Source: Actinomycetospora termitidis
GTDB lineage: Bacteria; Actinomycetota; Actinomycetes; Mycobacteriales; Pseudonocardiaceae
DNA length: 64,000 bases
NCBI RefSeq assembly: GCF_030286555.1
Contig: NZ_JASVWF010000007.1
Coordinates: forward strand, 62,001-126,000
Direction of reading: 5' to 3'
Shown: positions 1 through 64,000 of the stretch, in pieces
Layout: the number at the start of each line of letters is the position of its first letter
Numbering within the stretch: the first letter of the stretch is position 1
Notes under the pieces: model-generated
What the model saw: the letters and a program-made list of their open reading frames with translations, nothing else
What the model was told of the DNA's origin: nothing
Databases searched by the model: none
Position numbers and translations under genes: made by a program

Positions 1-1260
1 CCCGCCGCGGTTGTCGCGGACCCGCTCGGTGACGACCTCCCCGGAGCGCAGGTGCGCGGTGAGGACGGCGGGGAAGGCGCGCGGGAAGCCGGCCGTGGCC
101 TCGTCGTCGGGAACGCACTCCACCAGGGCGGCCACGGCGAGCCGGGCCGGGTCGGCCGCCGCGGCGTCGGTGAAGTCGGCGTGCGAGACCCCCAGGCCAC
201 CGCGGTCACCGGTCAGGGCCGCCGCGACGGTGTAGGGCCCGGAGAACGCCGCGTGGTACCCGGAGCGCGGGTGGGCCTTCTCCGCGGCCGGCTCCGCGAT
301 CGTGCGCAGCACCGGGGCGGGCACGCCCAGGACGAGCCGCTCGACGTCGTCGGGACGGATTCCGCGGTCGCGCAGGGCGAGTGCGGCGTCGATGCCGGCG
401 TGCGTGAAGTGGTTGCAGGGGTAGGGCTTGTAGAACACGCGCAGGGTCTCCCAGCGCTCGCCGAGCCCCTCGGTGACCTCCTCGATCCGCACCCGGTCGC
501 CGCAGAACGCCTGCAGGAAACCGAAGCGCCCCTCGAGGACGGTCGGCGGGCCGGTGAGGCCGTGGCGGGCGAGGTCCGCGGCCGCGACCCCGGCGTGCGC
601 CGCCCACCCGCAGTGCACCCGCTTGACGGTGCCGCCGGTGCGGTTGGCCTCGATGACGCCGGCGCCCATGGAGGCGGCGATGCCGATCGCCGAGGTGAGC
701 TGGTCGGCGTCGAGCCCGCGCAGCATCCCGGCCGCGACGGCGGCGCCCACGGCCCCGCAGATCGCGGTCGCGTGCTGGCCGTACTCGAAGAACACGGAGT
801 TGCCGAGCTCCTCGTCGTACCCGGCCATCCCGAGCCGGCAGGTCAGCTCCACCCCGACGGCGGCCGCGTCGAGGAAGGCGGGCCCGCTCGCGCCCGCGGC
901 CTCGGCGGCGGCGAACGCGGCGGGCAGCACGGCGGCCGACGGGTGCAGGACCGACGGCAGGTGGGTGTCGTCGAAGTCCAGCGAGTGGGCGAGCGTGCCG
1001 TTGACCAGGGCGGCCGAGGGGGCGGGGAGCTGCTCCCCGGTGGCGAACGACGTCGCCGCGCCGCGCCCGCCCCACTCGTCGACGACGGCCGAGACGATCC
1101 GGCCGGGCTCCTCGCGCCGGGCGGCCAGGCAGTTGCCGAGCAGGTCGACGGTGCGCGCGGCGAGGTCGTCGCGCAGCTCGGCGGGCAGGCCCTCGGCCAC
1201 GACCCGGACGGCGAGGTCGGCGACCTGCTGGGCGGGGGTGCGGGTCACGACGGCGGTCAC
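1..1260 (-). CDS. MmgE/PrpD family protein, C-terminus cut by window edge
   Basis: This is the last visible gene of a minus-strand operon. Translation from the GTG at 1260 gives at least 420 residues. The MmgE/PrpD family is usually about 450, so only the C-terminal end should be missing. The family signature HSLDFDDTH lies near residues 92-100, followed by the usual Ala-rich helices. Members include 2-methylcitrate dehydratase, cis-aconitate decarboxylase and iminodisuccinate epimerase, so the family alone does not fix the reaction. The start GTG overlaps the TGA of the upstream cyclase gene (GTGA), which implies translational coupling. With the CoA-transferase and CoA-ester lyase upstream, a role in breaking down a branched di- or tricarboxylic acid is plausible but inferred. 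Confidence 0.85.
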   Translation of the reverse strand, partial: MTAVVTRTPAQQVADLAVRVVAEGLPAELRDDLAARTVDLLGNCLAARREEPGRIVSAVVDEWGGRGAATSFATGEQLPAPSAALVNGTLAHSLDFDDTHLPSVLHPSAAVLPAAFAAAEAAGASGPAFLDAAAVGVELTCRLGMAGYDEELGNSVFFEYGQHATAICGAVGAAVAAGMLRGLDADQLTSAIGIAASMGAGVIEANRTGGTVKRVHCGWAAHAGVAAADLARHGLTGPPTVLEGRFGFLQAFCGDRVRIEEVTEGLGERWETLRVFYKPYPCNHFTHAGIDAALALRDRGIRPDDVERLVLGVPAPVLRTIAEPAAEKAHPRSGYHAAFSGPYTVAAALTGDRGGLGVSHADFTDAAAADPARLAVAALVECVPDDEATAGFPRAFPAVLTAHLRSGEVVTERVRDNRGG

Positions 1261-2069
1261 GCGAGCACCGCCACCGGCCGGACCGGGGAGCCGGTGCCGC
1301 CCACGATGCGCAGCGGCGCCATGACGAACACGAACTCGGTGAGGCCCGCGTCGTGGGCGTCCTCCAGCGCCAGGTGCTCGATGATGTGGATGCCGTTCTC
1401 CACCAGCAGGATCCGGTGCACCGGCAGCACGGCGTGCCCGGCGCCCGGCGGGATGCGCTCGAAGGCGGTGGTGTCGCTGCCGGCCGCGACGACGCCGCGC
1501 TCGGCGAGCCACGCAGCGCCGCTCTCGTCGACGCCCGGGACGCCGTCGGCCTGGCCGAGGTAGGTCGCGGCGGTCCCGAAGTGCCGCGCCCAGCCGGTGC
1601 GGATCACCGCGACGTCGCCCGGGCCCGGCTCCGGGCCGGCCGCGGCCAGGTCGGCGGCCGTCACGGCCTCGCCCGGCTCCAGCACGTCCACCCCGCGGGC
1701 GGCGGCCACGTCGAGCAGCACGCCGCGGGTGATCATCGGCGGGATCGTCTCCGCGCCGTGCTCGCGGTGCACCCCGCCGACCTGCGCCTCGGCCGCGTCG
1801 ACCCCGCCGTGCAGGCAGCCCTCGTGGCTGACGTGCGAGAGCGCGTCGACGTGGGTGCCGACGTGCCCGCCGGTCACGATCATCTCGTTGGAGGCGGACC
1901 CGCCGTCGGGACGGACCATGTCGCCGTGGCGACGGATCAGCGTCATCCGGAAGCCGGGGTGGTTCGGCGAGCACGGCATGCCGGTGAACAGCGGCTGGCC
2001 GAGCTCGACGGTGCGCACGCCGCCGGCGATCGCGTCGAGCAGGGCGCGGGTCGGTGTGGCGGTGGTCAT
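1257..2069 (-). CDS. Cyclase family protein (kynurenine formamidase / isatin hydrolase type)
   Basis: The 270-residue product carries the metal-binding signature HVGTHVDALSH at residues 69-79 (ligands H69, H73, D75), typical of the cyclase/kynurenine formamidase superfamily. Members hydrolyse N-formyl or cyclic amide and lactam-like substrates with Zn or Mn in the cytoplasm. The start ATG at 2069 overlaps the TGA of the CoA-ester lyase gene by four bases (ATGA), so the gene is coupled in the iclR operon. Longer readings upstream would run through the lyase gene and are rejected. The substrate is unknown. A hydrolase of this kind beside a hydantoinase-like enzyme hints at a nitrogen-containing ring or an amide as growth substrate. 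Confidence 0.9.
   Translation of the reverse strand: MTTATPTRALLDAIAGGVRTVELGQPLFTGMPCSPNHPGFRMTLIRRHGDMVRPDGGSASNEMIVTGGHVGTHVDALSHVSHEGCLHGGVDAAEAQVGGVHREHGAETIPPMITRGVLLDVAAARGVDVLEPGEAVTAADLAAAGPEPGPGDVAVIRTGWARHFGTAATYLGQADGVPGVDESGAAWLAERGVVAAGSDTTAFERIPPGAGHAVLPVHRILLVENGIHIIEHLALEDAHDAGLTEFVFVMAPLRIVGGTGSPVRPVAVLA
1898..1911 (-). repeat. 14-bp near-palindromic motif TCCCGACGRCGGGT (first of 13 exact copies)
   Basis: Exact copies read by eye start, on the plus strand, at 5571, 23870, 26693, 36239, 44708, 46325, 48730, 61520 and 63855, and, on the minus strand, at 1898, 19691, 19721 and 29749. Near matches are at 11521, 13335 and 17349. The arms CCCG/CGGG can form a small hairpin. Most copies follow the direction of the gene that holds them; 29749 is the exception. 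Confidence 0.85.
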
Positions 2070-2878
2070 CGGGTCTCCTCGTTCTGGGCGAGCAGGGCTC
2101 TGGCTCCCGCGACGACGGCGGGGTCGACGAAGCGGCCGTCCGCGTCGAGGAAGGCGGTCTCGGTCGAGTCCTCGAGCGAGGCGAGCAGCGCCCGGGCGCG
2201 GGCGAGCTCGTCGGGCGTAGCGGTGAAGGCTCGGTGGACCACCGGGACCTGCCGCGGGTGGATCACCGACCGGCCGTGGAAGCCGCGGTCGCGGGCGGCG
2301 GCGGTGTCGGCGGCCAGCCCGGTGAGGTCGGCGACGTCGGTCCACACCGGCGCGACCGGACTCGCCAACCCGGCGGCCCGGCTCGCCACGACGACCCGCT
2401 GGCGCGCCCACTCGAGCGCAGCCCGGTCGCGGACACGCAGGTCGGCGGCCAGGTCGGCCTCGCCGAGGGAGAGTCCGACGACGAGCTCGTGGACTCTGGC
2501 CAGCTCGAACGCCCGCTCCACGCCGAGGGCGGACTCGAGCAGCAGGTGCAGCGGCTTCCCGAGTGCCTGCGCCAGATCCTTCACGACGGCGGGGTCGGTC
2601 GCCTTGGGCACGCGGACCCCGTCGATCGGCAGGCCGGCGAGGACGTCGAGATCGAGCCGACCCGCCTCGTCGTCGGGAAGATTCATCCGGACCCACAGCG
2701 GCTTCGTGCTGCTCAGCCGAGCCAACGTCTCCCGGGCCAGGGCCTTGGATCCGGCGGGCACCGCATCCTCGAGGTCGACGACCACCGCCTCGGCCTCGCC
2801 GTCCAGGGCCTTCGCGACGAGGTCCGGGCGGTGGCCGGGGACGTAGAGCCAGCTGCGGGCGATGCCGTAGCCGCTCAT
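2066..2878 (-). CDS. HpcH/HpaI aldolase / CitE-like CoA-ester lyase
   Basis: The 270-residue protein begins with the CitE-like segment RSWLYVPGHRPDL and then VVVDLEDAVP (residues 32-41), which holds the acidic Mg2+ site of the citrate lyase beta / malyl-CoA lyase family. IHPRQV near the C-terminus is also a family hallmark. Such enzymes cleave (citra)malyl-CoA-type 3-hydroxyacyl-CoA esters to acetyl-CoA or propionyl-CoA and a 2-oxoacid. The start ATG overlaps the stop of the CoA-transferase gene by four bases. The transferase would make the CoA ester and this enzyme would cleave it. A citramalyl-CoA lyase role is an attractive guess that sequence alone does not settle. Confidence 0.88.
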   Translation of the reverse strand: MSGYGIARSWLYVPGHRPDLVAKALDGEAEAVVVDLEDAVPAGSKALARETLARLSSTKPLWVRMNLPDDEAGRLDLDVLAGLPIDGVRVPKATDPAVVKDLAQALGKPLHLLLESALGVERAFELARVHELVVGLSLGEADLAADLRVRDRAALEWARQRVVVASRAAGLASPVAPVWTDVADLTGLAADTAAARDRGFHGRSVIHPRQVPVVHRAFTATPDELARARALLASLEDSTETAFLDADGRFVDPAVVAGARALLAQNEETR

Positions 2879-4056
2879 ACCGCGCCCGCCGCCCGGAGCT
2901 GCTCGAGCCGCTCGGCGTCGACGCCGTGCTCCGCGAGGACCTCCGCGGTGTGGCGGCCCAGGGCCGGACCCGCCGTCCGGACCGCGCCCGGGGTCTCCGA
3001 GAGCCGGAAGGGGACGTTCTGGAAGCGGACCGGGCCGAGCTCGTCGTCGTCGACGGTCACGATGCTCTCCAGCGCCGCGTACTGCGGGTCGGCCAGGACG
3101 TCGGCCGCGGTGTAGATCGGCGCGACGGCGGCCTCGGCCTTCTCGAACGCCTCCACGACCTCGTCGCGGTCGCGCGCCGCGATCCAGGAGCCGACCGCCT
3201 CGTCGAGCTCGTCGGCGTGCTGCGCGCGTGACCACCCGGCCGCGAACCACGGCTCGTCGATCAGCTCCGGGTGCCCGACCAGTCGCATGACGCGCTCGGC
3301 GATCGACTGCGCGCTCGTCGAGACGGCGACCCACCGGCCGTCGGCGCACTCGTAGGTGTTGCGCGGGGCGTTGTTCGACGATCGGTTGCCGTGCCGCGGC
3401 TGGAGCTCGCCGAGCTGGTCGTAGGCGATGACCTGCGGGCCGAGCACCGTGAGCAGCGGCTCGATGATCGCCATGTCGACGTCCTGGCCGCGCCCGGTCT
3501 GCTCGCGCGCCCGCAGCGCCGTCATGATCGCGAAGGCCGTGGTCAGCGCGGTGACGCCGTCGGCGAGTCCGAAGGGCGGGAGGGTGGGCGGCCCGTCGGG
3601 CTCGCCGGTGATCGCGGCGAAGCCGCTCATCGCCTCGGCGAGCGTGCCGAACCCCGGGCGCGAGGCGTACGGCCCGAACTGGCCGAAACCGGTGACGCGG
3701 GCGACGACGAGGCCGGGATTGCGCTCGCGCAGCACGTCCGGGCCGAGGCCCCAGCGCTCGAGCGTGCCGGGCCGGAAGTTCTCGATGATCACGTCGGCGT
3801 CCGCCGCGAGCTCGCGGAACACCTCCTGGCCCTCCGGGGTGGAGAGGACGAGGGTGACCGAGCGCTTGTTGCGGCCGAGCATCTTCCACCACAGCCCGAC
3901 GCCGTCCTTCGCGGCGCCGTGCGTGCGGCTGGGGTCGCCGCGGGGGTGCTCGATCTTGATGACGTCGGCGCCGTGGTCGCCGAGCAGGGTGGCGGCGAGC
4001 GGACCCGCGAACAGCGTCGCGACGTCGAGCACCTTGAGTCCGGCGAGGGCGGTCAT
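2875..4056 (-). CDS. CaiB/BaiF family (class III) CoA-transferase
   Basis: The 393-residue sequence matches class III CoA-transferases from end to end. It has an N-terminal LKVLDVATLFAGPLAA segment, FRPGTLERWGLG near residue 100, and the catalytic Asp in GLADGVTALT (D166 by count). Enzymes of this fold move CoA between carboxylic acids through an aspartyl-CoA anhydride; formyl-CoA:oxalate and succinyl-CoA:(R)-citramalate transferases are examples. The ATG start overlaps the iclR stop by four bases and the stop overlaps the next start, so the gene is second in a five-gene coupled operon. It likely activates the acid intermediate that the downstream lyase cleaves. Confidence 0.92.
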   Translation of the reverse strand: MTALAGLKVLDVATLFAGPLAATLLGDHGADVIKIEHPRGDPSRTHGAAKDGVGLWWKMLGRNKRSVTLVLSTPEGQEVFRELAADADVIIENFRPGTLERWGLGPDVLRERNPGLVVARVTGFGQFGPYASRPGFGTLAEAMSGFAAITGEPDGPPTLPPFGLADGVTALTTAFAIMTALRAREQTGRGQDVDMAIIEPLLTVLGPQVIAYDQLGELQPRHGNRSSNNAPRNTYECADGRWVAVSTSAQSIAERVMRLVGHPELIDEPWFAAGWSRAQHADELDEAVGSWIAARDRDEVVEAFEKAEAAVAPIYTAADVLADPQYAALESIVTVDDDELGPVRFQNVPFRLSETPGAVRTAGPALGRHTAEVLAEHGVDAERLEQLRAAGAV

Positions 4057-4841
4057 GCGGTCCTTTCCGGGCGTCGCGGAGCGGCGCCGAGACGGTGGGA
4101 GATGCGGTCGGCAACCGCGACGACGCGCGGCGCGATCGCGGTGACGAACTCGTCGGTGACGCGGTAGCGGGGGCCGCACACCGAGATGGCGCCGAGCACG
4201 TCGCCGGACACCCCGAAGACGGGGGCCGCGACCGACCCGGCGTCGGCCTGGCGCTCGCCGGCGGACGCGGCGTAGCCCAGCTCGACGATCCGGTCCAGCT
4301 CGGGGCGCAGGACGTCGGGGTCGACGACGGTGCCCGGGGTGAGGGCCTCGAGGGGCTCGGCGAGGACCTGGTCGCGTTCCTCCGGCGCGAGGAACGCGAG
4401 CATGCACTTGCCCGAGGAGCCGGCGTGCAGCGGGAACCGGCGGCCCAGCTCGACGGTCATCTTGATCTCGTGGGTGCCGACGACCTGGTCCAGGTAGACC
4501 CGGCCGTGCGGCACCGGCGTGGAGAGCGTGGCGGTCTCGCGGGTCTCGTCGCGCAGCTCGCGCATCAGCGGCAGCGCGGCCTGGCGCAGGTCGGACTCGC
4601 GCAGCGCCCGCGACCCGATCGCCGCGGCGGCCGGGCCGAGCCGGTACTCGCGGCTGACCGGGTCGAGGGCGACCATCCCGCGGCTCGCGAGCGAGGTCAG
4701 GATGCGGTGGACCACCGCCTTGGACAGCCCCAGCTCCCGCGCGATGTGCGAGACCCCCTGGGTCGACGGGCCGTCGACGAACAGCAGCAGCACGTCGGCC
4801 ACCCGGGCCGTCGCCTCGGTCCCGCCGGTCTGTTCGGGCAC
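4053..4841 (-). CDS. IclR family transcriptional regulator
   Basis: The 262-residue regulator has an N-terminal winged HTH (THIARELGLSKAVVHRILTS-like helices, about residues 25-55) and a C-terminal IclR effector domain with the landmark LHAGSSGKCMLAF. The start is a GTG preceded by a strong AGGAGG, read on the minus strand around 4848-4856. It is the first gene of the operon that continues with the CoA-transferase. It is also divergent from the FAD oxidoreductase, so it probably controls both directions from the 4842-5004 region. IclR proteins bind small acids. The effector here is likely an intermediate of the encoded pathway (inference). Confidence 0.93.
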   Translation of the reverse strand: MPEQTGGTEATARVADVLLLFVDGPSTQGVSHIARELGLSKAVVHRILTSLASRGMVALDPVSREYRLGPAAAAIGSRALRESDLRQAALPLMRELRDETRETATLSTPVPHGRVYLDQVVGTHEIKMTVELGRRFPLHAGSSGKCMLAFLAPEERDQVLAEPLEALTPGTVVDPDVLRPELDRIVELGYAASAGERQADAGSVAAPVFGVSGDVLGAISVCGPRYRVTDEFVTAIAPRVVAVADRISHRLGAAPRRPERTA

Positions 4842-4939
4842 TCTCGACCTCCTCGTACCGCTGGAAGAAACACAGGGTTCATCGTGACGGCGGGTGCCGT
4901 CAAGCCGGTCGTGTCGTCCCGTTGTGCTCGCGGCCGTGA

Positions 4940-4989
4940 GCTGCTCTCATGAGCAGCGACGCACGAGTCAGTGTGCGTTTCTCTGAACG
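4940..4989. promoter_or_regulatory. Divergent control region with two dyads, candidate IclR operator
   Basis: The 163-bp space between iclR and the FAD oxidoreductase gene holds a 7-bp-arm dyad, GCTGCTC-TCAT-GAGCAGC (4940-4957). A shorter imperfect palindrome, CGTTTCTCTGAACG (4976-4989), sits just before the plus-strand ribosome binding site. IclR regulators usually bind such dyads in divergent promoters. Which dyad is used, and by which regulator, is inference. Confidence 0.4.
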
Positions 4990-5004
4990 GAACGGAGGTC
5001 GGGC

Positions 5005-6432
5005 ATGGCCGACGTCGACCTGCTGGTCGCCGGGGCTGGCGGTGGCCTGGCCGGGGCGCTGCGCGCCGCCGAGCAGGGACTGTCGGTGGTGGTCGCCGAG
5101 GCGAACCCGCACTACCGGCGGGGCAACAACACCGCCATGTCGACCGCGATGATCCCCGGCCCGGGCAGCCGCTTCCAGCGCGCCGCGGGCGTCGAGGACA
5201 CCCCGGAGCGCTTCCTCGCCGACGTCGCCGCCAAGACCCACGGCGAAGCCGACCCGGTCGTCGCCGCGACCCTCGCGCACCTCGGGGCGGAGCTCGTCGA
5301 GTGGCTGGCCGACCACGTCGGGCTGCCGGTCGAGCTGGCCGCCGTCGACTACCCCGGCCACTCCGTGCGGCGCTGCCACACGGTGCCCGGCCACCACGGC
5401 TCGACGCTGCTGCGTGCGCTCGCCGACGCGGCTGAGGCGTCGTCGTCGATCGACGTGATGTGCCCGGCGCGGCTCACGGGGCTGGCTCCCGTTTCGAGCG
5501 AAGGGCACCTTCCGTCGAGTAGTTCGAGCGAAGGGCCCCTTCGCTCGGAGTGGCGGGTGACTTTGACCCGTCCCGACGGCGGGTCCGAGGAGCTGACGGC
5601 GTCCGCGGTGCTGCTCGCGACGAACGGCTACGGCGCCGCCCCGGAGCTCGTCGCGCGCCACCTGCCCGAGATCGCCGACGCCGCCTACCACGGCAGCGAG
5701 TACTCCACCGGCGACGCGCTGCGCTTCGGCGCCGAGCTGGGCGCGGCATCCGGGTACCTCGACGCCTACCAGGGCCATGCCGGGCTCTCCGCCGCCGCGC
5801 GGACGCTCGTCACGTGGACCACCGTCATGAACGGCGCGATCGTCGTCGACGCCGACGGGCGCCGCTTCGGCGACGAGACCGTCGGCTACTCCGAGTACGC
5901 CGCGATGCTCGCCGCCCGCCCCGGCGCCCGCGGCTGGGTGGTCCTCGACGAGCGGATCGACGCGCTGACCCGCGGGTTCACCGACTACGTCGACGTCCTC
6001 GAGGCGGGGGCGGTGCGGCGCGGGGACTCGGTCGAGGAGCTCGCGGAGCGGATCGGCGTCGACGCGGCCGTGCTCGAGGCCGAGATCGCGGACGCCGCGG
6101 CCGTCGCGCGCGGGGAGGCCGCCCTCGACCGGGTTGGACGCCGATCAGTGGCCGCTCCGCTCGAGGCGCCCTACGCCGCCGTCGAGATCGTCCCGGCCCT
6201 GTTCCACACCCAGGGCGGGCTGCACGTCGACGCCGACGCCCGGGTGCTCGACGCGGGCGGCGTCCCGCTGGGCTCGCTCTACGCCTCCGGGGGCGCGGCG
6301 GTCGGCATGTCCGGCCACGGCGCCGCCGGCTACCTCGCGGGCAACGGCCTGCTCCCCGCCCTCGGCCTGGCCTATCGCGCCGCCGACCACTGCGCCTCGC
6401 AGGCATCCACCGTCAGGAAGGTTCACGCATGA
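5005..6432 (+). CDS. FAD-dependent oxidoreductase, fumarate reductase / 3-ketosteroid dehydrogenase fold
   Basis: The 475-residue protein begins with a dinucleotide-binding motif (GAGGGLAG, about residues 9-16). It ends with the FAD-binding block containing YASGGAAVGMSGHGAAGYL, as in the FAD_binding_2 family (fumarate reductase-like, 3-ketosteroid dehydrogenases, tricarballylate dehydrogenase). The ATG at 5005 has GGAGG seven bases upstream. An odd feature is a Ser/Glu/Gly-rich peptide near residues 164-181. It is encoded by the 51-bp palindromic repeat at 5496-5546, which inserts a multiple of three bases and leaves the frame open. The stop overlaps the amidohydrolase start (ATGA), so the two are coupled. 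The substrate is unknown; a dehydrogenase acting on an acid or ring substrate of this locus is likely. Confidence 0.85.
   Translation: MADVDLLVAGAGGGLAGALRAAEQGLSVVVAEANPHYRRGNNTAMSTAMIPGPGSRFQRAAGVEDTPERFLADVAAKTHGEADPVVAATLAHLGAELVEWLADHVGLPVELAAVDYPGHSVRRCHTVPGHHGSTLLRALADAAEASSSIDVMCPARLTGLAPVSSEGHLPSSSSSEGPLRSEWRVTLTRPDGGSEELTASAVLLATNGYGAAPELVARHLPEIADAAYHGSEYSTGDALRFGAELGAASGYLDAYQGHAGLSAAARTLVTWTTVMNGAIVVDADGRRFGDETVGYSEYAAMLAARPGARGWVVLDERIDALTRGFTDYVDVLEAGAVRRGDSVEELAERIGVDAAVLEAEIADAAAVARGEAALDRVGRRSVAAPLEAPYAAVEIVPALFHTQGGLHVDADARVLDAGGVPLGSLYASGGAAVGMSGHGAAGYLAGNGLLPALGLAYRAADHCASQASTVRKVHA
5496..5546. repeat. 51-bp palindromic repeat, copy 1 (inside a CDS)
   Basis: The element starts GAGCGAAGGGC and ends GCCCCTTCGCTC with a central GTAG. 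Copies of the same 51-bp length lie at 25492-25542, 43249-43299 and 46260-46310. Here it encodes a peptide that includes SEGPLRSE within the FAD oxidoreductase. Both coding copies are read in the same frame. Confidence 0.85.
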
Positions 6433-7892
6433 CGCACGACCTGATCCTCCGCAACGTCCGCGTCGTCCGGCCGGGCGTCGGTGACGCGGCTCTCGGCGAC
6501 ATCGCCGTCGACGACGGCCGTGTCGCCGCGGTCGGTCCGGACCTCGGCGACGACGCCCGTGAGGTCGTTGACGGGCGCGGCCAGCTCGCGTTCCCTGGCG
6601 TCGTGGACGCCCACCAGCACTGGGGGATCTACAACCCGCTGGAGGAGGACACCGCCACCGAGAGCCGCGCGTGCGCCCAGGGCGGCGTCACGACCTCGCT
6701 GACCTACATGCGGACCGGCCAGTATTACCTGAACACCGGCGGGCCGTACTCGGAGTTCTTCCCGCGGGTGCTGGCGGCGTCCGACGGCCGCTCGTACGTC
6801 GACTACGCCTTCCACCTCGCGCCGATGTCGGCTGGCCACATCGACGAGATCCCGACGCTGGTCGACGAGCACGGCGTCACGTCGTTCAAGATCTTCATGT
6901 TCTACGGCAGCCACGGGCTGCACGGTCGCTCGAACGCCCAGAACGACTTCCTCATGATCCCCGAGGGCGAGCGCTACGACATCGCCCACTTCGAGTTCGT
7001 CATGCGCGGCATCCAGCGCGCCCGCGAGGCCCGCCCGGACATCGCCGACGCCATCTCGCTGTCGCTGCACTGCGAGACCGCGGAGATCATGACGGCGTAC
7101 ACGAAGATCGTCGAGCAGGAGGGGACGCTCTCCGGGCTGGAGGCCTACAGCGCCTCGCGGCCGCCGCACTCCGAGGGACTCGCCGTCACGATCGCCTCGT
7201 ACCTCGCGCACGAGACCGGGCTCCCGACGATCAACCTGCTGCACCTGTCGTCGGCCAAGGCGCTCGAGGCCGCGATGCTGATGGCGCAGACGTTCCCGCA
7301 CGTGGACTTCCGCCGGGAGGTCACCGTCGGGCACCTGCTCGCCGACATCCACACCGCGGACGGCGTGGGCGGCAAGGTCAACCCGCCGCTGCGCCCGCGC
7401 GAGGACGTCGAGGCGCTGTGGCGGCACGTGCTGGCGGGCGACGTGTCGTGGGTCGTGTCCGACCACGCGTGCTGCAAGGAAGCGACGAAGTTCGGGGACG
7501 ACCACGAGGACGTGTTCGCCGCCAAGTCCGGGTTCGGCGGCACGGAGTACCTGCTGCCCGGGCTCGTGGGGGAGGGCCTGAAGCGGGGCCTGCCGCTGTC
7601 ACGGATCGCCGAGCTGACCTCGACGGCGCCGGCGCAGCGCTTCGGGCTCGGCGCGACCAAGGGCGACCTCGCGCCCGGCTTCGACGCCGACATCGCGCTG
7701 GTCGACCCGGACCGTTCGTGGACCGTGGACCCGGCGGACTCGGAGTCCACCCAGGAGTACACTCCGTTCCGCGGCCTGGAGATCGGCTCGACCGTCACGC
7801 GCACGTTCCTGCGGGGCCGCACGGTGTTCGCCGACGGCAAGGTCGTCGGCGAGCCGGCGGGGCGGTTCCTGAGGAGGCCTTCGGCCCGGTGA
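6429..7892 (+). CDS. Hydantoinase/dihydroorotase-like cyclic amidohydrolase
   Basis: The 487-residue protein keeps the full metal-site pattern of the dihydropyrimidinase/hydantoinase family: H62xH64 in DAHQHW, the Lys expected to be carboxylated in SFKIFMFYG (K154), H214 in LHCE, H272 in LHLSSA and D345 in SDHACC. Such enzymes open cyclic amides (hydantoins, dihydropyrimidines, allantoin-like rings) with two metal ions. The ATG overlaps the TGA of the FAD oxidoreductase. Its pairing with a flavoprotein and, across the divergent promoter, a cyclase-type hydrolase and CoA enzymes suggests oxidation and ring opening of a heterocycle followed by CoA-dependent cleavage. The substrate cannot be read from the sequence. 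Confidence 0.9.
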   Translation: MTHDLILRNVRVVRPGVGDAALGDIAVDDGRVAAVGPDLGDDAREVVDGRGQLAFPGVVDAHQHWGIYNPLEEDTATESRACAQGGVTTSLTYMRTGQYYLNTGGPYSEFFPRVLAASDGRSYVDYAFHLAPMSAGHIDEIPTLVDEHGVTSFKIFMFYGSHGLHGRSNAQNDFLMIPEGERYDIAHFEFVMRGIQRAREARPDIADAISLSLHCETAEIMTAYTKIVEQEGTLSGLEAYSASRPPHSEGLAVTIASYLAHETGLPTINLLHLSSAKALEAAMLMAQTFPHVDFRREVTVGHLLADIHTADGVGGKVNPPLRPREDVEALWRHVLAGDVSWVVSDHACCKEATKFGDDHEDVFAAKSGFGGTEYLLPGLVGEGLKRGLPLSRIAELTSTAPAQRFGLGATKGDLAPGFDADIALVDPDRSWTVDPADSESTQEYTPFRGLEIGSTVTRTFLRGRTVFADGKVVGEPAGRFLRRPSAR

Positions 7893-7939
7893 GGCCGATC
7901 GGCGGTGATCGAGTTCGTACGATCGGCGGCTGGATCTTC

Positions 7940-7955
7940 TCGAACAGGTGTTCGA
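7940..7955. promoter_or_regulatory. Perfect LexA (SOS) box
   Basis: TCGAACAGGTGTTCGA matches the actinobacterial LexA consensus TCGAAC-N4-GTTCGA exactly. It ends ten bases before the ATG of the HNH/DUF222 gene. Control by LexA and induction on DNA damage are inferred from the match and its position. Confidence 0.8.
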
Positions 7956-7965
7956 CACTTGAGCC

Positions 7966-9795
7966 ATGACCGCGCTGCCGCTCGAACCGACCGTTGCCTC
8001 TGCGGCACCGGTCGAGCTCGAGCCGTCCGCGGTGCCCGGTGAGCTCGCGGAGGACGAGCTGCGGGCGGCGTTCGCCGCCGAGAACCGCGCCGCGTGGACG
8101 AAGCTGCGGTGGCTGCGGGAGGCGTGTCGCTCGCGGGCGGGGACGACGGTCCGTGAGACCGGTCGGGACGACGGGGCGGTGGCCGCGGCCGCGCTGGGGT
8201 GGTCGGCGTCCATGGCCGGAGCGCGGCTGGAACTTGCCGACGGCGTTCTCGAGCGGCTGCCCGCTCTCGGTGAGGCGATGGCCTCCGGCGCCCTGGAGCC
8301 GACGAAGGCGTGGTTGTTCGTCTCGACCCTGCGCGAGCTCGACCGAGACCGGGCGGTCGCGGTGGTCGATCGGCTGCTCGCCCGAGCACCGCGCACCCCG
8401 CACCAGAAGCTGCGCGAGATGATCGAGGTCGCCGCCGCGGAGATCGATCCCGACTGGGACGAGGCGCGCCGAGCTGCGGCGATCGCCCGCGCACGCGTGC
8501 TGGCGCGGATCGGGCCCTCGGGGGCGGCCGAGCTGTCCGGTCTCGACCTGCCCTGGGAGGCTGCGAAGGACGCCTACGACCACCTCGTCGCGGTCGCCGA
8601 CGCGGTCCTGGTCGGGCTCCGCGCCGCGAACGTCGACATGAGCGAGGGCGTGGTGCAGGCGCACGTGTTCGTCCGGCTGCTCGGCCGCGATCATCTCGGC
8701 CACGGCGATCCCGACCTGGTCGCCCGCCTGGCCGCGGAACTCCTCGCCGGAGAACCTGCCGCTGGCGGCCCGGACGACGGTGGCCCGGACGACGGTGGCC
8801 CGGATGACGGTGGCCCGGAGGACGGTGGCCCGGACGATGACGGCGCGGACGATGACGGCCCGGGCGATCCGGGTCGGTCCCACGCTCTCGGGTCGAGGCT
8901 GCCGTTCCGTCGACGGGTTGCCGTCCGGTTGGGCCTCCCGACCCTGCTCAGGCTCGACCGTCGCCCCGCCGAGGTGCCGGGCTGGGGTGTCGTCGCCGCT
9001 CCGACCGGTCGCGCGCTCGCCCTGCGGCGGCGGGCGGCCCGATGGCGCCTGCACCTCTACGACCGCACCACCGGGTTCCTCGAACACTCCCTGCTCGTCG
9101 GGCCACCCGGCGACGGGCTCAGCGCGCCCGACGACCCGCACCGCGCCCAGATCGTCGAACTCGTGGCCTTCACCGACGAACTCGACGCCCTCGTTCCCGC
9201 GGAGGCGCTGCACGGCGACCTCGTCGCGTCCGCCCAGGCTGCGCTGGCGCACGCCCGCGCCCATCCCGAGCGGCACCCGGCCCGCAGTGACCGCGACGCC
9301 GACCGCCGGTTCCCCGGCGCCGACCTCGACGACTGGGTCCGAGCCCGGGACCGGACGTGTCGATTCCCCGGCTGCTCACGGCCGGCCTACGGCGCCGACC
9401 TCGACCACACCGTCGCGGTGACGGACGACGGTCTCACGCTCCCGGACAACCTCGGGCCGCTGTGCCGACGGCACCACCGGCTCAAGCACACACCGGCCGC
9501 CGGGTGGGTCCTCGAGCAACCCGACGCCGGGCACTTCGTCTGGACCAGCCCCAACGGCACCCGCCACGAGGTGCGGCCCGAACCCTTCGAGCCCGTCATC
9601 GAGATCCCTGCGGCGACCGGACCCGCCCTGCCCCTCTCGGCGTTCGGCCCGCCCCGTGACACCACGCCCTGGAAGCCCCGTCGCAACCGCTACGGCCACG
9701 TCACGAGTGCGGCGCGCGCGACGGTCGTGGCCATCCGGGCCATCGACCGGAACCGCCGGCCACCTCCACCCGCGGACGACGACCCGCCCTTCTGA
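7966..9795 (+). CDS. DUF222 / HNH endonuclease (13E12 repeat family)
   Basis: The 609-residue protein has an N-terminal alpha-helical DUF222 domain. A C-terminal HNH nuclease follows near residues 463-507, with CRFPGCSRPAYG, the active-site DLDH, and LCRRHHRLKH. This is the architecture of the actinobacterial 13E12 family, usually present in many copies per genome. Between the domains (about residues 267-301) lies an acidic Gly-Pro-Asp linker made of 15-bp tandem repeats. The perfect SOS box at 7940-7955 suggests damage-inducible expression, as reported for mycobacterial members. The biological role (DNA repair or a selfish nuclease) is not settled for the family. Confidence 0.92.
   Translation: MTALPLEPTVASAAPVELEPSAVPGELAEDELRAAFAAENRAAWTKLRWLREACRSRAGTTVRETGRDDGAVAAAALGWSASMAGARLELADGVLERLPALGEAMASGALEPTKAWLFVSTLRELDRDRAVAVVDRLLARAPRTPHQKLREMIEVAAAEIDPDWDEARRAAAIARARVLARIGPSGAAELSGLDLPWEAAKDAYDHLVAVADAVLVGLRAANVDMSEGVVQAHVFVRLLGRDHLGHGDPDLVARLAAELLAGEPAAGGPDDGGPDDGGPDDGGPEDGGPDDDGADDDGPGDPGRSHALGSRLPFRRRVAVRLGLPTLLRLDRRPAEVPGWGVVAAPTGRALALRRRAARWRLHLYDRTTGFLEHSLLVGPPGDGLSAPDDPHRAQIVELVAFTDELDALVPAEALHGDLVASAQAALAHARAHPERHPARSDRDADRRFPGADLDDWVRARDRTCRFPGCSRPAYGADLDHTVAVTDDGLTLPDNLGPLCRRHHRLKHTPAAGWVLEQPDAGHFVWTSPNGTRHEVRPEPFEPVIEIPAATGPALPLSAFGPPRDTTPWKPRRNRYGHVTSAARATVVAIRAIDRNRRPPPPADDDPPF
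8767..8868 (+). repeat. 15-bp coding tandem repeat (GPDDG units)
   Basis: Four units close to GGCCCGGACGACGGT run from 8767 to 8826. Degenerate units continue to about 8868. They encode the linker between the DUF222 and HNH domains. Copy number probably varies between strains by slippage without shifting the frame (inference). Confidence 0.8.
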
Positions 9796-9805
9796 CGCCC
9801 CGGCC

Positions 9806-10339
9806 TCACGGGCGCGCAGCGCACACCACGAGGTCCAGCAGCCGGGCCGTGCGGGCGCGGTCGTCGACGTCCTGCATCGTCACGAACGTCCCCACCAGCA
9901 GGGTCACCAGGTCGTCCGGCTCGATGCCGGGGCGCAGGGAACCGTCGGCCGCGCCCGCCGTCAGGAAGGTCCCGACGGCGGCGTCGACCGACTCGCGCGT
10001 GCGCAGCGACGCGAGCGACCCGTCCGCGACCATCGCGCGGAACGTGTCGGCCATGCCGCGCTTGGTGAGGACGAACTCGGCGTAGCGGTCCAGCCAGGCG
10101 CGGAAGCCGGTCGCTGCGTCGGGCCGGATGTCCAGGTCGCGGCACAGGGCCTCGAGCTCGTTGCGGTACACCGCCTCGACGAGCGTCTCGCGGGTCGGGA
10201 AGTGCCGGTAGAGCGTGCCGATCCCGACGCCGGCGTCGCGCGCGACCTTCTCCAGCGTCACCTCGCCGCCCGCGGCGAAGGCGTCCGCGGCGGCGTCGAG
10301 CAGGCGGGCGCGGTTACGGGCGGCATCGGCGCGCGGCAT
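9806..10339 (-). CDS. TetR family transcriptional regulator
   Basis: The 177-residue repressor has the TetR N-terminal HTH (VTLEKVARDAGVGIGTLYRH, residues 27-46) and a helical ligand domain. It is divergent from an aldo/keto reductase gene, with 85 bp between the starts. Two similar dyads in that gap are candidate operators. It most likely represses the reductase/hydrolase pair and itself. The ligand is unknown. Confidence 0.92.
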   Translation of the reverse strand: MPRADAARNRARLLDAAADAFAAGGEVTLEKVARDAGVGIGTLYRHFPTRETLVEAVYRNELEALCRDLDIRPDAATGFRAWLDRYAEFVLTKRGMADTFRAMVADGSLASLRTRESVDAAVGTFLTAGAADGSLRPGIEPDDLVTLLVGTFVTMQDVDDRARTARLLDLVVCAARP

Positions 10340-10343
10340 AAGT

Positions 10344-10398
10344 GGAGGTGCCTCCGTTTCGGGTGTAGCGTCGTCGGCAGAACCGGAGGCTACTCCGG
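10344..10398. promoter_or_regulatory. Two related dyads between tetR and the aldo/keto reductase gene
   Basis: GGAGGTGCCTCC (10344-10355) and CCGGAGGCTACTCCGG (10383-10398) share the pattern GGAG-N4-CTCC and flank the divergent start sites. They are candidate TetR operators by position and symmetry only. Confidence 0.5.
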
Positions 10399-10424
10399 AT
10401 CACCGACGAACGAGGGGTGGAGCC

Positions 10425-11282
10425 ATGCGTCCCGGAGGCACCGCGAAGCTGGGGGAGCACGAGGTCGCGCGCGTCGGGTACGGCGCGATGCAACTGCGCG
10501 AGGAGGGACCGGACGACGAGCCCGTCGCCGTCCTGCGCCGCGCCCGCGAGCTGGGCGTGGACCACGTCGACACCGCCGAGTTCTACGGCGACGGCGTGGT
10601 CAACCGCCGGATCCGGGCCGCGCTCGCGCCGTACGAGGACGTCGTGATCGCCACCAAGGTCGGTGCCGAACCCGCCGACGGGGAGATCCCGCTGCGCTTG
10701 GCCCAACAGCCCGAGCAGCTGCGCGCGCAGGTCGAGGCGAACCTGCGCTCGCTGGGCGCGGAGCGGCTCGACGTCGTCAACCTCCGCCGCGCCGACGCCC
10801 CGCCCGGGCTCGTGGCCGAGGGCGACCAGGTCGTCGACCTGGACGACCAGCTCGCCGTCATGACCGCCCTGCGCGACGAGGGCAAGATCGGTGCGATCGG
10901 TCTCTCGCACGTGTCCGCGGAGCAGCTGCGGCACGCGCTGCCGGTCGGTGTCGTCTGCGTGCAGAACGCGTACTCCCTGGTGGACCGGTCGTCCGAGCCG
11001 GTGCTCGACCTCTGCCGTGAGCACGGCATCGCCTGGGTGCCCTACTTCCCGCTCGGGAGCGCCTTTCCGGGGCAGACCCATGTCGCGACGCTTCCCGCCG
11101 TCCGGACGGTCGCCGAACGCACCGGCGCCACGGCGTCCCAGGTCGGGCTCGCGTGGGTGCTGTCGCGCTCGCCGGAGTCGATGGTCATCCCGGGGACGCG
11201 CTCGGTCGCCCACCTCGAGGAGAACGTCGGCGCGGGGTCGGTCTCGCTCTCCGCGGCGGACCTCGCTTCACTGGAGGCATGA
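10425..11282 (+). CDS. Aldo/keto reductase family oxidoreductase
   Basis: The 285-residue protein has the AKR (beta/alpha)8 pattern. ELGVDHVDTAEFYGDG holds the catalytic Asp and Tyr, VIATKVG the Lys, and VIPGTRSVAHLEENV the C-terminal NADPH-binding part. The usual His-containing stretch reads VVNLRRAD here instead of a canonical histidine motif, so catalytic efficiency or substrate may differ. The ATG at 10425 is preceded by GAGGGGTGG. The stop overlaps the next start (ATGA). Family members reduce aldehydes and ketones or help remove reactive carbonyls. Confidence 0.88.
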   Translation: MRPGGTAKLGEHEVARVGYGAMQLREEGPDDEPVAVLRRARELGVDHVDTAEFYGDGVVNRRIRAALAPYEDVVIATKVGAEPADGEIPLRLAQQPEQLRAQVEANLRSLGAERLDVVNLRRADAPPGLVAEGDQVVDLDDQLAVMTALRDEGKIGAIGLSHVSAEQLRHALPVGVVCVQNAYSLVDRSSEPVLDLCREHGIAWVPYFPLGSAFPGQTHVATLPAVRTVAERTGATASQVGLAWVLSRSPESMVIPGTRSVAHLEENVGAGSVSLSAADLASLEA

Positions 11283-12001
11283 CGACGTTCGTCCTGGTCC
11301 CCGGCGCCGGGGGCGACCACCGGTACTGGATGCGCCTCGCGCCGCTGCTGGTCGAGGCCGGCCACGAGGCGGTCGCGGTCGACCTCCCCGCACAGGACGA
11401 GGACGCCGACCTCGGCACCTACGTCGACACGGTCGCGGCGGCCGTGGGGGAGCGCGACGAGCCCGTCGTGCTCGTCGCGCAGTCGCTGGGGGCGTTCACG
11501 GCGCCGTTGGCCGCCTCCCGGTTCCCGACGGCAGGTGTGGTGCTGCTGGCACCGATGATCCCGGCGCCCGGGGAGACCGCGGGAGCGTGGTGGGACGCGA
11601 CCGGGCACGTCGGCGCGGTCCGCGAGTTCGCCGCGGCCGAGGGGCTGGACCCGGACGTCCTGCTCCCCGGCCCGTCGTTCGACCCGCACGTGACCTTCTT
11701 CCACGACCTCCCGCCGGACGTCCTCGCCGACCTGCTCTCCGGCGAGGAGCGGGACCAGGCGGGCGGGGTGTTCGGCGCGCCGAACCCGCTCGAGCGCTGG
11801 CCCGACGTCCCGACCCGCGTGCTCGCCGCCCGCCACGACCGCCTCTTCCCGCTCCCGTTCGTGACGCGGCTGGCCCACGAGCGGCTCGGGATCGAGGCCG
11901 AGGTGGTCGAGGGCGGGCACCTCGTGGCGCTGGCGAACCCGGCCGGCGTGCGTGATGCGCTCGTGAGTAGCCGTACTCACGAGGGCGGTCGACGCCTGTG
12001 A
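11279..12001 (+). CDS. Alpha/beta hydrolase fold protein
   Basis: The 240-residue protein begins FVLVPGAGGDHRYW (oxyanion region). The nucleophile elbow is AQSLGA, with Ala replacing the first Gly of GxSxG, followed by a plausible acid (AARHDRLFP) and His (EGGHLVAL). The AQSxG variant is common in the salicylate-esterase-like subgroup. It overlaps the aldo/keto reductase stop by four bases, so the two are co-expressed, probably under the TetR regulator. The substrate is unknown. Confidence 0.85.
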   Translation: MTTFVLVPGAGGDHRYWMRLAPLLVEAGHEAVAVDLPAQDEDADLGTYVDTVAAAVGERDEPVVLVAQSLGAFTAPLAASRFPTAGVVLLAPMIPAPGETAGAWWDATGHVGAVREFAAAEGLDPDVLLPGPSFDPHVTFFHDLPPDVLADLLSGEERDQAGGVFGAPNPLERWPDVPTRVLAARHDRLFPLPFVTRLAHERLGIEAEVVEGGHLVALANPAGVRDALVSSRTHEGGRRL

Positions 12002-12005
12002 CACG

Positions 12006-12773
12006 GTGGCCCCCGTGTCTTCCTCCGACGACATCGAGCGGGCCCGGGACCTGATCGCCGGCGCGCACCGCATCACCGTGCTGACCGGCGCCGGCGTCTC
12101 CACCGACTCGGGCATCCCCGACTTCCGCGGGCCGCAGGGGGTGTGGACGAAGAACCCGGCGGCCGAGCTGATCTGGAACTTCGACAACTACCGCGCCGAC
12201 CCCGAGGTCCGGCGGGCCGCGTGGCAGGACCGGGTCGAGCACCCGATGTTCACCGCCCGCCCGGGTCGGGCGCACGAGGCGCTGGCTGCTCTCGAGCGCT
12301 CCGGCAAGCTCGTCGCCCTGCTCACGCAGAACATCGACGAGCTGCACCAGGCGGCCGGCTCGTCGGCGGACTCGGTCGTCGAGCTGCACGGCACGAACCA
12401 CCACACGGTGTGCCTGACCTGCGGTGCCGTCGCGCCGATGGCCGACGCGCTGGAGCGGGTGCGCGCGGGCGACGACGACCCGGAGTGCGAGCGCTGCGGT
12501 GGCGTCCTCAAGGCGACGACGATCATGTTCGGCGAGATGCTCGACATGGACGTGCTCTCCCGGGCCCGGGACGCGGCGCTCGGCTGCGACCTCTTCCTCG
12601 CCGTCGGGACCTCGCTCGGCGTGCACCCGGCCGCCGGCCTGGTCGACCTCGCGTCGGCCGCCGGCGCGGACGTCGTCATCGTGAACGCGGAGCCGACCCC
12701 GTACGACCGCCTCGCCGCCGTCGTCCTGCGCGACGGCATCTCCGAGGTCCTGCCCGCGATCGTGCCGGGCTGA
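12006..12773 (+). CDS. Sirtuin NAD-dependent protein deacylase
   Basis: The 255-residue protein shows all Sir2 hallmarks: GAGVSTDSGIPDFRG for NAD binding, TQNIDELHQAAG, the catalytic His in ELHG, and a Zn site of two CxxC pairs (CLTC, CERC). It removes acetyl or other acyl groups from lysines using NAD+. A GTG at 12006 is used here; the GTG at 12015 is an alternative. The stop overlaps the ATG of the YihY gene (TGATG). No functional link between the two is known. Confidence 0.93.
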   Translation: MAPVSSSDDIERARDLIAGAHRITVLTGAGVSTDSGIPDFRGPQGVWTKNPAAELIWNFDNYRADPEVRRAAWQDRVEHPMFTARPGRAHEALAALERSGKLVALLTQNIDELHQAAGSSADSVVELHGTNHHTVCLTCGAVAPMADALERVRAGDDDPECERCGGVLKATTIMFGEMLDMDVLSRARDAALGCDLFLAVGTSLGVHPAAGLVDLASAAGADVVIVNAEPTPYDRLAAVVLRDGISEVLPAIVPG

Positions 12774-13729
12774 TGGGCCGGTTCGGGCGGTGGCGACGGC
12801 GGGTCGCGGAGTCCGCCGAGGTCCGTCGGCTCGTGCGGACGCTGGCGCACTACCGCGACCGCGACGGCAACCACCACGCGGCCGCGCTCACCTTCTTCAC
12901 CCTGCTCGCGCTGGTCCCGCTGCTGATGCTGGCGGTGTCCGTGGCCGGGTTCGTGCTCGCGGCCGACGCCGAGGTCCTTGCCCAGCTCGACGCGGCCCTC
13001 GCGCTCGCCCTGCCCGTCGGCGCGTCGGGCGCGGTCGGCAGGGTGGTGCACATCGTGGTCGCGGAGCGCGGGAGTCTCGGCGTCGTCGCGCTCGCGGTCG
13101 CCCTGTTCTCCGGCTGGAGCTGGATCTCGCACGTCCGCGACTCGGTGACCGCGGTGCTCGGCCAGCCCCGACCGCGGGGCCGGCTGCTGCGCACCGTCGC
13201 GTCCGACGTGCTGACCCTGCTGGGGATCGGCCTCGCGCTGGTCCTGTCGTTCACGTCCGCGGCGCTCACCGGGCGGATCGGCACCCGGGTGCTGGACCTC
13301 GTCGGGCTCTCCGGCACCGTCGGTTCCCGCGTGTTCCTGACGGCGGGTTCGCTGGTGCTGGGGCTGCTGGCGAACTGGGTCGTGGTCGGGTGGTGCCTCG
13401 CGAAGCTGCCGCGGGCCCGGCGCCCGATCGGCGAGGTGCTCGTGCCGGCGGCGGTCGGCGCCCTCGGGCTGGCCCTGCTCCAGCAGCTCGGCGGGCTGTA
13501 CCTGGCGCTGATCGTGCACTCGCCCGCCGTCGCGACCCTGGGCGCGCTGGTCGGCCTGCTGCTGTTCGTCTACACGCTCATGCGGTGGCTGCTGCTCGTG
13601 ACGGTGTGGAGCGCGACCTCGGCGGGGGAGACGGAGCCGCTCGCGGTCGGTGGCGTGCGGACGGCGAGCGGGACGCTGGCGGTCGGCGCGTCCGCGGGCA
13701 GCGTCGTCCGGGTGTTCACGGGCCGGTAG
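12773..13729 (+). CDS. YihY/BrkB family inner-membrane protein
   Basis: The 318-residue integral membrane protein has about six hydrophobic segments, the first at LTFFTLLALVPLLMLAVSVAGF. It follows the YihY/virulence factor BrkB pattern, with a basic N-terminus and an HHAAALTFF entry motif. The family's function is unresolved; it has been misnamed RNase BN. It is translationally coupled to the sirtuin gene by a one-base overlap. Confidence 0.88.
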   Translation: MGRFGRWRRRVAESAEVRRLVRTLAHYRDRDGNHHAAALTFFTLLALVPLLMLAVSVAGFVLAADAEVLAQLDAALALALPVGASGAVGRVVHIVVAERGSLGVVALAVALFSGWSWISHVRDSVTAVLGQPRPRGRLLRTVASDVLTLLGIGLALVLSFTSAALTGRIGTRVLDLVGLSGTVGSRVFLTAGSLVLGLLANWVVVGWCLAKLPRARRPIGEVLVPAAVGALGLALLQQLGGLYLALIVHSPAVATLGALVGLLLFVYTLMRWLLLVTVWSATSAGETEPLAVGGVRTASGTLAVGASAGSVVRVFTGR

Positions 13730-13743
13730 ATCGCGGCCACACC

Positions 13744-13774
13744 TTGCGTTCGAGCGCGCTCGAAGGCATAGCGT
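13744..13774 (+). promoter_or_regulatory. Promoter with 16-bp palindrome before the molybdenum hydroxylase gene
   Basis: A -35-like TTGCGT (13744-13749) and a -10-like TAGCGT (13769-13774) bracket the perfect palindrome TTCGAGCGCGCTCGAA (13749-13764). The GTG start at 13782 is seven bases past the -10, so the transcript is probably leaderless. A repressor on the palindrome would block polymerase. The MarR protein at 16210 is a candidate (inference). Confidence 0.55.
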
Positions 13775-13781
13775 CACGGGC

Positions 13782-16163
13782 GTGCCAGGATCGATCCTCG
13801 GAACGTCCGTCCGCCGCGTCGAGGACCCGGAGCTGATCCGGGGCCACGCCACCTACGTCGACAACATCGTCCCGCCCGGAGCGCTGCACGTGGTGTTCGT
13901 GCGCTCCCCGCTCGCCCACGCCCGGCTGGAGTCGGTCGACGCCACGAAGGCCCGCGAGGCGCCCGGCGTCGTCGCGGTCCTCACCGGCGACGACCTGGCG
14001 GACGTGCCCGACCACCGCCCGTTCATGGTCCTCAACGACGCCTGCGCGCGGCCGCTGCTCGCCCGCGGCAAGGTGCGGTTCGTCGGCGACATGGTCGCCG
14101 CGGTCGTCGCCACCACCACCGCGGAGGCGGTCGACGCCGCCGAGCTCGTCGAGGTCGACTACGACCCGCTCGAGCCCGTCGTCGACCCCGAGGCCGCCCT
14201 CGCCGACGGCGCCCCGCTGCAGTTCGAGGACCTCGGCTCCAACCTCGCGGCCGGCTTCCGCGACCCCGACGACGTCCGTCCGCTCGACGGCGCCGATGTC
14301 GTCGTCCGCGCCCGCCTCGTCAACCAGCGCCTCGCCGTCGCGCCGATGGAGGGCAACTCCGTCACCGCGGCGCCCGGCGGTCCGGACGAGCCCCACGACA
14401 TCACCGTCCACGTCTCGACGCAGATGCCGCACGGCCTGCGCGGGCAGGTCGCGGAGCAGTGGGGCTGGGACCTCGAGCGGGTGCGGGTCGTCGCGCCGCA
14501 CGTCGGCGGCGGGTTCGGCGGCAAGGCCGGGATGGCGCCGGAGCACGCCGTCGTCATCGAGACCGCGCGGCGCCTCGGCCGGGTCGTGACCTGGACCGAG
14601 ACCCGCAGCGAGAACCTCACCGCGATGCCGCACGGCCGCGGGCAGGTGCAGTACGCCGAGCTGGGACTGCGCCGCGACGGGACGATCGTCGGTCTGCACG
14701 CCCGGGTCGTCGGGGACGCCGGGGCGTACGCCGGGTTCGGCGGCGCGCTCGCCCTCGGACCCACCCGCAACATGGCCCAGGGCGTCTACCGCATCCCGTC
14801 GATCGCCTACGACGCGGCCGCGGTCCTCACGACGACGACGCCGATGGGCGCCTTCCGCGGGGCCGGTCGCCCGGAGGCGGCGGCGATGCTCGAGCGGATG
14901 ATGGACCTGGCCGCGGCCGAGCTGGACCTCGACCCGGCCGAGATCCGGCGGCGCAACTTCCTCGCGCCGGAGGACTTCCCGCTGACCACGGTCACCGGCT
15001 CGCTGTACGACTCCGGCGAGTACGCCAAGGCGCTCGACAAGGCCCTCGAGCTCGCCGGGTACGACGAGCTGCGGGCCGAGCAGGCCCGCCGCCGGGACCG
15101 GGGGGACCGCGTCGTGCTCGGCGTCGGCCTCGCGGTCTACGTCGAGGTCACCGCGGGTGGCGGCGGCGCGGAGTACGGGAAGGTCTCGGTCGACGACGAC
15201 GGCGGCGCGACGGTCTCCGTCGGCACCTCCGCCCACGGCCAGGGCCACGCGACGTCGTTCGCGATGATCGTCACCGACCGGCTCGGCATCCCGATGGACC
15301 AGGTCCGGTTCGTGCAGTCGGACACCGCGGTCGTGCCACGCGGCGGCGGCACGGGCGGGTCCCGCTCGCTGCAGCTGGCCGGGTCGAGCGTGCTGGTCGC
15401 CGCGGACACCGTGCTGGAGCGGGCCCGCGAGGTGGTGGCGAGCGCGCTGGAGGCCTCGCCCGACGACGTCGTGGTCGACGACGACGGCCGGCTCGGCGTC
15501 GCCGGGGTCCCCGACCGCTCGATGTCCTGGCGCGAGGTCGCGGTCGCCGCCCACGAGCAGGGTGTCGAGCTCGCGGAGGTCCGCGACGAGTCGCAGCAGG
15601 GCGCGACCTACCCCTTCGGCGCGCACGTCAGCGTCGTCGAGGTCGACCTGGACACCGGCCGGGTCACGCCGGTCCGCCACGTCGCGGTCGACGACTGCGG
15701 GCGGGTGCTGAACCCGACCCTGGTCGCGGGCCAGCAGCACGGCGGGCTCGCCCAGGGGATCTCGCAGGCGCTGTGGGAGGGCTTCTCCTACGACGAGGAC
15801 GGCAACCCGACGACCGGCTCCTTCGCGGCCTACCTGCTGCCGACCGCCGCCGAGGTCCCGCCGTTCGAGGCCGCGACCACCGAGACCCCGACGCCCTACA
15901 ACCCGCTGGGCGCCAAGGGCATCGGCGAGGCGGCGACGGTCGGATCGACGCCGGCGGTGCAGAACGCCGTCGTGGACGCCCTGGCCCACCTCGGCGTGCG
16001 ACACGTCGACATGCCGCTGACCCCGGACCGGGTGTGGCGGACCGTGCGGGACGCCGAGGCGGGGACGGTCACGGACCCCTGGTCCGAGCCTCCGGCCTTC
16101 TTTGCGACGCTGCCGGTGCGCGGCTCGGCGGGCGACCCGGAGGCGGCGTCGGTGGACGTGTAG
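13782..16163 (+). CDS. Xanthine dehydrogenase / aerobic CO dehydrogenase-type molybdopterin large subunit
   Basis: The 793-residue protein is a full-length molybdenum hydroxylase large subunit. It carries GGGFGGK and, near the C-terminus, [16 protein letters not shown] for the molybdopterin cytidine cofactor. The active-site loop reads [11 protein letters not shown]. That is the form II / general hydroxylase type, so this is not a true (form I, AYxCSFR) CO dehydrogenase. No gene for the usual FAD (medium) or 2Fe-2S (small) subunit is adjacent. An XdhC-family maturation gene lies at 46378. Translation starts at a GTG seven bases after a -10-like box. It may share subunits encoded elsewhere. 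The substrate is unknown. Confidence 0.9.
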
Positions 16164-16165
16164 TC

Positions 16166-16196
16166 CCGATCGGCCCCGGAGCACGGGGCCGATCGG
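16166..16196 (+). terminator. Hairpin terminator after the molybdenum hydroxylase gene
   Basis: A 12-bp perfect stem (16166-16177 with 16185-16196, CCGATCGGCCCC arm) with a 7-base loop begins two bases after the stop codon. No U-tract follows, as is common for high-GC actinobacterial terminators. Confidence 0.7.
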
Positions 16197-16209
16197 TCAC
16201 GCTGTCGTC

Positions 16210-16770
16210 GTGGACGGACGGGAGCGCGGCGAGCTGGAGCGGGTGCGGCGTGCCGCGGGCGACGAGCTCGCCGCGCTGGTCCTCGACGACGTCGTGCCGC
16301 TGGTGAACCGCCTCCGGTTGCTCGCCGCGGGGCGCCTGGGGTTGACGGTGCACGAACTGGCCTGCCTCGAGTACCTGCGCGTGGCCGGACCGCTGACGAC
16401 GGACCTGCTCGCCGACCGCACCGGTCTGACGCGCGGCGCGCTGTCCAAGCTGTTGCGTCGCCTGGAGCGTGAGGGTCACCTCGAACGCGCGCCCGACCCG
16501 CACCACCTGCAGCGGTTCGTCGTGACCCTCGTGCCGCACCAGCAGCGTGACGACGAGGACGACCGGCTCCGGTTCCTCGTCCGCCGGGCGATGAAGAGCG
16601 CCGCGGGCCACGCCCGGCTGGAGCGGCGGTCGGCCCTGGCCGACACGGTCGGTCTCGTGCGGATCCTCGTCGACGCCCTGCACGAGGCGACCCTGGGCGC
16701 CCGGATGTCGTTACGGGCTCGGCGCCTGCACGCCCAGCGGCTCCGGCAGCCACCGCCCGTACTCGACTGA
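16210..16770 (+). CDS. MarR family transcriptional regulator
   Basis: Reading from the GTG at 16210 gives 186 residues with a winged HTH typical of MarR proteins: [20 protein letters not shown], then [20 protein letters not shown] as the recognition helix, and a basic wing. It lies just past the terminator of the molybdenum hydroxylase gene on the same strand. It could bind the palindrome in that gene's promoter. The start is chosen because no in-frame ATG fits and the upstream bases belong to the terminator stem. Confidence 0.85.
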
Positions 16771-16811
16771 CGCACGATCGTCGCGCGGCGTGACCCCGAG
16801 CCTCGGACCAT

Positions 16812-17063
16812 GCCGGACATCCGAGTCCGGCGGAAGCGGTTCTCGGGGGCGACCCGGGCGGGAGGCGGCGCCGGGAGATCGCACCGGGAAAGCGATTCCG
16901 ACGGAAGCGGTCTTGCACGGCGTCGTGTGGTCAGGCCGTCATGGCCGATGGCGTGCCGGAGATCCGCGTCCAGCGGAAGCGGTTCCTCGGTGTGTGCGAC
17001 GGCAGGCGCGAGCGTCGCCGGGTGTGCCCGAGAACCGCTTCCGGTGGAATCGCTTCTCGGGCA
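16812..17063. repeat. Intergenic cluster of four palindromic repeats (GGAAGCGGTTCTCGG type)
   Basis: The 332-bp gap between marR and the luxR-type gene contains no credible gene. It holds three direct copies around 16812-16849, 16883-16920 and 16953-16994, and one inverted copy at 17022-17063. They share GGAAGCGGTTCTCGG, with partner arms such as CCGAGAAGCGATTCC. Each copy is itself a partial palindrome. The last forms TGCCCGAGAA...TTCTCGGGCA. Confidence 0.75.
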
Positions 17064-17102
17064 CGGTCGCAGGCCCGAGGTCGCGCTCCGTGGCCGCGAT
17101 CG

Positions 17103-18677
17103 TCACGGAGCGGCGCCGACCAGCACGCGGAGTTCGCTGAAGAGCTCCGCGCGGCTCTCGGAGCCCAGACGGCGGCGGATGCGGGCCACGTGGTGCTCCA
17201 CCGTCTTCGTCGAGAGGAAGAGGCGGCCGGCGATCTCGCGGTAGGTCATGCCCTCGAGGACGAGTTCGGCGATGTCGCGTTCGCGGTCGGTGAGCTGTCC
17301 GGACGCGGCCTCGCGGCGGGCCCGCGTGACGACGGTGGCCCGGGAGGCCCCGTCGTCGGGAAGGGCGGGAACGGGGCCGGGAGCGGTGGGGGTCCGCGCG
17401 GCCGTCACGGTGCGGGCGCAGGCGAGCAGCGTGGCGGAGTCGGTGCGGTCGGTGGTGCGGATGGCGGCCTCGCCGGCGAGGCGGGCGCCGTCGCGGGCGA
17501 GGCCGACGGCGCGGAGCGCGGTCGCGGCGGCGGTCACGGCCTCGGCGTCGATCTGTCCGGCCAGCACCTCGAGCCACACGTGGGCGGCGCGGGCCGGGGC
17601 GGCGGCGCGGTCGTTCACGGTGGCCGCGGTGTCGAGGGCGGCGGCGTGGGTGCCGGCGGTGGTGCGGTCGTCCGCGGTGATCGCGGCCTGGAGGCGGGCC
17701 CAGTGCCAGGCGGTCGACCACGACGGCGGGTCACCGAGGGCGGCGAGCAGTGTCCCGGCCGCAGCGAGGTGGGGTTCGACCCACGGGTCCTCGCCGAGGC
17801 GCGCGGCGGCGATCGCGAGCTCGCCGACCGGCAGCAGGCAGTACAGGTCGACCGGGTGGCGCAGCAGGGCCTGCCGGGCGCGTGACCAGAGCTCGAGGAG
17901 ACGCCGGGTGTCGCCGTCGCGGCGGGCCAGGGCGACCTCGCACGCCACGGCCAGCAGCTCGTCGCGGGGCTCCGTCGTGCCGGGCTGGTCGTGGGCGGCG
18001 GCGAGGGCGGAGCGGGCCGCGGGCTCGTCGTCGCGGAGCATGGCCGACCACGCGCGCAGGAGGAGGTGCCGTCGGCGCAGGGCGGGGCCACCGAGGTCGG
18101 CGTCGACCGCGAGGTCGAGCAGGGGTTCGGCCAGCTCCGGCTCGCCGCGGTGCAGGGCGAGCAGGGCGCCGAGGGCCGCGGGGGAGTCGGCCAGCGGGGT
18201 GCGTTCCGCGGTGGCGGCCAGGGAGGTCGTCGCCCGGACCAGCAGGGAGAGCGACGTGCCCGCCGAGCCGTCGCGGCCGTCGACCGAGGCGAGCAGACCC
18301 TCGGCGACCAGCGCGTCCGCCCCACCGCGCAGGCCGGGCAGCGCATCCGCGGGCGCGGCGACGGCGTCCCGGGCCTCGTCGAGCGCGCCCGTGCCGAGCA
18401 GGCTGAGCACCGCGTCCGGCGAGCTGCCGGGGGCCTGGCGGGCGAGCCAGCGGTGGACCTCCGCGGCACGGGCCAGGAGACCTCGCTGGGGCAGGACCGC
18501 GGCGAGCACCCGGGCGCCCAGCAGCCGACCGTCGTGGTCGCCGGTGCGCAGGGCGGAGTCGGCGAGCCGCAGCGCGGTGCCGAGGTCGCCGGCGAGGGCC
18601 GCTCGGGCGGCGGCACCCGCGTCGTCGTCCGGGGTCGGGTCGTCGAGGCCGGGGCAGGGGTCGTCGGCGGGGGTCAC
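17103..18677 (-). CDS. LuxR-type HTH regulator with long helical N-terminus (ini-type locus)
   Basis: The 524-residue protein ends in a clear LuxR/FixJ HTH: LTDRERDIAELVLEGMTYRE, then IAGRLFLSTKTVEHHVARIR. The first 450 residues are Ala/Leu-rich helical repeats that look TPR-like. No Walker motif or receiver domain is seen, so it is neither a LAL ATPase regulator nor a response regulator. The GTG start overlaps the stop of the Hsp70-like gene (GTGA), which places it in one operon with that protein. It probably controls the divergent envelope-stress genes from 21 kb on (inference from position). Confidence 0.85.
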   Translation of the reverse strand: MTPADDPCPGLDDPTPDDDAGAAARAALAGDLGTALRLADSALRTGDHDGRLLGARVLAAVLPQRGLLARAAEVHRWLARQAPGSSPDAVLSLLGTGALDEARDAVAAPADALPGLRGGADALVAEGLLASVDGRDGSAGTSLSLLVRATTSLAATAERTPLADSPAALGALLALHRGEPELAEPLLDLAVDADLGGPALRRRHLLLRAWSAMLRDDEPAARSALAAAHDQPGTTEPRDELLAVACEVALARRDGDTRRLLELWSRARQALLRHPVDLYCLLPVGELAIAAARLGEDPWVEPHLAAAGTLLAALGDPPSWSTAWHWARLQAAITADDRTTAGTHAAALDTAATVNDRAAAPARAAHVWLEVLAGQIDAEAVTAAATALRAVGLARDGARLAGEAAIRTTDRTDSATLLACARTVTAARTPTAPGPVPALPDDGASRATVVTRARREAASGQLTDRERDIAELVLEGMTYREIAGRLFLSTKTVEHHVARIRRRLGSESRAELFSELRVLVGAAP

Positions 18678-20893
18678 GAGGCCGTCCCGGAGGTCGGGGT
18701 CGCCGCGCCGCTGGAGGACGGGGCCTCGGTGCCGGCGGCGACGGGGGTCTCGGCGGCGGTCGGGAAGACGGTCGGCGCCTGGGCGGCGGGCTCGGCCGGG
18801 ACTGACGTCGCGGGCGGGAGCTCGGCGGGCTGCGTCTGGGCGGGAACCTGCGCGGGGACCTGGGCCGGGACCTGCGCGACGGGGGCTGCGGGGGCGGGAC
18901 GCACGTTCTGCTGGGCGGCCGGGGTCCGGGAGGCCCGGGTCGACGAGGGGGCGGTCCGGCGGGTGGTCCCGGAGGACTCGTCGGACCCGGTGTCGCTGGC
19001 CGACCCGCTGTCGGTCGTGGGGTCGGCGGCCGCCGGCGCCGAGGTGGGTGCCGGCGCGGCCGGTGCCGGGGGCGGAGCGGCGGCGGGAGGCGCGGGGGCC
19101 GGGGGAGTCGTCGTGGCCGGTGCGGGGGTGCTGGTGCGGGCCGAGGTCAGACCGGGGATGGGAACGGTCGTGGCCACGGCGGCCAGCGCGATGACGAGCA
19201 GGGCGACGAGGATCCACCCGCGGTAGCGGTAGATCGGCCCGCGGGGGGCGAGCTCGCCGACGGGGGCGGCTGCGGTGGTGACCGGTGGGCGCGGCACGTC
19301 GTCCCCGATGCGCGGGCGCTCCATGAGGGCCGTCGAGCCGCGGCGCGCTTCCGGGGCCTCGGCCGACTCGCCGGTGGCGACCGTGGACGCGGGGCCCCAG
19401 TCGGGGTCCGCCGCGGGCTGCGGGGCGGGTCCGGTGGCCGACGACCGCGCGCGACTCCGGGCGGCGGATGCGCCGACGGCGACCGCCGCGGTCATGGCGG
19501 CTCCGGACGCGGCCCGCCGTCCGGTACCCGCTCCCGCGACCTCCTCGGCGCGCTGCCGGCGGTCGGAGTCCGCGCGTCGACGCTCGTGCACGTCCGCCGC
19601 CGTGGAGGCGAACGACCCGGAGGCCGGGCCGGTCGTCGGCGTCCCGGACGCGGCGGGGAACGCCCCGGAGGAGGGCCCGCCCGACGCCGCACCCGCCGTC
19701 GGGAAGGAGCCGGAGGGACGACCCGCCGTCGGGAAGGAGCCCGACGGCGGGCCGCTCTCGTGACGTCGGGCCGCGGCGTGCTCGGCGGCGGCGAGGGCGG
19801 CACCCTGGGCGACGATCGTGACCGGGTCCAGCTCGGGGCGCACCGGGCGGCCGAGTTCCTCGGCGAGCAGGCGCGCGACCAGCGGGATGCGGGCGGAACC
19901 GCCGACGAGGACGACCTGGTCCGGCGTGATCCCCGCGGCCTCGATCGTGGTGACGAAGCTGTCGACGGTGGCGGCGACGAGCGGGGTGATCCGGGTCTCG
20001 AGGTCGGCGCGGGTGATGCGCACGGTCGTGGACAGCGCGCCGACCGCGACCGGGACCTCGGCCTCGGTGTCGGCGGAGAGGCGCTCCTTGGCCGCGCGGG
20101 CGGCGTCGCGGAGGTCGGCGAGGGCGAGGCGGGCGGCGGCGTCGTCGAGCGCGCCGAGGGCGGCGTCGAGGTCCGGGGCGAGTTCCTCGCGGACGTGGGC
20201 GAGGACGGCGGCGTCCACGTCCGTGCCGCCCGCCCGGACGGGGGCGCCGGAGTCGGCGAGGACCTCGGTGGTCGTGGTGCCCGGGGCGGCCGCCGAACCC
20301 TCGGCCCCCGAGGTGACGATGCCCCGCTGCCCGCGACGCAGGACGGCGGCGCGGAAGCGGCGGCCGCCGAGGTCGTAGACGGCGGCGACCCGGCCGGCAC
20401 GGAGCCCGCCGAACGTCGCGGCGGCGAGGACCGCGGCCCGCGTCTCCGGGACCAGCGTCGCGTGCCCGAGCCCCACCCGCACGAGCGCCCGCCGCAGCGT
20501 GCGTTCCCGGTGAGCGCCCCAGCCCGAGGGCCGGGACACGGCGAGCGAGCGCGCCGCGCCACCCTCGCTCGCCGCGACCCGGCGGACGGCCGCGAGCACG
20601 ATCTCGGCCGCCACGTCGTCCGCGCGCCACGGCTCGTCGCCGACGACCAGGGGGACGTCGTCGCCGAGGCGGGCCGTGACGTCGCGGACGACGCGGTCGG
20701 GTTCGACGGCCGCGCGCTGCTCTGCGTCGGTCCCGGTGCGCACCACGCCGTCGGAACCGCGATGGGCCGTGGCGGGCAGGACGAGCGCGCCGTCGGGCCC
20801 GAGCGGGACGACCTCCGCCTGCGCCCGGCCGTCCCGCAGGACCGCCGCGACGACCGTCGTGCCTCCCAGGTCGACCCCGAGGTCGTAACCCAC
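18674..20893 (-). CDS. Membrane-anchored Hsp70-like ATPase without substrate-binding domain
   Basis: The 739-residue protein has an N-terminal actin/Hsp70 nucleotide-binding domain. Phosphate-1 motif is DLGVDLGGTT, phosphate-2 motif VYDLGGRRF, and the adenosine motif LVGGSARIPLVARLL. It lacks the canonical beta substrate-binding domain. Instead come a Ser/Gly/Pro linker with repeated SGSFPTAG, one transmembrane helix (WILVALLVIALAAVATT, about residues 557-575), and an exported tail of roughly 160 Pro/Ala/Thr/Ser residues with VPAQ repeats. The GTG start has GGGGGAAG upstream. The topology puts ATPase inside and tail in the envelope, which suits an envelope sensor or scaffold. It is coupled to the LuxR-type gene. 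Confidence 0.85.
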   Translation of the reverse strand: MGYDLGVDLGGTTVVAAVLRDGRAQAEVVPLGPDGALVLPATAHRGSDGVVRTGTDAEQRAAVEPDRVVRDVTARLGDDVPLVVGDEPWRADDVAAEIVLAAVRRVAASEGGAARSLAVSRPSGWGAHRERTLRRALVRVGLGHATLVPETRAAVLAAATFGGLRAGRVAAVYDLGGRRFRAAVLRRGQRGIVTSGAEGSAAAPGTTTTEVLADSGAPVRAGGTDVDAAVLAHVREELAPDLDAALGALDDAAARLALADLRDAARAAKERLSADTEAEVPVAVGALSTTVRITRADLETRITPLVAATVDSFVTTIEAAGITPDQVVLVGGSARIPLVARLLAEELGRPVRPELDPVTIVAQGAALAAAEHAAARRHESGPPSGSFPTAGRPSGSFPTAGAASGGPSSGAFPAASGTPTTGPASGSFASTAADVHERRRADSDRRQRAEEVAGAGTGRRAASGAAMTAAVAVGASAARSRARSSATGPAPQPAADPDWGPASTVATGESAEAPEARRGSTALMERPRIGDDVPRPPVTTAAAPVGELAPRGPIYRYRGWILVALLVIALAAVATTVPIPGLTSARTSTPAPATTTPPAPAPPAAAPPPAPAAPAPTSAPAAADPTTDSGSASDTGSDESSGTTRRTAPSSTRASRTPAAQQNVRPAPAAPVAQVPAQVPAQVPAQTQPAELPPATSVPAEPAAQAPTVFPTAAETPVAAGTEAPSSSGAATPTSGTAS

Positions 20894-21088
20894 CGTGCTT
20901 CCCCCATCGCTCGGTTGACCGCACATCAGCGCTCGCCCGTCAAGCGCAACATACTGCGCCAAACGGAGGAAGGAGAGTCACAGTTGAGGCATCGCCACCC
21001 GAGTGGGCGTCGAGAGTCGGGTGAACGGTGGGGCTGGTGGGACGAGTGGGACTTGCGGCGTCCCGACGCCGGATGGTGACCATGGGTC

Positions 21089-22174
21089 ATGACGACGGCG
21101 CTCGGGCTCCGCCTGGCCGTCGTCGTGCTGCTGTTCCTGACGGCGGCAGGGTGTGCCGGCCGGGCTCCGGACCCGTGCCCGCCGCCCGACGTCGGGACCG
21201 TCCCGGGCTGGGCCGGCCATCTGCGCGCCCATCCCGACGACGTCGCGTACCTGTTCGACGACGGGCGCGGGCGGCGGGTGGAGCACCGGGCGGACGCGGT
21301 GCAGGCGATGGCCTCCGCCGGGAAGGTGCTCCTGATCGTCGCGTACGCGCGCGAGGTCGCCCTCGGACACGTGCGCGCGGACGAGCCGGTGGCCGTGGGG
21401 GCGTGGGAGCGCTGGCTGGTCGCCGGGAACGAGGAGGCCCACGCCCGCGCCCTGGACGGTCTCGGCATCACCCGCACGGGGACCCGGGCCGCCGACCCCG
21501 GGCGCACCGTCACGCTGGACCAGATCGCGAACCAGGTCAGCATCTGGAGCGACGACGCGGGCCCCGACCTGCTGCGGGCCCGGCTCGGGGATGCCGCGGT
21601 GCGCGACGCCGGGCGCGCCGTGGGCTGGACGGACCCGGAGCTCCCCAGCACGACCGGCTTCCTCGTCTCGCTCTACACGCCCGAACTCGTGCCGCCCGCC
21701 ACCGACCGTCCGGCCCGGCGGACCGCGGAGTGGGAGCTCGCCCGCCGCTACGCCACCGACCCGGCCTTCCGGGCCGACGTCGACACGCGACCCGCGCCCG
21801 GCGTCCCGGAATCCGTGTGGGCGGACGGCGGACCCGGCGGCACGGCCCGGCAGCTCGCGGCCCTGTGGACGGCGATCGGGCACGCCACGTTCCCCGGCGC
21901 CGACCGCGCCCGCGCGATCACCGAGCAGGGGCCGAGCACGGTGCCGGGCCTGATCGCCCGCGGGGTGAAGGGCGGCCTGCTCAGCGGCATCGTCACGCGG
22001 GGGACGGAGATCCGGCGCGACGACGGCACCGTCGCCGTCGGCGTGCTGCTCGTCCGCGGGCTCGACGCGGCCGACACCCAGCGCCTGGTCGCCGACTCCC
22101 GCGCGTTCGACGACGCCGTTGCCGGGCTGGCCGACGATCCCGCGGTCCTGACGGCAGGTCCGTGTCCCCCGTGA
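21089..22174 (+). CDS. Lipoprotein serine hydrolase, class A beta-lactamase-like
   Basis: The 361-residue protein starts with a signal peptide ending in the lipobox LTAAGC, so it should be lipidated and face outward. The mature part carries beta-lactamase/PBP-type motifs: SAGK (SxxK nucleophile and base), SDD at the SDN position, and KGG in place of KTG near the C-terminus. It may bind or hydrolyse beta-lactam-like or peptidoglycan substrates, or have a non-enzymatic role. It is divergent from the Hsp70-like gene and codirectional with the IniB-like gene, which fits a cell-wall stress locus. Resistance activity is not established. Confidence 0.83.
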   Translation: MTTALGLRLAVVVLLFLTAAGCAGRAPDPCPPPDVGTVPGWAGHLRAHPDDVAYLFDDGRGRRVEHRADAVQAMASAGKVLLIVAYAREVALGHVRADEPVAVGAWERWLVAGNEEAHARALDGLGITRTGTRAADPGRTVTLDQIANQVSIWSDDAGPDLLRARLGDAAVRDAGRAVGWTDPELPSTTGFLVSLYTPELVPPATDRPARRTAEWELARRYATDPAFRADVDTRPAPGVPESVWADGGPGGTARQLAALWTAIGHATFPGADRARAITEQGPSTVPGLIARGVKGGLLSGIVTRGTEIRRDDGTVAVGVLLVRGLDAADTQRLVADSRAFDDAVAGLADDPAVLTAGPCPP

Positions 22175-22317
22175 GGCCCGGGTGGGGGGTGGTCGGATGC
22201 CCCTCCTCCCCGGATCGGGTTCGCGGGGGGAACACCGATGGCACGGCCCCTCGGGGTTCCTAACGTTGCTCCCAACGCCGGATCACCGAGGTCCGGAAGG
22301 AGCACACGGAGAACGAG

Positions 22318-23259
22318 ATGCCGGCTACCGAGGCCAAGACCCTGCTGCAGTTCCTGCTCGACCTGCTGCGCGACCCGCAGACCCAGGCGGAGTTCGACGC
22401 GAACCCCCAGGCGACCCTCGCCGCGGCCGGCCTCGACGGCATGTGCTTCGCCGACGTGCGGGACGCCCTCCCGCTCGTGATGGACCACGCGCCGGCCTCG
22501 GTCGCCGCCAAGTACGACGACGACGTGCGCGCCGCGTCCGCCTCGGCCGTCGCGGTCGTCGGCGACCAGCACCACCACCACGGTGGCGGCGACGACCACC
22601 ACTGGATCCCGGGCCCGGTCCTCCCGCACCACGCGCCGGAGGTCGAGAAGGTCATCCAGCAGCTGCAGTACGTCTCGAACCACTACGCGTACGACTCGCA
22701 CGACACGAACTTCGAGACCAACCTCGAGCAGAACATCCGGGCCAACGGCGACGTCACCACCACGCTGGACATCGACCCGACCGTCGCCTCCGGGGACGGC
22801 GCCGTCGCGGCGGGCGGGGACATCACGGCCCCGGTCGCGACCGGCGCGGGCGCCCAGGCCGGCGAGGGCAACATGAGCAACGGTGACGGCACCGCCGCCT
22901 TCGGGGACGGCGACGCCACCTCGGTCGGCGGCTCGATCGGCGCCGACAACGGCGGGGCGGTCTCGCTGACCGACGCGGCCACCGGCGAGAACACCGACGA
23001 GTCGGCCACCAACTTCGGCTCGGGCGCCGCGTCCTCGCAGGGCGACGCCACCCCGGACAACTCCGACACCGCCACGGTCACCACGACCGACGACCACACC
23101 GACAACTCGGACAACAGCGTCACCGACTCGGGCAACGAGACCAGCACCGAGACCTCCAGCGAGACCGACAACTCGATCTCGGACTCGGTCTTCTCCGACG
23201 GTGGCCCGATCACCGCGGAGGACGCCGTCGAGGACGCCCTGGACGACATCGACGACTGA
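22318..23259 (+). CDS. IniB N-terminal domain protein with acidic repeat-rich tail
   Basis: The 313-residue protein begins with an IniB-type helical domain (LLQFLLDLLRDPQTQAEFDA, then about 60 residues). A His-rich stretch (QHHHHGGGDDHHW) follows, then Gly/Asn/Asp-rich units of the NGD/GDG type that look like a beta-roll. It ends in a Ser/Thr/Asp/Glu tail with almost no basic residue. No signal peptide is seen. In mycobacteria IniB precedes the dynamins IniA and IniC, and the same order occurs here. Its function is unknown even there. RBS-like AAGGAG and GGAG lie 10-25 bases upstream of the ATG. Confidence 0.82.
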   Translation: MPATEAKTLLQFLLDLLRDPQTQAEFDANPQATLAAAGLDGMCFADVRDALPLVMDHAPASVAAKYDDDVRAASASAVAVVGDQHHHHGGGDDHHWIPGPVLPHHAPEVEKVIQQLQYVSNHYAYDSHDTNFETNLEQNIRANGDVTTTLDIDPTVASGDGAVAAGGDITAPVATGAGAQAGEGNMSNGDGTAAFGDGDATSVGGSIGADNGGAVSLTDAATGENTDESATNFGSGAASSQGDATPDNSDTATVTTTDDHTDNSDNSVTDSGNETSTETSSETDNSISDSVFSDGGPITAEDAVEDALDDIDD

Positions 23260-23294
23260 CGCACCTCGACGTGGTCGCCCCCCGTGACCACGAA

Positions 23295-23319
23295 GGGGGC
23301 GGACCCCCGCTCCGCCCCC
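23295..23319 (+). terminator. GC hairpin after the IniB-like gene
   Basis: The arms GGGGGCGGA (23295-23303) and TCCGCCCCC (23311-23319) form a 9-bp stem 35 bases past the stop. It is the first of two hairpins between the IniB-like gene and the dynamin genes. Confidence 0.6.
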
Positions 23320-23360
23320 TGACCCGGGTCGTGGCGACCGCGCCCGCCGCGACCCGTCCA

Positions 23361-23403
23361 GAACAGCCGGGACCCCCGTCACGTCCGGGGGTCCCGGCTG
23401 TTC
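23361..23403 (+). terminator. Strong 18-bp hairpin between the IniB-like and dynamin genes
   Basis: A perfect 18-bp stem (23361-23378 with 23386-23403; arm GAACAGCCGGGACCCCCG) has a 7-base loop. It should end or attenuate transcription from the IniB-like gene, so that the IniB-like protein is made in excess of the dynamins. A -10-like TAGAGT (23458-23463) then offers a separate promoter for them. Confidence 0.75.
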
Positions 23404-23491
23404 GCACGTCCACCGTCCGGGCGCCCCGCGTCGGACCGCATCCGGATCATCGCGCGTTAGAGTCGGCCGAACGGACTAGTGCAGAGGTCCG

Positions 23492-25576
23492 TTGAACGTA
23501 GGGGGACCGACCTCGGGGGTGGACGGCGTGGACGGGGAGGGCAGCCACGACGGGGCGTCGACGGGTCCGGACCGGGGTGAGGCCCGGGCGGTCGCCGCCC
23601 TCGCGGTGCGCGCCGCCGCCGCGTACGGCCGCCCCGACCTCTCCGCCGACCTCGCCGCCGCCGCCGACCGCCTCGCGGACCCGGGCGCCCGGGTGCTCGT
23701 CGTCGGGGACTTCAAGCAGGGCAAGAGCTCGCTGGTCTCCGAGCTGGCGGGCACGCCGGTGTGCCCGGTGCACGACGACGTCGCGACCCGTCTCCCGACC
23801 GTCGTCCGCCACGGCCCGGAGCCGGCCGCGACGCTGGTGGCCGCGCCGGACGAGGAGAGCGGGGCGGGTTCCCGACGGCGGGTCGGGTCGGCCGAGCTGA
23901 CCGCGGCGGTGAGCGGGACGCCGACCGACGGCGCCGCCTGGTCGCACGCCGAGGTCGAGCTCCCGACCGGGCTGGTCGGCGACGGCCTCGTCCTCGTGGA
24001 CACCCCGGGCGAGGGCGGGCCGCGCTCCGCCCGCGGGCTCGCCGTCCGGGCGGGGTTCCCGGCCGCGCACGCGGTCGTCGTCGTGACCGACGCCTCCCGC
24101 GAGCTGACCGCACCCGAACTCGCGCTGCTCCGCGCGGCGGAGCGCCAGTGCCCGACGGTCGTCGTCGCGCTGACCAAGACCGACCTGCACCCGCGCTGGC
24201 GGGAGGTCCGCGACCTCGACCGGCGCCACCTGCGGGCCCAGGGACTGGAGCGGGTCGCCGTCCTGCCGGTGTCGGCGACGCTCGCGGCCCACGCGCGCCG
24301 CCTCGCGGAGCGCGACGACCCCCTATCGGCGTGCTCGGATGCATTGTCGGGAGCCACGCTCCTCGAGGAGTCCGGCGTGCCGGCCCTGGCCGACCTGCTG
24401 CGCGCCGACGTGGCCGACCCGGCCGGTGCGCGGCACGCGGTCGGCGTGCTCGACCAGGTCGCGGACGCGGTCGCGGAGTTCGGCGCGGCGCTGGAGGCCG
24501 AGCGGGTCGCGCTGGAGGACCCGGAACGCGTGGCCGCGATGGCCGCGGAGCTGACCGCCGCCCGCGACCGCGTCGCGGAGCTCAAGGAGCGCAGCGCGCG
24601 CTGGCAGCAGACCCTGGCCGACGGCGTCGCCGACCTCGTCTCGGACATCGACTGGGACCTGCGCGACCGCATCCGCCACGTCGTGCGGGCCGCGGAGGAG
24701 TCGCTGGACGCGGCGGACCCGGCGTCGACCTGGGACACGTTCGCGCCGTGGCTGACCGAGGAGATCTCCGAGGCGGTGACGACGACGTTCATCTGGGCGG
24801 GCGAGCGCACCTGGCGGCTGGCGGAACGGGTCGCGGACCACTTCGCGATCTCCGGCGGCGAGGTCCGGTCGAAGCTGCCGGGGCCGGGCGGCGCGGTGGC
24901 CGTCGTCGCCCCCGGGCCGCCCGAGTCGCCGCTGGAGCAGACGATGCCGGGCGGGATGGTCGTGCGCGCGGAGCTGCCCGACGTCCCCGGCATCGACGTG
25001 CCCGACCTGGAGCGGATCGGGTGGGCGAACGGGCTCGTCGTCGGGATGCGGGGGTCGTACGGCGGGGTGCTGATGGTCGGGATGGTGACGACGTTGTCCG
25101 GGCTCGCCCTGATCAACCCGTTCTCCGTGGGGGCCGGCGTGCTGCTCGGGTCGAAGACGATCCGCGACGAGCGCAAGCGGGCCCTGCAACGACGGCGGGC
25201 GGAGGCCAAGCAGGCGGTCCGGCGCCACGGCGACGAGGTGCTGCACCTGGCCGGCAAGCGCTCCCGGGACCTGCTGCGCGACGTCCAGCGCACCCTGCGC
25301 GACCACTTCACCGCGCAGGCCGAGTCGCTCGCGCGCTCGGTCGCGGAAGCAGTGACTGCCGCGGCGGCCGCGCAGGAGATCGAGAGCGCGCAGCGGGACC
25401 GGCGGCTCCGGGACGTGAAGGCGGAGCTGGCGCGGGTGGAACTGCTCGCGGAGCGGGTGCAGGCGTGCCGGGCCGGGTTCGCGGCGGAGTTGAGCGAAGG
25501 GCCCCTTCAGTCGGATAGGTCGAGCGACGGTGCCCTTCGCTCGGAACGTCGGCTCGCCCGCACCGGTGCCGCATGA
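23492..25576 (+). CDS. IniA-like bacterial dynamin GTPase
   Basis: The 694-residue protein has a dynamin-type GTPase head: G1 GDFKQGKSS near residue 72, G3 DTPG near 170, G4 TKTD near 228. A long helical stalk follows, with a hydrophobic stretch GVLMVGMVTTLSGLALINPF that may be the membrane paddle. It then has more coiled helices. Mycobacterial IniA is a membrane-fission dynamin, and this is the same class and gene order. The TTG at 23492 is assumed as start; GTG at 23519 is in frame. The last ~20 residues come from a 51-bp palindromic repeat (25492-25542). The stop overlaps the partner dynamin start (ATGA). Confidence 0.85.
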   Translation: MNVGGPTSGVDGVDGEGSHDGASTGPDRGEARAVAALAVRAAAAYGRPDLSADLAAAADRLADPGARVLVVGDFKQGKSSLVSELAGTPVCPVHDDVATRLPTVVRHGPEPAATLVAAPDEESGAGSRRRVGSAELTAAVSGTPTDGAAWSHAEVELPTGLVGDGLVLVDTPGEGGPRSARGLAVRAGFPAAHAVVVVTDASRELTAPELALLRAAERQCPTVVVALTKTDLHPRWREVRDLDRRHLRAQGLERVAVLPVSATLAAHARRLAERDDPLSACSDALSGATLLEESGVPALADLLRADVADPAGARHAVGVLDQVADAVAEFGAALEAERVALEDPERVAAMAAELTAARDRVAELKERSARWQQTLADGVADLVSDIDWDLRDRIRHVVRAAEESLDAADPASTWDTFAPWLTEEISEAVTTTFIWAGERTWRLAERVADHFAISGGEVRSKLPGPGGAVAVVAPGPPESPLEQTMPGGMVVRAELPDVPGIDVPDLERIGWANGLVVGMRGSYGGVLMVGMVTTLSGLALINPFSVGAGVLLGSKTIRDERKRALQRRRAEAKQAVRRHGDEVLHLAGKRSRDLLRDVQRTLRDHFTAQAESLARSVAEAVTAAAAAQEIESAQRDRRLRDVKAELARVELLAERVQACRAGFAAELSEGPLQSDRSSDGALRSERRLARTGAA
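25492..25542. repeat. 51-bp palindromic repeat, copy 2 (3' end of the IniA-like gene)
   Basis: It has the same length and arms (GAGCGAAGGGC / GCCCTTCGCTC) as the other three copies, and it encodes SEGPLQSD and SSDGALRSE in the reading frame used by copy 1. It extends the C-terminus of the dynamin just before the coupled start of the next gene. Confidence 0.85.
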
Positions 25577-27135
25577 GCCGGCTGCTCGACGAGACGCGCG
25601 GCGTCCTGGACCACGCGATCGCGGTCTTCGCCGACGACCCGTACGCCGTGGGCGCGCTGACCGCCCAGCGCGCCCGGCTCGGGGGCCCGCTGCGGGTGGC
25701 GCTCGCCGGGTCGGTGAAGGCGGGGAAGTCGACGCTGCTCAACGCCCTGGTCGGGGAGCAGATCGCGCCGACCGGGGTGGGGGAGTGCACCCGGGTCACG
25801 ACCCACTACGCCGACGCGCCCAGCCCGCGCATCGGCGTGACCTACCGCGGCCTGCGCCGGGAGGGCGACCCGGCGGAGCTGCCGGCCCTGCACCGTCGCG
25901 GCTCGTTGGTCATCGAGACCGAGCGGCTCGATCTCGCCCGGGTCGCCGCGCTGCACGTCGACTGGCCCTCGCAGCACCTGCGCGAGGTCACGCTGATCGA
26001 CACCCCGGGGGTCGACTCGGCGGTGTCGCGCAGCGTGTGGGGCTCCGCGGAGCAGTCGCCGGAGGACGTGATCGACTGCGTCGTCCACCTCGTCCGCCAC
26101 CTGCACGAACCCGACGTCGCGTTCCTGGAGTCCTACGGCGACCGGGTCGCGGAGAACGTCGGGGCCGCCGGGACGCTGGTGGTGCTCTCGCGCGCCGACG
26201 AGGTCGGGGGCGGGCGGATCGACGCGGTGATGGCGGCCCAGCAGGTCGCGCGCCGCTACCGCACCGACCCGGCACTGCGGTCGTGGTGCGCCACGACCAC
26301 GACGGTCGCGGGCCTGCTCGCCGAGACCGCCCGCACCCTGCGCGGGGTCGAGTTCACCGCGCTGCGCACCCTGGCCCGGCTCGACCGCACCGAGCTCGAG
26401 GCCCAGCTGCTGACCGCTGACCGGTTCGTGCAGGCCTCCGGCGTGCTGCCCTCCGGCACCCGGCTGGCGCTGCTCGACCGGTTCGGGCTGTTCGGTGTCC
26501 GCCTCGCGACCTCCCTGCTGCGCCGCGGCGTCGACGACTCCGCCGCCCTGGCCGCCGAGCTCGCCCGCCGCAGCGGCCTGGACGATCTCCGCGCGATCCT
26601 GGACCGCCGCTTCCTCGCTCGCCGGGACGTCTTCCAGGCCCGCTCGGCGCTCCTCGCGGTCGAGCGGTTCCTCGCCCGGGCCCGGAGCTCCTTCCCGACG
26701 ACGGGTGTGGCCGGGTCCCGCCCGTCGCCCGCGCCGCGGGCCGCCGTCCCGCGGGTCCCGGACGTGGCGGTCCTGGCCGCGCTCGCCGAGGACGTGGAAC
26801 GGGTGCGGTCGGGCGCGCACGGGATCGTCGAGCTCGACGTGCTGACCCGGCTGCGCCGCCGGCCGCTGGACGTCCCGGGGCGGGGCGCCGACCTCACCGA
26901 GGAGGCCGAGCGGCTGCTCGGCGACCAGGGCCCGGAGCCGGCCGCACGGCTCGGGGTGGCCGAGGACACCGGCGCCTCCGAGCTGCGCGCGGTGGCCCTG
27001 GCGGCGCTCGGCCGGTGGCGCGGGCACGCCGAGAACCCGCTGGCCGCGCCGGAGACCGCCGAGACCGCGCAGGTCGTCGTCCGGTCGCTCGAGGGAGTCC
27101 TCGCGGAGCTCCCGCGCCTCGTCGGCGTGGGGTAG
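25573..27135 (+). CDS. IniC-like bacterial dynamin GTPase
   Basis: The 520-residue GTPase has G1 GSVKAGKSTLLNALVG near residues 46-61, G3 IDTPG near 142, and an SRAD motif in the G4 position near 205, followed by a helical stalk. It is the shorter partner of the upstream dynamin, as IniC is to IniA. Bacterial dynamins often work as unequal pairs at membranes. The ATG overlaps the IniA-like stop, giving a coupled pair and probably fixed stoichiometry. Unlike the partner, no strong hydrophobic paddle is evident. Confidence 0.85.
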   Translation: MSRLLDETRGVLDHAIAVFADDPYAVGALTAQRARLGGPLRVALAGSVKAGKSTLLNALVGEQIAPTGVGECTRVTTHYADAPSPRIGVTYRGLRREGDPAELPALHRRGSLVIETERLDLARVAALHVDWPSQHLREVTLIDTPGVDSAVSRSVWGSAEQSPEDVIDCVVHLVRHLHEPDVAFLESYGDRVAENVGAAGTLVVLSRADEVGGGRIDAVMAAQQVARRYRTDPALRSWCATTTTVAGLLAETARTLRGVEFTALRTLARLDRTELEAQLLTADRFVQASGVLPSGTRLALLDRFGLFGVRLATSLLRRGVDDSAALAAELARRSGLDDLRAILDRRFLARRDVFQARSALLAVERFLARARSSFPTTGVAGSRPSPAPRAAVPRVPDVAVLAALAEDVERVRSGAHGIVELDVLTRLRRRPLDVPGRGADLTEEAERLLGDQGPEPAARLGVAEDTGASELRAVALAALGRWRGHAENPLAAPETAETAQVVVRSLEGVLAELPRLVGVG

Positions 27136-27240
27136 GCACGAAGGATCCTGAGCCGACCACGCTCACGGCCGTCCGACCCGGCACCCATGTCTCGCCTACG
27201 ATGGAGTGTCGGGTTCGCAGTCGGTGAGGAGGTCGAGCAG

Positions 27241-28260
27241 ATGAACGCCGAGGAGCGCCGCATCGCGGTCCTGCGCGCGATCGTCGCCGATTTCGTCGCC
27301 ACGAACGAGCCCGTCGGCAGCAAGGGCATCGTCGACCGCCACAACCTGGGCGTCTCCAGCGCGACCGTGCGCAACGACATGGCCGCGCTCGAGGACGAGG
27401 GCTACATCATCCAGCCGCACACCAGCGCCGGCCGGATCCCGACCGACAAGGGCTACCGCCTCTTCGTCGACCGGCTCTCGCAGGTCAAGCCGTTGTCCGC
27501 GGCCGAGAAGAAGGCGATCTCGACCTTCCTCGAGGGCGCGGTCGACCTGGACGACGTGCTGCGGCGCAGCGTCCGCCTGCTCGCCCAGCTGACGCGGCAG
27601 GTCGCGGTGGTGCAGTACCCGACGCTGACCCGCTCGACGGTCCGGCACATCGAGGTGGTCAGCCTCACCCCGGCCCGCCTGATGCTGGTGCTGATCACCG
27701 ACACCGGCCGGGTCGACCAGCGGGTGGTCGACCTCGGGGACGTGCTCGCCGACGACGACGTCGCGCGGTTGCGCGCCCTGCTCAACCAGGCCCTCGTCGG
27801 GAAGCCCCTGGCCACGGCGGCGGCCGCGGTCGCGGCGCTGCCCGAGGAGGCCTCGGACCTCCGCACGGTGGTCACCACCGTGAGCGTCGTGCTCGTCGAG
27901 GCCCTCGTGGAGCACCCCGAGGAGCGGCTGGTGCTCGGCGGGACCGCGAACCTCGCCCGGCAGGGTGCGGACGCGTCGTCGCTGCGCGGGGTGCTCGAGG
28001 CGCTCGAGGAGCAGGTCGTGGTGCTGCGGCTGCTCGCGGCGTCGAGCGACCCGGCGCAGGTCACGGTGCGGATCGGTGAGGAGAACGAGGCCGAGGACCT
28101 GTGGGCGACCTCCACGATCTCCATCGGCTACGGCCCGGCCTCCGCGCCGGCGCTGGGCGGGATGGGCGTCGTCGGGCCGACCCGCATGGACTACCCCAGC
28201 ACGATCGCGGCGGTGCGGGCCGTCGCGCGGTACGTCGGCGAGATCGTCGGCGGACGCTGA
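27241..28260 (+). CDS. hrcA: Heat-inducible transcription repressor HrcA
   Basis: The 339-residue protein matches HrcA: an N-terminal winged HTH with [20 protein letters not shown] and [16 protein letters not shown] (about residues 35-70), then the GAF-like dimerisation region. HrcA represses chaperone operons at CIRCE elements. No CIRCE was seen in this window, so its targets lie elsewhere. The ATG at 27241 has AGGAGG ten bases upstream. It is followed by dnaJ2, the usual actinobacterial hrcA-dnaJ2 pair. Confidence 0.97.
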
Positions 28261-28297
28261 CCATCGCTCCCCGAGGGATCAAGGACGACAGGACACA

Positions 28298-29455
28298 GTG
28301 GCCACGGACTACTACGACGTTCTCGGCGTGAGCCGGGAGGCCGACGACAACGAGATTCGCCGGGCGTACCGCAAACTCGCCCGTGAGCTCCACCCCGACG
28401 TCAACCCCGACGCCGCGGAGCGGTTCCAGCAGGTCAAGAGCGCCTACGAGGTGCTCTCCGACCCGGAGAAGCGCCGCATCGTCGACCTCGGCGGCGACCC
28501 GAACGCGACGGCGGGTGCCGGCGGGTTCGGCGGGGCCGGGGGATTCGGCGGCGCCGGCTTCGGCGGGCTCGGCGACATCATGGACGCGTTCTTCGGCGCG
28601 GCCGGCGGCGGCTCCGGGCGTGGCCCGCGCGGCCGGGTGCAGCCCGGCGAGGACGCGCTGATCCGCATCGACCTGACCCTCGAGGAGTGCGCCGCGGGCG
28701 TCGCCCGGGAGCTCACGGTCGACACCGCGGTGCTCTGCGAGCGCTGCCAGGGCGGCGGGGCCGAGGCCGGCTCGCACCCGATCCCGTGCGACACCTGCGG
28801 CGGGCGCGGCGAGATCCAGAACGTGCAGCGGTCGTTCATCGGGCAGGTCGTGACGGCGCGTCCGTGCCCCGTCTGCCGCGGGCTCGGCGAGATCATCCCC
28901 AACCCGTGCCAGCAGTGCGGCGGCGACGGCCGGGTCCGCGCCCGGCGGACCGTCACCGTCCAGGTGCCCCCGGGCGTCGGCGACGGCATGCGGATCCGGA
29001 TGGCCGGGCAGGGCGAGGTCGGCCCGGGCGGCGGGCCGGCCGGCAACCTCTACGTCGAGGTCACCGAGGCCCCCCACGAGTACTTCGAGCGCGACGGTGT
29101 CGACCTGCACTGCCACGTCACACTGCCCATGACCGCCGCGGCCCTCGGCACGACGCTGCACCAGCGCACGCTCGAGGGCGACGAGGAGCTGCACATCGAC
29201 CCGGGCACGCAGCCGGGCACCGTGCACACCCTGCGCGGCAAGGGCATGCCGCGGCTGCGCTCGTCCGGGCGCACCGACGGCCGCGGCGACCTGCTGGTGC
29301 ACCTCGACGTCGGGGTCCCGGAGAAGCTCGACGCCCGCCAGACCGAGCTGCTCCGCGAGCTCGCCGCCCTGCGCGGCGAGGAGCAGCCGGAGTACTCCGG
29401 CGGGCGCCATAACGGGCTGTTCGGGCGGCGCAAGGCGGCGGGACGCGGGCGGTGA
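28298..29455 (+). CDS. dnaJ2: Chaperone DnaJ (DnaJ2)
   Basis: The 385-residue co-chaperone has a J domain with HPD near residue 31, a short Gly/Phe region ([16 protein letters not shown]), four zinc-binding CxxCxGxG-type motifs ([32 protein letters not shown]), and two C-terminal beta domains. It stimulates DnaK ATPase and delivers substrates. The GTG start at 28298 is assigned because ATDYYDVLG directly follows. Its position after hrcA identifies it as the hrcA-linked paralogue. Confidence 0.96.
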
Positions 29456-29519
29456 CGCCCCTCCGGCGTCAGCAGTGCGGCCTTGCTGACACTGAACGTC
29501 ACATCCGCCACCGCCACGC

Positions 29520-30272
29520 GTGAGCCGGGCCGACTGGACGCGCCCGGCGCTGTTCCGGGTCGACCCGTTCCCGACGTCCGGTGTGGTCCAGTTGGACGGG
29601 CCGGAGGGCCGGCACGCCGCCGACGTCCGGCGGGTGCAGCCCGGTGAGGTGATCCTGCTCGGCGACGGCGCGGGCACGCGGGCGCGGGCCGAGGTCACGG
29701 CGGTGGCGAAGGGGCGGGTGACCGCCGAGGTCCTCGAGACGCGCACCGACCCGCCGTCGGGAAGGCCTCTGGTGCTGGCCCAGGCGCTGGCGAAGGGCGA
29801 CCGCGGGGAGCTCGCCGTCGAGACGGCGACCGAGGCCGGGATCGACGCGGTGATCCCGTGGCGCGCCGAGCGGTGCGTGACGCGGTGGGACGACGGCCCG
29901 CGCGGCGCCAAGCAGCTGGGCCGGTGGCGCTCCACGGTCACGGAGGCGGCGAAGCAGGCCCGGCGGGCGTGGAACCCGGAGGTCACCGAGCCGATGACGA
30001 CGAACCAGCTGGCCCGGCGCATCCGAAGCACGACGTGCCTGCTGCTGGAGGCGACGGCGGAGGTCTCGATGGCGGACGTGGCGCTCGGCGACCAGGGGGA
30101 GATCGTGCTGCTGGTCGGCCCCGAGGGCGGCGTCACCGACGGCGAGACGGCGACGCTGGTGGACGCCGGTGCGCTCCCGGTCCGGCTCGGGCCGGACGTG
30201 CTGCGGACCTCGACGGCGGCGGTCGTCGCGCTGGGCGCGCTGGGCGTGCGCACCGGCAGGTGGGAGGTGTGA
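29520..30272 (+). CDS. rsmE: 16S rRNA (uracil1498-N3)-methyltransferase RsmE
   Basis: The 250-residue protein has an N-terminal PUA-like part (GRHAADVRRVQPGEVI) and a SPOUT methyltransferase domain with the knot signatures LLVGPEGGVTDGE and RLGPDVLRTSTAAV. It methylates U1498 in the ribosomal decoding region using SAM. A short 7-bp hairpin (GTCAGCA...TGCTGAC, 29472-29494 region) precedes the GTG. The gene contains a reverse-oriented copy of the 14-bp motif at 29749-29762. Its stop overlaps the next start by one base. Confidence 0.94.
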   Translation: MSRADWTRPALFRVDPFPTSGVVQLDGPEGRHAADVRRVQPGEVILLGDGAGTRARAEVTAVAKGRVTAEVLETRTDPPSGRPLVLAQALAKGDRGELAVETATEAGIDAVIPWRAERCVTRWDDGPRGAKQLGRWRSTVTEAAKQARRAWNPEVTEPMTTNQLARRIRSTTCLLLEATAEVSMADVALGDQGEIVLLVGPEGGVTDGETATLVDAGALPVRLGPDVLRTSTAAVVALGALGVRTGRWEV

Positions 30273-31165
30273 TGGCGCGCCGGAGCCTGCTCGGCCTGCT
30301 CGGTCTCACGGGGCTCCTCGCGGCGTGCTCGACGAGTCCCGCCGGCACCACCCCCGCACCCCGTCCCGGGACGCCGGAGCCGACGCCGCTGCGCTACGGA
30401 CCGGATCCCGCGCAGTACGCGGTGCTGCACCTGCCGCCGGGCGCGCCGCGGGCACCGCTGCCGGTGGTCGTGGTGATCCACGGCGGGTACTGGCGCGCCG
30501 CCTACGGCCTGGAACTGGGGACGCCGCTCGCGGTCGATCTGACCAACTCCGACGTGGCCGTGCTCAACGTGGAGTACCGCCGGGTCGGCGCTGGGGGCGG
30601 GTTCCCGCAGACGTTGTCCGACGTCGCGGCGGCGATCGACCTGTTGGCCACCGAGGGGGTGCGGACCGCCCGCAGTGCCGGCCGCGAGTTGGATCTGGGC
30701 AAGGTCGTCCTGCTCGGGCACTCCGCCGGGGGCCACCTCGCGGCCTGGGCGGGCTCCCGCACCCGGCTCCAGGCGCCCGCGACGGGCGCGGACCCGGTGG
30801 TCGTGCCGGCGGGCGTCGTCTCCCAGGCGGGCGTGCTCGACCTCGTCGCCGGGGCGCAGCAGAACCTCGGCGGTGGGGCCGTGGTCGACCTGCTCGGCGG
30901 CGACCCCGTGACCCAGGCGGCCCGGTACGCGGTGGCCTCCCCGACGGCACTCGTCCCCGCCCCGTGCCCGGTGGTGGCGGTGCACGGGACAGCTGACGAC
31001 GTCGTCCCGATCGACCAGTCCCGCCGCTACGTCGCGGCGGCGACCGCGGCCCGCGGGCAGGCCCGCCTCGTCGAGCTGCCCGGCGTCGACCACTTCCAGC
31101 TCATCGACCCGGCCACGTCGGCCTGGAACATCATCCGCGGCGAGGTGCTCGACCTGCTGCGGTAG
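30272..31165 (+). CDS. Lipoprotein alpha/beta hydrolase (esterase/peptidase-like)
   Basis: The 297-residue protein has a signal peptide ending in the lipobox GLLAAC, a Pro/Thr spacer, then an alpha/beta hydrolase of the HGG type: oxyanion loop IHGGYWRAAYG, nucleophile GHSAGGHLAAW, acid in GTADDVVPID, His in VDHFQL. It is thus an outward-facing lipid-anchored esterase or peptidase. It is coupled to rsmE by a one-base overlap (TGATG), with no obvious functional link. Confidence 0.87.
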   Translation: MARRSLLGLLGLTGLLAACSTSPAGTTPAPRPGTPEPTPLRYGPDPAQYAVLHLPPGAPRAPLPVVVVIHGGYWRAAYGLELGTPLAVDLTNSDVAVLNVEYRRVGAGGGFPQTLSDVAAAIDLLATEGVRTARSAGRELDLGKVVLLGHSAGGHLAAWAGSRTRLQAPATGADPVVVPAGVVSQAGVLDLVAGAQQNLGGGAVVDLLGGDPVTQAARYAVASPTALVPAPCPVVAVHGTADDVVPIDQSRRYVAAATAARGQARLVELPGVDHFQLIDPATSAWNIIRGEVLDLLR

Positions 31166-31407
31166 GCGTTGCGGGACGCACACGGCTGGCGGGGGTCGCC
31201 TCGGGGCGGTGGGGCGTTGCGGGACGCACACGGCTGGCGGGGGTCGCCCAAGTGATGCGCCGCGCAACGCTCACGCGGCCCGGCGATCCATGGCCGTGTG
31301 CGTGGCGCAACGTGCGGGTGGACCGTGGTTGCCCGCCCTGGCCGTGTGCGGGGCGCAATGCCGGATCGGGCGTCGGTCGCCCGCGCTGACCGTGTGCGTC
31401 ACGCACG
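31166..31407. repeat. Cluster of five ~35-bp repeats, two direct and three inverted
   Basis: Two direct copies at 31166-31200 and 31214-31248 start GCGTTGCGGGACGCACACGG. Three inverted, diverged copies share CCGTGTGCG with a CGCAAC-like end (around 31291-31312, 31338-31360 and 31386-31407). This fills most of the gap between the esterase and the ABC-F gene. No gene is seen in it. The opposed copies can pair into large hairpins. Confidence 0.8.
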
Positions 31408-31443
31408 ACCTGGAAAGGGGATGGCGGGCACGCGCTGCTCGGG

Positions 31444-31540
31444 TACAGTTCCGCTCACTATGGAGCTCTGACGACGCCTCGACCCATCGCTGCGGCATCG
31501 CCCGGCGAGGTCATCCCACTCCGATCCTCGGAGCGTCGTC
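31444..31540 (+). promoter_or_regulatory. Leader of the ABC-F gene: promoter, 3-codon uORF and SD-sequestering stems
   Basis: A -10-like TACAGT (31444-31449) is followed within 11 bases by ATG GAG CTC TGA (31460-31471), a possible Met-Glu-Leu leader peptide. The arm GACGACGCCTC (31470-31480) can pair with GAGCGTCGTC (31531-31540), which ends right at the ABC-F ATG. A small hairpin, CTCCGA/TCGGAG (31519-31533), also covers the GGAG Shine-Dalgarno. This is the layout of ribosome-mediated attenuation, as known for many antibiotic-resistance genes. Function here is inferred. Confidence 0.55.
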
Positions 31541-33151
<1,611 letters not shown>

Positions 33152-33154
<3 letters not shown>

Positions 33155-33213
33155 TCAGGAGTACGTGAGGCACCCCGGACCGCCGGTCCGGGTGCCTGGT
33201 GTGCTCCTGATCA
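33152..33213. repeat. 62-bp palindromic repeat (TGATCA ends), also likely terminator of the ABC-F gene
   Basis: The element begins and ends TGATCA. It contains GTACGTGAGGCACC and GGTGCCTGGTGTGC around a GC core. It starts at the ABC-F stop codon. A reverse-oriented relative of equal length lies at 43164-43225 and another at 61655-61716. Confidence 0.85.
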
Positions 33214-33307
33214 AGAAAGGAGCACCGGCCGACGACGCTGGGGTCGACTGTCGGGGGGTCGGTCTAGACTGGTTCACGCACGCATCACCGCACGGGGAGC
33301 ACGCATC

Positions 33308-34360
33308 CTGAGTCCCACGTCCACCGACTCGTCCGGCGAGTCGCGCATCGTCGTCCCCGAGTCCGCGCTGCTCGCGCTGCTGGGCAAGCGTGACGAGAAC
33401 CTCCGTGAGGCCGAGGACCTGCTGGACGCCGACGTCCACGTCCGCGGCAACGAGCTGACCCTCACCGGCGCGCCGCCCGACGTGGCGTTCGCCGAGCGGG
33501 TCTTCGCCGAACTGGTGGTCCTCGCCAGCCGCGGCCAGCAGATCGACCCGGACGCGGTCCGCCGCACCGTCCGCATGCTCTCCGACGAGGCCGGCCCGTC
33601 GCCGGCCGAGGTGCTGAGCCTCGACATCCTGTCGCGGCGCGGGCGCACGATCCGGCCGAAGACGCTGAACCAGAAGCGCTACGTCGACGCGATCGACGTC
33701 AACACGATCGTCTTCGGCATCGGTCCGGCCGGCACCGGCAAGACCTACCTGGCGATGGCGAAGGCCGTCCAGGCGCTGCAGGCCAAGCAGGTCACGCGCA
33801 TCATCCTGACCCGCCCGGCCGTCGAGGCGGGGGAGCGGCTCGGCTTCCTGCCCGGCACGCTCTCGGAGAAGATCGACCCGTATCTGCGGCCGCTGTACGA
33901 CGCGCTGCACGACATGCTCGACCAGGAGTCGGTCCCGAAACTGATGGCCGCCGGCACCATTGAAATTGCACCACTGGCGTATATGCGTGGCCGGACCTTG
34001 AATGACGCTTTCATCATTCTCGACGAGGCCCAGAACACCACGCCCGAACAGATGAAGATGTTCCTGACGCGGCTGGGCTTCAATTCCAAGATCGTGGTCA
34101 CCGGTGACATCACGCAGGTCGACCTCCCGGGCGGGCACCTGTCCGGCCTGCAGGTGGTGCGTCAGATCCTCGACGGCGTCGACGACGTGCACTTCAGCGA
34201 ACTGACCAGCGCCGATGTCGTCCGGCACCGCCTCGTCGCCGACATCATCGACGCGTACGGCCGGTGGGACTCCCGGCAGAACGGTGGACCGAAGGCCGTG
34301 CCCAACGCCCCACGGACCGGGCCGCCGCAGAACCGTCGTGACCGGCGGGGTGGCCGATGA
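33308..34360 (+). CDS. phoH: PhoH family ATPase, apparent CTG start
   Basis: The 350-residue reading has the PhoH layout: an N-terminal KH-like region ([20 protein letters not shown], then [11 protein letters not shown]), Walker A GPAGTGKT near residues 139-146, and Walker [15 protein letters not shown]. No in-frame ATG, GTG or TTG precedes the GTG at 33482, which would remove the conserved first 58 residues. The CTG at 33308 has GGGGAG nine bases upstream and TAGACT (33264-33269) as a likely -10, so a CTG start is proposed. PhoH is an ATPase linked to RNA metabolism. A run of unusual A/T-ending codons lies at 33959-34090. The stop overlaps ybeY. Confidence 0.88.
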
Positions 34361-34935
34361 GCATCGAGATCGCCAACGAGTCCGGGGTCGACGTCGACGA
34401 GGCGCCGATCGTCGACGTCGCCCGCTACGCGCTCGACCGGATGGGCGTCAGCCCGCTCGCCGAGCTGTCGATCCTGCTGGTCGAGCTGGAGCCGATGTCC
34501 GAGCTGCACGAGCGGTGGCTCGACCTGCCGGGCCCGACGGACGTCATGAGCTTCCCGATGGACGAGCTGGACACGGCCAAGCGGCCGGACGCCCCGCCGT
34601 CCGGACCGAGCCTGCTCGGCGACATCGTGCTGTGCCCCGCGTTCGCGCGGGACCAGGCCGTGTCGGCGGGGCACTCGCTCGACGACGAGCTGCACCTGCT
34701 GACGGTGCACGGTGTGCTGCACCTGCTCGGCTACGACCACGCGGAGCCCGACGAGGAGACCGAGATGTTCGGTCTGCAGGGCGAGCTCCTCACCGCGTGG
34801 CGCGGCGAGGTCGCCGAGCGGGCCCGGGCCGAACGCGACCGGCTGACCCGCGAGCGCCAGCGGGCGGCCGACGAGAAGCTGCTCGGCACGGTGGGCCTGG
34901 GCGCCCCGGGGGACGACGAGCAGAGTCCGTCATGA
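34357..34935 (+). CDS. ybeY: Endoribonuclease YbeY
   Basis: The 192-residue protein has the zinc-binding motif [11 protein letters not shown] typical of YbeY, and the upstream [12 protein letters not shown] segment. It takes part in 16S rRNA 3'-end maturation and ribosome quality control. The C-terminal ~40 residues are a charged helical extension. It is coupled to phoH and to the next gene by ATGA overlaps, the conserved phoH-ybeY-CBS order. Confidence 0.96.
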
Positions 34936-36311
34936 CCTCCGCCCAGATCGGGCAACTGCTCGCCGCGCTGATCCTGGTCCCGCTGGCCGGCGTCTTCGCG
35001 GCGGCCGACGCGGCCATCACGACCATGTCGCCGGCGCGCGTCGACCAGCTGGTCCGCGAGGGCCGGGCCGGGGCGAAGGCGCTGGCCGCCGTCGTCGCCG
35101 ACAAGCCGCGCCACCTCAACCTCGTGCTGCTCATGCGCCTCGCGTGCGAGGTGGTGGCGACGGTGCTGGGCGCCTACGTCGCGCTGCAGCTCGTCCCGTC
35201 CGAGGGCTGGGCGGTGACGATCGCGGTGCTGGTCGTCATCGTCGTGTCGTACGTGCTGATCGGCGTGGGCCCGCGGACGATCGGTCGGCAGCACCCGTAC
35301 GGCGTCGGTCTCGGGGTCGCCCTCCCGGTCCGGGCACTGGTGCGGCTGCTCGGCCCGCTGGCCTCGCTGCTCATCCTCATCGGCAACGCGATCACCCCCG
35401 GCCGGGGCTTCCGTGACGGGCCGTTCAGCCAGGAGGTCGAGCTGCGCGAGCTGGTCGACATGGCGGAGGCGCGCGGGCTGGTCGACGACGACGAGCGCTC
35501 CATGATCCAGTCGGTGTTCGAGCTGGACGACACGATCGTCCGCGAGGTGATGGTCCCGCGCACCGAGATGGTGTGGATCGAGCGGGAGAAGTCCGTGCGG
35601 CAGGCCCTCGCGCTGGCGCTGCGCTCGGGCTACTCGCGCATCCCCGTGATCGGCGAGAACGTCGACGACACCGTGGGCGTCGTGTACCTCAAGGACCTCG
35701 TCCGCTTCACCACCGCGCGCCAGAACGACCCGGCGAACTCGCCCGCCGACCACTCCGGCGCGGTCGGCGAGATCATGCGCCCGGCCGCCTACGTGCCGGA
35801 CTCGAAACAGGCCGACGACCTGCTGCGCGAGATGCAGCGCACCCGGAACCACATGGCGCTCGTCGTCGACGAGTACGGCGGCATCGCGGGCCTGGTGACG
35901 ATCGAGGACATCCTCGAGGAGATCGTCGGCGAGATCACCGACGAGTACGACACCGCCGAGCACCGCCCGCTGGACCGTCTCGAGGACGGGGCGCTGCGGG
36001 TCTCGGCCCGCCTCCCCGTCGAGGACCTCGAGGAGGCGACCGGCGTGGAGTTCGAGACCGAGGACATCGACACCGTCGGGGGCCTGCTCGCCCAACGGCT
36101 GGGCCGCGTCCCGCTGCCGGGCGCCGAGGCCGAGGTGGGCGGGCTGCGCCTGCGCGCCGAGGGTGGCGAGGACGCCCGCGGGCGGATGCGGATCGTGTCC
36201 GTGCTGGTGTGGGACCCGAACCCGCGGACCGAGGAGGTTCCCGACGACGGGTCCGGGTCCGTGGACGACGACGCGCTCGTCAGGGCGAGCGGAGAGGAAC
36301 GGCGTGGCTGA
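34932..36311 (+). CDS. Hemolysin C / CorC-type membrane protein with CBS pair
   Basis: The 459-residue protein has an N-terminal DUF21 (CNNM) membrane domain with three to four helices. Tandem CBS domains follow ([14 protein letters not shown], then [19 protein letters not shown]), and a CorC_HlyC transporter-associated domain ends the protein. The family is associated with Mg2+ (or Co2+) efflux and nucleotide sensing. The position after ybeY matches the mycobacterial Rv2366c homologue. A 14-bp TCCCGACGACGGGT motif lies near the 3' end (36239-36252). Confidence 0.92.
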
Positions 36312-37566
36312 CGTGGCGGGCATCCCCGGACCGAGTCCCCGGCACGACGTGGTCGTGGTCGGCGGCGGCATCGTCGGGCTGGCGGTGCTCACCGCGCTGC
36401 TGGACGCCGGGCACACGTCGGTGGCGCTCGTGGAGCGGGAGTCCTCGCTGGCCGGGCACCAGACCGGGCGGAACTCCAACGTCATCCACTCGGGGCTGTA
36501 CTACGCCCCGGGGTCGCTGAAGGCCCGCCTGGCCGTGGCGGGCTGCGCGGAGACCAAGGCGTTCTGCGCCGAGCACGACCTGCCCTACGTCGAGTGCGGC
36601 AAGGTCGTCGCCGCGACGAGCGAGGACGAGCTGCCGCGCATGGCCGAACTGGTCCGCCGCGGACGGGCGAACGGGGTCGAGGTGCACGAGCTCGACGCCG
36701 CCGGCGTGCGCGACCGTGAGCCCGCCGTCCGGGCCGTCGCCGGTCTGTGGGTCCCCTCGACGGGCATCTGCGACTACGAGGCGATCACCGCGAAGCTCGC
36801 CGAGCTCGCCGTGGCGCGGGGCGCGGTCATCCACACCGGGCGCGCGGTCCGGTCGGCGGTGCGCCGGCGGCAGGACGTCGTCGTGCACACCGACCGCGGG
36901 GACCTGCTCGCCGGCCAGGTCGTCGTGTGCGCCGGGTTGCGCTCCGACGAGATCGCGCGCGCCTCCGGCTTCGACCCCGGCGTGCGGATCGTGCCGTTCC
37001 GCGGGGAGTACTCCGACCTGCGCGGACCGAAGGCGGACGCGATCCGCGGGCTGGTCTACCCGGTGCCCGACCCGGCCTTCCCCTTCCTCGGGGTGCACGC
37101 CACCCGCGGCGTCGACGGCTCGGTGCACGTCGGTCCGAACGCGGTGCTCGCGCTGGCCCGCGAGGGATACGACTGGCGGACGCTGAAGGTGCGCGAGCTC
37201 GCCGGCACCCTCACCGACCCCGGGTTCCTCGCCCTGGCCGGCCAGCAGTGGCGCTACGGGCTCGGGGAGATGCACCGCTCCCTGTCGAAGGCCGCGATGG
37301 CGAAGGCGGTCGCGCGGATGCTGCCCGGGGTCACCGCGGACGACCTGCACCCGCCGCACGACGTGATGCGCCGCGCCGGGGTCCGGGCGCAGGCGGTGCG
37401 GCCGGACGGGTCGCTGGTGGACGACTTCCTGTTCAGCGAGGACACCGCGGACCGCGGCGACATCCGGGTGCTGCACGTGCTCAACGCGCCCTCGCCCGCG
37501 GCGACGGCGGCCCTGCCGATCGGGCGGGAGATCGTCGCGCGGCTCGAGGGCAAGGACGCGGCGTGA
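36304..37566 (+). CDS. lhgO: L-2-hydroxyglutarate oxidase (LhgO) family flavoprotein
   Basis: The 420-residue FAD enzyme has a DAO-type Rossmann motif ([14 protein letters not shown]), [16 protein letters not shown], and [14 protein letters not shown], typical of LhgO. It oxidises L-2-hydroxyglutarate to 2-oxoglutarate, removing a damage metabolite. The GTG at 36304 gives an 8-base overlap with the CBS gene. The stop overlaps the era start (GTGA). It lies inside the ybeY-era block, so co-expression with housekeeping genes is expected. Confidence 0.9.
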
Positions 37567-38462
37567 CCCAGCCCTGGCCGGAGGACTTCCGCTCCGGATT
37601 CGCCTGCTTCGTGGGTCGTCCGAACGTCGGGAAGTCGACGCTCACGAACGCGCTGGTCGGGCAGAAGGTCGCGATCACCTCGTCGCGGCCGCAGACGACG
37701 CGGCACGCCATCCGCGGGATCGTCCACCGTCCCGACGGGCAGCTCGTCGTCGTCGACACCCCGGGTCTGCACAAGCCCCGCACGCTGCTGGGGGAACGGC
37801 TCAACGACGTCGTTCGGACGACCTGGGCCGAGGTCGACGTCGTCGGGTTCTGCGCCCCGGCCGACCAGGCGGTGGGGCCGGGTGACCGGTTCATCATCTC
37901 CGAGCTGCGCAAGGTCGCCGACCGCACACCCGTCGTCGGGATCCTGACGAAGACCGACCTCGCGCGTCCCGAGGTGATCGCCGGGCGGCTCCTCGAGCTG
38001 CAGGAGCTGGCCGACTTCGCGGAGATCGTGCCGGTGTCGGCGGTGTCCGGGAAGCAGGTCGAGCTCCTGACCGACCTGCTGCTCGGTCAGATGCCGCCGG
38101 GCCCGCCGCTCTACCCCGAGGGGGAGCTCTCGGACGAGCCGGAGACGACGATGATCGCGGAGTTCATCCGCGAGGCGGCCCTGGAGGGCGTGCGCGACGA
38201 GCTGCCGCACTCGCTCGCCGTCGTCGTCGAGGAGATGGAGGAGGGGAGGACGCTGAAGATCCGGGCCGAGATCTTCGTCGAGCGGCCCTCGCAGAAGGCG
38301 ATCGTGATCGGGCGCGGGGGGTCGCGGCTCAAGGAGGTCGGCACGAACTCCCGGCAGCAGATCGAGAACATGCTCGGGACGCAGGTCCACCTCGACCTGT
38401 TCGTCAAGGTGGCCAAGGACTGGCAACGCGACCCGCGCCAGCTGCGCAAGCTGGGCTTCTGA
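37563..38462 (+). CDS. era: GTPase Era
   Basis: The 299-residue protein shows the Era GTPase domain (GRPNVGKSTLTNALVG; DTPGLHKP; LTKTDL) and the C-terminal KH domain (KAIVIGRGGSRLKEVGTNSR). Era binds the 3' end of 16S rRNA and helps 30S assembly. The GTG start overlaps the lhgO stop. It faces a DUF4190 gene tail to tail. Confidence 0.97.
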   Translation: MTQPWPEDFRSGFACFVGRPNVGKSTLTNALVGQKVAITSSRPQTTRHAIRGIVHRPDGQLVVVDTPGLHKPRTLLGERLNDVVRTTWAEVDVVGFCAPADQAVGPGDRFIISELRKVADRTPVVGILTKTDLARPEVIAGRLLELQELADFAEIVPVSAVSGKQVELLTDLLLGQMPPGPPLYPEGELSDEPETTMIAEFIREAALEGVRDELPHSLAVVVEEMEEGRTLKIRAEIFVERPSQKAIVIGRGGSRLKEVGTNSRQQIENMLGTQVHLDLFVKVAKDWQRDPRQLRKLGF

Positions 38463-38478
38463 CGCGGGCCGCGCGGAG

Positions 38479-38497
38479 CTCCTACAGCGAGTAGGAG
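38479..38497. terminator. Small hairpin between convergent era and DUF4190 genes
   Basis: CTCCTAC (38479-38485), a 5-base loop, and GTAGGAG (38491-38497) form a hairpin. It overlaps the end of the minus-strand gene and lies 17 bases past the era stop, so it could serve both directions. Confidence 0.45.
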
Positions 38498-38805
38498 TAG
38501 GAGAAGCTCCCGCCGTTCGCGATGATCAGGACCCAGAACAGGACCCAGAAGGCACAGCCGATCCCGCCGAGGACGAGAGCCGTGATCGCGAGGCCGCGGC
38601 CCTGCTCGCCGGTCCGCGCGATCTGGCGGACCGACACCCAGCCGCAGATCACCGCGGCCAGCGGGATGAAGAAGGCCGCGACCAGCGCGACGATGGACAT
38701 GACGTTCCAGCGCGGTGCGGGCGGGCCGTACCCCACGGGCTGAGCCGCGGGTGTGCCGTATCCGGCGGGGCCGGGAGCGAAAGGCTGCTGCTGCGGAGTG
38801 GTCAT
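38482..38805 (-). CDS. DUF4190-type small membrane protein
   Basis: The 107-residue protein has a Pro/Gly/Gln-rich cytoplasmic N-terminus (about 33 residues) followed by two transmembrane helices (IVALVAAFFIPLAAVICGW and a second ending VLFWVLIIA), linked by a VRQIARTGEQGRGLAI loop. This is the DUF4190 pattern. The function is unknown. It is convergent with era and divergent from recO. Confidence 0.82.
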   Translation of the reverse strand: MTTPQQQPFAPGPAGYGTPAAQPVGYGPPAPRWNVMSIVALVAAFFIPLAAVICGWVSVRQIARTGEQGRGLAITALVLGGIGCAFWVLFWVLIIANGGSFSYSYSL

Positions 38806-38917
38806 GGCGGGGTCCTTCCCGGGTCGATGTGACTGAGAGTGACAGTAGACCGGGTCGACCCGCCGTCGTATAGGCCGGACGAGTGAGCGCCGGGCGGTGT
38901 CGGAGGGGAGTGCCAGG

Positions 38918-39766
38918 ATGGTCGGCGTGGGCTTCTACCGTGACACCGGCGTGGTGCTGCGGTGTCAGAAGCTCGGCGAGGCCGATCGGATCGTCACGGT
39001 GCTGACCCACCAGCACGGCAAGGTCCGGGCCGCCGCGAAGGGCGTCCGGCGCACCACGTCGAAGTTCGGGGCGCGGCTCGAGCCGTTCGGTCACGTGGAC
39101 CTGCAGCTGCACACCGGGCGCAGCCTGGACATCGTCACGCAGGTGCAGACGATCGACGCCTTCGGTGGGGACCTGGTCGCCGACTACCCGCGCTACACCG
39201 CCGGGTGCGCGCTGCTCGAGACCGCCGACCGGCTCACGCCGGAGGAGGGCGAGCCGGCGCGGGAGCTGTTCCTGCTGCTGGTCGGGGCCCTGCGCGGGCT
39301 CGCGGCCGGGCGGCGCGACCCACACCTCGTGCTGGACGCCTACCTGCTGCGCGCGATGGTCATCGCCGGCTACGCGCCCGCCGTCACCGAGTGCGCCCGG
39401 TGCGGGACCGAGCCGGAGACACCCCTGGACGCCCCTGACGGCACGCACGGGTTCCACCGCCGGTTCGCCGTCGCGGCCGGGGGTGCGGTGTGCGACGCCT
39501 GCCGCCCCGGCGGCGCGGTCGTCCCCTCGTGGTGGACGTGGCGGCTGCTGGAGGCCCTGCGCGACGGCGACTGGACCGCGGCCGAGCAGAGCCCGCCGGA
39601 CGCCCGCCGGGACGCCGCGGGCCTCGTCGCCGCCCACCTGCAGTGGCACCTCGAGCGCCAGCTGCGCTCCCTGCCGCTGGTCGATCGCAAGGGAGCGCCG
39701 CGCGTCGACCTGGACGACGGGCTGCCGGCGGCACCCGAGGAGAGCGAACGGGAAGGAGCCGTGTGA
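38918..39766 (+). CDS. recO: DNA repair protein RecO
   Basis: The 282-residue protein has the N-terminal OB-like domain ([20 protein letters not shown], then [18 protein letters not shown]). A helical part contains a zinc-type pair (CARC ... CDAC). RecO works with RecR to load RecA on SSB-coated DNA in gap repair. The ATG at 38918 is preceded by GGAGGGG. It is translationally coupled to uppS, as in mycobacteria. Confidence 0.95.
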
Positions 39767-40620
39767 GTCCCCTGCGTCAACGCGCCGAGCGGCCCCGCGG
39801 CCGGTCGGGGGCCCGGTTGCGAGGGTCGGGCGACCCCACGGTCATGGCGCCCACCCCGCACCCCTCCGGCGCCACCGCCCCGCCGATCCCGGCCGAGCTC
39901 GTGCCGAACCACGTGGCGCTCGTGATGGACGGCAACGGCCGGTGGGCCAACCAGCGCGGGCTGCCGCGCATCGAGGGCCACCGGCACGGCGAGGCGCAGC
40001 TGCTCGACGTCGTGCGCGGGTGCATCGACGTGGGCGTGAAGTGGATCAGCGCGTACGCGTTCTCCACGGAGAACTGGCGCCGCAGCCCGGAGGAGGTCCG
40101 CTTCCTGCTCGGGTTCAACCGCGACGTCATCCGCCGCCGCCGCGACGAGATGCACGCGATGGGCGTGCGGGTGCGCTGGTCGGGGCAGCGGCCGCGGCTG
40201 TGGCGCAGCGTCATCAAGGAGCTCGAGATCGCCGAGGAGATGACGCAGGACAACGACGTCGTGACCCTCACCATGTGCGTCAACTACGGCGGGCGCGCCG
40301 AGATCGTCGGCGCTGCCCGCGAGCTGGCGCGGCGGGCCGCGCGCGGGGAGATCGACCCGGAGCGCATCGACGAGCGCGCGATCGCCCGCCACCTCGACGA
40401 GCCGGACATGCCCGACGTCGACCTGTTCGTCCGCTCGTCGGGGGAGCAGCGCACCTCGAACTTCCTGCTCTGGCAGTCCGCGTACGCCGAGATGGTCTTC
40501 CTGGACACGCTCTTCCCGGACTTCGACCGCCGGCACCTCTGGCAGGCGTGCGAGATCTACGCCTCCCGTGACCGTCGCTACGGTGGCGCCGTGGACCAGT
40601 CCTCGGAGGTGGGGGAGTGA
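39763..40620 (+). CDS. uppS: Polyprenyl diphosphate synthase (UppS / Rv2361c type)
   Basis: The 285-residue protein is a cis-prenyltransferase. [17 protein letters not shown] holds the catalytic Asp and P-loop, [10 protein letters not shown] and the C-terminal [19 protein letters not shown] are diagnostic. The recO-linked mycobacterial homologue makes decaprenyl diphosphate, the carrier for peptidoglycan and arabinogalactan. Chain length here is inferred. The GTG at 39763 (AAGGAG upstream) overlaps the recO stop, giving a ~27-residue extension before the conserved core. Confidence 0.95.
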
Positions 40621-41027
40621 GCCGCGAGGCCGCCACGACCGCCACCCTGCTGATCACCGCCCGTGAGTCCCTGGAGAAGTTCGTCGAGGTCCACGTCGAC
40701 GACGACGGCGCGCTCTCCTTCCGCCACGGGGACGTGCCGTGCGCGGTGCAGGGCGTCGAACTGGTCGAGGGCCTGGCCGTGCTCTCGCTGACGTGCGTCG
40801 TGGCCTGGGATCTCCCGGGCGAGGACGTCCCGCGCCGGGTCGCCGAGCGCGCGGGTCAGGGCCTGTTCGGCACCCTCGGTGTCGTGCACACCGACGCCGG
40901 TTGGGACGTGACGCTGCGCTACGCCTTCCCGGCCGAGGGGCTCGCGCCCGATCCGCTCGGCACGCTGCTGATGCTCGTGGTGTCGACCGCCTCGCAGGTC
41001 CGCGCGGATCTGACGGAGGGTTCCTGA
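40617..41027 (+). CDS. Conserved hypothetical protein, possibly YbjN-like
   Basis: The 136-residue acidic protein starts at a GTG overlapping the uppS stop. It has a mixed alpha/beta pattern ([20 protein letters not shown] ... [19 protein letters not shown]) reminiscent of YbjN-type peptide-binding folds, without a clear motif. No signal peptide or membrane helix is seen. The tight coupling to recO-uppS suggests a housekeeping role that cannot be named. Confidence 0.75.
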
Positions 41028-41147
41028 CGCCGGGTCACGGTGCGAATTCCCCCGATTGCGCGGTGTATGTCCCTTTCCTCCCGTAGGCTCCGACGGACGT
41101 CGAACCCGGAGAGGAGGACGCCCACCAGCAGTGGGGGGCGTACCGGT

Positions 41148-43040
41148 ATGACACAGCAACAGGAGAGTCCGCCCCCGAAGTCCCCGGAGGAGCAGGGCGG
41201 GAGCGCGGCCGACGTGAAGGGCGTGCCGGTCGACAAGGTCGTCTTCGGTGTCGGCGCCGTCCTCGCCGTCGTCTTCGTGCTCTGGGGCATCCTCAGCACG
41301 GAGACGCTGAGCTCGGTCTCGGGCGGCATGATCGGCGGCCTGATCCAGGCGGGTGGGTGGCTGTTCATCCTCGCGGCCACCGGCTTCGTGGTGTTCGCCC
41401 TCTACCTCGCGTTCTCGAAGTTCGGGCGCATCAAGCTCGGGGGCGAGGACGAGCAGCCCGAGTTCCGCACGGTCTCGTGGATCGCGATGATGTTCTCGGC
41501 CGGCATGGGCATCGGGCTGATGTTCTACGGGGTCGCCGAGCCGCTCTCGTTCTTCACCTCGCCGCCGCCGGGGTCGGTCGCGAACGGCGACCAGGTGGAG
41601 TCGCTGCGCACCGCGATGGCGACGTCGCTGTTCCACTGGACGCTGCACCCGTGGGCGATCTACGCCGTCGTCGGGCTCGCCATCGCCTACTCGACGTTCC
41701 GCAAGGGCCGTCGCCAGCTGATCAGCCAGGCGTTCATCCCGCTGATCGGGGAGAAGGCGGCCAACGGCGCCGTCGGGCGGGTCATCGACATCATCGCGAT
41801 CTTCGCGACGGTGTTCGGGTCGGCCGCGTCCCTCGGGCTCGGCGCCCTCCAGATCGGCGGCGGTCTCGACGCGACCGGCTTCCTGCCCGACGCCGGGAAC
41901 GAGGTCCTCGTCCCGATCATCATCGTCCTGACGGCGGCCTTCATCCTGTCCGCGGTCTCGGGCGTGGCCAAGGGCATCCAGTGGCTCTCGAACATCAACA
42001 TGGTGCTCGCCGGGGTGCTCGCGCTGTTCGTGTTCGTCGTCGGCCCGACGGTGATCATCCTCGACCTGCTGCCCACCGCGGTCGGCGCCTACTTCTCCGA
42101 GTTCTTCGAGATGGTCGGGCGCACCGAGGCCACCGGCGGCGCGCCGATGCTCGACTGGCTCTCGTCGTGGACGGTCTTCTACTGGGCCTGGTGGATCTCC
42201 TGGACGCCGTTCGTCGGGATGTTCCTGGCGAAGATCAGCCGCGGCCGCACGATCCGGCAGTTCGTCGGCGGCGTGATCCTCGTGCCGAGCCTGGTGTCGC
42301 TGGTGTGGTTCGCGATCTTCGGTGGCACGGCCATCACGCAGCAGCAGCAGGGGCTGAACCCGGCCGGCGCGGACACCGAGGCGCAGCTGTTCTCGGTGCT
42401 GCAGGCCTATCCGCTGGCCACGATCACCGGGATCCTCGTGATGATCCTGGTCGCCATCTTCTTCGTCTCCGGCGCCGACGCGGCGTCGATCGTCACCGGC
42501 ACGCTCTCGCAGCGCGGCACCGACGAGCCGAAGAAGTGGGTCGTGATCTTCTGGGGCGCCACGATGGGTCTCGTCGCCATGGTGATGCTGCTGGTCGGCG
42601 GGGAGGACGCGCTCTCCGGCCTGCAGAACCTGACGATCCTCGTGGCGGCGCCGTTCGTCGTCATCATGATCCTGCTGTGCATCGCCCTGACCCGCGATCT
42701 CAACCACGACCCCGTCGTGCTGCGCGAGATCAAGGGCACCGAGGTGATCGAACAGGCCATCGACTACGGCACCGACAAGCACGGGGACGACTTCTACCTG
42801 CGGGTGCAGTCGTTCCCGGCCGACGCCGACGGTCCGTGGCGCACCGCGAACACGGGCGAGGAGCGGGTCACGTACGCGGACGTGTACAAGGGTGGCGACC
42901 CGTTCCGGGACACCGACGGGTCCGAGCCCGCCGAGGTCGGCCGCGCGGACGCCGACGGGGTCGACGACACCCTGCAGGTCGGCCCGGGCGGTGCTGCCGA
43001 CCGTGAGCCGGCAGGGCGTCCGCGCTCCGACCGGGAGTAG
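41148..43040 (+). CDS. BCCT family transporter (choline/glycine betaine/carnitine type)
   Basis: The 630-residue protein has about 12 transmembrane helices and BCCT hallmarks: GMGIGLMFYGVAEPLSF, FHWTLHPWAIYAVVG and WAWWISWTPFVGMFLAKISRGRTIRQF-region residues of the Trp box. These transporters import trimethylammonium compatible solutes with Na+ or H+. The N-terminal ~30 residues and the C-terminal ~100 acidic residues are cytoplasmic; such tails tune osmotic activation in BetP. It sits between the uppS operon and the Zur operon. Confidence 0.93.
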   Translation: MTQQQESPPPKSPEEQGGSAADVKGVPVDKVVFGVGAVLAVVFVLWGILSTETLSSVSGGMIGGLIQAGGWLFILAATGFVVFALYLAFSKFGRIKLGGEDEQPEFRTVSWIAMMFSAGMGIGLMFYGVAEPLSFFTSPPPGSVANGDQVESLRTAMATSLFHWTLHPWAIYAVVGLAIAYSTFRKGRRQLISQAFIPLIGEKAANGAVGRVIDIIAIFATVFGSAASLGLGALQIGGGLDATGFLPDAGNEVLVPIIIVLTAAFILSAVSGVAKGIQWLSNINMVLAGVLALFVFVVGPTVIILDLLPTAVGAYFSEFFEMVGRTEATGGAPMLDWLSSWTVFYWAWWISWTPFVGMFLAKISRGRTIRQFVGGVILVPSLVSLVWFAIFGGTAITQQQQGLNPAGADTEAQLFSVLQAYPLATITGILVMILVAIFFVSGADAASIVTGTLSQRGTDEPKKWVVIFWGATMGLVAMVMLLVGGEDALSGLQNLTILVAAPFVVIMILLCIALTRDLNHDPVVLREIKGTEVIEQAIDYGTDKHGDDFYLRVQSFPADADGPWRTANTGEERVTYADVYKGGDPFRDTDGSEPAEVGRADADGVDDTLQVGPGGAADREPAGRPRSDRE

Positions 43041-43163
43041 CCCCCGCCCGGTGCCGGCAATGGCACGGAACTGACACCTGACGTCAGGACGGCGCCACTC
43101 GCACATCGTCCGGTTCGCCGGCCCGATGGGTGGGTGGCGCCGTTTCGCGCGCCTGACGTCAGC

Positions 43164-43225
43164 CGCCGAGAGGCACACCAGGCACCTCGGCGGGCCGCCC
43201 GAGGTGCCTCACGTACCTCTCGGCG
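43164..43225. repeat. 62-bp palindromic repeat, reverse orientation, with different outer arms
   Basis: On the minus strand it reads CGCCGAGAGG, then TACGTGAGGCACC, a GC core, and GGTGCCTGGTGTGCC to CCTCTCGGCG. The inner part matches the element at 33152-33213. The outer arms differ from TGATCA but still pair with each other. It lies downstream of the BCCT gene and of zur, so it may act as a terminator for both. Confidence 0.82.
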
Positions 43226-43248
43226 AGGCGCGACCCCCACTCCGCCCC

Positions 43249-43299
43249 GAGCGAAGGGCGCCCTCGCTCGATCTACTCGACCGAAGGGGCCCTTCGCTC
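43249..43299. repeat. 51-bp palindromic repeat, copy 3 (intergenic)
   Basis: GAGCGAAGGGCGCC at the left, a central CTAC and GGGCCCTTCGCTC at the right; 51 bp as in the other copies. It ends six bases before the zur stop codon (minus strand). Confidence 0.85.
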
Positions 43300-43304
43300 G
43301 AACG

Positions 43305-43727
43305 TCAGCCCCGCGCCGCGAGGCAGGCCGAGCAGAGCCCGATGATCTCGACGGTGTGGTCGATCTCGGCGAAGCCGTGCTCCACGGCGACCTTCTCGGC
43401 CCAGTGCTCCACCGCCGGGCCCTCCACCTCCACCGTGCGCCCGCAGGAGCGGCACACCAGGTGGTGGTGGTGCGTGTCGGAGCAGCGGCGATAGGAGGCC
43501 TCGCCGGCCGTCGTGCGCAGGACGTCGATCTCCCCGGCGTCCGCGAGCGCCTGCAGCGTCCGGTACACCGTGGTCAGCCCGATGCCCTCGCCGCGGCGTC
43601 GCAGCTCCTCGTGGATGTCCTGGGCGGAGCGGAAGTCGTCGAGCTGGTCGAGCAGGTCGCCGATCGCCGCGCGCTGGCGGGTGGAGCGCTGCCCGGGCAC
43701 GACGGTCGGACGGGACTCGGCACTCAC
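43305..43727 (-). CDS. zur: Fur family regulator, zinc uptake regulator (Zur/FurB)
   Basis: The 140-residue protein has the Fur winged HTH (DIHEELRRRGEGIGLTTVYR, then TLQALADAG), the regulatory metal site stretch DTHHHHLVCRSC, and a C-terminal CSAC pair for structural zinc. Coupling downstream of an ArsR/SmtB gene is the arrangement of the mycobacterial smtB-zur pair. It likely represses zinc uptake and paralogous ribosomal protein genes when zinc is bound. Confidence 0.93.
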   Translation of the reverse strand: MSAESRPTVVPGQRSTRQRAAIGDLLDQLDDFRSAQDIHEELRRRGEGIGLTTVYRTLQALADAGEIDVLRTTAGEASYRRCSDTHHHHLVCRSCGRTVEVEGPAVEHWAEKVAVEHGFAEIDHTVEIIGLCSACLAARG

Positions 43728-44068
43728 GACTCCTCCTGCACGTGCTCGACCGCGTCGACGACGATGTGGGCCAGGTGGTCGTCGACCAACCGGTACACCA
43801 CCTCGCGCCCGCGCCGCTCCCCGCGGACCACGCCCGCCGCCTTGAGCACGCGCAGGTGCTGGCTGATCAACGGCTGGGTGACGCCGAGGGTGTCCACCAG
43901 CTCGTGGACGCAGCGCGGCGAGCGGCGCAGCTGCATCACGACCGCGATCCGCACCGGTGCGGCCAGCGCCCGCAGCAACTCGCCGGCGGCGTCGAGTGTC
44001 GCCGGGTCCAGGGGTGCGGGGGCGTCCGGCGGGATCGAGGACACCGGGGCGTCGTGGGAGACGGTCAT
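43724..44068 (-). CDS. ArsR/SmtB family metal-responsive regulator
   Basis: The 114-residue winged HTH protein (LRALAAPVRIAVVMQLRRSP; ELVDTLGVTQPLISQHLRVL) contains CVHELVDTLG and C-terminal acidic/His residues (VDDHLAHIVVDAVEH) matching the alpha5 zinc site of SmtB-type sensors. It overlaps both neighbours by four bases. As in mycobacteria it probably responds to zinc excess and releases expression of zur. Confidence 0.92.
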   Translation of the reverse strand: MTVSHDAPVSSIPPDAPAPLDPATLDAAGELLRALAAPVRIAVVMQLRRSPRCVHELVDTLGVTQPLISQHLRVLKAAGVVRGERRGREVVYRLVDDHLAHIVVDAVEHVQEES

Positions 44069-44361
44069 CGCAGGGCCACCCCGATCGTCACGGCCACCAG
44101 CACCACGAGCACCACGCCGCGCGCCAGGCGCTCCGGCGGCGTCATGCGCCCCCACGTGGTCGCGAGCAGCACCGCCACCCCGATCGCGAGCAGCCCCAGC
44201 AGCAGCGCCCCCACCGGACCGCCGACGATCACGCCGACCGCGAAGAGCACCGCCACGACCAGGAAGACCAGCACCGGCGACACCCCGGCCAGCGGCCCCG
44301 TCCCGGGCAGCAGCGGCCGGCGCAGGTCGCCCCGCAGATCCCGGCGCGTCCGTCTCGGCAC
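44065..44361 (-). CDS. Small two-helix membrane protein, first gene of the arsR-zur operon
   Basis: The 98-residue reading from the GTG at 44361 (GAGGAG upstream) has a basic N-terminus (MPRRTRRDLRGDLRRP) and about three hydrophobic segments (VLVFLVVAVLFAVGVIVGG; ALLLGLLAIGVAVLLATTWG; VVLVVLVAVTIGVAL). No family is recognised. Its stop overlaps the arsR start, so it is co-transcribed with the metal regulators. A metal or envelope role is only a guess. Confidence 0.72.
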   Translation of the reverse strand: MPRRTRRDLRGDLRRPLLPGTGPLAGVSPVLVFLVVAVLFAVGVIVGGPVGALLLGLLAIGVAVLLATTWGRMTPPERLARGVVLVVLVAVTIGVALR

Positions 44362-44397
44362 CTGACGCTCCTCTCGTCGCCCTCCACGATCCCATAC

Positions 44398-44412
44398 CGA
44401 CACCCGGTGTCG
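44398..44412. promoter_or_regulatory. 15-bp palindrome in the divergent promoter before the arsR-zur operon
   Basis: CGACACC-C-GGTGTCG lies 36 bases upstream of the membrane-protein start and 15 bases before the divergent monooxygenase gene. It could be an operator for ArsR or Zur, but it does not match a classical Zur box by eye. Confidence 0.4.
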
Positions 44413-44426
44413 ATAAGCTCCGCCCG

Positions 44427-44750
44427 GTGCTCCTGGTGTGCCGATTCTCCCCGGACGACGAGGCCGACTTCCTCGTCCGCGCCCGCCGTGCGGTCGGCCT
44501 GCTGGCCGCGCAGCCGAACTGCGAGCGGGTCGACCTCGCCCGCGCGGTCGAGGCGCCGGGGCAGTGGGTGCTGGTCGCGGTGTTCGCCTCGCTGACCGAC
44601 TACCGCCGCGCCCTGTCGCCCTTCGACGTCCGCGAGCACGTCGTCCCGTTCCTGTCCGAGGCGTCCACGGCCGACCAGGCCGTCTTCGAGCGGAACACCA
44701 CGGCCCTTCCCGACGGCGGGTGGGTCGAGCACCCCAGCATCCTCGGCTGA
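44427..44750 (+). CDS. Antibiotic biosynthesis monooxygenase (ABM)-like domain protein
   Basis: The 107-residue protein has a dimeric ferredoxin-like pattern: LLVCRFSPDDEADFLVRARR, NCERVDLARAVEAPGQW, VAVFASLTDYRRAL. It resembles ABM/heme-degrading-type domains. No catalytic residue is certain. The start GTG at 44427 is chosen because the core begins there. A 14-bp TCCCGACGGCGGGT copy (44708-44721) encodes LPDGG near its end. Confidence 0.7.
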   Translation: MLLVCRFSPDDEADFLVRARRAVGLLAAQPNCERVDLARAVEAPGQWVLVAVFASLTDYRRALSPFDVREHVVPFLSEASTADQAVFERNTTALPDGGWVEHPSILG

Positions 44751-44813
44751 GGTCCGCCCGGACCCGCTCGCTACGCTGGGTAGGCCGAACGAGCAGCATC
44801 AGGAGAGTTCTCA

Positions 44814-46241
44814 GTGCCCACCCCCACCGGCAGCGCCCGTATCGAGACCGTGGTGAACCTGTGCAAGCGCCGCGGGTTCGTCTTCCCCTCGGGTGAGATC
44901 TACGGCGGTACCCGGTCGGCCTGGGACTACGGGCCCCTGGGCGTCGAGCTCAAGGACAACATCAAGCGCCAGTGGTGGCGGTTCATGGTGCAGGGTCGCG
45001 ACGACGTCGTCGGCCTGGACTCCAGCGTGATCCTGCCGCGCCAGGTGTGGGTCGCGTCCGGCCACGTGGACGTGTTCACCGACCCGTTGGTCGAGTGCAC
45101 GAACTGCCACCGCCGGTTCCGCGCCGACCAGCTCGCCCAGGACTTCTCCGAGCGCACCGGCGGCCCGTCGCTGGAGACCGTCGACGCCGAGGGCAAGGTC
45201 GGCTACGACCTCTCGACGGTGCCCTGCCCGAACTGCGGCGTGCGCGGCCAGTACACCGCGCCGCGCGAGTTCAACATGATGCTCAAGACCTACCTCGGCC
45301 CCGTGGAGTCCGAGGAGGGCCTGCACTACCTGCGCCCGGAGACCGCGCAGGGCATCTTCGTGAACTTCGCGAACGTCATGTCGACCGCGCGCAAGAAGCC
45401 GCCGTTCGGCATCGGCCAGATCGGCAAGAGCTTCCGCAACGAGATCACGCCGGGCAACTTCATCTTCCGCACGCGCGAGTTCGAGCAGATGGAGATGGAG
45501 TTCTTCGTCGAGCCGGGCTCCGACGAGCAGTGGCACCAGTACTGGATCGACGAGCGCACGCGCTGGTACACCGGGCTGGGGATCGACCGGGAGAACCTGC
45601 GGCACTACGAGCACCCCAAGGAGAAGCTCTCCCACTACTCCAAGCGCACGGTGGACGTGGAGTACCGCTTCCAGTTCAACGCGGGCCAGGAGTGGGGCGA
45701 GCTCGAGGGCATCGCGAACCGCACCGACTTCGACCTCACGACGCACTCGAACCACTCCGGCGTCGACCTGAGCTACTACGACCAGGCGACCGACTCCCGG
45801 TACAAGCCCTACGTCATCGAGCCGGCCGCCGGCGTCGGGCGCCCGATGATGGCGTTCCTGCTCGAGGCCTACACCGAGGACGAGGCGCCGAACGCCAAGG
45901 GCGGGGTCGACAAGCGCACGGTGCTGCGGCTCGACCCGCGGCTCTCGCCGGTCAAGGCCGCGGTGCTCCCGCTGTCGAGGAACGCGGACCTCTCGCCGGT
46001 CGCCCGCGACGTCGCCGCCACGCTGCGGCAGCACTGGAACGTCGACTTCGACGACGCCGGGGCCATCGGGCGCCGCTACCGCCGCCAGGACGAGATCGGC
46101 ACGCCGTTCTGCGTCACGGTCGACTTCGACTCGCTCCAGGACCGGGCGGCCACGGTGCGCCACCGCGACGCGATGACCCAGGAGCGGGTGTCGTTCGACC
46201 AGCTCGAGGGCTACCTCGCCGCCCGCCTGGTCGGCTGCTGA
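44814..46241 (+). CDS. glyS: Glycine--tRNA ligase (class II, dimeric type)
   Basis: The 475-residue enzyme has class II motifs: [15 protein letters not shown] at the N-terminus, [14 protein letters not shown] (motif 2 region), [20 protein letters not shown] and the C-terminal anticodon-binding domain. A zinc-type CTNC ... CPNC insertion lies at about residues 92-147. It charges tRNA-Gly. The GTG start has AGGAGAG upstream. It is followed by copy 4 of the 51-bp palindrome. Confidence 0.97.
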
Positions 46242-46259
46242 GGCGCTCCCGTCGGTTCC

Positions 46260-46310
46260 GAGCGAACGGCACTCTCGCGCACGTAGAGGCTGCGAGGGTG
46301 CCGTTCGCTC
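46260..46310. repeat. 51-bp palindromic repeat, copy 4 (probable glyS terminator)
   Basis: The arms GAGCGAACGGCAC and GTGCCGTTCGCTC differ from the other copies at paired positions and so keep the stem; an inner CTCGC/GCGAG pair extends it around ACGTAGAG. It lies 19 bases past the glyS stop and can act as a terminator. Confidence 0.85.
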
Positions 46311-46377
46311 GTCCCGGGGCGCTGTCCCGACGACGGGTGCGGCGAGGCTGTCGGTGTCCTCACCTACGCTGGCCGTC

Positions 46378-47388
46378 GTGACCCAGCTGAGCGACGTCCT
46401 CGCCGGAGGCGACGATCCGGCCGCGCCCGTCGGGGTCGTCCGGGTGCTCGCCCGGCACGGCTTCGGCACCGTCGAGCCCGGGCAGTTGCTGGCCGCGCGC
46501 GGGACGTTGATGGGCGAGGTCGTGACGGCGGGTGACCTGCTGCGTGGCGCGCTGGACGCGCCCGCGGTCGAGCTCGCCCGCAGCGCGCTCGCGGCGCCCG
46601 CCACGCAGGAGGCGCACGTCGCGGAGGACGACGCCGTGGCGGCCGGCCTCGCCTGCGCGGGCGGCGCGACGCTGCTGGCCCACCCGCTGGAGGCCGACCC
46701 GGCCGGGGCGCTCGGCCGGGCGTTCGCGGGCGGCGTCCCGGCGGCCCTGGTGTCGACCGTGGACGGGCAGCGGACCCTCGTCGTCGTCGGGAACGACCTC
46801 GACGAGGCCCACGGCGGCCTCGGGTCGCCGGAGCTGGACGAGGCCGCGGCCGCGCACGTGCGGGGCCTGCTGCGCCGCGGCGCCACCGCCACCGACCGCA
46901 CCGAGCTGGCCGGCGTCGAGGTCCTGGTCGACCTCTGGGTGCCGGTGCCGTCCCTGCTGGTCGTGGGCGCCGGGGCGCTCGGGGAGGCCCTCGCCGCCCA
47001 GGCCGCCGTGCTGGGCTGGGGGAGCCGGGCCGTGGCCACGGTCGCGGAGACCACGGCCGCGGTCGAGGCGTTCACCGACGCCGACGTGCTCGTCCTGCTC
47101 GACCACGACCCGGCGTTCGACGAGTCCCTGATCGCGGGGCTGCGCCACGGCCGCGGGTTCCTGGGGGCGCTGGGGTCGCGGCGCACGCAGGCGGCCCGCC
47201 GCGAGCGGCTGCTGGCCGCCGGGATCACCGAGGAGCAGCTGGCGGCGATCCACGGGCCCGTGGGGCTCGACCTGGGCGCCCGCACCCCCGCCGAGACCGC
47301 GGTGTCGGTCGTCGCGGAGGTGCTCGCGGTGCGGTCCGGCCGGGACCCGGGGGCGCTGTCCGCGGGCCGCGGGCAGATCGGGGCGTGA
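46378..47388 (+). CDS. XdhC/CoxI family protein (molybdenum hydroxylase maturation)
   Basis: The 336-residue protein has the N-terminal XdhC region (LAARGTLMGEVVTAGDLLRG; GLACAGGATLL with a Cys) and a C-terminal NAD(P)-type Rossmann domain (PSLLVVGAGALGEALAAQAA), with GRGFLGALGSRRTQAARRE typical of XdhC_C. Such proteins insert or sulfurate the Mo cofactor in xanthine dehydrogenase-type enzymes. The GTG at 46378 lies eight bases after a TACGCT -10, which favours a leaderless transcript. The only Mo hydroxylase here is 30 kb away. Confidence 0.85.
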   Translation: MTQLSDVLAGGDDPAAPVGVVRVLARHGFGTVEPGQLLAARGTLMGEVVTAGDLLRGALDAPAVELARSALAAPATQEAHVAEDDAVAAGLACAGGATLLAHPLEADPAGALGRAFAGGVPAALVSTVDGQRTLVVVGNDLDEAHGGLGSPELDEAAAAHVRGLLRRGATATDRTELAGVEVLVDLWVPVPSLLVVGAGALGEALAAQAAVLGWGSRAVATVAETTAAVEAFTDADVLVLLDHDPAFDESLIAGLRHGRGFLGALGSRRTQAARRERLLAAGITEEQLAAIHGPVGLDLGARTPAETAVSVVAEVLAVRSGRDPGALSAGRGQIGA

Positions 47389-48056
47389 GCGCGCCGGGGC
47401 AGGGCGCCCCGACGAGGGCGACGCGTTCCCGGGCGGCGCTCACGTGGGCGCCCCGGGTCGTCGTCGGGGCGTTGGTCATCGCGCTGCTCCTCGTCGGCGG
47501 CACGGCCGCACGGGTCTGGTGGCTGGGCCGGGTGGACGAGCGCGCCCCGACCGACGTGATCCTCGTGCTCGGCGCCGCGCAGTACGACGGACGGCCGTCC
47601 CCGGTGCTCGAGGCCCGCCTGGAGCACGCGCTCGCGCTGTACCGCCAGGGGGTCGCCCCGCGCATCGTCACCGTCGGCGGGGCCGCGGCGGGCGACCAGT
47701 TCTCCGAGGCCGAGAGCGGTGACCGGTGGCTCACCGAGCACGGCGTGCCCAACCGGGACGTCCTCGCGATCGACGAGGGCAGCGACACCCTCGGCAGCTT
47801 CGAGGCCGTCGGGTCGGTGGCGCGGCAACGCGGGTGGGCCTCCGCCGTGATCGTGTCCGACCCCTGGCACTCGTTGCGCTCCCGCACGATGGCCCGCGAC
47901 GTCGGGCTCGACGCGACCACCTCGCCGGCCAAGGGCGGCCCGGTGTCGCAGACCCGGCGGACCCAGTTCTTCTACATCGTCCGCGAGACCGCCGGGTTGA
48001 TCTACTACCACCTGGCGCACGCCTCGTCGGACTTCTCCGACCCCGGGCTGCAGTGA
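47385..48056 (+). CDS. YdcF/SanA-like (DUF218) membrane protein
   Basis: The 223-residue protein has one N-terminal transmembrane helix (VVVGALVIALLLVGGTAARVWW) and an exported DUF218 domain: TDVILVLGAAQYDGRPSPVL, RIVTVGG, then SDPWHSLRSRTMA. The family is linked to envelope barrier function and vancomycin tolerance (SanA), with no fixed biochemical role. It overlaps the XdhC gene and dgt by four bases each. Confidence 0.87.
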   Translation: MSAPGQGAPTRATRSRAALTWAPRVVVGALVIALLLVGGTAARVWWLGRVDERAPTDVILVLGAAQYDGRPSPVLEARLEHALALYRQGVAPRIVTVGGAAAGDQFSEAESGDRWLTEHGVPNRDVLAIDEGSDTLGSFEAVGSVARQRGWASAVIVSDPWHSLRSRTMARDVGLDATTSPAKGGPVSQTRRTQFFYIVRETAGLIYYHLAHASSDFSDPGLQ

Positions 48057-49291
48057 GCCGGGGAGCGAGGGACGAGCGCTTCCTGCCCGAGCCGCCCAAG
48101 CGCGGCCGGGAGCGGCGCTCGCCGTTCGCCCGCGACCGGGGCCGCGTGCTGCACTCCGCGGCGCTGCGACGGCTCGCGGGCAAGACGCAGGTGGTCGGGC
48201 CGGGGGAGGACGCCGAGGTCACGGGCGTGCCGCGGACCCGGCTGACGCACTCGCTGGAGGTCGCGCAGATCGGGCGCGGGATGGCCGAGGAGCTCGGCCT
48301 CGACCCGGACGTCGTCGACACCGCGGGCCTGGCCCACGACATCGGCCACCCGCCGTTCGGGCACAACGGCGAGCGGGCGCTCGACGCCGTCGCGGCCGAC
48401 GCCGGCGGGTTCGAGGGCAACGCCCAGACGCTGCGCCTGCTCACCCGCCTGGAGCCGAAGACGCTGGAGGAGGGCCCCGCCTCGGGGCTCAACCTCACGC
48501 GCGCCACGCTCGACGCCTGCATGAAGTACCCCTGGACCAGAGGGGCCGCCCGCAAGTTCGGCGTCTACGCCGACGACGTCGAGGTGTTCGCCTGGATCCG
48601 CGACCCGGCCGACGTCCGTCCCTGCCTGGAGGCCCAGGTCATGGACTGGGCCGACGACGTTGCCTACTCCGTGCACGACGTCGAGGACGCCATCCTCGCC
48701 GGGCGCATCGAGCCCGCCCGCCTCGCCGTTCCCGACGACGGGTTGATCGCCCTGGCGGCCGCGACGTTCGGCGGGGACGCCGCCGAACTCGCCGACGCCG
48801 CGGAACGGCTCGCCGCCTACCCGCCGCTGCGCGCGGTCGCGGAACTCGCCTCGCCGGGCTCACTCACCGCCCAGGTCGCGCTCAAGCGCCTGACCAGCGA
48901 GCTCGTGGGGCGCTTCGTCGTCGCGGCGGTCGAGGGGACCTTCGCCGCCACCGGCCGGGAGGCGCTCGACCCGGCCGACGACCTCGTCGTGCCGCCGGGC
49001 GCGCGCGCCGAGGTGACCCTGCTCAAGGCGGCCGCGGTGCGGTGGGTGATGTCCGACCCGGCCCGCCTGGCCGCCCAGGAGGTCGAGCGGGGTCTGCTCG
49101 CGGACCTGGTCGGGCGATTGTGTGACGGCGCACCGGACGCGCTGGACCCCGCGTTCCGACCGGCATGGGACGCTGCCGGGGACGGCCCGGGGCGGTTGCG
49201 CGTCGTCGTCGACCAGGTCGCGGTCCTCACCGATGCGCAGGCCCGGTCGTGGTCGGAGAAGCATCGTGGCGGGCCGGGGGAGGGACGTTGA
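48053..49291 (+). CDS. dgt: Deoxyguanosine triphosphate triphosphohydrolase-like protein
   Basis: The 412-residue HD-domain protein has RTRLTHSLEVAQIGRGMA and AGLAHDIGHPPFGHNGE (H..HD..D metal site), diagnostic of dNTPases. It cleaves dNTPs to nucleosides and triphosphate. The GTG at 48053 is chosen by overlap with the DUF218 stop and by the conserved core. In mycobacteria dgt sits beside dnaG. Here about 13 kb of other genes separate them. Confidence 0.93.
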   Translation: MSRGARDERFLPEPPKRGRERRSPFARDRGRVLHSAALRRLAGKTQVVGPGEDAEVTGVPRTRLTHSLEVAQIGRGMAEELGLDPDVVDTAGLAHDIGHPPFGHNGERALDAVAADAGGFEGNAQTLRLLTRLEPKTLEEGPASGLNLTRATLDACMKYPWTRGAARKFGVYADDVEVFAWIRDPADVRPCLEAQVMDWADDVAYSVHDVEDAILAGRIEPARLAVPDDGLIALAAATFGGDAAELADAAERLAAYPPLRAVAELASPGSLTAQVALKRLTSELVGRFVVAAVEGTFAATGREALDPADDLVVPPGARAEVTLLKAAAVRWVMSDPARLAAQEVERGLLADLVGRLCDGAPDALDPAFRPAWDAAGDGPGRLRVVVDQVAVLTDAQARSWSEKHRGGPGEGR

Positions 49292-51165
49292 GCGAGACGA
49301 CGTCGGTCCCGCCGTCGCCCGCCCGGGTCCGCGAGTTCCCCGCCGACCTGGCCCGACGCGCGCGGCGGCGTCCGGTCACGGTCACCGCAGTCGTCCTGAC
49401 GCTGACCGTCGTCGTCTACGGCGTCCTGGTCTGGCAGCGCCGGTGGATCTCCGACGACGGTCTGATCTTCCTCCGCACCGTCCGCCAGATCCTCGACGGG
49501 CACGGCCCGGTGTTCAACATCGGGGAGCGGGTCGAGACCAACACCTCCACGCTGTGGACGCTGGTGCTGATCCCGCTCTCCGTGCTGCCGGGCCGCCCGG
49601 AGATCGCGGCGCTCGTCGTCGGCGGGCTGCTCTCCGTGGTGGCGCTCGGGTTCGCGGTCGACGGGGCCCGTCGGCTCACCGGCCTGGGCCGCGTGGTCGT
49701 CCCCGCCGGTGCCCTCGTGGTGATCGCCCTCCCGCCGTTCTGGGACTTCGGGACGTCGGGTCTGGAGACCGGGCTGTCGTTCTGGTGGCTGGCCTTCTCC
49801 TGGTGGCTGCTGGTGCGCCGCTCCCAGCGCGAGCCGCGGTTGTTCGCCGCGGAGGGGTCCCGACGGCGGCCCGGGGCGGCCTGGCCGGTCGCGCTCGCCC
49901 TGGGGCTCGGCCCGCTCGTGCGCCCGGACCTCGCCCTCGTGGCGGCCCTCGGCGGGCTGGCGCTGGCGGTGCTCGAGCAGCCGCGGGACCGGCGGGGCGT
50001 GACGCGCCTGGTCGGGCTCGGGGCGATCTGCGTGACGCCGGCCCTGGTCTACGAGGTCTTCCGGGCGGGCTACTACGGCCTGCTGGTGCCCTCGACCGCC
50101 CTGGCCAAGGAGGCCGGGGTGGCGCGGTGGGGTCGTGGCTACTCCTACCTGCGCGACACCGTGGCCACCTACTGGCTCCTCGTCCCCGCGCTGGTCCTCG
50201 GGGCGGCGGCCCTGCTGCTGGTCGCGCAGCGGGTGTCGCGGTCGTCCTGGTGGGCGCGCCGGCACGACGTGGCCGGCGAGCCGGACGTGCGCCGCACCCG
50301 CGCGTGGGACCGGGCCGGGACCGTGGCGGTCGCCGTGGCGCCGGTGCTCGCCGGGGTCGGCATGCTCGGGTACGTCACCCGCGTCGGTGGGGACTTCATG
50401 CACGCCCGGATGCTCCTGCCGGCGATCTTCTGCGTGCTGCTGCCGGTGATGGCCCTCCCGGTCCGTCGGTTGACGGTCGCGCCGCTGGTGGTGCTGGTGG
50501 TCTGGGCGGGGATCGTCGGCACCACCGCGCGCCCGAACTACCACGGCATCTCCGCCTCCGGCATCGCCGACGAGCGCGGCTTCTACACGCAGTTGCTGGG
50601 CAACCCGCACCCCCTGACCGCCGACGACTACCGCGCCCATCCCTACGTCGCCGGCGGCGCGGCGCTCGTCGCGAAGAGCCCGCGGCCCGTCGTCGCGCTG
50701 ATGGCCCGCGGGACGGGGCCCGCGGGCCCGGAGTGGGACCTCGTGCCGCTCGCGCCGGACAGTCCGTCGGGGCTGGTCTTCCTCAACCTGGGCGCCGCCG
50801 GCGCCCTGACGCCCCTGGACGTGCGGGTCACCGACACCGTCGGTCTCGCCGACCCGCTCGCGGCGCACACCACGAACGTGCCCGACGGGCGGACCGGACA
50901 CGACAAGAACCTCCCTGCGGCGTGGTTCGTGGCGGCGGGCGGTGGCACGGCGGGCGACAGCCGGGCGGTCTCCGGCGAGGACGTCGCCGCCGCGTCCCGG
51001 GCGCTGCGGTGCCCGGCGATCGTGGAACTGCGGGACTCCGTGTCCGCCCCGATGACCTGGACACGGTTCCGGGACAACCTCCTCGGGGCGCCCGCTCGCA
51101 CGGACCTCCGCTTCCCCCGCGACCCGGTCCTCGCCGAGGTCGCGTGCACGTCGTCCGTGCGCTGA
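49288..51165 (+). CDS. GT-C superfamily glycosyltransferase (AftB/ZomB-like)
   Basis: The 625-residue protein has about ten transmembrane helices and a first external loop with WISDDGLIFLRTVRQILDG (DD motif of GT-C enzymes) and NIGERVETNTSTLWT. A C-terminal periplasmic domain of about 180 residues follows. It resembles the mycobacterial arabinofuranosyltransferase AftB / ZomB group, which uses decaprenyl-phosphate arabinose to cap cell-wall arabinan. TTG at 49288 is taken as start, overlapping the dgt stop. The exact sugar is inferred. Confidence 0.82.
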   Translation: MSETTSVPPSPARVREFPADLARRARRRPVTVTAVVLTLTVVVYGVLVWQRRWISDDGLIFLRTVRQILDGHGPVFNIGERVETNTSTLWTLVLIPLSVLPGRPEIAALVVGGLLSVVALGFAVDGARRLTGLGRVVVPAGALVVIALPPFWDFGTSGLETGLSFWWLAFSWWLLVRRSQREPRLFAAEGSRRRPGAAWPVALALGLGPLVRPDLALVAALGGLALAVLEQPRDRRGVTRLVGLGAICVTPALVYEVFRAGYYGLLVPSTALAKEAGVARWGRGYSYLRDTVATYWLLVPALVLGAAALLLVAQRVSRSSWWARRHDVAGEPDVRRTRAWDRAGTVAVAVAPVLAGVGMLGYVTRVGGDFMHARMLLPAIFCVLLPVMALPVRRLTVAPLVVLVVWAGIVGTTARPNYHGISASGIADERGFYTQLLGNPHPLTADDYRAHPYVAGGAALVAKSPRPVVALMARGTGPAGPEWDLVPLAPDSPSGLVFLNLGAAGALTPLDVRVTDTVGLADPLAAHTTNVPDGRTGHDKNLPAAWFVAAGGGTAGDSRAVSGEDVAAASRALRCPAIVELRDSVSAPMTWTRFRDNLLGAPARTDLRFPRDPVLAEVACTSSVR

Positions 51166-51196
51166 CGATCGGATGATCGACGCGGGGCTGCGTGGG

Positions 51197-51319
51197 GGAT
51201 CGGATACTGCTCCGATCCGGTGCACTTTCCCGTCGGTGTCCGGACGGTCACCGGCGGTCGTCAGGGCCGTCCGGAGCAGGGCGAGCGACTGATCGGTGCT
51301 CGTAGGCTGCGCCGATCAG
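51197..51319 (+). terminator. Three successive hairpins after the glycosyltransferase gene
   Basis: The gap 51166-51533 holds no gene. Stems are GGATCGGA/TCCGATCC (51197-51204 with 51211-51218), TCCGGACGG/CCGTCCGGA (51239-51247 with 51267-51275) and CTGATCGG/CCGATCAG (51289-51296 with 51312-51319). The first is the likely terminator. The rest of the gap leads to the promoter at 51481. Confidence 0.5.
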
Positions 51320-51480
51320 ACCTAGCACGTAGCCGGACGCCTCCATGGTCGTTCGTGCGATTGCTGCCGCAGATCCATCGTTCGGATCAATGACGTGCAG
51401 GTTCCCGCACGGGGTGGCCAACCGACGCAGCGCTGCTCGGCACTCGGGTGAACCCCGGGCTGTTGGGCCGATCGGACTCG

Positions 51481-51509
51481 TTGCTGCTCACTCACAGCGA
51501 ACCTACTGT
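51481..51509 (+). promoter_or_regulatory. Promoter of the roadblock operon
   Basis: TTGCTG (51481-51486) and TACTGT (51504-51509) are separated by exactly 17 bases, a good housekeeping-type promoter. It lies 24 bases before the proposed ATG at 51534. Confidence 0.55.
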
Positions 51510-51533
51510 GCGTCGGTCCAAGCCGTCGTCGGG

Positions 51534-53033
51534 ATGTCGGGAGAACGCGTGGTCGCTCTCGGTCGGGGTTCGTCCCCCGCTGACGCGGTCCCCACGCCTC
51601 TGTCGGCGCCCGGTGGGTTGTCCCCCGCCGTGGCGGCGCTCGTCGACCTGCCCGGGGCCCGCTACGTGCTGGTCGTCGACGCGTCCGGCGAGCGGGTACG
51701 CGGTGAGCTCGGCGGCCCGCCGGAGGCCGACCTCGCCGTCCTGACCTGGGCCCGCCGCCTGGCCGACGTCTCGCGCGAGCGCGGGCGCGCGATGGAGGAC
51801 GTCGTCCTGACGACGGAGTCCGCGTTCCACCTCGTCCGCGCGGTCCCGGAGGTCCGCGGCGAGGACGTGTGGGTCGCCCTGCGCATCGACCGCGAGCGGG
51901 GCAACCTCGCGCTCGCCCGCCGGGCGCTCGCCGGGCTGTCGGCCCCCGACCGGATCGCCGTGCCGGGCCCGCGCCGGCTCGAGGCCGCACCGTCGCCCGC
52001 GCGCCCGGTGTCCGGCCGTCCCTCGTCCCCCGGCCCCGCCGCCCCACCGGCGTCGGCGCCGATGACGGGCTCGCTGCCCGCCGCGATGCCGTCGGCGGGT
52101 GCCCCGATGCCGCTCGCGCCGGCACCCCGGACGGCCCCGGAGCCGACCCGACCCGCTGCGGGACCCGGCGTGCCCGCTCTCGCGCTCCTCCCGCCGGCCC
52201 CGGGTCCGCGGGCCCTGCGCTCGCCGGAGGCGGTGCCGCCCCCGCCGGCGGCGCCGGTCGAGGTGAATGGCGACCTGCGCGCACTGGACGCCAGGGATCG
52301 GCCATCGTCGGCGGTACCGGGTGCCCGCGACTCCGCGGCGGCGCCTGTGAATGGCGACCTGCGCGCATCCGACGAGAGCAGCGCGCCATCGTCGACGGCG
52401 GGCGACTCCGCCGCGGGGCCGGTGGATGGCGATCTGCGCGCATCCGACGGGAGCAGCGCGCCATCGTCGACGGCGGAGGAGTCTGCGGCGCCGCGTGTGA
52501 ATGGCGACCTGCACGCATCCGACGGGACCAGCGCGCCATCGTCGGAGACCGAGGACGGCGCCGCCGAGGAGGAGCCCGGCCTCTGGGACCCGCGCCGTCG
52601 TCCGCTCACCGTCCGCCAGGCCGCGACGTGGCGCTCCGCCCCCGAGGTGCCCGGCGCGCGGGAGTCGGCCGAGGACGCGCCGGTCCCCGTGATCCCCGCG
52701 CCGCGGGTGGCGGGGTCGCTGTTCGCACCCGTCGTCGTCGTGCCGCCCCCGCCGTCGCCGGTGGACGACGACACGACCGAGGTCCCGGCCCCGGTGCCGT
52801 ACCCGATCATCACCGCCCCGCCGCTCGAGCCGGCCCCCGAGCCGGTGCCCGCGGAGGAGCCCGCCGTCACCGACGCCGGCCTGCCCCGCCGCGCCCCCGG
52901 GGAGCGCCTCGCGGTGCCCTCGGTCCCGCCCGAAACCGTCGCGCCCGCTCCCGCGCCGGCTGGGGTCCCCGGTTGGAGTACCGAACCCTCCGTGCTCCGC
53001 CGCCTGCTGTTCGGGCTGCGGCGCCTCACCTGA
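51534..53033 (+). CDS. Roadblock/LC7-like protein with long Pro/Ala-rich tail and internal repeats
   Basis: The 499-residue reading starts at the ATG after a good promoter. The first ~140 residues look like a roadblock/LC7 fold (LSPAVAALVDLPGARYVLVV DAS-type opening; VALRIDRERGNLALARRALA helix). The rest is low-complexity Pro/Ala/Ser, with four copies of NGDLRASDxSSAPSS encoded by a 75-bp tandem repeat (52265-52546), and a short basic-hydrophobic end (VLRRLLFGLRRLT) that may contact membrane. It is followed by two more small roadblock-like genes. The function is unknown; the start is moderately sure. Confidence 0.68.
   Translation: MSGERVVALGRGSSPADAVPTPLSAPGGLSPAVAALVDLPGARYVLVVDASGERVRGELGGPPEADLAVLTWARRLADVSRERGRAMEDVVLTTESAFHLVRAVPEVRGEDVWVALRIDRERGNLALARRALAGLSAPDRIAVPGPRRLEAAPSPARPVSGRPSSPGPAAPPASAPMTGSLPAAMPSAGAPMPLAPAPRTAPEPTRPAAGPGVPALALLPPAPGPRALRSPEAVPPPPAAPVEVNGDLRALDARDRPSSAVPGARDSAAAPVNGDLRASDESSAPSSTAGDSAAGPVDGDLRASDGSSAPSSTAEESAAPRVNGDLHASDGTSAPSSETEDGAAEEEPGLWDPRRRPLTVRQAATWRSAPEVPGARESAEDAPVPVIPAPRVAGSLFAPVVVVPPPPSPVDDDTTEVPAPVPYPIITAPPLEPAPEPVPAEEPAVTDAGLPRRAPGERLAVPSVPPETVAPAPAPAGVPGWSTEPSVLRRLLFGLRRLT
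52265..52546 (+). repeat. 75-bp tandem repeat carrying a palindromic core
   Basis: Copies start at 52265, 52349, 52424 and 52499, spaced 84, 75 and 75 bases. Each begins near ATGGCGACCTGCGCGCA and ends GCGCGCCATCGTCG. ATGGCG and CGCCAT pair across each unit. The unit is 25 codons and stays in frame. Confidence 0.88.
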
Positions 53034-53073
53034 TCCCCGACATCCCCCGAGCAGTACCGAAGGACGGACACCC

Positions 53074-53508
53074 ATGGCCGACATCGACTACATCCTCAAC
53101 GCCGCGACCAACATCAAGGGCGCCTTCGCGGTGGCCCTGGTCGACTACGACAGCGGCATGACGCTGGGCTCCCGCGGCGGCAGCGCCGAGTTCGACCTGG
53201 ACGTCGCGGCCCCGGGCAACTCCGAGGTCGTCCGCGCGAAGTTCGACGTGATGGCGAAGCTGGGCCTGCGCGAGACCATCGAGGACATCCTGATCACCCT
53301 CGACACGCAGTACCACATCATCCGGCCGATCTACTCGCGCAACGACGACGACAAGCTGTTCCTCTACCTGGTGCTCAACCGCCAGCAGGCCAACCTCGCG
53401 ATGGCCCGTCGTGACCTGCGCATGATCTGCGCGCGCTTCTCGATGGACGACCCGACCGCGGCGCCGGCCGAGCCGGCGTACTTCCCGCAGCAGGCCGGGC
53501 GACGCTGA
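53074..53508 (+). CDS. Roadblock/LC7 domain protein
   Basis: The 144-residue protein is essentially one roadblock/LC7 domain: INYIL-like helix, NIKGAFAVALVDYDSGMTLG, then RETIEDILITLDTQYHIIRP and NDDDKLFLYLVLNRQQANLA strands, and the C-terminal helix MARRDLRMICARFSM. Such proteins (MglB, CvnB) usually dimerise and regulate small Ras-like GTPases. No GTPase, kinase or DUF742 gene of a conservon is present nearby. It lies between two other roadblock-like genes. Confidence 0.82.
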   Translation: MADIDYILNAATNIKGAFAVALVDYDSGMTLGSRGGSAEFDLDVAAPGNSEVVRAKFDVMAKLGLRETIEDILITLDTQYHIIRPIYSRNDDDKLFLYLVLNRQQANLAMARRDLRMICARFSMDDPTAAPAEPAYFPQQAGRR

Positions 53509-53518
53509 CCTGCCGGCG

Positions 53519-54199
53519 GTGGCGCGGCATCGTCATGTGACGTGCGTGCGGGCGGACGGCCTGTCGACGGTGCTCTCCTCGCTGCTGGCCGACCGGCGCG
53601 TGGTGGCCGCGACGCTCGTCGACGTCATGAGCGGTTTCGTCCTCGACGCGTGTACGCGCGACGAGGAGCTGGCCGACCTCGAGCTGCTCGGGGCGGCTCA
53701 CGCCGACCTCGCGCGGGCCGGCGACGTCCTGGCCCCGACCGGGGACGCGATCGTCGTCGACACCGGCGACGGGCGGACCCACGTGGTCCGGAAGGTCCCC
53801 GACCCGCACGGGGACCGGATCGCCCTCACCGCGGTGGTGCGCGGGCCCGCGCGCGTGGTCGCGCGGGTCCGTCAGCGCCTCGGCGAGGTGTCGGTCGAGG
53901 CGCTCACGGCCGGTCCGACCCTGCAACGCCGGCCGGTCGACGGCCGCTGGGACCTCACCCCGGCGGCGCCGGCCGTCCCCGCGGTGGCGCCGGACGGTCT
54001 CCCCGGCCTCGACCCGGTCCCGACGACTGGTCAGGCAGCGGCCTGGGCGCCGACCCCGCAGCCGGCCCCGTGGGCGACCGCCATGACCCCGCCGACACCG
54101 GCCCCCGAGGAGGAGGACCCGGACACCGTCGACAGCGACCTCACCGACCGCAGCGACCCGTCGTCGTCGGGACCCGCCGGCGTGCTCACCGGCCCGTGA
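53519..54199 (+). CDS. Roadblock-like protein with acidic/Pro-rich tail
   Basis: The 226-residue protein starts at a GTG ten bases after the previous stop. The N-terminal ~125 residues repeat the roadblock pattern (DGLSTVLSSLLADRRVVAATLV DVMSGFVLD-type opening, then TRDEELADLELLGAAHADLA and a VRQRLGEVSVEAL ending). The C-terminal ~100 residues are Pro/Ala/Asp-rich and disordered. It is third in the trio; the architecture mirrors the first gene (domain plus tail). Confidence 0.7.
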   Translation: MARHRHVTCVRADGLSTVLSSLLADRRVVAATLVDVMSGFVLDACTRDEELADLELLGAAHADLARAGDVLAPTGDAIVVDTGDGRTHVVRKVPDPHGDRIALTAVVRGPARVVARVRQRLGEVSVEALTAGPTLQRRPVDGRWDLTPAAPAVPAVAPDGLPGLDPVPTTGQAAAWAPTPQPAPWATAMTPPTPAPEEEDPDTVDSDLTDRSDPSSSGPAGVLTGP

Positions 54200-54209
54200 A
54201 CCTGCTTCG

Positions 54210-54743
54210 ATGCCCGGCATGGACCACCTGATCGTCACCGTGGACGGGCACCGCCCGGAGATCGACCCGTCGGCCTGGATCGCGCCCGGTGCGGTCGTCG
54301 CGGGCCGCGCGACCCTCGGTCCGGAGGTCGGGATCTGGTACCAGGCGGTGGTGCGGGCCGACAACGACACCATCACGATCGGCGCCGGGTCGAACGTCCA
54401 GGACGGCTCGGTGCTGCACGCCGACCCGGGGTTCCCGTGCACGGTGGGCGAGAACGTCACCGTGGGGCACCGCGCCGTGGTCCACGGCTGCACCGTGGAG
54501 GACGACTGCCTGGTCGGCATGGGTGCGGTGATCATGAACGGCGCGACGGTCGGTCGCGGCTCCGTCGTCGCCGCCGGAGCGGTGATCTCCCAGGGCGTGA
54601 CGGTGCCGCCCGGCTCCCTCGTCGCCGGGGTACCGGGCAAGGTGCGTCGCGAGACGAGCGAGGACGAGCAGTCCTTCAACGGCGTCAGCGCCGCGGCCTA
54701 CCGCCACCTGCTCGGCGTGCACCGCACGGCCACCGGGGGCTGA
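54210..54743 (+). CDS. Gamma-class carbonic anhydrase-like left-handed beta-helix protein
   Basis: The 177-residue protein has hexapeptide repeats and the gamma-CA segments WYQAVVRADNDTITIGAGSNVQDGSVLHAD and VTVGHRAVVHGCTVEDDCLVGMGA-type region, with three metal-ligand histidines (VLHAD, VGHRAVVHG). It probably binds zinc and may hydrate CO2 or act as an acyltransferase-like protein; many homologues have no proven activity. Start ATG 54210; ATG 54219 is possible. It ends at the converging gntR stop. Confidence 0.9.
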   Translation: MPGMDHLIVTVDGHRPEIDPSAWIAPGAVVAGRATLGPEVGIWYQAVVRADNDTITIGAGSNVQDGSVLHADPGFPCTVGENVTVGHRAVVHGCTVEDDCLVGMGAVIMNGATVGRGSVVAAGAVISQGVTVPPGSLVAGVPGKVRRETSEDEQSFNGVSAAAYRHLLGVHRTATGG

Positions 54744-55478
54744 CTACTCCGCGAGCGGGGCCTCGTCGTCGGGCGCGGCCATCACCGGCGGCGCGGCCCC
54801 GTCGGTGGGGGCGCCCTCGGCGGGCATCGCGTCGAGGATGAGCTGCTCGCCGTGCTCGGCGTGCCGCCGTGCGAGCGCCTCGGCGGCCTCGCCGTCGCCG
54901 TCGCGGATGGCGTCCAGGATCGCCGCGTGGTCCTCCCAGACCCAGGCCGGAGCGCCGCCCTGCAACAGGACCTCGCCCATCACCCGCTGCACGTTGCGCC
55001 ACATGACGCCGGCGCTCTCCGCCAGCAGGGGGTTCGCGGTGGCCTCGACGACGGTCCGGTGGAACTCGACGTCGTTGCGGACCATCAGCGCGAAGGAACG
55101 GTCGTCGAAGGCCTGCCGCCCGGCGACCACGATCCGCGTCGCGTGCCGGAGCCACTCGCCGGTCCTCCGGTCCGCGGCCAGCCGCGCGGCCTGCCCGTCG
55201 AGGATGGCGCGCAGCTCGTAGAGGTGGCTGACGAAGTCGCGCTCGAGCGGCGTGACCTCCAGCCCGCGGCGCCCGAACTCGCGCACCAGGCCCTGGTTAC
55301 GCAGCAGGAGCAGCGCCTGTTGGACGGGCTGGCGGGAGACGTTGAACCGTTCCGCGAGCTGCTCCTGACGCAACGGCGCGCCCGGCGTGAGCCGGCCGGT
55401 GCAGATGTCGTCGACGATCGCCTCGAAGACCTGGTCGGTCCGCGAGGGTCTCTGGGGCAGGTCTGCCATCGGCGCCAT
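54744..55478 (-). CDS. GntR family (FadR/FCD) transcriptional regulator
   Basis: The 244-residue regulator has the GntR HTH (LRQEQLAERFNVSRQPVQQA) and an FCD effector domain (LYELRAILDGQAARLAA; RNDVEFHRTVVEATANPLL) with the usual metal-binding His/Asp pattern. It diverges from the TPP-enzyme operon. A perfect palindrome TTCTGAATTCAGAA sits in the shared promoter. It likely senses an acid intermediate of the catabolic cluster. The ATG at 55469 is an alternative start. Confidence 0.92.
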   Translation of the reverse strand: MAPMADLPQRPSRTDQVFEAIVDDICTGRLTPGAPLRQEQLAERFNVSRQPVQQALLLLRNQGLVREFGRRGLEVTPLERDFVSHLYELRAILDGQAARLAADRRTGEWLRHATRIVVAGRQAFDDRSFALMVRNDVEFHRTVVEATANPLLAESAGVMWRNVQRVMGEVLLQGGAPAWVWEDHAAILDAIRDGDGEAAEALARRHAEHGEQLILDAMPAEGAPTDGAAPPVMAAPDDEAPLAE

Positions 55479-55507
55479 CGTAGTGGTCGAGGTTTCCCGT
55501 GACAGTC

Positions 55508-55526
55508 TTGACTTCTGAATTCAGAA
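55508..55526. promoter_or_regulatory. TTGACT box and 14-bp palindrome, candidate GntR operator
   Basis: TTGACT (55508-55513) overlaps the perfect palindrome TTCTGAATTCAGAA (55513-55526), which is strikingly A/T-rich for this genome. A bound repressor would cover the -35 of the plus-strand operon. Confidence 0.6.
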
Positions 55527-55558
55527 TGCGGCACGGTCAGGTGACGCACGACACGTGA

Positions 55559-57322
<1,764 letters not shown>

Positions 57323-57323
57323 G

Positions 57324-58724
57324 ATGGCCGCGATGGAGGAGTGGGCGTTCCCGACCCGCTACGACCAGGACTACCTGCCCGACCCGGACTCGCCGTACTG
57401 GTTCCCGGTCCGCGAGACGATGGACCCGGCCGAGCGGGACGCGGCGGTGCTGGTCCGCCTGCGCGAGGTCATGGAGTACGCGTACTCGACCTCGGACTTC
57501 TACAAGACCAAGTGGGACGCCGCCGGACTCAAGCCTGCGGACATCACGTCCTTCGAGGCGTTCGAGCAGGTCCCGGTCGTGACGAAGGCCGAGATGCGGG
57601 AGTCGCAGGCGACCCACCCGCCGTTCGGCGACTACCTGTGTTGCGACGAGTCCGAGGTCCACCACATCCACGGGACCTCCGGGACGACGGGCGCTCCCAC
57701 GGCCTTCGCGCTCGGGCGACGCGACTGGGAGGTCATCGCCGACAACCAGGCCCGCATCCTGTGGGGGATGGGTGTGCGGCCCGGCGACACCGTGTTCGTC
57801 GCGGCGCTGTTCTCGCTGTACCTGGGCTCCTGGGGGGCGATGACGGCGGCCGAGCGGCTGCGCTGCCGGGTGCTCCCGTTCGGTGCGGGGGCGCAGGGCA
57901 TGACGGCGCGGGCGGTCACCTGGCTGGCCCGGGTGAAGCCGGCGGCGTTCTACGCGACGCCGTCGTACGCGCTGCGCCTGGCCGAGGTGGCGGAGGCCGA
58001 GAAGATCGACCCCCGCGAGTTCGGGCTCAAGGTCATGTTCTTCTCCGGGGAGCCCGGGGCGTCGGTGCCGTCGGTGCGCCAGGCGATCGAGGACAGTTTC
58101 GGCGCCACGGTGATCGACTGCGGGACGATGGCCGAGATGACGCCGTTCATGTCGGCGTCGGCCACGGCCGGAACCCCGGACGGGATGCTGCTCTGGCAGG
58201 ACATCGTCTGGCACGAGGTCTGCGACCCGGACTCGTTCCGCACCGTGCCGTACGGCTCCGAGGGCACGCCGGTCTACACGCACCTCGAGCGCACCTCGCA
58301 GCCGATGATCCGGCTCGCCTCCAACGACCTGACGCGCTGGGTCATGGAGGACAACCCCTGCGGGCGTACCTATCCCAAGCTGCCCGAGGGCGTGTACGGC
58401 CGGATCGACGACATGATCCACATCCGCGGCGAGAACGTGTACCCGACGGAGGTCGACAACTACCTGCGGCAGGTGGAGCACTACGGCGGCGAGCACCAGA
58501 TCGTCGTCCGCCGCACCGGCTCGATGGACGAGATGATCGTCCGCGCCGAGTGCACCCTGCCCGACGGCGAGCGCTCCGAGTTCGAGCGCAGCACCGGCTC
58601 CGGCCTGCAGTCCCTGCTCGGGGTCCGCGTGACCTTCGAGTCCGTGGACGCCCGGTCCCTCGAGCGCGCCGAGCACAAGTCGCGGCGCGTGGTCGACGAA
58701 CGAGAGCACACGAAACGCGGCTGA
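57324..58724 (+). CDS. Phenylacetate-CoA ligase (PaaK)-like AMP-binding enzyme
   Basis: The 466-residue adenylate-forming enzyme has HGTSGTTGAPTAFALG (P-loop), MFFSGEPGASVPSVRQ, and IHIRGENVYPTEVD in the C-terminal domain, as in PaaK-type ligases. These make acyl-CoA from acid, ATP and CoA. The spacing to the TPP gene is one base, with AAGGAG just upstream of the ATG. Together they suggest activation of an aromatic or hydroxy acid; the specificity is not evident. Confidence 0.9.
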   Translation: MAAMEEWAFPTRYDQDYLPDPDSPYWFPVRETMDPAERDAAVLVRLREVMEYAYSTSDFYKTKWDAAGLKPADITSFEAFEQVPVVTKAEMRESQATHPPFGDYLCCDESEVHHIHGTSGTTGAPTAFALGRRDWEVIADNQARILWGMGVRPGDTVFVAALFSLYLGSWGAMTAAERLRCRVLPFGAGAQGMTARAVTWLARVKPAAFYATPSYALRLAEVAEAEKIDPREFGLKVMFFSGEPGASVPSVRQAIEDSFGATVIDCGTMAEMTPFMSASATAGTPDGMLLWQDIVWHEVCDPDSFRTVPYGSEGTPVYTHLERTSQPMIRLASNDLTRWVMEDNPCGRTYPKLPEGVYGRIDDMIHIRGENVYPTEVDNYLRQVEHYGGEHQIVVRRTGSMDEMIVRAECTLPDGERSEFERSTGSGLQSLLGVRVTFESVDARSLERAEHKSRRVVDEREHTKRG

Positions 58725-58778
58725 GCCGCGCGACCCGACGTCAGGAACGCTTCTTCAACGCCGAGGAGGACCCAACCG

Positions 58779-59420
58779 ATGAACGACGCCCTGGGGGAGA
58801 AGCCGGCACCGTTCGGCGCCCCCGAGACCACGGTCGCGCCCGGGTGGGGCGGTGGGTTCTTCGAGACCGGCCGCCCACGGCTCGGCGGGCTGGAGCAGCC
58901 GGTGCGGTTCACCGACGCCCAGGCCGCGGTGCTGAATGCGCTCGCCGACACGATCATCCCGCCGCACCCGGACTGGCCGAACGCGAGCGAGGTCGACCTC
59001 GTCGCCTTCTGCGGGCGGTACATCACGCCGAGCGGCTACAAGAACAAACACTTCCCGTTCGCGGACGCCGATTCCTTCACGGCGGCCCTGGACAAGCTCG
59101 GACAGGCGTTCGTCGACGCCGACCCGGCCGAGCGGGCCAAAGCCCTCGAAGCGCTGGAGAAGGCCGAGGACCCGTTCTTCGAACAGATCCGCGCGCTCGT
59201 CTACTACGGCTACTACTCACGGCCCGAGGTCGTCATCGCGATCCGGCGCAACGTCCCGGCCGGCAAGGACTACCACGGACCGCCGCTGCCCTACGGCTAC
59301 ATCCAGTCCCTCGAACCGTGGGACGAGACGACCCTCGCGCAGGCCAACGAGAACGGCTCCTACCTCGAGACCGAGCAGGTCACGCGCGTCGACCTGTCCA
59401 AGCTCACCTGGACGAAGTGA
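58779..59420 (+). CDS. Gluconate 2-dehydrogenase subunit 3-like protein
   Basis: The 213-residue protein matches the small subunit of flavin/heme gluconate dehydrogenase-type complexes: FTDAQAAVLNALADTIIPPH, FFEQIRALVYYGYYSRPEV, and YGYIQSLEPWD. Such subunits chaperone or partner the GMC catalytic subunit encoded next. A Tat signal, common in this family, is not seen here, so export would need another route or the complex may be cytoplasmic. Confidence 0.85.
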   Translation: MNDALGEKPAPFGAPETTVAPGWGGGFFETGRPRLGGLEQPVRFTDAQAAVLNALADTIIPPHPDWPNASEVDLVAFCGRYITPSGYKNKHFPFADADSFTAALDKLGQAFVDADPAERAKALEALEKAEDPFFEQIRALVYYGYYSRPEVVIAIRRNVPAGKDYHGPPLPYGYIQSLEPWDETTLAQANENGSYLETEQVTRVDLSKLTWTK

Positions 59421-59427
59421 GGCACCC

Positions 59428-61080
59428 ATGGCCGGCTACGAAGAAGTCGACGTCCTGATCATCGGCGCCGGGCCCGGCGGGGCCGGCGTCGCCTACGAGC
59501 TCAAGGACACGGGCGCGAAGATCGTGTGCCTGGAGCAGGGTCCGTGGGTCACGCCCCCGGAGCACCCGCACTACCACGACGAGTGGGAGATCGAGAAGCA
59601 GCGCGGGTGGGCCTACGACCCGAACGTCCGCCAGCTGCCCGAGGACTATCCGGTCACCGGAACCACGACGCCGTACATGATGAACAACGTCGGCGGCTCG
59701 ACGGTGCACTACGCCGGGCACTGGCCGCGCTACAAGCCGGTCGACTTCCGCAAGGGGACCGAGCACGGCCTCGAGGGCACGATCGACTGGCCGATCTCCT
59801 ACGAGGACCTGGCGCCGTTCTACGACCGCAACGACGCCATCTACGGCATCTCCGGTCTCCTCGGCGACCCCTCGTACCCGGACCGCAAGAACGCCCAGCG
59901 CGACCCGATGGTGCTGCCCGGCAAGCTCGGGCTGAAGTACGCCAAGGCCTCCCGCGACCTGGGCTGGCACTGGTGGCCGAGCGACAACGCCGTCATCACC
60001 CGGCCCCGGGAGAACCGCGAGGCCGACGTGGGGCACGGCAACGAGCTCTCCGGCAGCCCGACCGGATCGCTGTCGACGCCGGCGCACGCGCACTGGCCCT
60101 ACAACGTGCGGGCGGGCGTGGATCTGCGCCCGATGTCGCGCGTCGAGACGATCACGGCCGAGGGCGGGAGGGCGACCGGCGCGGTCTACATCGACCGGAA
60201 CACCGGCAACCGGCACGAGATCCGGGCGAAGATCGTGGTGCTCGCGGCGAACGGCATCGGGTCGCCGCGCATGCTGCTCGCGAGCGCGCAGAAGGGTCAC
60301 GAGAACGGCCTGGCGAACTCGAACGGCATGGTGGGCAAGTACCTGATGCACCACGTGTTCGCGTTCTGCGACTCGTGGTTCGACGAGCCCGTCGAGGGAT
60401 TCAAGGGCTCGTTCGGCTCGCCGATGTACTCGCACGAGTTCTACCACACCGACATGGACCGCGGATTCGTCAACGGATTCGGCATGCAGGTGGCGCGCTC
60501 GTTCGGCCCGTCGTACGCCGCGATGGGGACGCACACCGGGTACACGGCGCCGTGGGGCGAGAAGCACCGCGACTTCTTCGCGAACCACTTCGCGAACCAC
60601 CTCATGGTGTTCATGTTCGGCGAGGACCTGCCGGTGGAGACGAACGCGGTGACGCTCGACCCGGAGGTCACCGACTCCGACGGCATCCCGGCCGCGCACG
60701 TGAACTACGAGCTGCACCCGAACGACATCGCGCTCGCGAAGTACGGCATCGAGAAGATCTTCGAGGCCACGCGGGCGGTCGGGGCGGTCGAGACCAACGA
60801 CACCGGCGTCCTCTACCCGCCGCCGGCCTGGCACCTCATGGGCACCTGCCGCATGGGCAACACGCCCGAGGACTCGGTGCTCAACAAGTGGTGCCAGACG
60901 TGGGACCTGCCGAACCTCTTCGTCGTCGACGGCTCCACGCTCACCACCGGCGGTGCGGTCAACCCGACGTCGACGATCGGTGCCCTGGCCGTCCGGGCCG
61001 GGGAGTACATCAAGCGGAACTACGACCACATCACGTCGCAGCGGACGACGCCGTCGAACGCGGACGCGCCCACGATGTGA
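59428..61080 (+). CDS. GMC family oxidoreductase (catalytic subunit of a gluconate-dehydrogenase-like complex)
   Basis: The 550-residue flavoprotein has an N-terminal FAD motif (VLIIGAGPGGAGVAYEL), NVGGSTVHYAGHWPR, and the C-terminal active-site region WHLMGTCRMG ... GGAVNPTSTIGALAVRAGEY. It oxidises an alcohol or sugar acid and passes electrons onward. The ATG at 59428 lies seven bases after the small-subunit stop. In the GntR-controlled operon it may produce the acid or keto acid used by the TPP enzyme. A 46-bp palindrome follows eight bases after its stop. Confidence 0.92.
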   Translation: MAGYEEVDVLIIGAGPGGAGVAYELKDTGAKIVCLEQGPWVTPPEHPHYHDEWEIEKQRGWAYDPNVRQLPEDYPVTGTTTPYMMNNVGGSTVHYAGHWPRYKPVDFRKGTEHGLEGTIDWPISYEDLAPFYDRNDAIYGISGLLGDPSYPDRKNAQRDPMVLPGKLGLKYAKASRDLGWHWWPSDNAVITRPRENREADVGHGNELSGSPTGSLSTPAHAHWPYNVRAGVDLRPMSRVETITAEGGRATGAVYIDRNTGNRHEIRAKIVVLAANGIGSPRMLLASAQKGHENGLANSNGMVGKYLMHHVFAFCDSWFDEPVEGFKGSFGSPMYSHEFYHTDMDRGFVNGFGMQVARSFGPSYAAMGTHTGYTAPWGEKHRDFFANHFANHLMVFMFGEDLPVETNAVTLDPEVTDSDGIPAAHVNYELHPNDIALAKYGIEKIFEATRAVGAVETNDTGVLYPPPAWHLMGTCRMGNTPEDSVLNKWCQTWDLPNLFVVDGSTLTTGGAVNPTSTIGALAVRAGEYIKRNYDHITSQRTTPSNADAPTM

Positions 61081-61087
61081 GCAAGCT

Positions 61088-61133
61088 CAGGTGAGCACTT
61101 CGAGGGGCTATAGCCCCTCGAAGTGCTCACCTG
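61088..61133. repeat. 46-bp perfect palindrome (terminator after the GMC operon)
   Basis: Each 23-base half is the exact complement of the other with no spacer; the left half starts CAGGTGAGCACTTCGAGGGG and the centre is CTATAG (61108-61113). It lies right after the GMC stop codon and should terminate transcription. As DNA it could form a cruciform. Confidence 0.9.
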
Positions 61134-61164
61134 GCCGCAGGCCACACCCCGTAGGGTCGGTCCG

Positions 61165-61515
61165 GTGACGTACGAGGTGACCCACGACGACACCGCGCAG
61201 GCACTCGGGAGCGGCGACGTCGCCGTTCTCGGCACCCCCCGGCTCATCGCGTGGCTCGAGGCCGCGACGGTCGAGGCGGCCCGCCCGAAGCTCGCGGACA
61301 GCCAGACGACCGTCGGGACGGCGGTCCGGGTCAAGCACCGTCGTCCCACCCGCGTCGGCGGGACCGTCACGACGAAGGCCAAGCTGGCCAGCGGCCCGGA
61401 CGAGAAGGGTCGGCTCTCGTTCACCGTCTCCGCGACCGACGGCGACGGCGCGACCGTCGCCGACGGCGAGATCGACCGGGTCATCGTCGAGCGGATGGGC
61501 GCCTTCGGCTCCTGA
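61165..61515 (+). CDS. Hotdog-fold thioesterase (FlK-like)
   Basis: The 116-residue protein has the fluoroacetyl-CoA thioesterase-like pattern: VLGTPRLIAWLEAATVEAAR with the Thr and Glu positions, then VGTAVRVKHRRPTRVGG with the His. Such enzymes hydrolyse short acyl-CoAs or act as housekeeping thioesterases. GTG 61165 lies eight bases after TAGGGT (61152-61157), which points to a leaderless mRNA. Confidence 0.83.
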   Translation: MTYEVTHDDTAQALGSGDVAVLGTPRLIAWLEAATVEAARPKLADSQTTVGTAVRVKHRRPTRVGGTVTTKAKLASGPDEKGRLSFTVSATDGDGATVADGEIDRVIVERMGAFGS

Positions 61516-61550
61516 GCCTTCCCGACGACGGGTTGCGCCTCGCCCGTTCA

Positions 61551-61613
61551 TGATCACCGAGCACCGTCGGCGATCGGCCTGCCGGGCAGACCGCCCAGGG
61601 TGCTCGTTGATCA
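61551..61613. repeat. 63-bp palindromic repeat, GAGCACC subtype
   Basis: TGATCACCGAGCACC (61551-61565) pairs with GGGTGCTCGTTGATCA (61598-61613). It is the first of three elements in the 373-bp gap 61516-61888, which holds no gene. Confidence 0.8.
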
Positions 61614-61654
61614 CGGACGATCCGCGGCTCCTCAGGGTCGCGAGCCCCGCCTCA

Positions 61655-61716
61655 TGATCATCGGTACACGAGGCACCTCGGGCGGCCGGATCAGGTGCGT
61701 CATGTACTGGTGATCA
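61655..61716. repeat. 62-bp palindromic repeat, GAGGCACC subtype
   Basis: TGATCA at both ends, with GGTACACGAGGCACCTCGG and GGTGCGTCATGTACTGG inside. It matches the elements at 33152 and 43164 in length and inner arms. Confidence 0.8.
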
Positions 61717-61761
61717 TGCTCGGGCAGCGGCGACGGCCCAGGATCGCGCGCCAATGCTCGG

Positions 61762-61820
61762 ATCAGAGCACCGTCGACGGTCGACCTGCCGTTCGAACTG
61801 CCGACGGTGCTCGTTGATCG
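61762..61820. repeat. ~59-bp palindromic repeat, GAGCACC subtype
   Basis: GATCAGAGCACCGTCG at the left and CGACGGTGCTCGTTGATC at the right form the arms; it is related to 61551-61613. Confidence 0.75.
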
Positions 61821-61888
61821 CGCACGCCGTGCCGCGTCACTCCTCCGGCGGTCTTGCGGCCGCTCTATTGTCACTTAGAGTCACTTTC

Positions 61889-62437
61889 GTGGCCGTGGCC
61901 CTCGTCGTGGTGGCGCTCGTCGTGTGCGTCGTCGCACTGTCCGTGGTCGGCGTGCGGCGGGGGAAGGTCCGGCGCTGCGAGGAGGAGGCCGCGTGGCTGG
62001 CCGCCTCGCCCCGGGAGGACGGCGGCGGCGAGCCCGTGGCCGTCGAGGTGTGGTGGGCCGGGAAGGACGCCGGGATCGTCTGGGACGGCCGGGACGTCGG
62101 CGTGTGGACCCCGACCCTCGACGGGCCCTGCAACACGCCCCGCCTGCGCCCGGTGCGCGGCGGGCTCGTCACCGCCGGAGAACCGATGTCGGTCACCCGC
62201 GGCGCGTTGTTCGCGGACCGCGACTGGGTCGTCGTCGGCGGACGGCGCTTCGTCCTGCACGAGCGCGAGCTCGTCGACGCCCGCGGGACCCGCTGGCCGC
62301 TCTCCACGGTCGTGTCCGGGCACCCCGGGGACGTCCGGCGCTTCACGGTGCCGCGTGATCTCGGCCCACGCGGCACGCTGCTCGTGCTCGACCGGCTCTC
62401 CCTGCGGGCCCTCGTCGCCGCGTCCTCCGGCGATTGA
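61889..62437 (+). CDS. Hypothetical one-TM membrane protein upstream of dnaG
   Basis: The 182-residue reading starts at a GTG seven bases after TAGAGT (61876-61881), so the mRNA is probably leaderless. One N-terminal helix (VVALVVCVVALSVVGV) is followed by a basic stretch (RRGKVRRCEEE) and a soluble ~150-residue domain rich in Trp/Gly/Asp (VEVWWAGKDAGIVWDGRDVG). No family is recognised. A trans-membrane accessory role is possible but unsupported. Confidence 0.65.
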   Translation: MAVALVVVALVVCVVALSVVGVRRGKVRRCEEEAAWLAASPREDGGGEPVAVEVWWAGKDAGIVWDGRDVGVWTPTLDGPCNTPRLRPVRGGLVTAGEPMSVTRGALFADRDWVVVGGRRFVLHERELVDARGTRWPLSTVVSGHPGDVRRFTVPRDLGPRGTLLVLDRLSLRALVAASSGD

Positions 62438-62495
62438 CCTCGAACTGCACGGACGGGCCCCCGCGACCCGCACCCGTCGTCGTAAACTCGCGGTC

Positions 62496-64000
62496 GTGGC
62501 AGGACGGATCCGGGACTCCGACATCGCGGAGGTGCGCGACCGGAACCGCATCGACGAGCTGGTCGGCGAGTACGTCGCGCTGCGGCCGGCCGGGCCGGGG
62601 TCGCTGAAGGGGCTGTGCCCCTTCCACGACGAGAAGTCCCCGTCGTTCCAGGTGCGCACCAGCCACAACACCTACCACTGCTTCGGCTGCGGGGCGCACG
62701 GCAGCGCCATCGACTTCCTCATGCAGATCGACCAGCTGGGGTTCGTCGAGGCGGTCGAGAAGCTGGCCGACCGGGTCGGGTACCGCCTGACCTACGAGGG
62801 CGGCGGTTCCAGCGTCCAGCGCGACCGCGGGACGCGATCCCGCCTGCTCGCGGCGAACAAGCTCGCCGCCGAGTTCTACGCCAACGAGCTCCGCGCGCCC
62901 GGCGAGGCGAACACGGCCCGCCAGTTCCTCGCCGAGCGGGGGTTCGACCAGGCGGCGGCCGAGCAGTTCGGGTGCGGATTCGCCCCGGGCGGCTGGGAGA
63001 AGCTGACCAAGCACCTCCTCGCGCAGGGCTTCACCCTCGACGAGCTCGAGAAGGCCGGCCTGTCGGTGCCCGGCCAGCGCGGCCACCGGGACCGCTTCCA
63101 GCGTCGCCTGCTGTGGCCGATCCGCGACCTCGGCGGCGACGTCGTCGGGTTCGGCGCCCGGCGGCTGTTCGACGACGACCGCATCGAGGCCAAGTACCTC
63201 AACACCCCCGAGACGCCCGTCTACCACAAGTCGAAGGTGCTCTTCGGGCTCGACAAGGCCAAGCGGGACATCGCGAAGACCCGGCAGGCCGTGATCGTCG
63301 AGGGCTACACCGACGTCATGGCGATGCACCTCGCGGGCGTGCCCACTGCGGTCGCCAGCTGCGGCACCGCCTTCGGCGACGACCACGTCGCCGTCCTGCG
63401 CCGCCTGCTGCTCGACGACTCGTTCGACCGCGGCGAGGTCATCTACGTCTTCGACGGCGACGCCGCCGGGCAGGCCGCGGCGCTCAAGGCGTTCGACGGC
63501 GACCAGCAGTTCGTCACCCAGACCTACATCGCCATCGCGCCCGACGGCATGGACCCCTGCGAGCTGCGTCAAGCCACGGGCGACACCGCGGTCCGCGACC
63601 TCGTCGCCCGTCGCTCGCCGCTGTTCACCTTCGCGATCCGCTCCATCCTCGACGACTACGACCTCGGCACCGTCGAGGGCCAGACCGCCGCCCTGAAGCG
63701 CTGCGTCCCGTTGGTCGCCCAGATCCGGCAGGTCGAGCTGCGCGACGGCTACGCCCGCCGGCTCGCGGGCTGGACGGGCTGGGCCGACGAGGCGCAGGTG
63801 GTCCGCCGGGTCCGCGAGACGGCGGGGCAGCCCGCCGACCAGCGCCAGAGCTCTTCCCGACGGCGGGTCCGCCCGGTCGAGCCGTCCGGCTCGGCCGAGG
63901 GGCCGCCGATGCCCGGCCGGGACGACCCCCGGTTGCGCGTGCAGCGGGAGGTCCTCAAGGCGGCGCTGCAGGTCCCGGCCCTCGCCGGCCCCGTCTACGA
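62496..64000 (+). CDS. dnaG: DNA primase DnaG, C-terminus cut by window edge
   Basis: About 501 residues are present; the full protein is usually 600 or more. It begins with the CHC2 zinc domain (LCPFHDEKSPSF ... YHCFGCGAHGSAIDF), then the RNA polymerase core with TOPRIM (QAVIVEGYTDVMAMH near residue 266; YVFDGDAAGQAA). It makes RNA primers at the replication fork and binds DnaB through the missing C-terminus. The GTG at 62496 lies eight bases after TAAACT (62483-62488), a leaderless promoter. The 14-bp motif at 63855-63868 lies in the later coding part. Confidence 0.95.
   Translation, partial: MAGRIRDSDIAEVRDRNRIDELVGEYVALRPAGPGSLKGLCPFHDEKSPSFQVRTSHNTYHCFGCGAHGSAIDFLMQIDQLGFVEAVEKLADRVGYRLTYEGGGSSVQRDRGTRSRLLAANKLAAEFYANELRAPGEANTARQFLAERGFDQAAAEQFGCGFAPGGWEKLTKHLLAQGFTLDELEKAGLSVPGQRGHRDRFQRRLLWPIRDLGGDVVGFGARRLFDDDRIEAKYLNTPETPVYHKSKVLFGLDKAKRDIAKTRQAVIVEGYTDVMAMHLAGVPTAVASCGTAFGDDHVAVLRRLLLDDSFDRGEVIYVFDGDAAGQAAALKAFDGDQQFVTQTYIAIAPDGMDPCELRQATGDTAVRDLVARRSPLFTFAIRSILDDYDLGTVEGQTAALKRCVPLVAQIRQVELRDGYARRLAGWTGWADEAQVVRRVRETAGQPADQRQSSSRRRVRPVEPSGSAEGPPMPGRDDPRLRVQREVLKAALQVPALAGPVY

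Follow-up and report, generated by a model that had tools for sequence, protein, structure and literature searches.

Four 51-bp palindromes in the window

The window, a stretch of 64,000 nucleotides, comes from a genome (G000; other G numbers denote the relatives compared) of the soil actinobacterium Actinomycetospora. Four palindromic elements, each exactly 51 bp long and bounded by the 7-bp ends GAGCGAA/TTCGCTC, reside where a first-pass annotation had located them, two in genes and two between genes, as it had stated. Copies 1 to 3 are members of a family denoted A, copy 4 of a family denoted C (the names A, B, C and D were coined in this analysis; gene labels were rechecked with Pfam). No Rfam match was found within the window.

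Copy 1 (5496..5546; RNA fold -32.7 kcal/mol, z -5.05) lies inside the gene of a FAD-dependent oxidoreductase (5005..6432, plus strand), a FAD_binding_2 protein of 475 aa (PF00890) for which a homologue alignment and an AlphaFold2 model were obtained. Copy 2 (25492..25542; fold z -4.74) encodes part of the C-terminus of a dynamin-like protein (Dynamin_N, PF00350; 23519..25576, plus strand, the start being predicted from codon usage within an ORF beginning at 23492). Both copies are translated in the identical codon phase, xxG AGC GAA, in agreement with the shared reading frame already noted. Copy 3 (43249..43299; fold z -5.81) is located between convergent genes, 5 bp off the 3' end of the minus-strand gene and downstream of a predicted BCCT transporter gene (PF02028; 41148..43040, plus strand); six aligned relatives have no such element at this site. 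Copy 4 (46260..46310; fold z -7.11) follows a class II tRNA synthetase gene (HGTP_anticodon by Pfam; 44814..46241, plus strand), of the glycyl type by our own reading only, at 18 bp from its stop codon, and precedes a predicted gene for an XdhC Rossmann domain protein (PF13478; 46378..47388, plus strand). At this place about 77 bp (9+51+17) are missing from G001, G003 and G016. The paired changes in the arms of copy 4, on which the first-pass annotation had remarked, are genuine, and set it apart as a member of a separate family, the pattern of which has 128 matches in G000.

Abundance, length and folding of the elements

The arm pattern is not in excess in the window alone, either when up to two mismatches are allowed (34 found vs. 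39.3 expected) or in a shorter form (27 vs. 36.3), and the evidence for a repeat is therefore genome-wide: exact arm matches number 133 in the genome, against 2 for a reversed-pattern control, as expected of the dispersed repeat originally proposed. By profile, the elements fall into family A with its asymmetric partner B, family C and family D.

Length was assessed in three sets. All 29 distinct sequences enclosed by perfect ends at G000 loci measure 51 bp, though 34-84 bp were allowed; a variable-gap pattern retrieved 75 elements from the genus outside G000, 71 of them 51 bp long and the others 47, 47, 49 and 38 bp; among distinct profile matches 167/171 are 51 bp, with one each of 39, 50, 52 and 57 bp. 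Profile matches (224, overlapping loci being counted repeatedly; 171 distinct places) were lengthened to the model ends, so that indels outside the aligned part are invisible, and 169/171 cover at least 45 of the 51 positions. Lengths in the codon-phase survey of G000 copies, which took only 50-51 bp matches, are no length test. Length is thus nearly fixed across the genus, the opposite of the variation that had been named as telling against an insertion element.

Covariation supports the long 23-bp stem of family A. In 29 A/C sequences preselected by perfect ends, nine stem pairs are changed on both sides, a figure reached by 2/500 shuffles, and the covariation score is 0.152 vs. 0.075 in shuffled sets (reached by 0/500), the shuffles ignoring relatedness. 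Two half-hairpins were considered as an alternative fold and dropped, neither showing covariation. In families B and D the long-range arms pair less well, at 66 and 74 percent of pairs, respectively. Conservation extends, in weaker form, to about 7-8 flanking bases on either side of the 51-bp core, and the conserved unit thus exceeds 51 bp. Palindromes with any loop length were also sought de novo in blocks of Actinomycetospora and other genera; no 51-bp peak emerged, and the noise was too high for families to be recognized.

Pairs and intergenic placement

Elements occur as single units or pairs, and solo half elements of 20-21 bp exist. The members of 53/56 pairs, four D-D pairs included, are separated by either 14 bp (21 pairs) or 24-25 bp (32 pairs).

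Loci for context counts were picked by arm pattern, and the figures apply to them rather than to a random sample of the genome. Of 68 intergenic copies at these loci, 48 are no more than 30 bp away from a stop codon, and convergent gene pairs are the most frequent setting; elements are present at 25/52 convergent junctions, 23/169 tandem and 2/40 divergent ones (Fisher p 5e-8, convergent vs. rest). Such a placement would suit bidirectional terminators or mRNA 3'-end hairpins kept by selection and not mobile, a role for which any hairpin family would suffice, and so would the strong RNA folding of the elements and the presence, in some species, of unrelated hairpins at the same place. Yet none of 98 downstream flanks has five or more T in 10, the tail of intrinsic terminators being absent; copies reside inside the ORFs of six genes, where changes of family are not explained by any need for a terminator; and sense-strand G-T mismatches outnumber A-C mismatches by only 20 to 10 (p 0.10, not significant), for which reason selection at the RNA level was discarded. 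On balance, we consider the terminator explanation unlikely.

Dimers that follow stop codons or lie between convergent genes resemble published REPs (PMC3733652), and could be classical REPINs, moved by a RAYT tyrosine transposase either lost or undetected. Most A, B and C elements of G000 (31/35, 32/37 and 8/9, respectively) also carry a central TAG/CTA reminiscent of the GTAG tag, but only 2/26 D elements have the motif, which was dropped as a universal mark. Moreover, the RAYT-type transposase domain PF01797 was detected in 0/18 genomes of the genus (three of the assemblies being 59, 83 and 84 percent complete), whereas the same search was positive in 6/61 genomes and 5/14 controls. A classical REPIN-RAYT system accordingly seems improbable.

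Translated copies

In G000 translated copies are found in six proteins, all in a single codon phase (9/9). In sister species, loci of these six genes contain coding copies of families A, B and D, and 42/42 keep the same phase (one of them, L179, being a partial match); these copies are not independent, the host genes being the same six, and chance agreement is about 1/3^6 = 0.0014. G000 has three pairs inside genes, each with a 24-bp spacer. Coding sites correspond to the boundary between the HMA and E1-E2 ATPase domains, the boundary between the PfkB and cytidylyltransferase domains, the junction of the two halves in a two-ABC protein, and a break in a DBI_PRT match.

The first-pass annotation had viewed the peptides of copies 1 and 2 as in-frame insertions, to be checked against homologues. 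Among 25 aligned FAD proteins the full peptide is present in that of the window and in P0001; a partial remnant is found in P0002, P0006 carries a short insert of unrelated sequence, and the remaining 21 lack both. The peptide is thus absent from most of these homologues. In the AlphaFold2 model, residues 166-178 of the insert have pLDDT <50 and lie between two strands (four other segments also score <50). The dynamin peptide is not a recent private insert, as a related peptide, or a degenerate one, is present at that site in most homologues in the genus. No distant homologue among the proteins examined has the same peptide without the DNA palindrome, a finding that had been named as contrary to insertion. 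The translated copies look like tolerated short protein loops, and their uniform phase points to a strong filter on coding insertions.

Distribution in the genus and change of family at slots

A complete family A element is found in 16/18 genomes of the genus and in 0/279 other genomes of the taxonomic family. Across these 18 genomes complete A copies number from 0 to 29 each, and arm-pattern counts range from 3 to 133 for A, 0 to 128 for C, and 0 to 53 for D. Counts of C are high in G000, G001 and G003, those of D in G003, G009 and G014. Intergenic orthologues were aligned at 11/18 queried sites, plus 5/9 further family C sites. The empty sites sought following the first-pass annotation exist: the element is absent, as a block, at some orthologous sites in sister species. 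Slots are mostly filled in close relatives, however, so that many insertions are old.

Across the genus, orthologous slots may hold another family, be empty, or contain half an element. At 10/24 slots, 5/6 coding slots included, sister species carry a different family, and most slots hold one family per genome. At the P-ATPase slot both members of a 51-24-51 pair belong to D in G003; G000, G001, G014 and G016 have A/B there. Exchanged single elements align end to end on the same 51 columns (s16, CydDC-like). Mixed neighbours also occur, two B and one D at the RfaE-like site of G009, and D beside A at s11 in G014 and G003.

The mixed neighbours would be expected if ancestral mixed tandem arrays (for instance D plus two B) had lost different members in different lineages, with no replacement, and the solo half elements suggest that deletions do occur. 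Against such losses stand the end-to-end match of swapped single elements, the P-ATPase pair, entirely of one family in G003 and of others elsewhere, and the rule of one family per genome at most slots; even so, differential loss comes close to having an even chance of being correct. More tentatively, it may be the slot, not the sequence, which is inherited, being repeatedly overwritten by hairpins from other families that agree in length, phase and pair spacing. An existing palindrome would then be the target of the next family, in a cassette-like exchange by an enzyme reading hairpin geometry and not sequence; overwriting and exchange are put forward jointly, as a plausible rather than a probable account. 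The change of family at slots suggests recognition of hairpin shape.

The elements might also be binding sites of a DNA-binding protein, involved in nucleoid organization, segregation or DNA uptake, their sequence being under selection. The outer arms are symmetric and, in the chosen set, invariant, and the two spacer classes are about one helical turn apart; but A, C and D fill the same slots while differing in sequence, complete A copies are few, and stretches are present or absent as blocks. We regard binding sites as very unlikely.

A model for the spread of the elements

The elements are probably non-autonomous palindromic mobile elements of the REP/RPE class, with no gene of their own, which have spread within Actinomycetospora; we infer mobility from comparison between species. 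This reading is favoured by the genome-wide excess over the control and the near-constant length, the covariation over the full hairpin and the sites without the element in relatives, the wide variation of copy number in the genus and the confinement of complete A elements to it among family genomes, the single codon phase, the coding sites at domain linkers, the low-confidence turn in the FAD model, and the regular pair spacing. The suggestion in the first-pass annotation that the element may be dispersed or mobile and tolerate coding sites agrees with the dispersed families and with in-frame copies in six G000 genes.

New copies would arise by copy-and-insert, a hairpin intermediate being handled by some enzyme. 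Insertions would persist where harm is small, just past stop codons or, in genes, at linkers, ends and loops; survival within genes would require an added length divisible by three, as with 51 bp or with a pair of 126 bp, and the surviving phase would yield a hydrophilic peptide of the SEGPLRS type. The family at an occupied slot could subsequently switch, either through replacement or because members of a mixed array were lost.

Target duplications, as looked for in a MITE of a DDE insertion sequence, were sought by eye at empty sites; no clear one was seen, a near-repeat at copy 4 being too imperfect to claim. The empty copy 4 site lacks about 77 bp, not 51, and flanks are conserved beyond 51 bp, so that the moved unit may not be the 51 bp alone. 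The lack of a PF01797 mobiliser and of a confident target duplication, the age of the slots and the weaker pairing of B and D were counted against mobility. Membership of copy 4 in another family, pairing of elements, a unit exceeding 51 bp and slots that switch family are additions to the first-pass annotation.

Comparison with known systems

The best-known palindromic elements inserted in-frame are those of Rickettsia, and the spread of such elements without a transposase of their own is, to our knowledge, unexplained. In Actinomycetospora the unit is almost strictly 51 bp, there are several families, and orthologous slots in coding sequence hold another family, nothing, or half an element. 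Two long-standing questions thereby become open to test: how such palindromes spread, and how new segments enter proteins. Overwriting of slots, if true, would mean that elements equivalent in structure but not in sequence are exchanged for one another. No description of these repeats in Actinomycetospora was found among the literature matches listed (top 4 to 20 per search).

REP/BIME and REPIN-RAYT elements are likewise short palindromes that form dimers, are located beyond stop codons or between converging genes, and in part lie within ORFs, intragenic REPs being reported from other bacteria (PMC3733652). Unlike REPINs, the Actinomycetospora elements reside in genomes with no PF01797 match (18 genomes), have a near-invariant length of 51 bp, and keep their coding copies in one phase. 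The phyla listed for CGTC and GTAG repeats in PMC3733652 do not include Actinobacteria. Counts of predicted REPs are given by RepRanger for Arthrobacter, Acidipropionibacterium and Acidimicrobium, so that the mere occurrence of REPs among actinobacteria is no novelty; the words Pseudonocardi- and RAYT are both absent from that text (PMC12306157).

CGTC-tagged REPs, for which no dedicated transposase is reported, have a CCA tail, as CCA ends 28/37 B elements here, and include intragenic copies and, in two species of Xanthomonas, different REPs at about one recB position (PMC3733652). They differ in having stems of 8-9 bp, vs. the 23-bp long-range stem of A (PMC3733652), and CGTC, the tag at one end of each such unit, is found at the inner end of only 6/37 B elements.

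The likeness to Rickettsia palindromic elements, pointed out in the first-pass annotation, holds for the working mode: both are dispersed palindromes of several families, found in-frame in unrelated proteins and absent from homologues. Elements of the RPE-4/RPE-6 (CGTC) kind have no known dedicated transposase, according to PMC3733652 and PMC10969869. The likeness was judged by features, not sequence, and the host is here a high-G+C actinobacterium. Rickettsia elements are reported to be about 150 bp long (PMC10969869), vs. 51 bp here, and Actinomycetospora differs further in the 24-bp spacing shared by intergenic and coding pairs, and in the change of family at orthologous slots.

Families and fold of the 51-bp elements

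The four palindromes described in the first-pass annotation as exactly 51 bp long (copies 1 to 4, at 5496-5546, 25492-25542, 43249-43299 and 46260-46310) are borne out as exact 51-mers by the sequence of the window, the G+C content of which is 74%. The A. termitidis genome (G000; 6.56 Mb, 30 contigs) has 133 matches to the arm pattern GAGYGAANGGSNCC, vs. 2 for the reversed control. Four families were distinguished. Family A, which includes copies 1 to 3, is symmetric by consensus; family B has the left arm in common with A, but ends in GGGCGCCCTTCGCCA or similar, and its members mostly adjoin an A or a second B element; family C is that of copy 4; family D, with arms GCGTGAGGGGAACCC and GGGTTCCCCTCACGC, was encountered in sister species. 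Distinct places matching the A-D profiles number 171 in the loci fetched from the genus, 167 of them being 51 bp long. Conservation, weaker than in the core, extends about 7-8 bases past either end of the 51-mer, and for this reason the full unit may be nearer to 65-67 bp; abutting units, if that long, would account for the 14-bp spacer of pairs.

In a set of 29 distinct elements, 92.7% of the cells of the 23-bp stem are paired, and 9 pairs changed on both sides; the covariation score was attained by 0 of 500 shuffles, which ignore relatedness. Because the set was picked by perfect 7-bp ends, the end pairs carry no covariation information. Covariation supporting two separate half-hairpins was looked for, and none was found. 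Full-length pairing amounts to 92, 66, 81 and 74% in families A, B, C and D, respectively.

Distribution and genomic placement

Complete A elements are present in 16 of 18 Actinomycetospora genomes; the rest of the family, represented by 279 genomes (45 genera), has none. The genus also holds the closest named proteins of two window genes, and A. chibensis and A. straminea (95%) are the closest named relatives at the tRNA synthetase locus. D arms number 9-53 in eight genus genomes and 0-1 in the other ten; C arms number 85-128 in G000 and two relatives (G001, G003), 3-16 in four genomes, and 0-1 in the remaining eleven. Such uneven counts indicate that the families expanded in different branches. 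G030, from a different genus of the family, has 20 arm matches vs. 4 for the control, yet no complete 51-bp A element; its repeat is possibly related to those described here.

Placement was scored for 88 elements of 50-51 bp, against genes predicted by codon usage in 45 loci: 68 are intergenic, 9 lie within genes, and 11 cross a predicted gene edge. Intergenic elements are flanked by convergent (33), tandem (32) or divergent (3) genes, a stop codon being found within 30 bp for 48 of the 68. Elements reside at 25 of 52 convergent, 23 of 169 tandem and 2 of 40 divergent junctions. No T tract was found 3' of the elements (0 of 98 downstream flanks).

Elements within genes

Elements are contained in six G000 proteins: the FAD oxidoreductase (copy 1), the dynamin-like protein (copy 2), a heavy-metal P-type ATPase, a PfkB/cytidylyltransferase fusion, which we take to be RfaE-like, a two-ABC transporter protein, presumably CydDC-like, and a CobT-like nitroreductase/DBI_PRT fusion. 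The inserts occupy linkers, loops or a terminus. That of the FAD oxidoreductase is modelled as a turn of low confidence joining two strands, further low-confidence segments occurring in the same model. The common reading frame noticed in copies 1 and 2 extends to all nine in-gene elements of G000, which share a single codon phase, as do 42 of 42 sister-species copies (A, B and D) in the same six genes, one of these copies (L179) being a partial match. All three in-gene pairs of G000 have a 24-bp spacer, which brings the length added by a pair to 126 bp, equal to 42 codons; no frame-shifting, 14-bp-spaced pair was seen in the coding loci of these genes.

Variation at orthologous sites

Six coding and 18 intergenic slots, i.e. 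orthologous positions able to hold an element, were compared, using only relatives with a fetched orthologue. By profile calls, the family differs between species at 10 of the 24: five coding (CobT-like, RfaE-like, P-ATPase, CydDC-like, dynamin) and five intergenic (s2, s8, s11, s16, s17). At s16, within conserved flanks, G000 and G001 hold A, and G003, G014 and G016 hold D. The P-ATPase slot holds an A/B pair in G000, G001, G014 and G016, an A-A pair in G009, and a D-D pair in G003 and G015. On the unrooted six-gene tree, (G001,G014,(G003,(G016,(G000,(G009,G015))))), with supports of 0.99-1.00, at least two family changes are needed at the RfaE-like, CydDC-like and s16 slots, because G001 holds A or B, whereas G003, G014 and G016 hold D. 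Either replacement or the loss of members of mixed arrays may underlie the family changes. Three more sites have C in G000 and, in G014 or G016, hairpins outside the A-D profiles. These are of type ACGAACGGSYCGTTCGT (L271, L273, L275, L276, L280), and occur in G014 at three sites, two of which have them in G016 also. No A/B, C, D switch was called at the remaining slots, where relatives have the same family, other hairpins or none. The CydDC-like linker, which holds family A in G000, has in G005, a further species of the genus (L218), two tandem palindromes of other sequence (AGCGAACGCGCTGTTCGC..), as judged by eye.

Empty sites, which the first-pass annotation had suggested looking for in sister strains, exist in relatives: element-free orthologues were found for the CobT-like gene (G007, G008, G017), s6 (G016), one C site (G001) and the copy 4 site (G001, G003, G016). 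Slots with a full 51-bp element in relatives hold solo half elements of 20-21 bp at L179, L182 and the FAD site of G003 (L163); such halves may represent the basic unit, or have arisen by deletion.

Other hairpins in the window

A further hairpin (GAGAGGCACACCAGGCACC...; about 43168-43221) lies directly upstream of copy 3, and is possibly a further family travelling beside A. Composite places matching 43167-43307 were found in G016 and at G000:C11:411897, and hairpins resembling that of 43168-43221 are found at the s8 and s9 sites of relatives. A perfect 38-bp hairpin is found at 61092-61129 (TGAGCACTTCGAGG..CCTCGAAGTGCTCA); in certain sister species, s5 and s6 are occupied by hairpins with similar ends. 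At 23361-23403, a 43-bp hairpin (GAACAGCCGGGACCCC..GGGGTCCCGGCTGTTC) resembles an ordinary conserved terminator; its counterpart at the corresponding position of G001 (L160:3897) measures 41 bp.

Relation to known repeats

The elements are best read as mobile palindromes, similar to REPs or to Rickettsia palindromic elements (RPEs), filtered for harmless sites: palindromes would insert, and copies would be kept where the site is harmless. A search restricted to PF01797, the RAYT-type transposase family, found no member in the genus. A single machinery common to A/B and D is favoured, since these are equal in length, phase and spacing. Among the matches listed in the literature searched, no earlier description was found of a near-strict 51-bp unit or of a single codon phase, nor any precedent for recurrent switches of family at orthologous slots in coding sequence. 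Other features are already published: passages of PMC3733652 deal with tagged REPs and REP dimers, REP location past stop codons, intragenic copies, and REPs that differ between two Xanthomonas species at roughly one and the same recB position; in-frame RPEs figure in part of PMC10969869, and REPs predicted in other Actinomycetota in part of PMC12306157.
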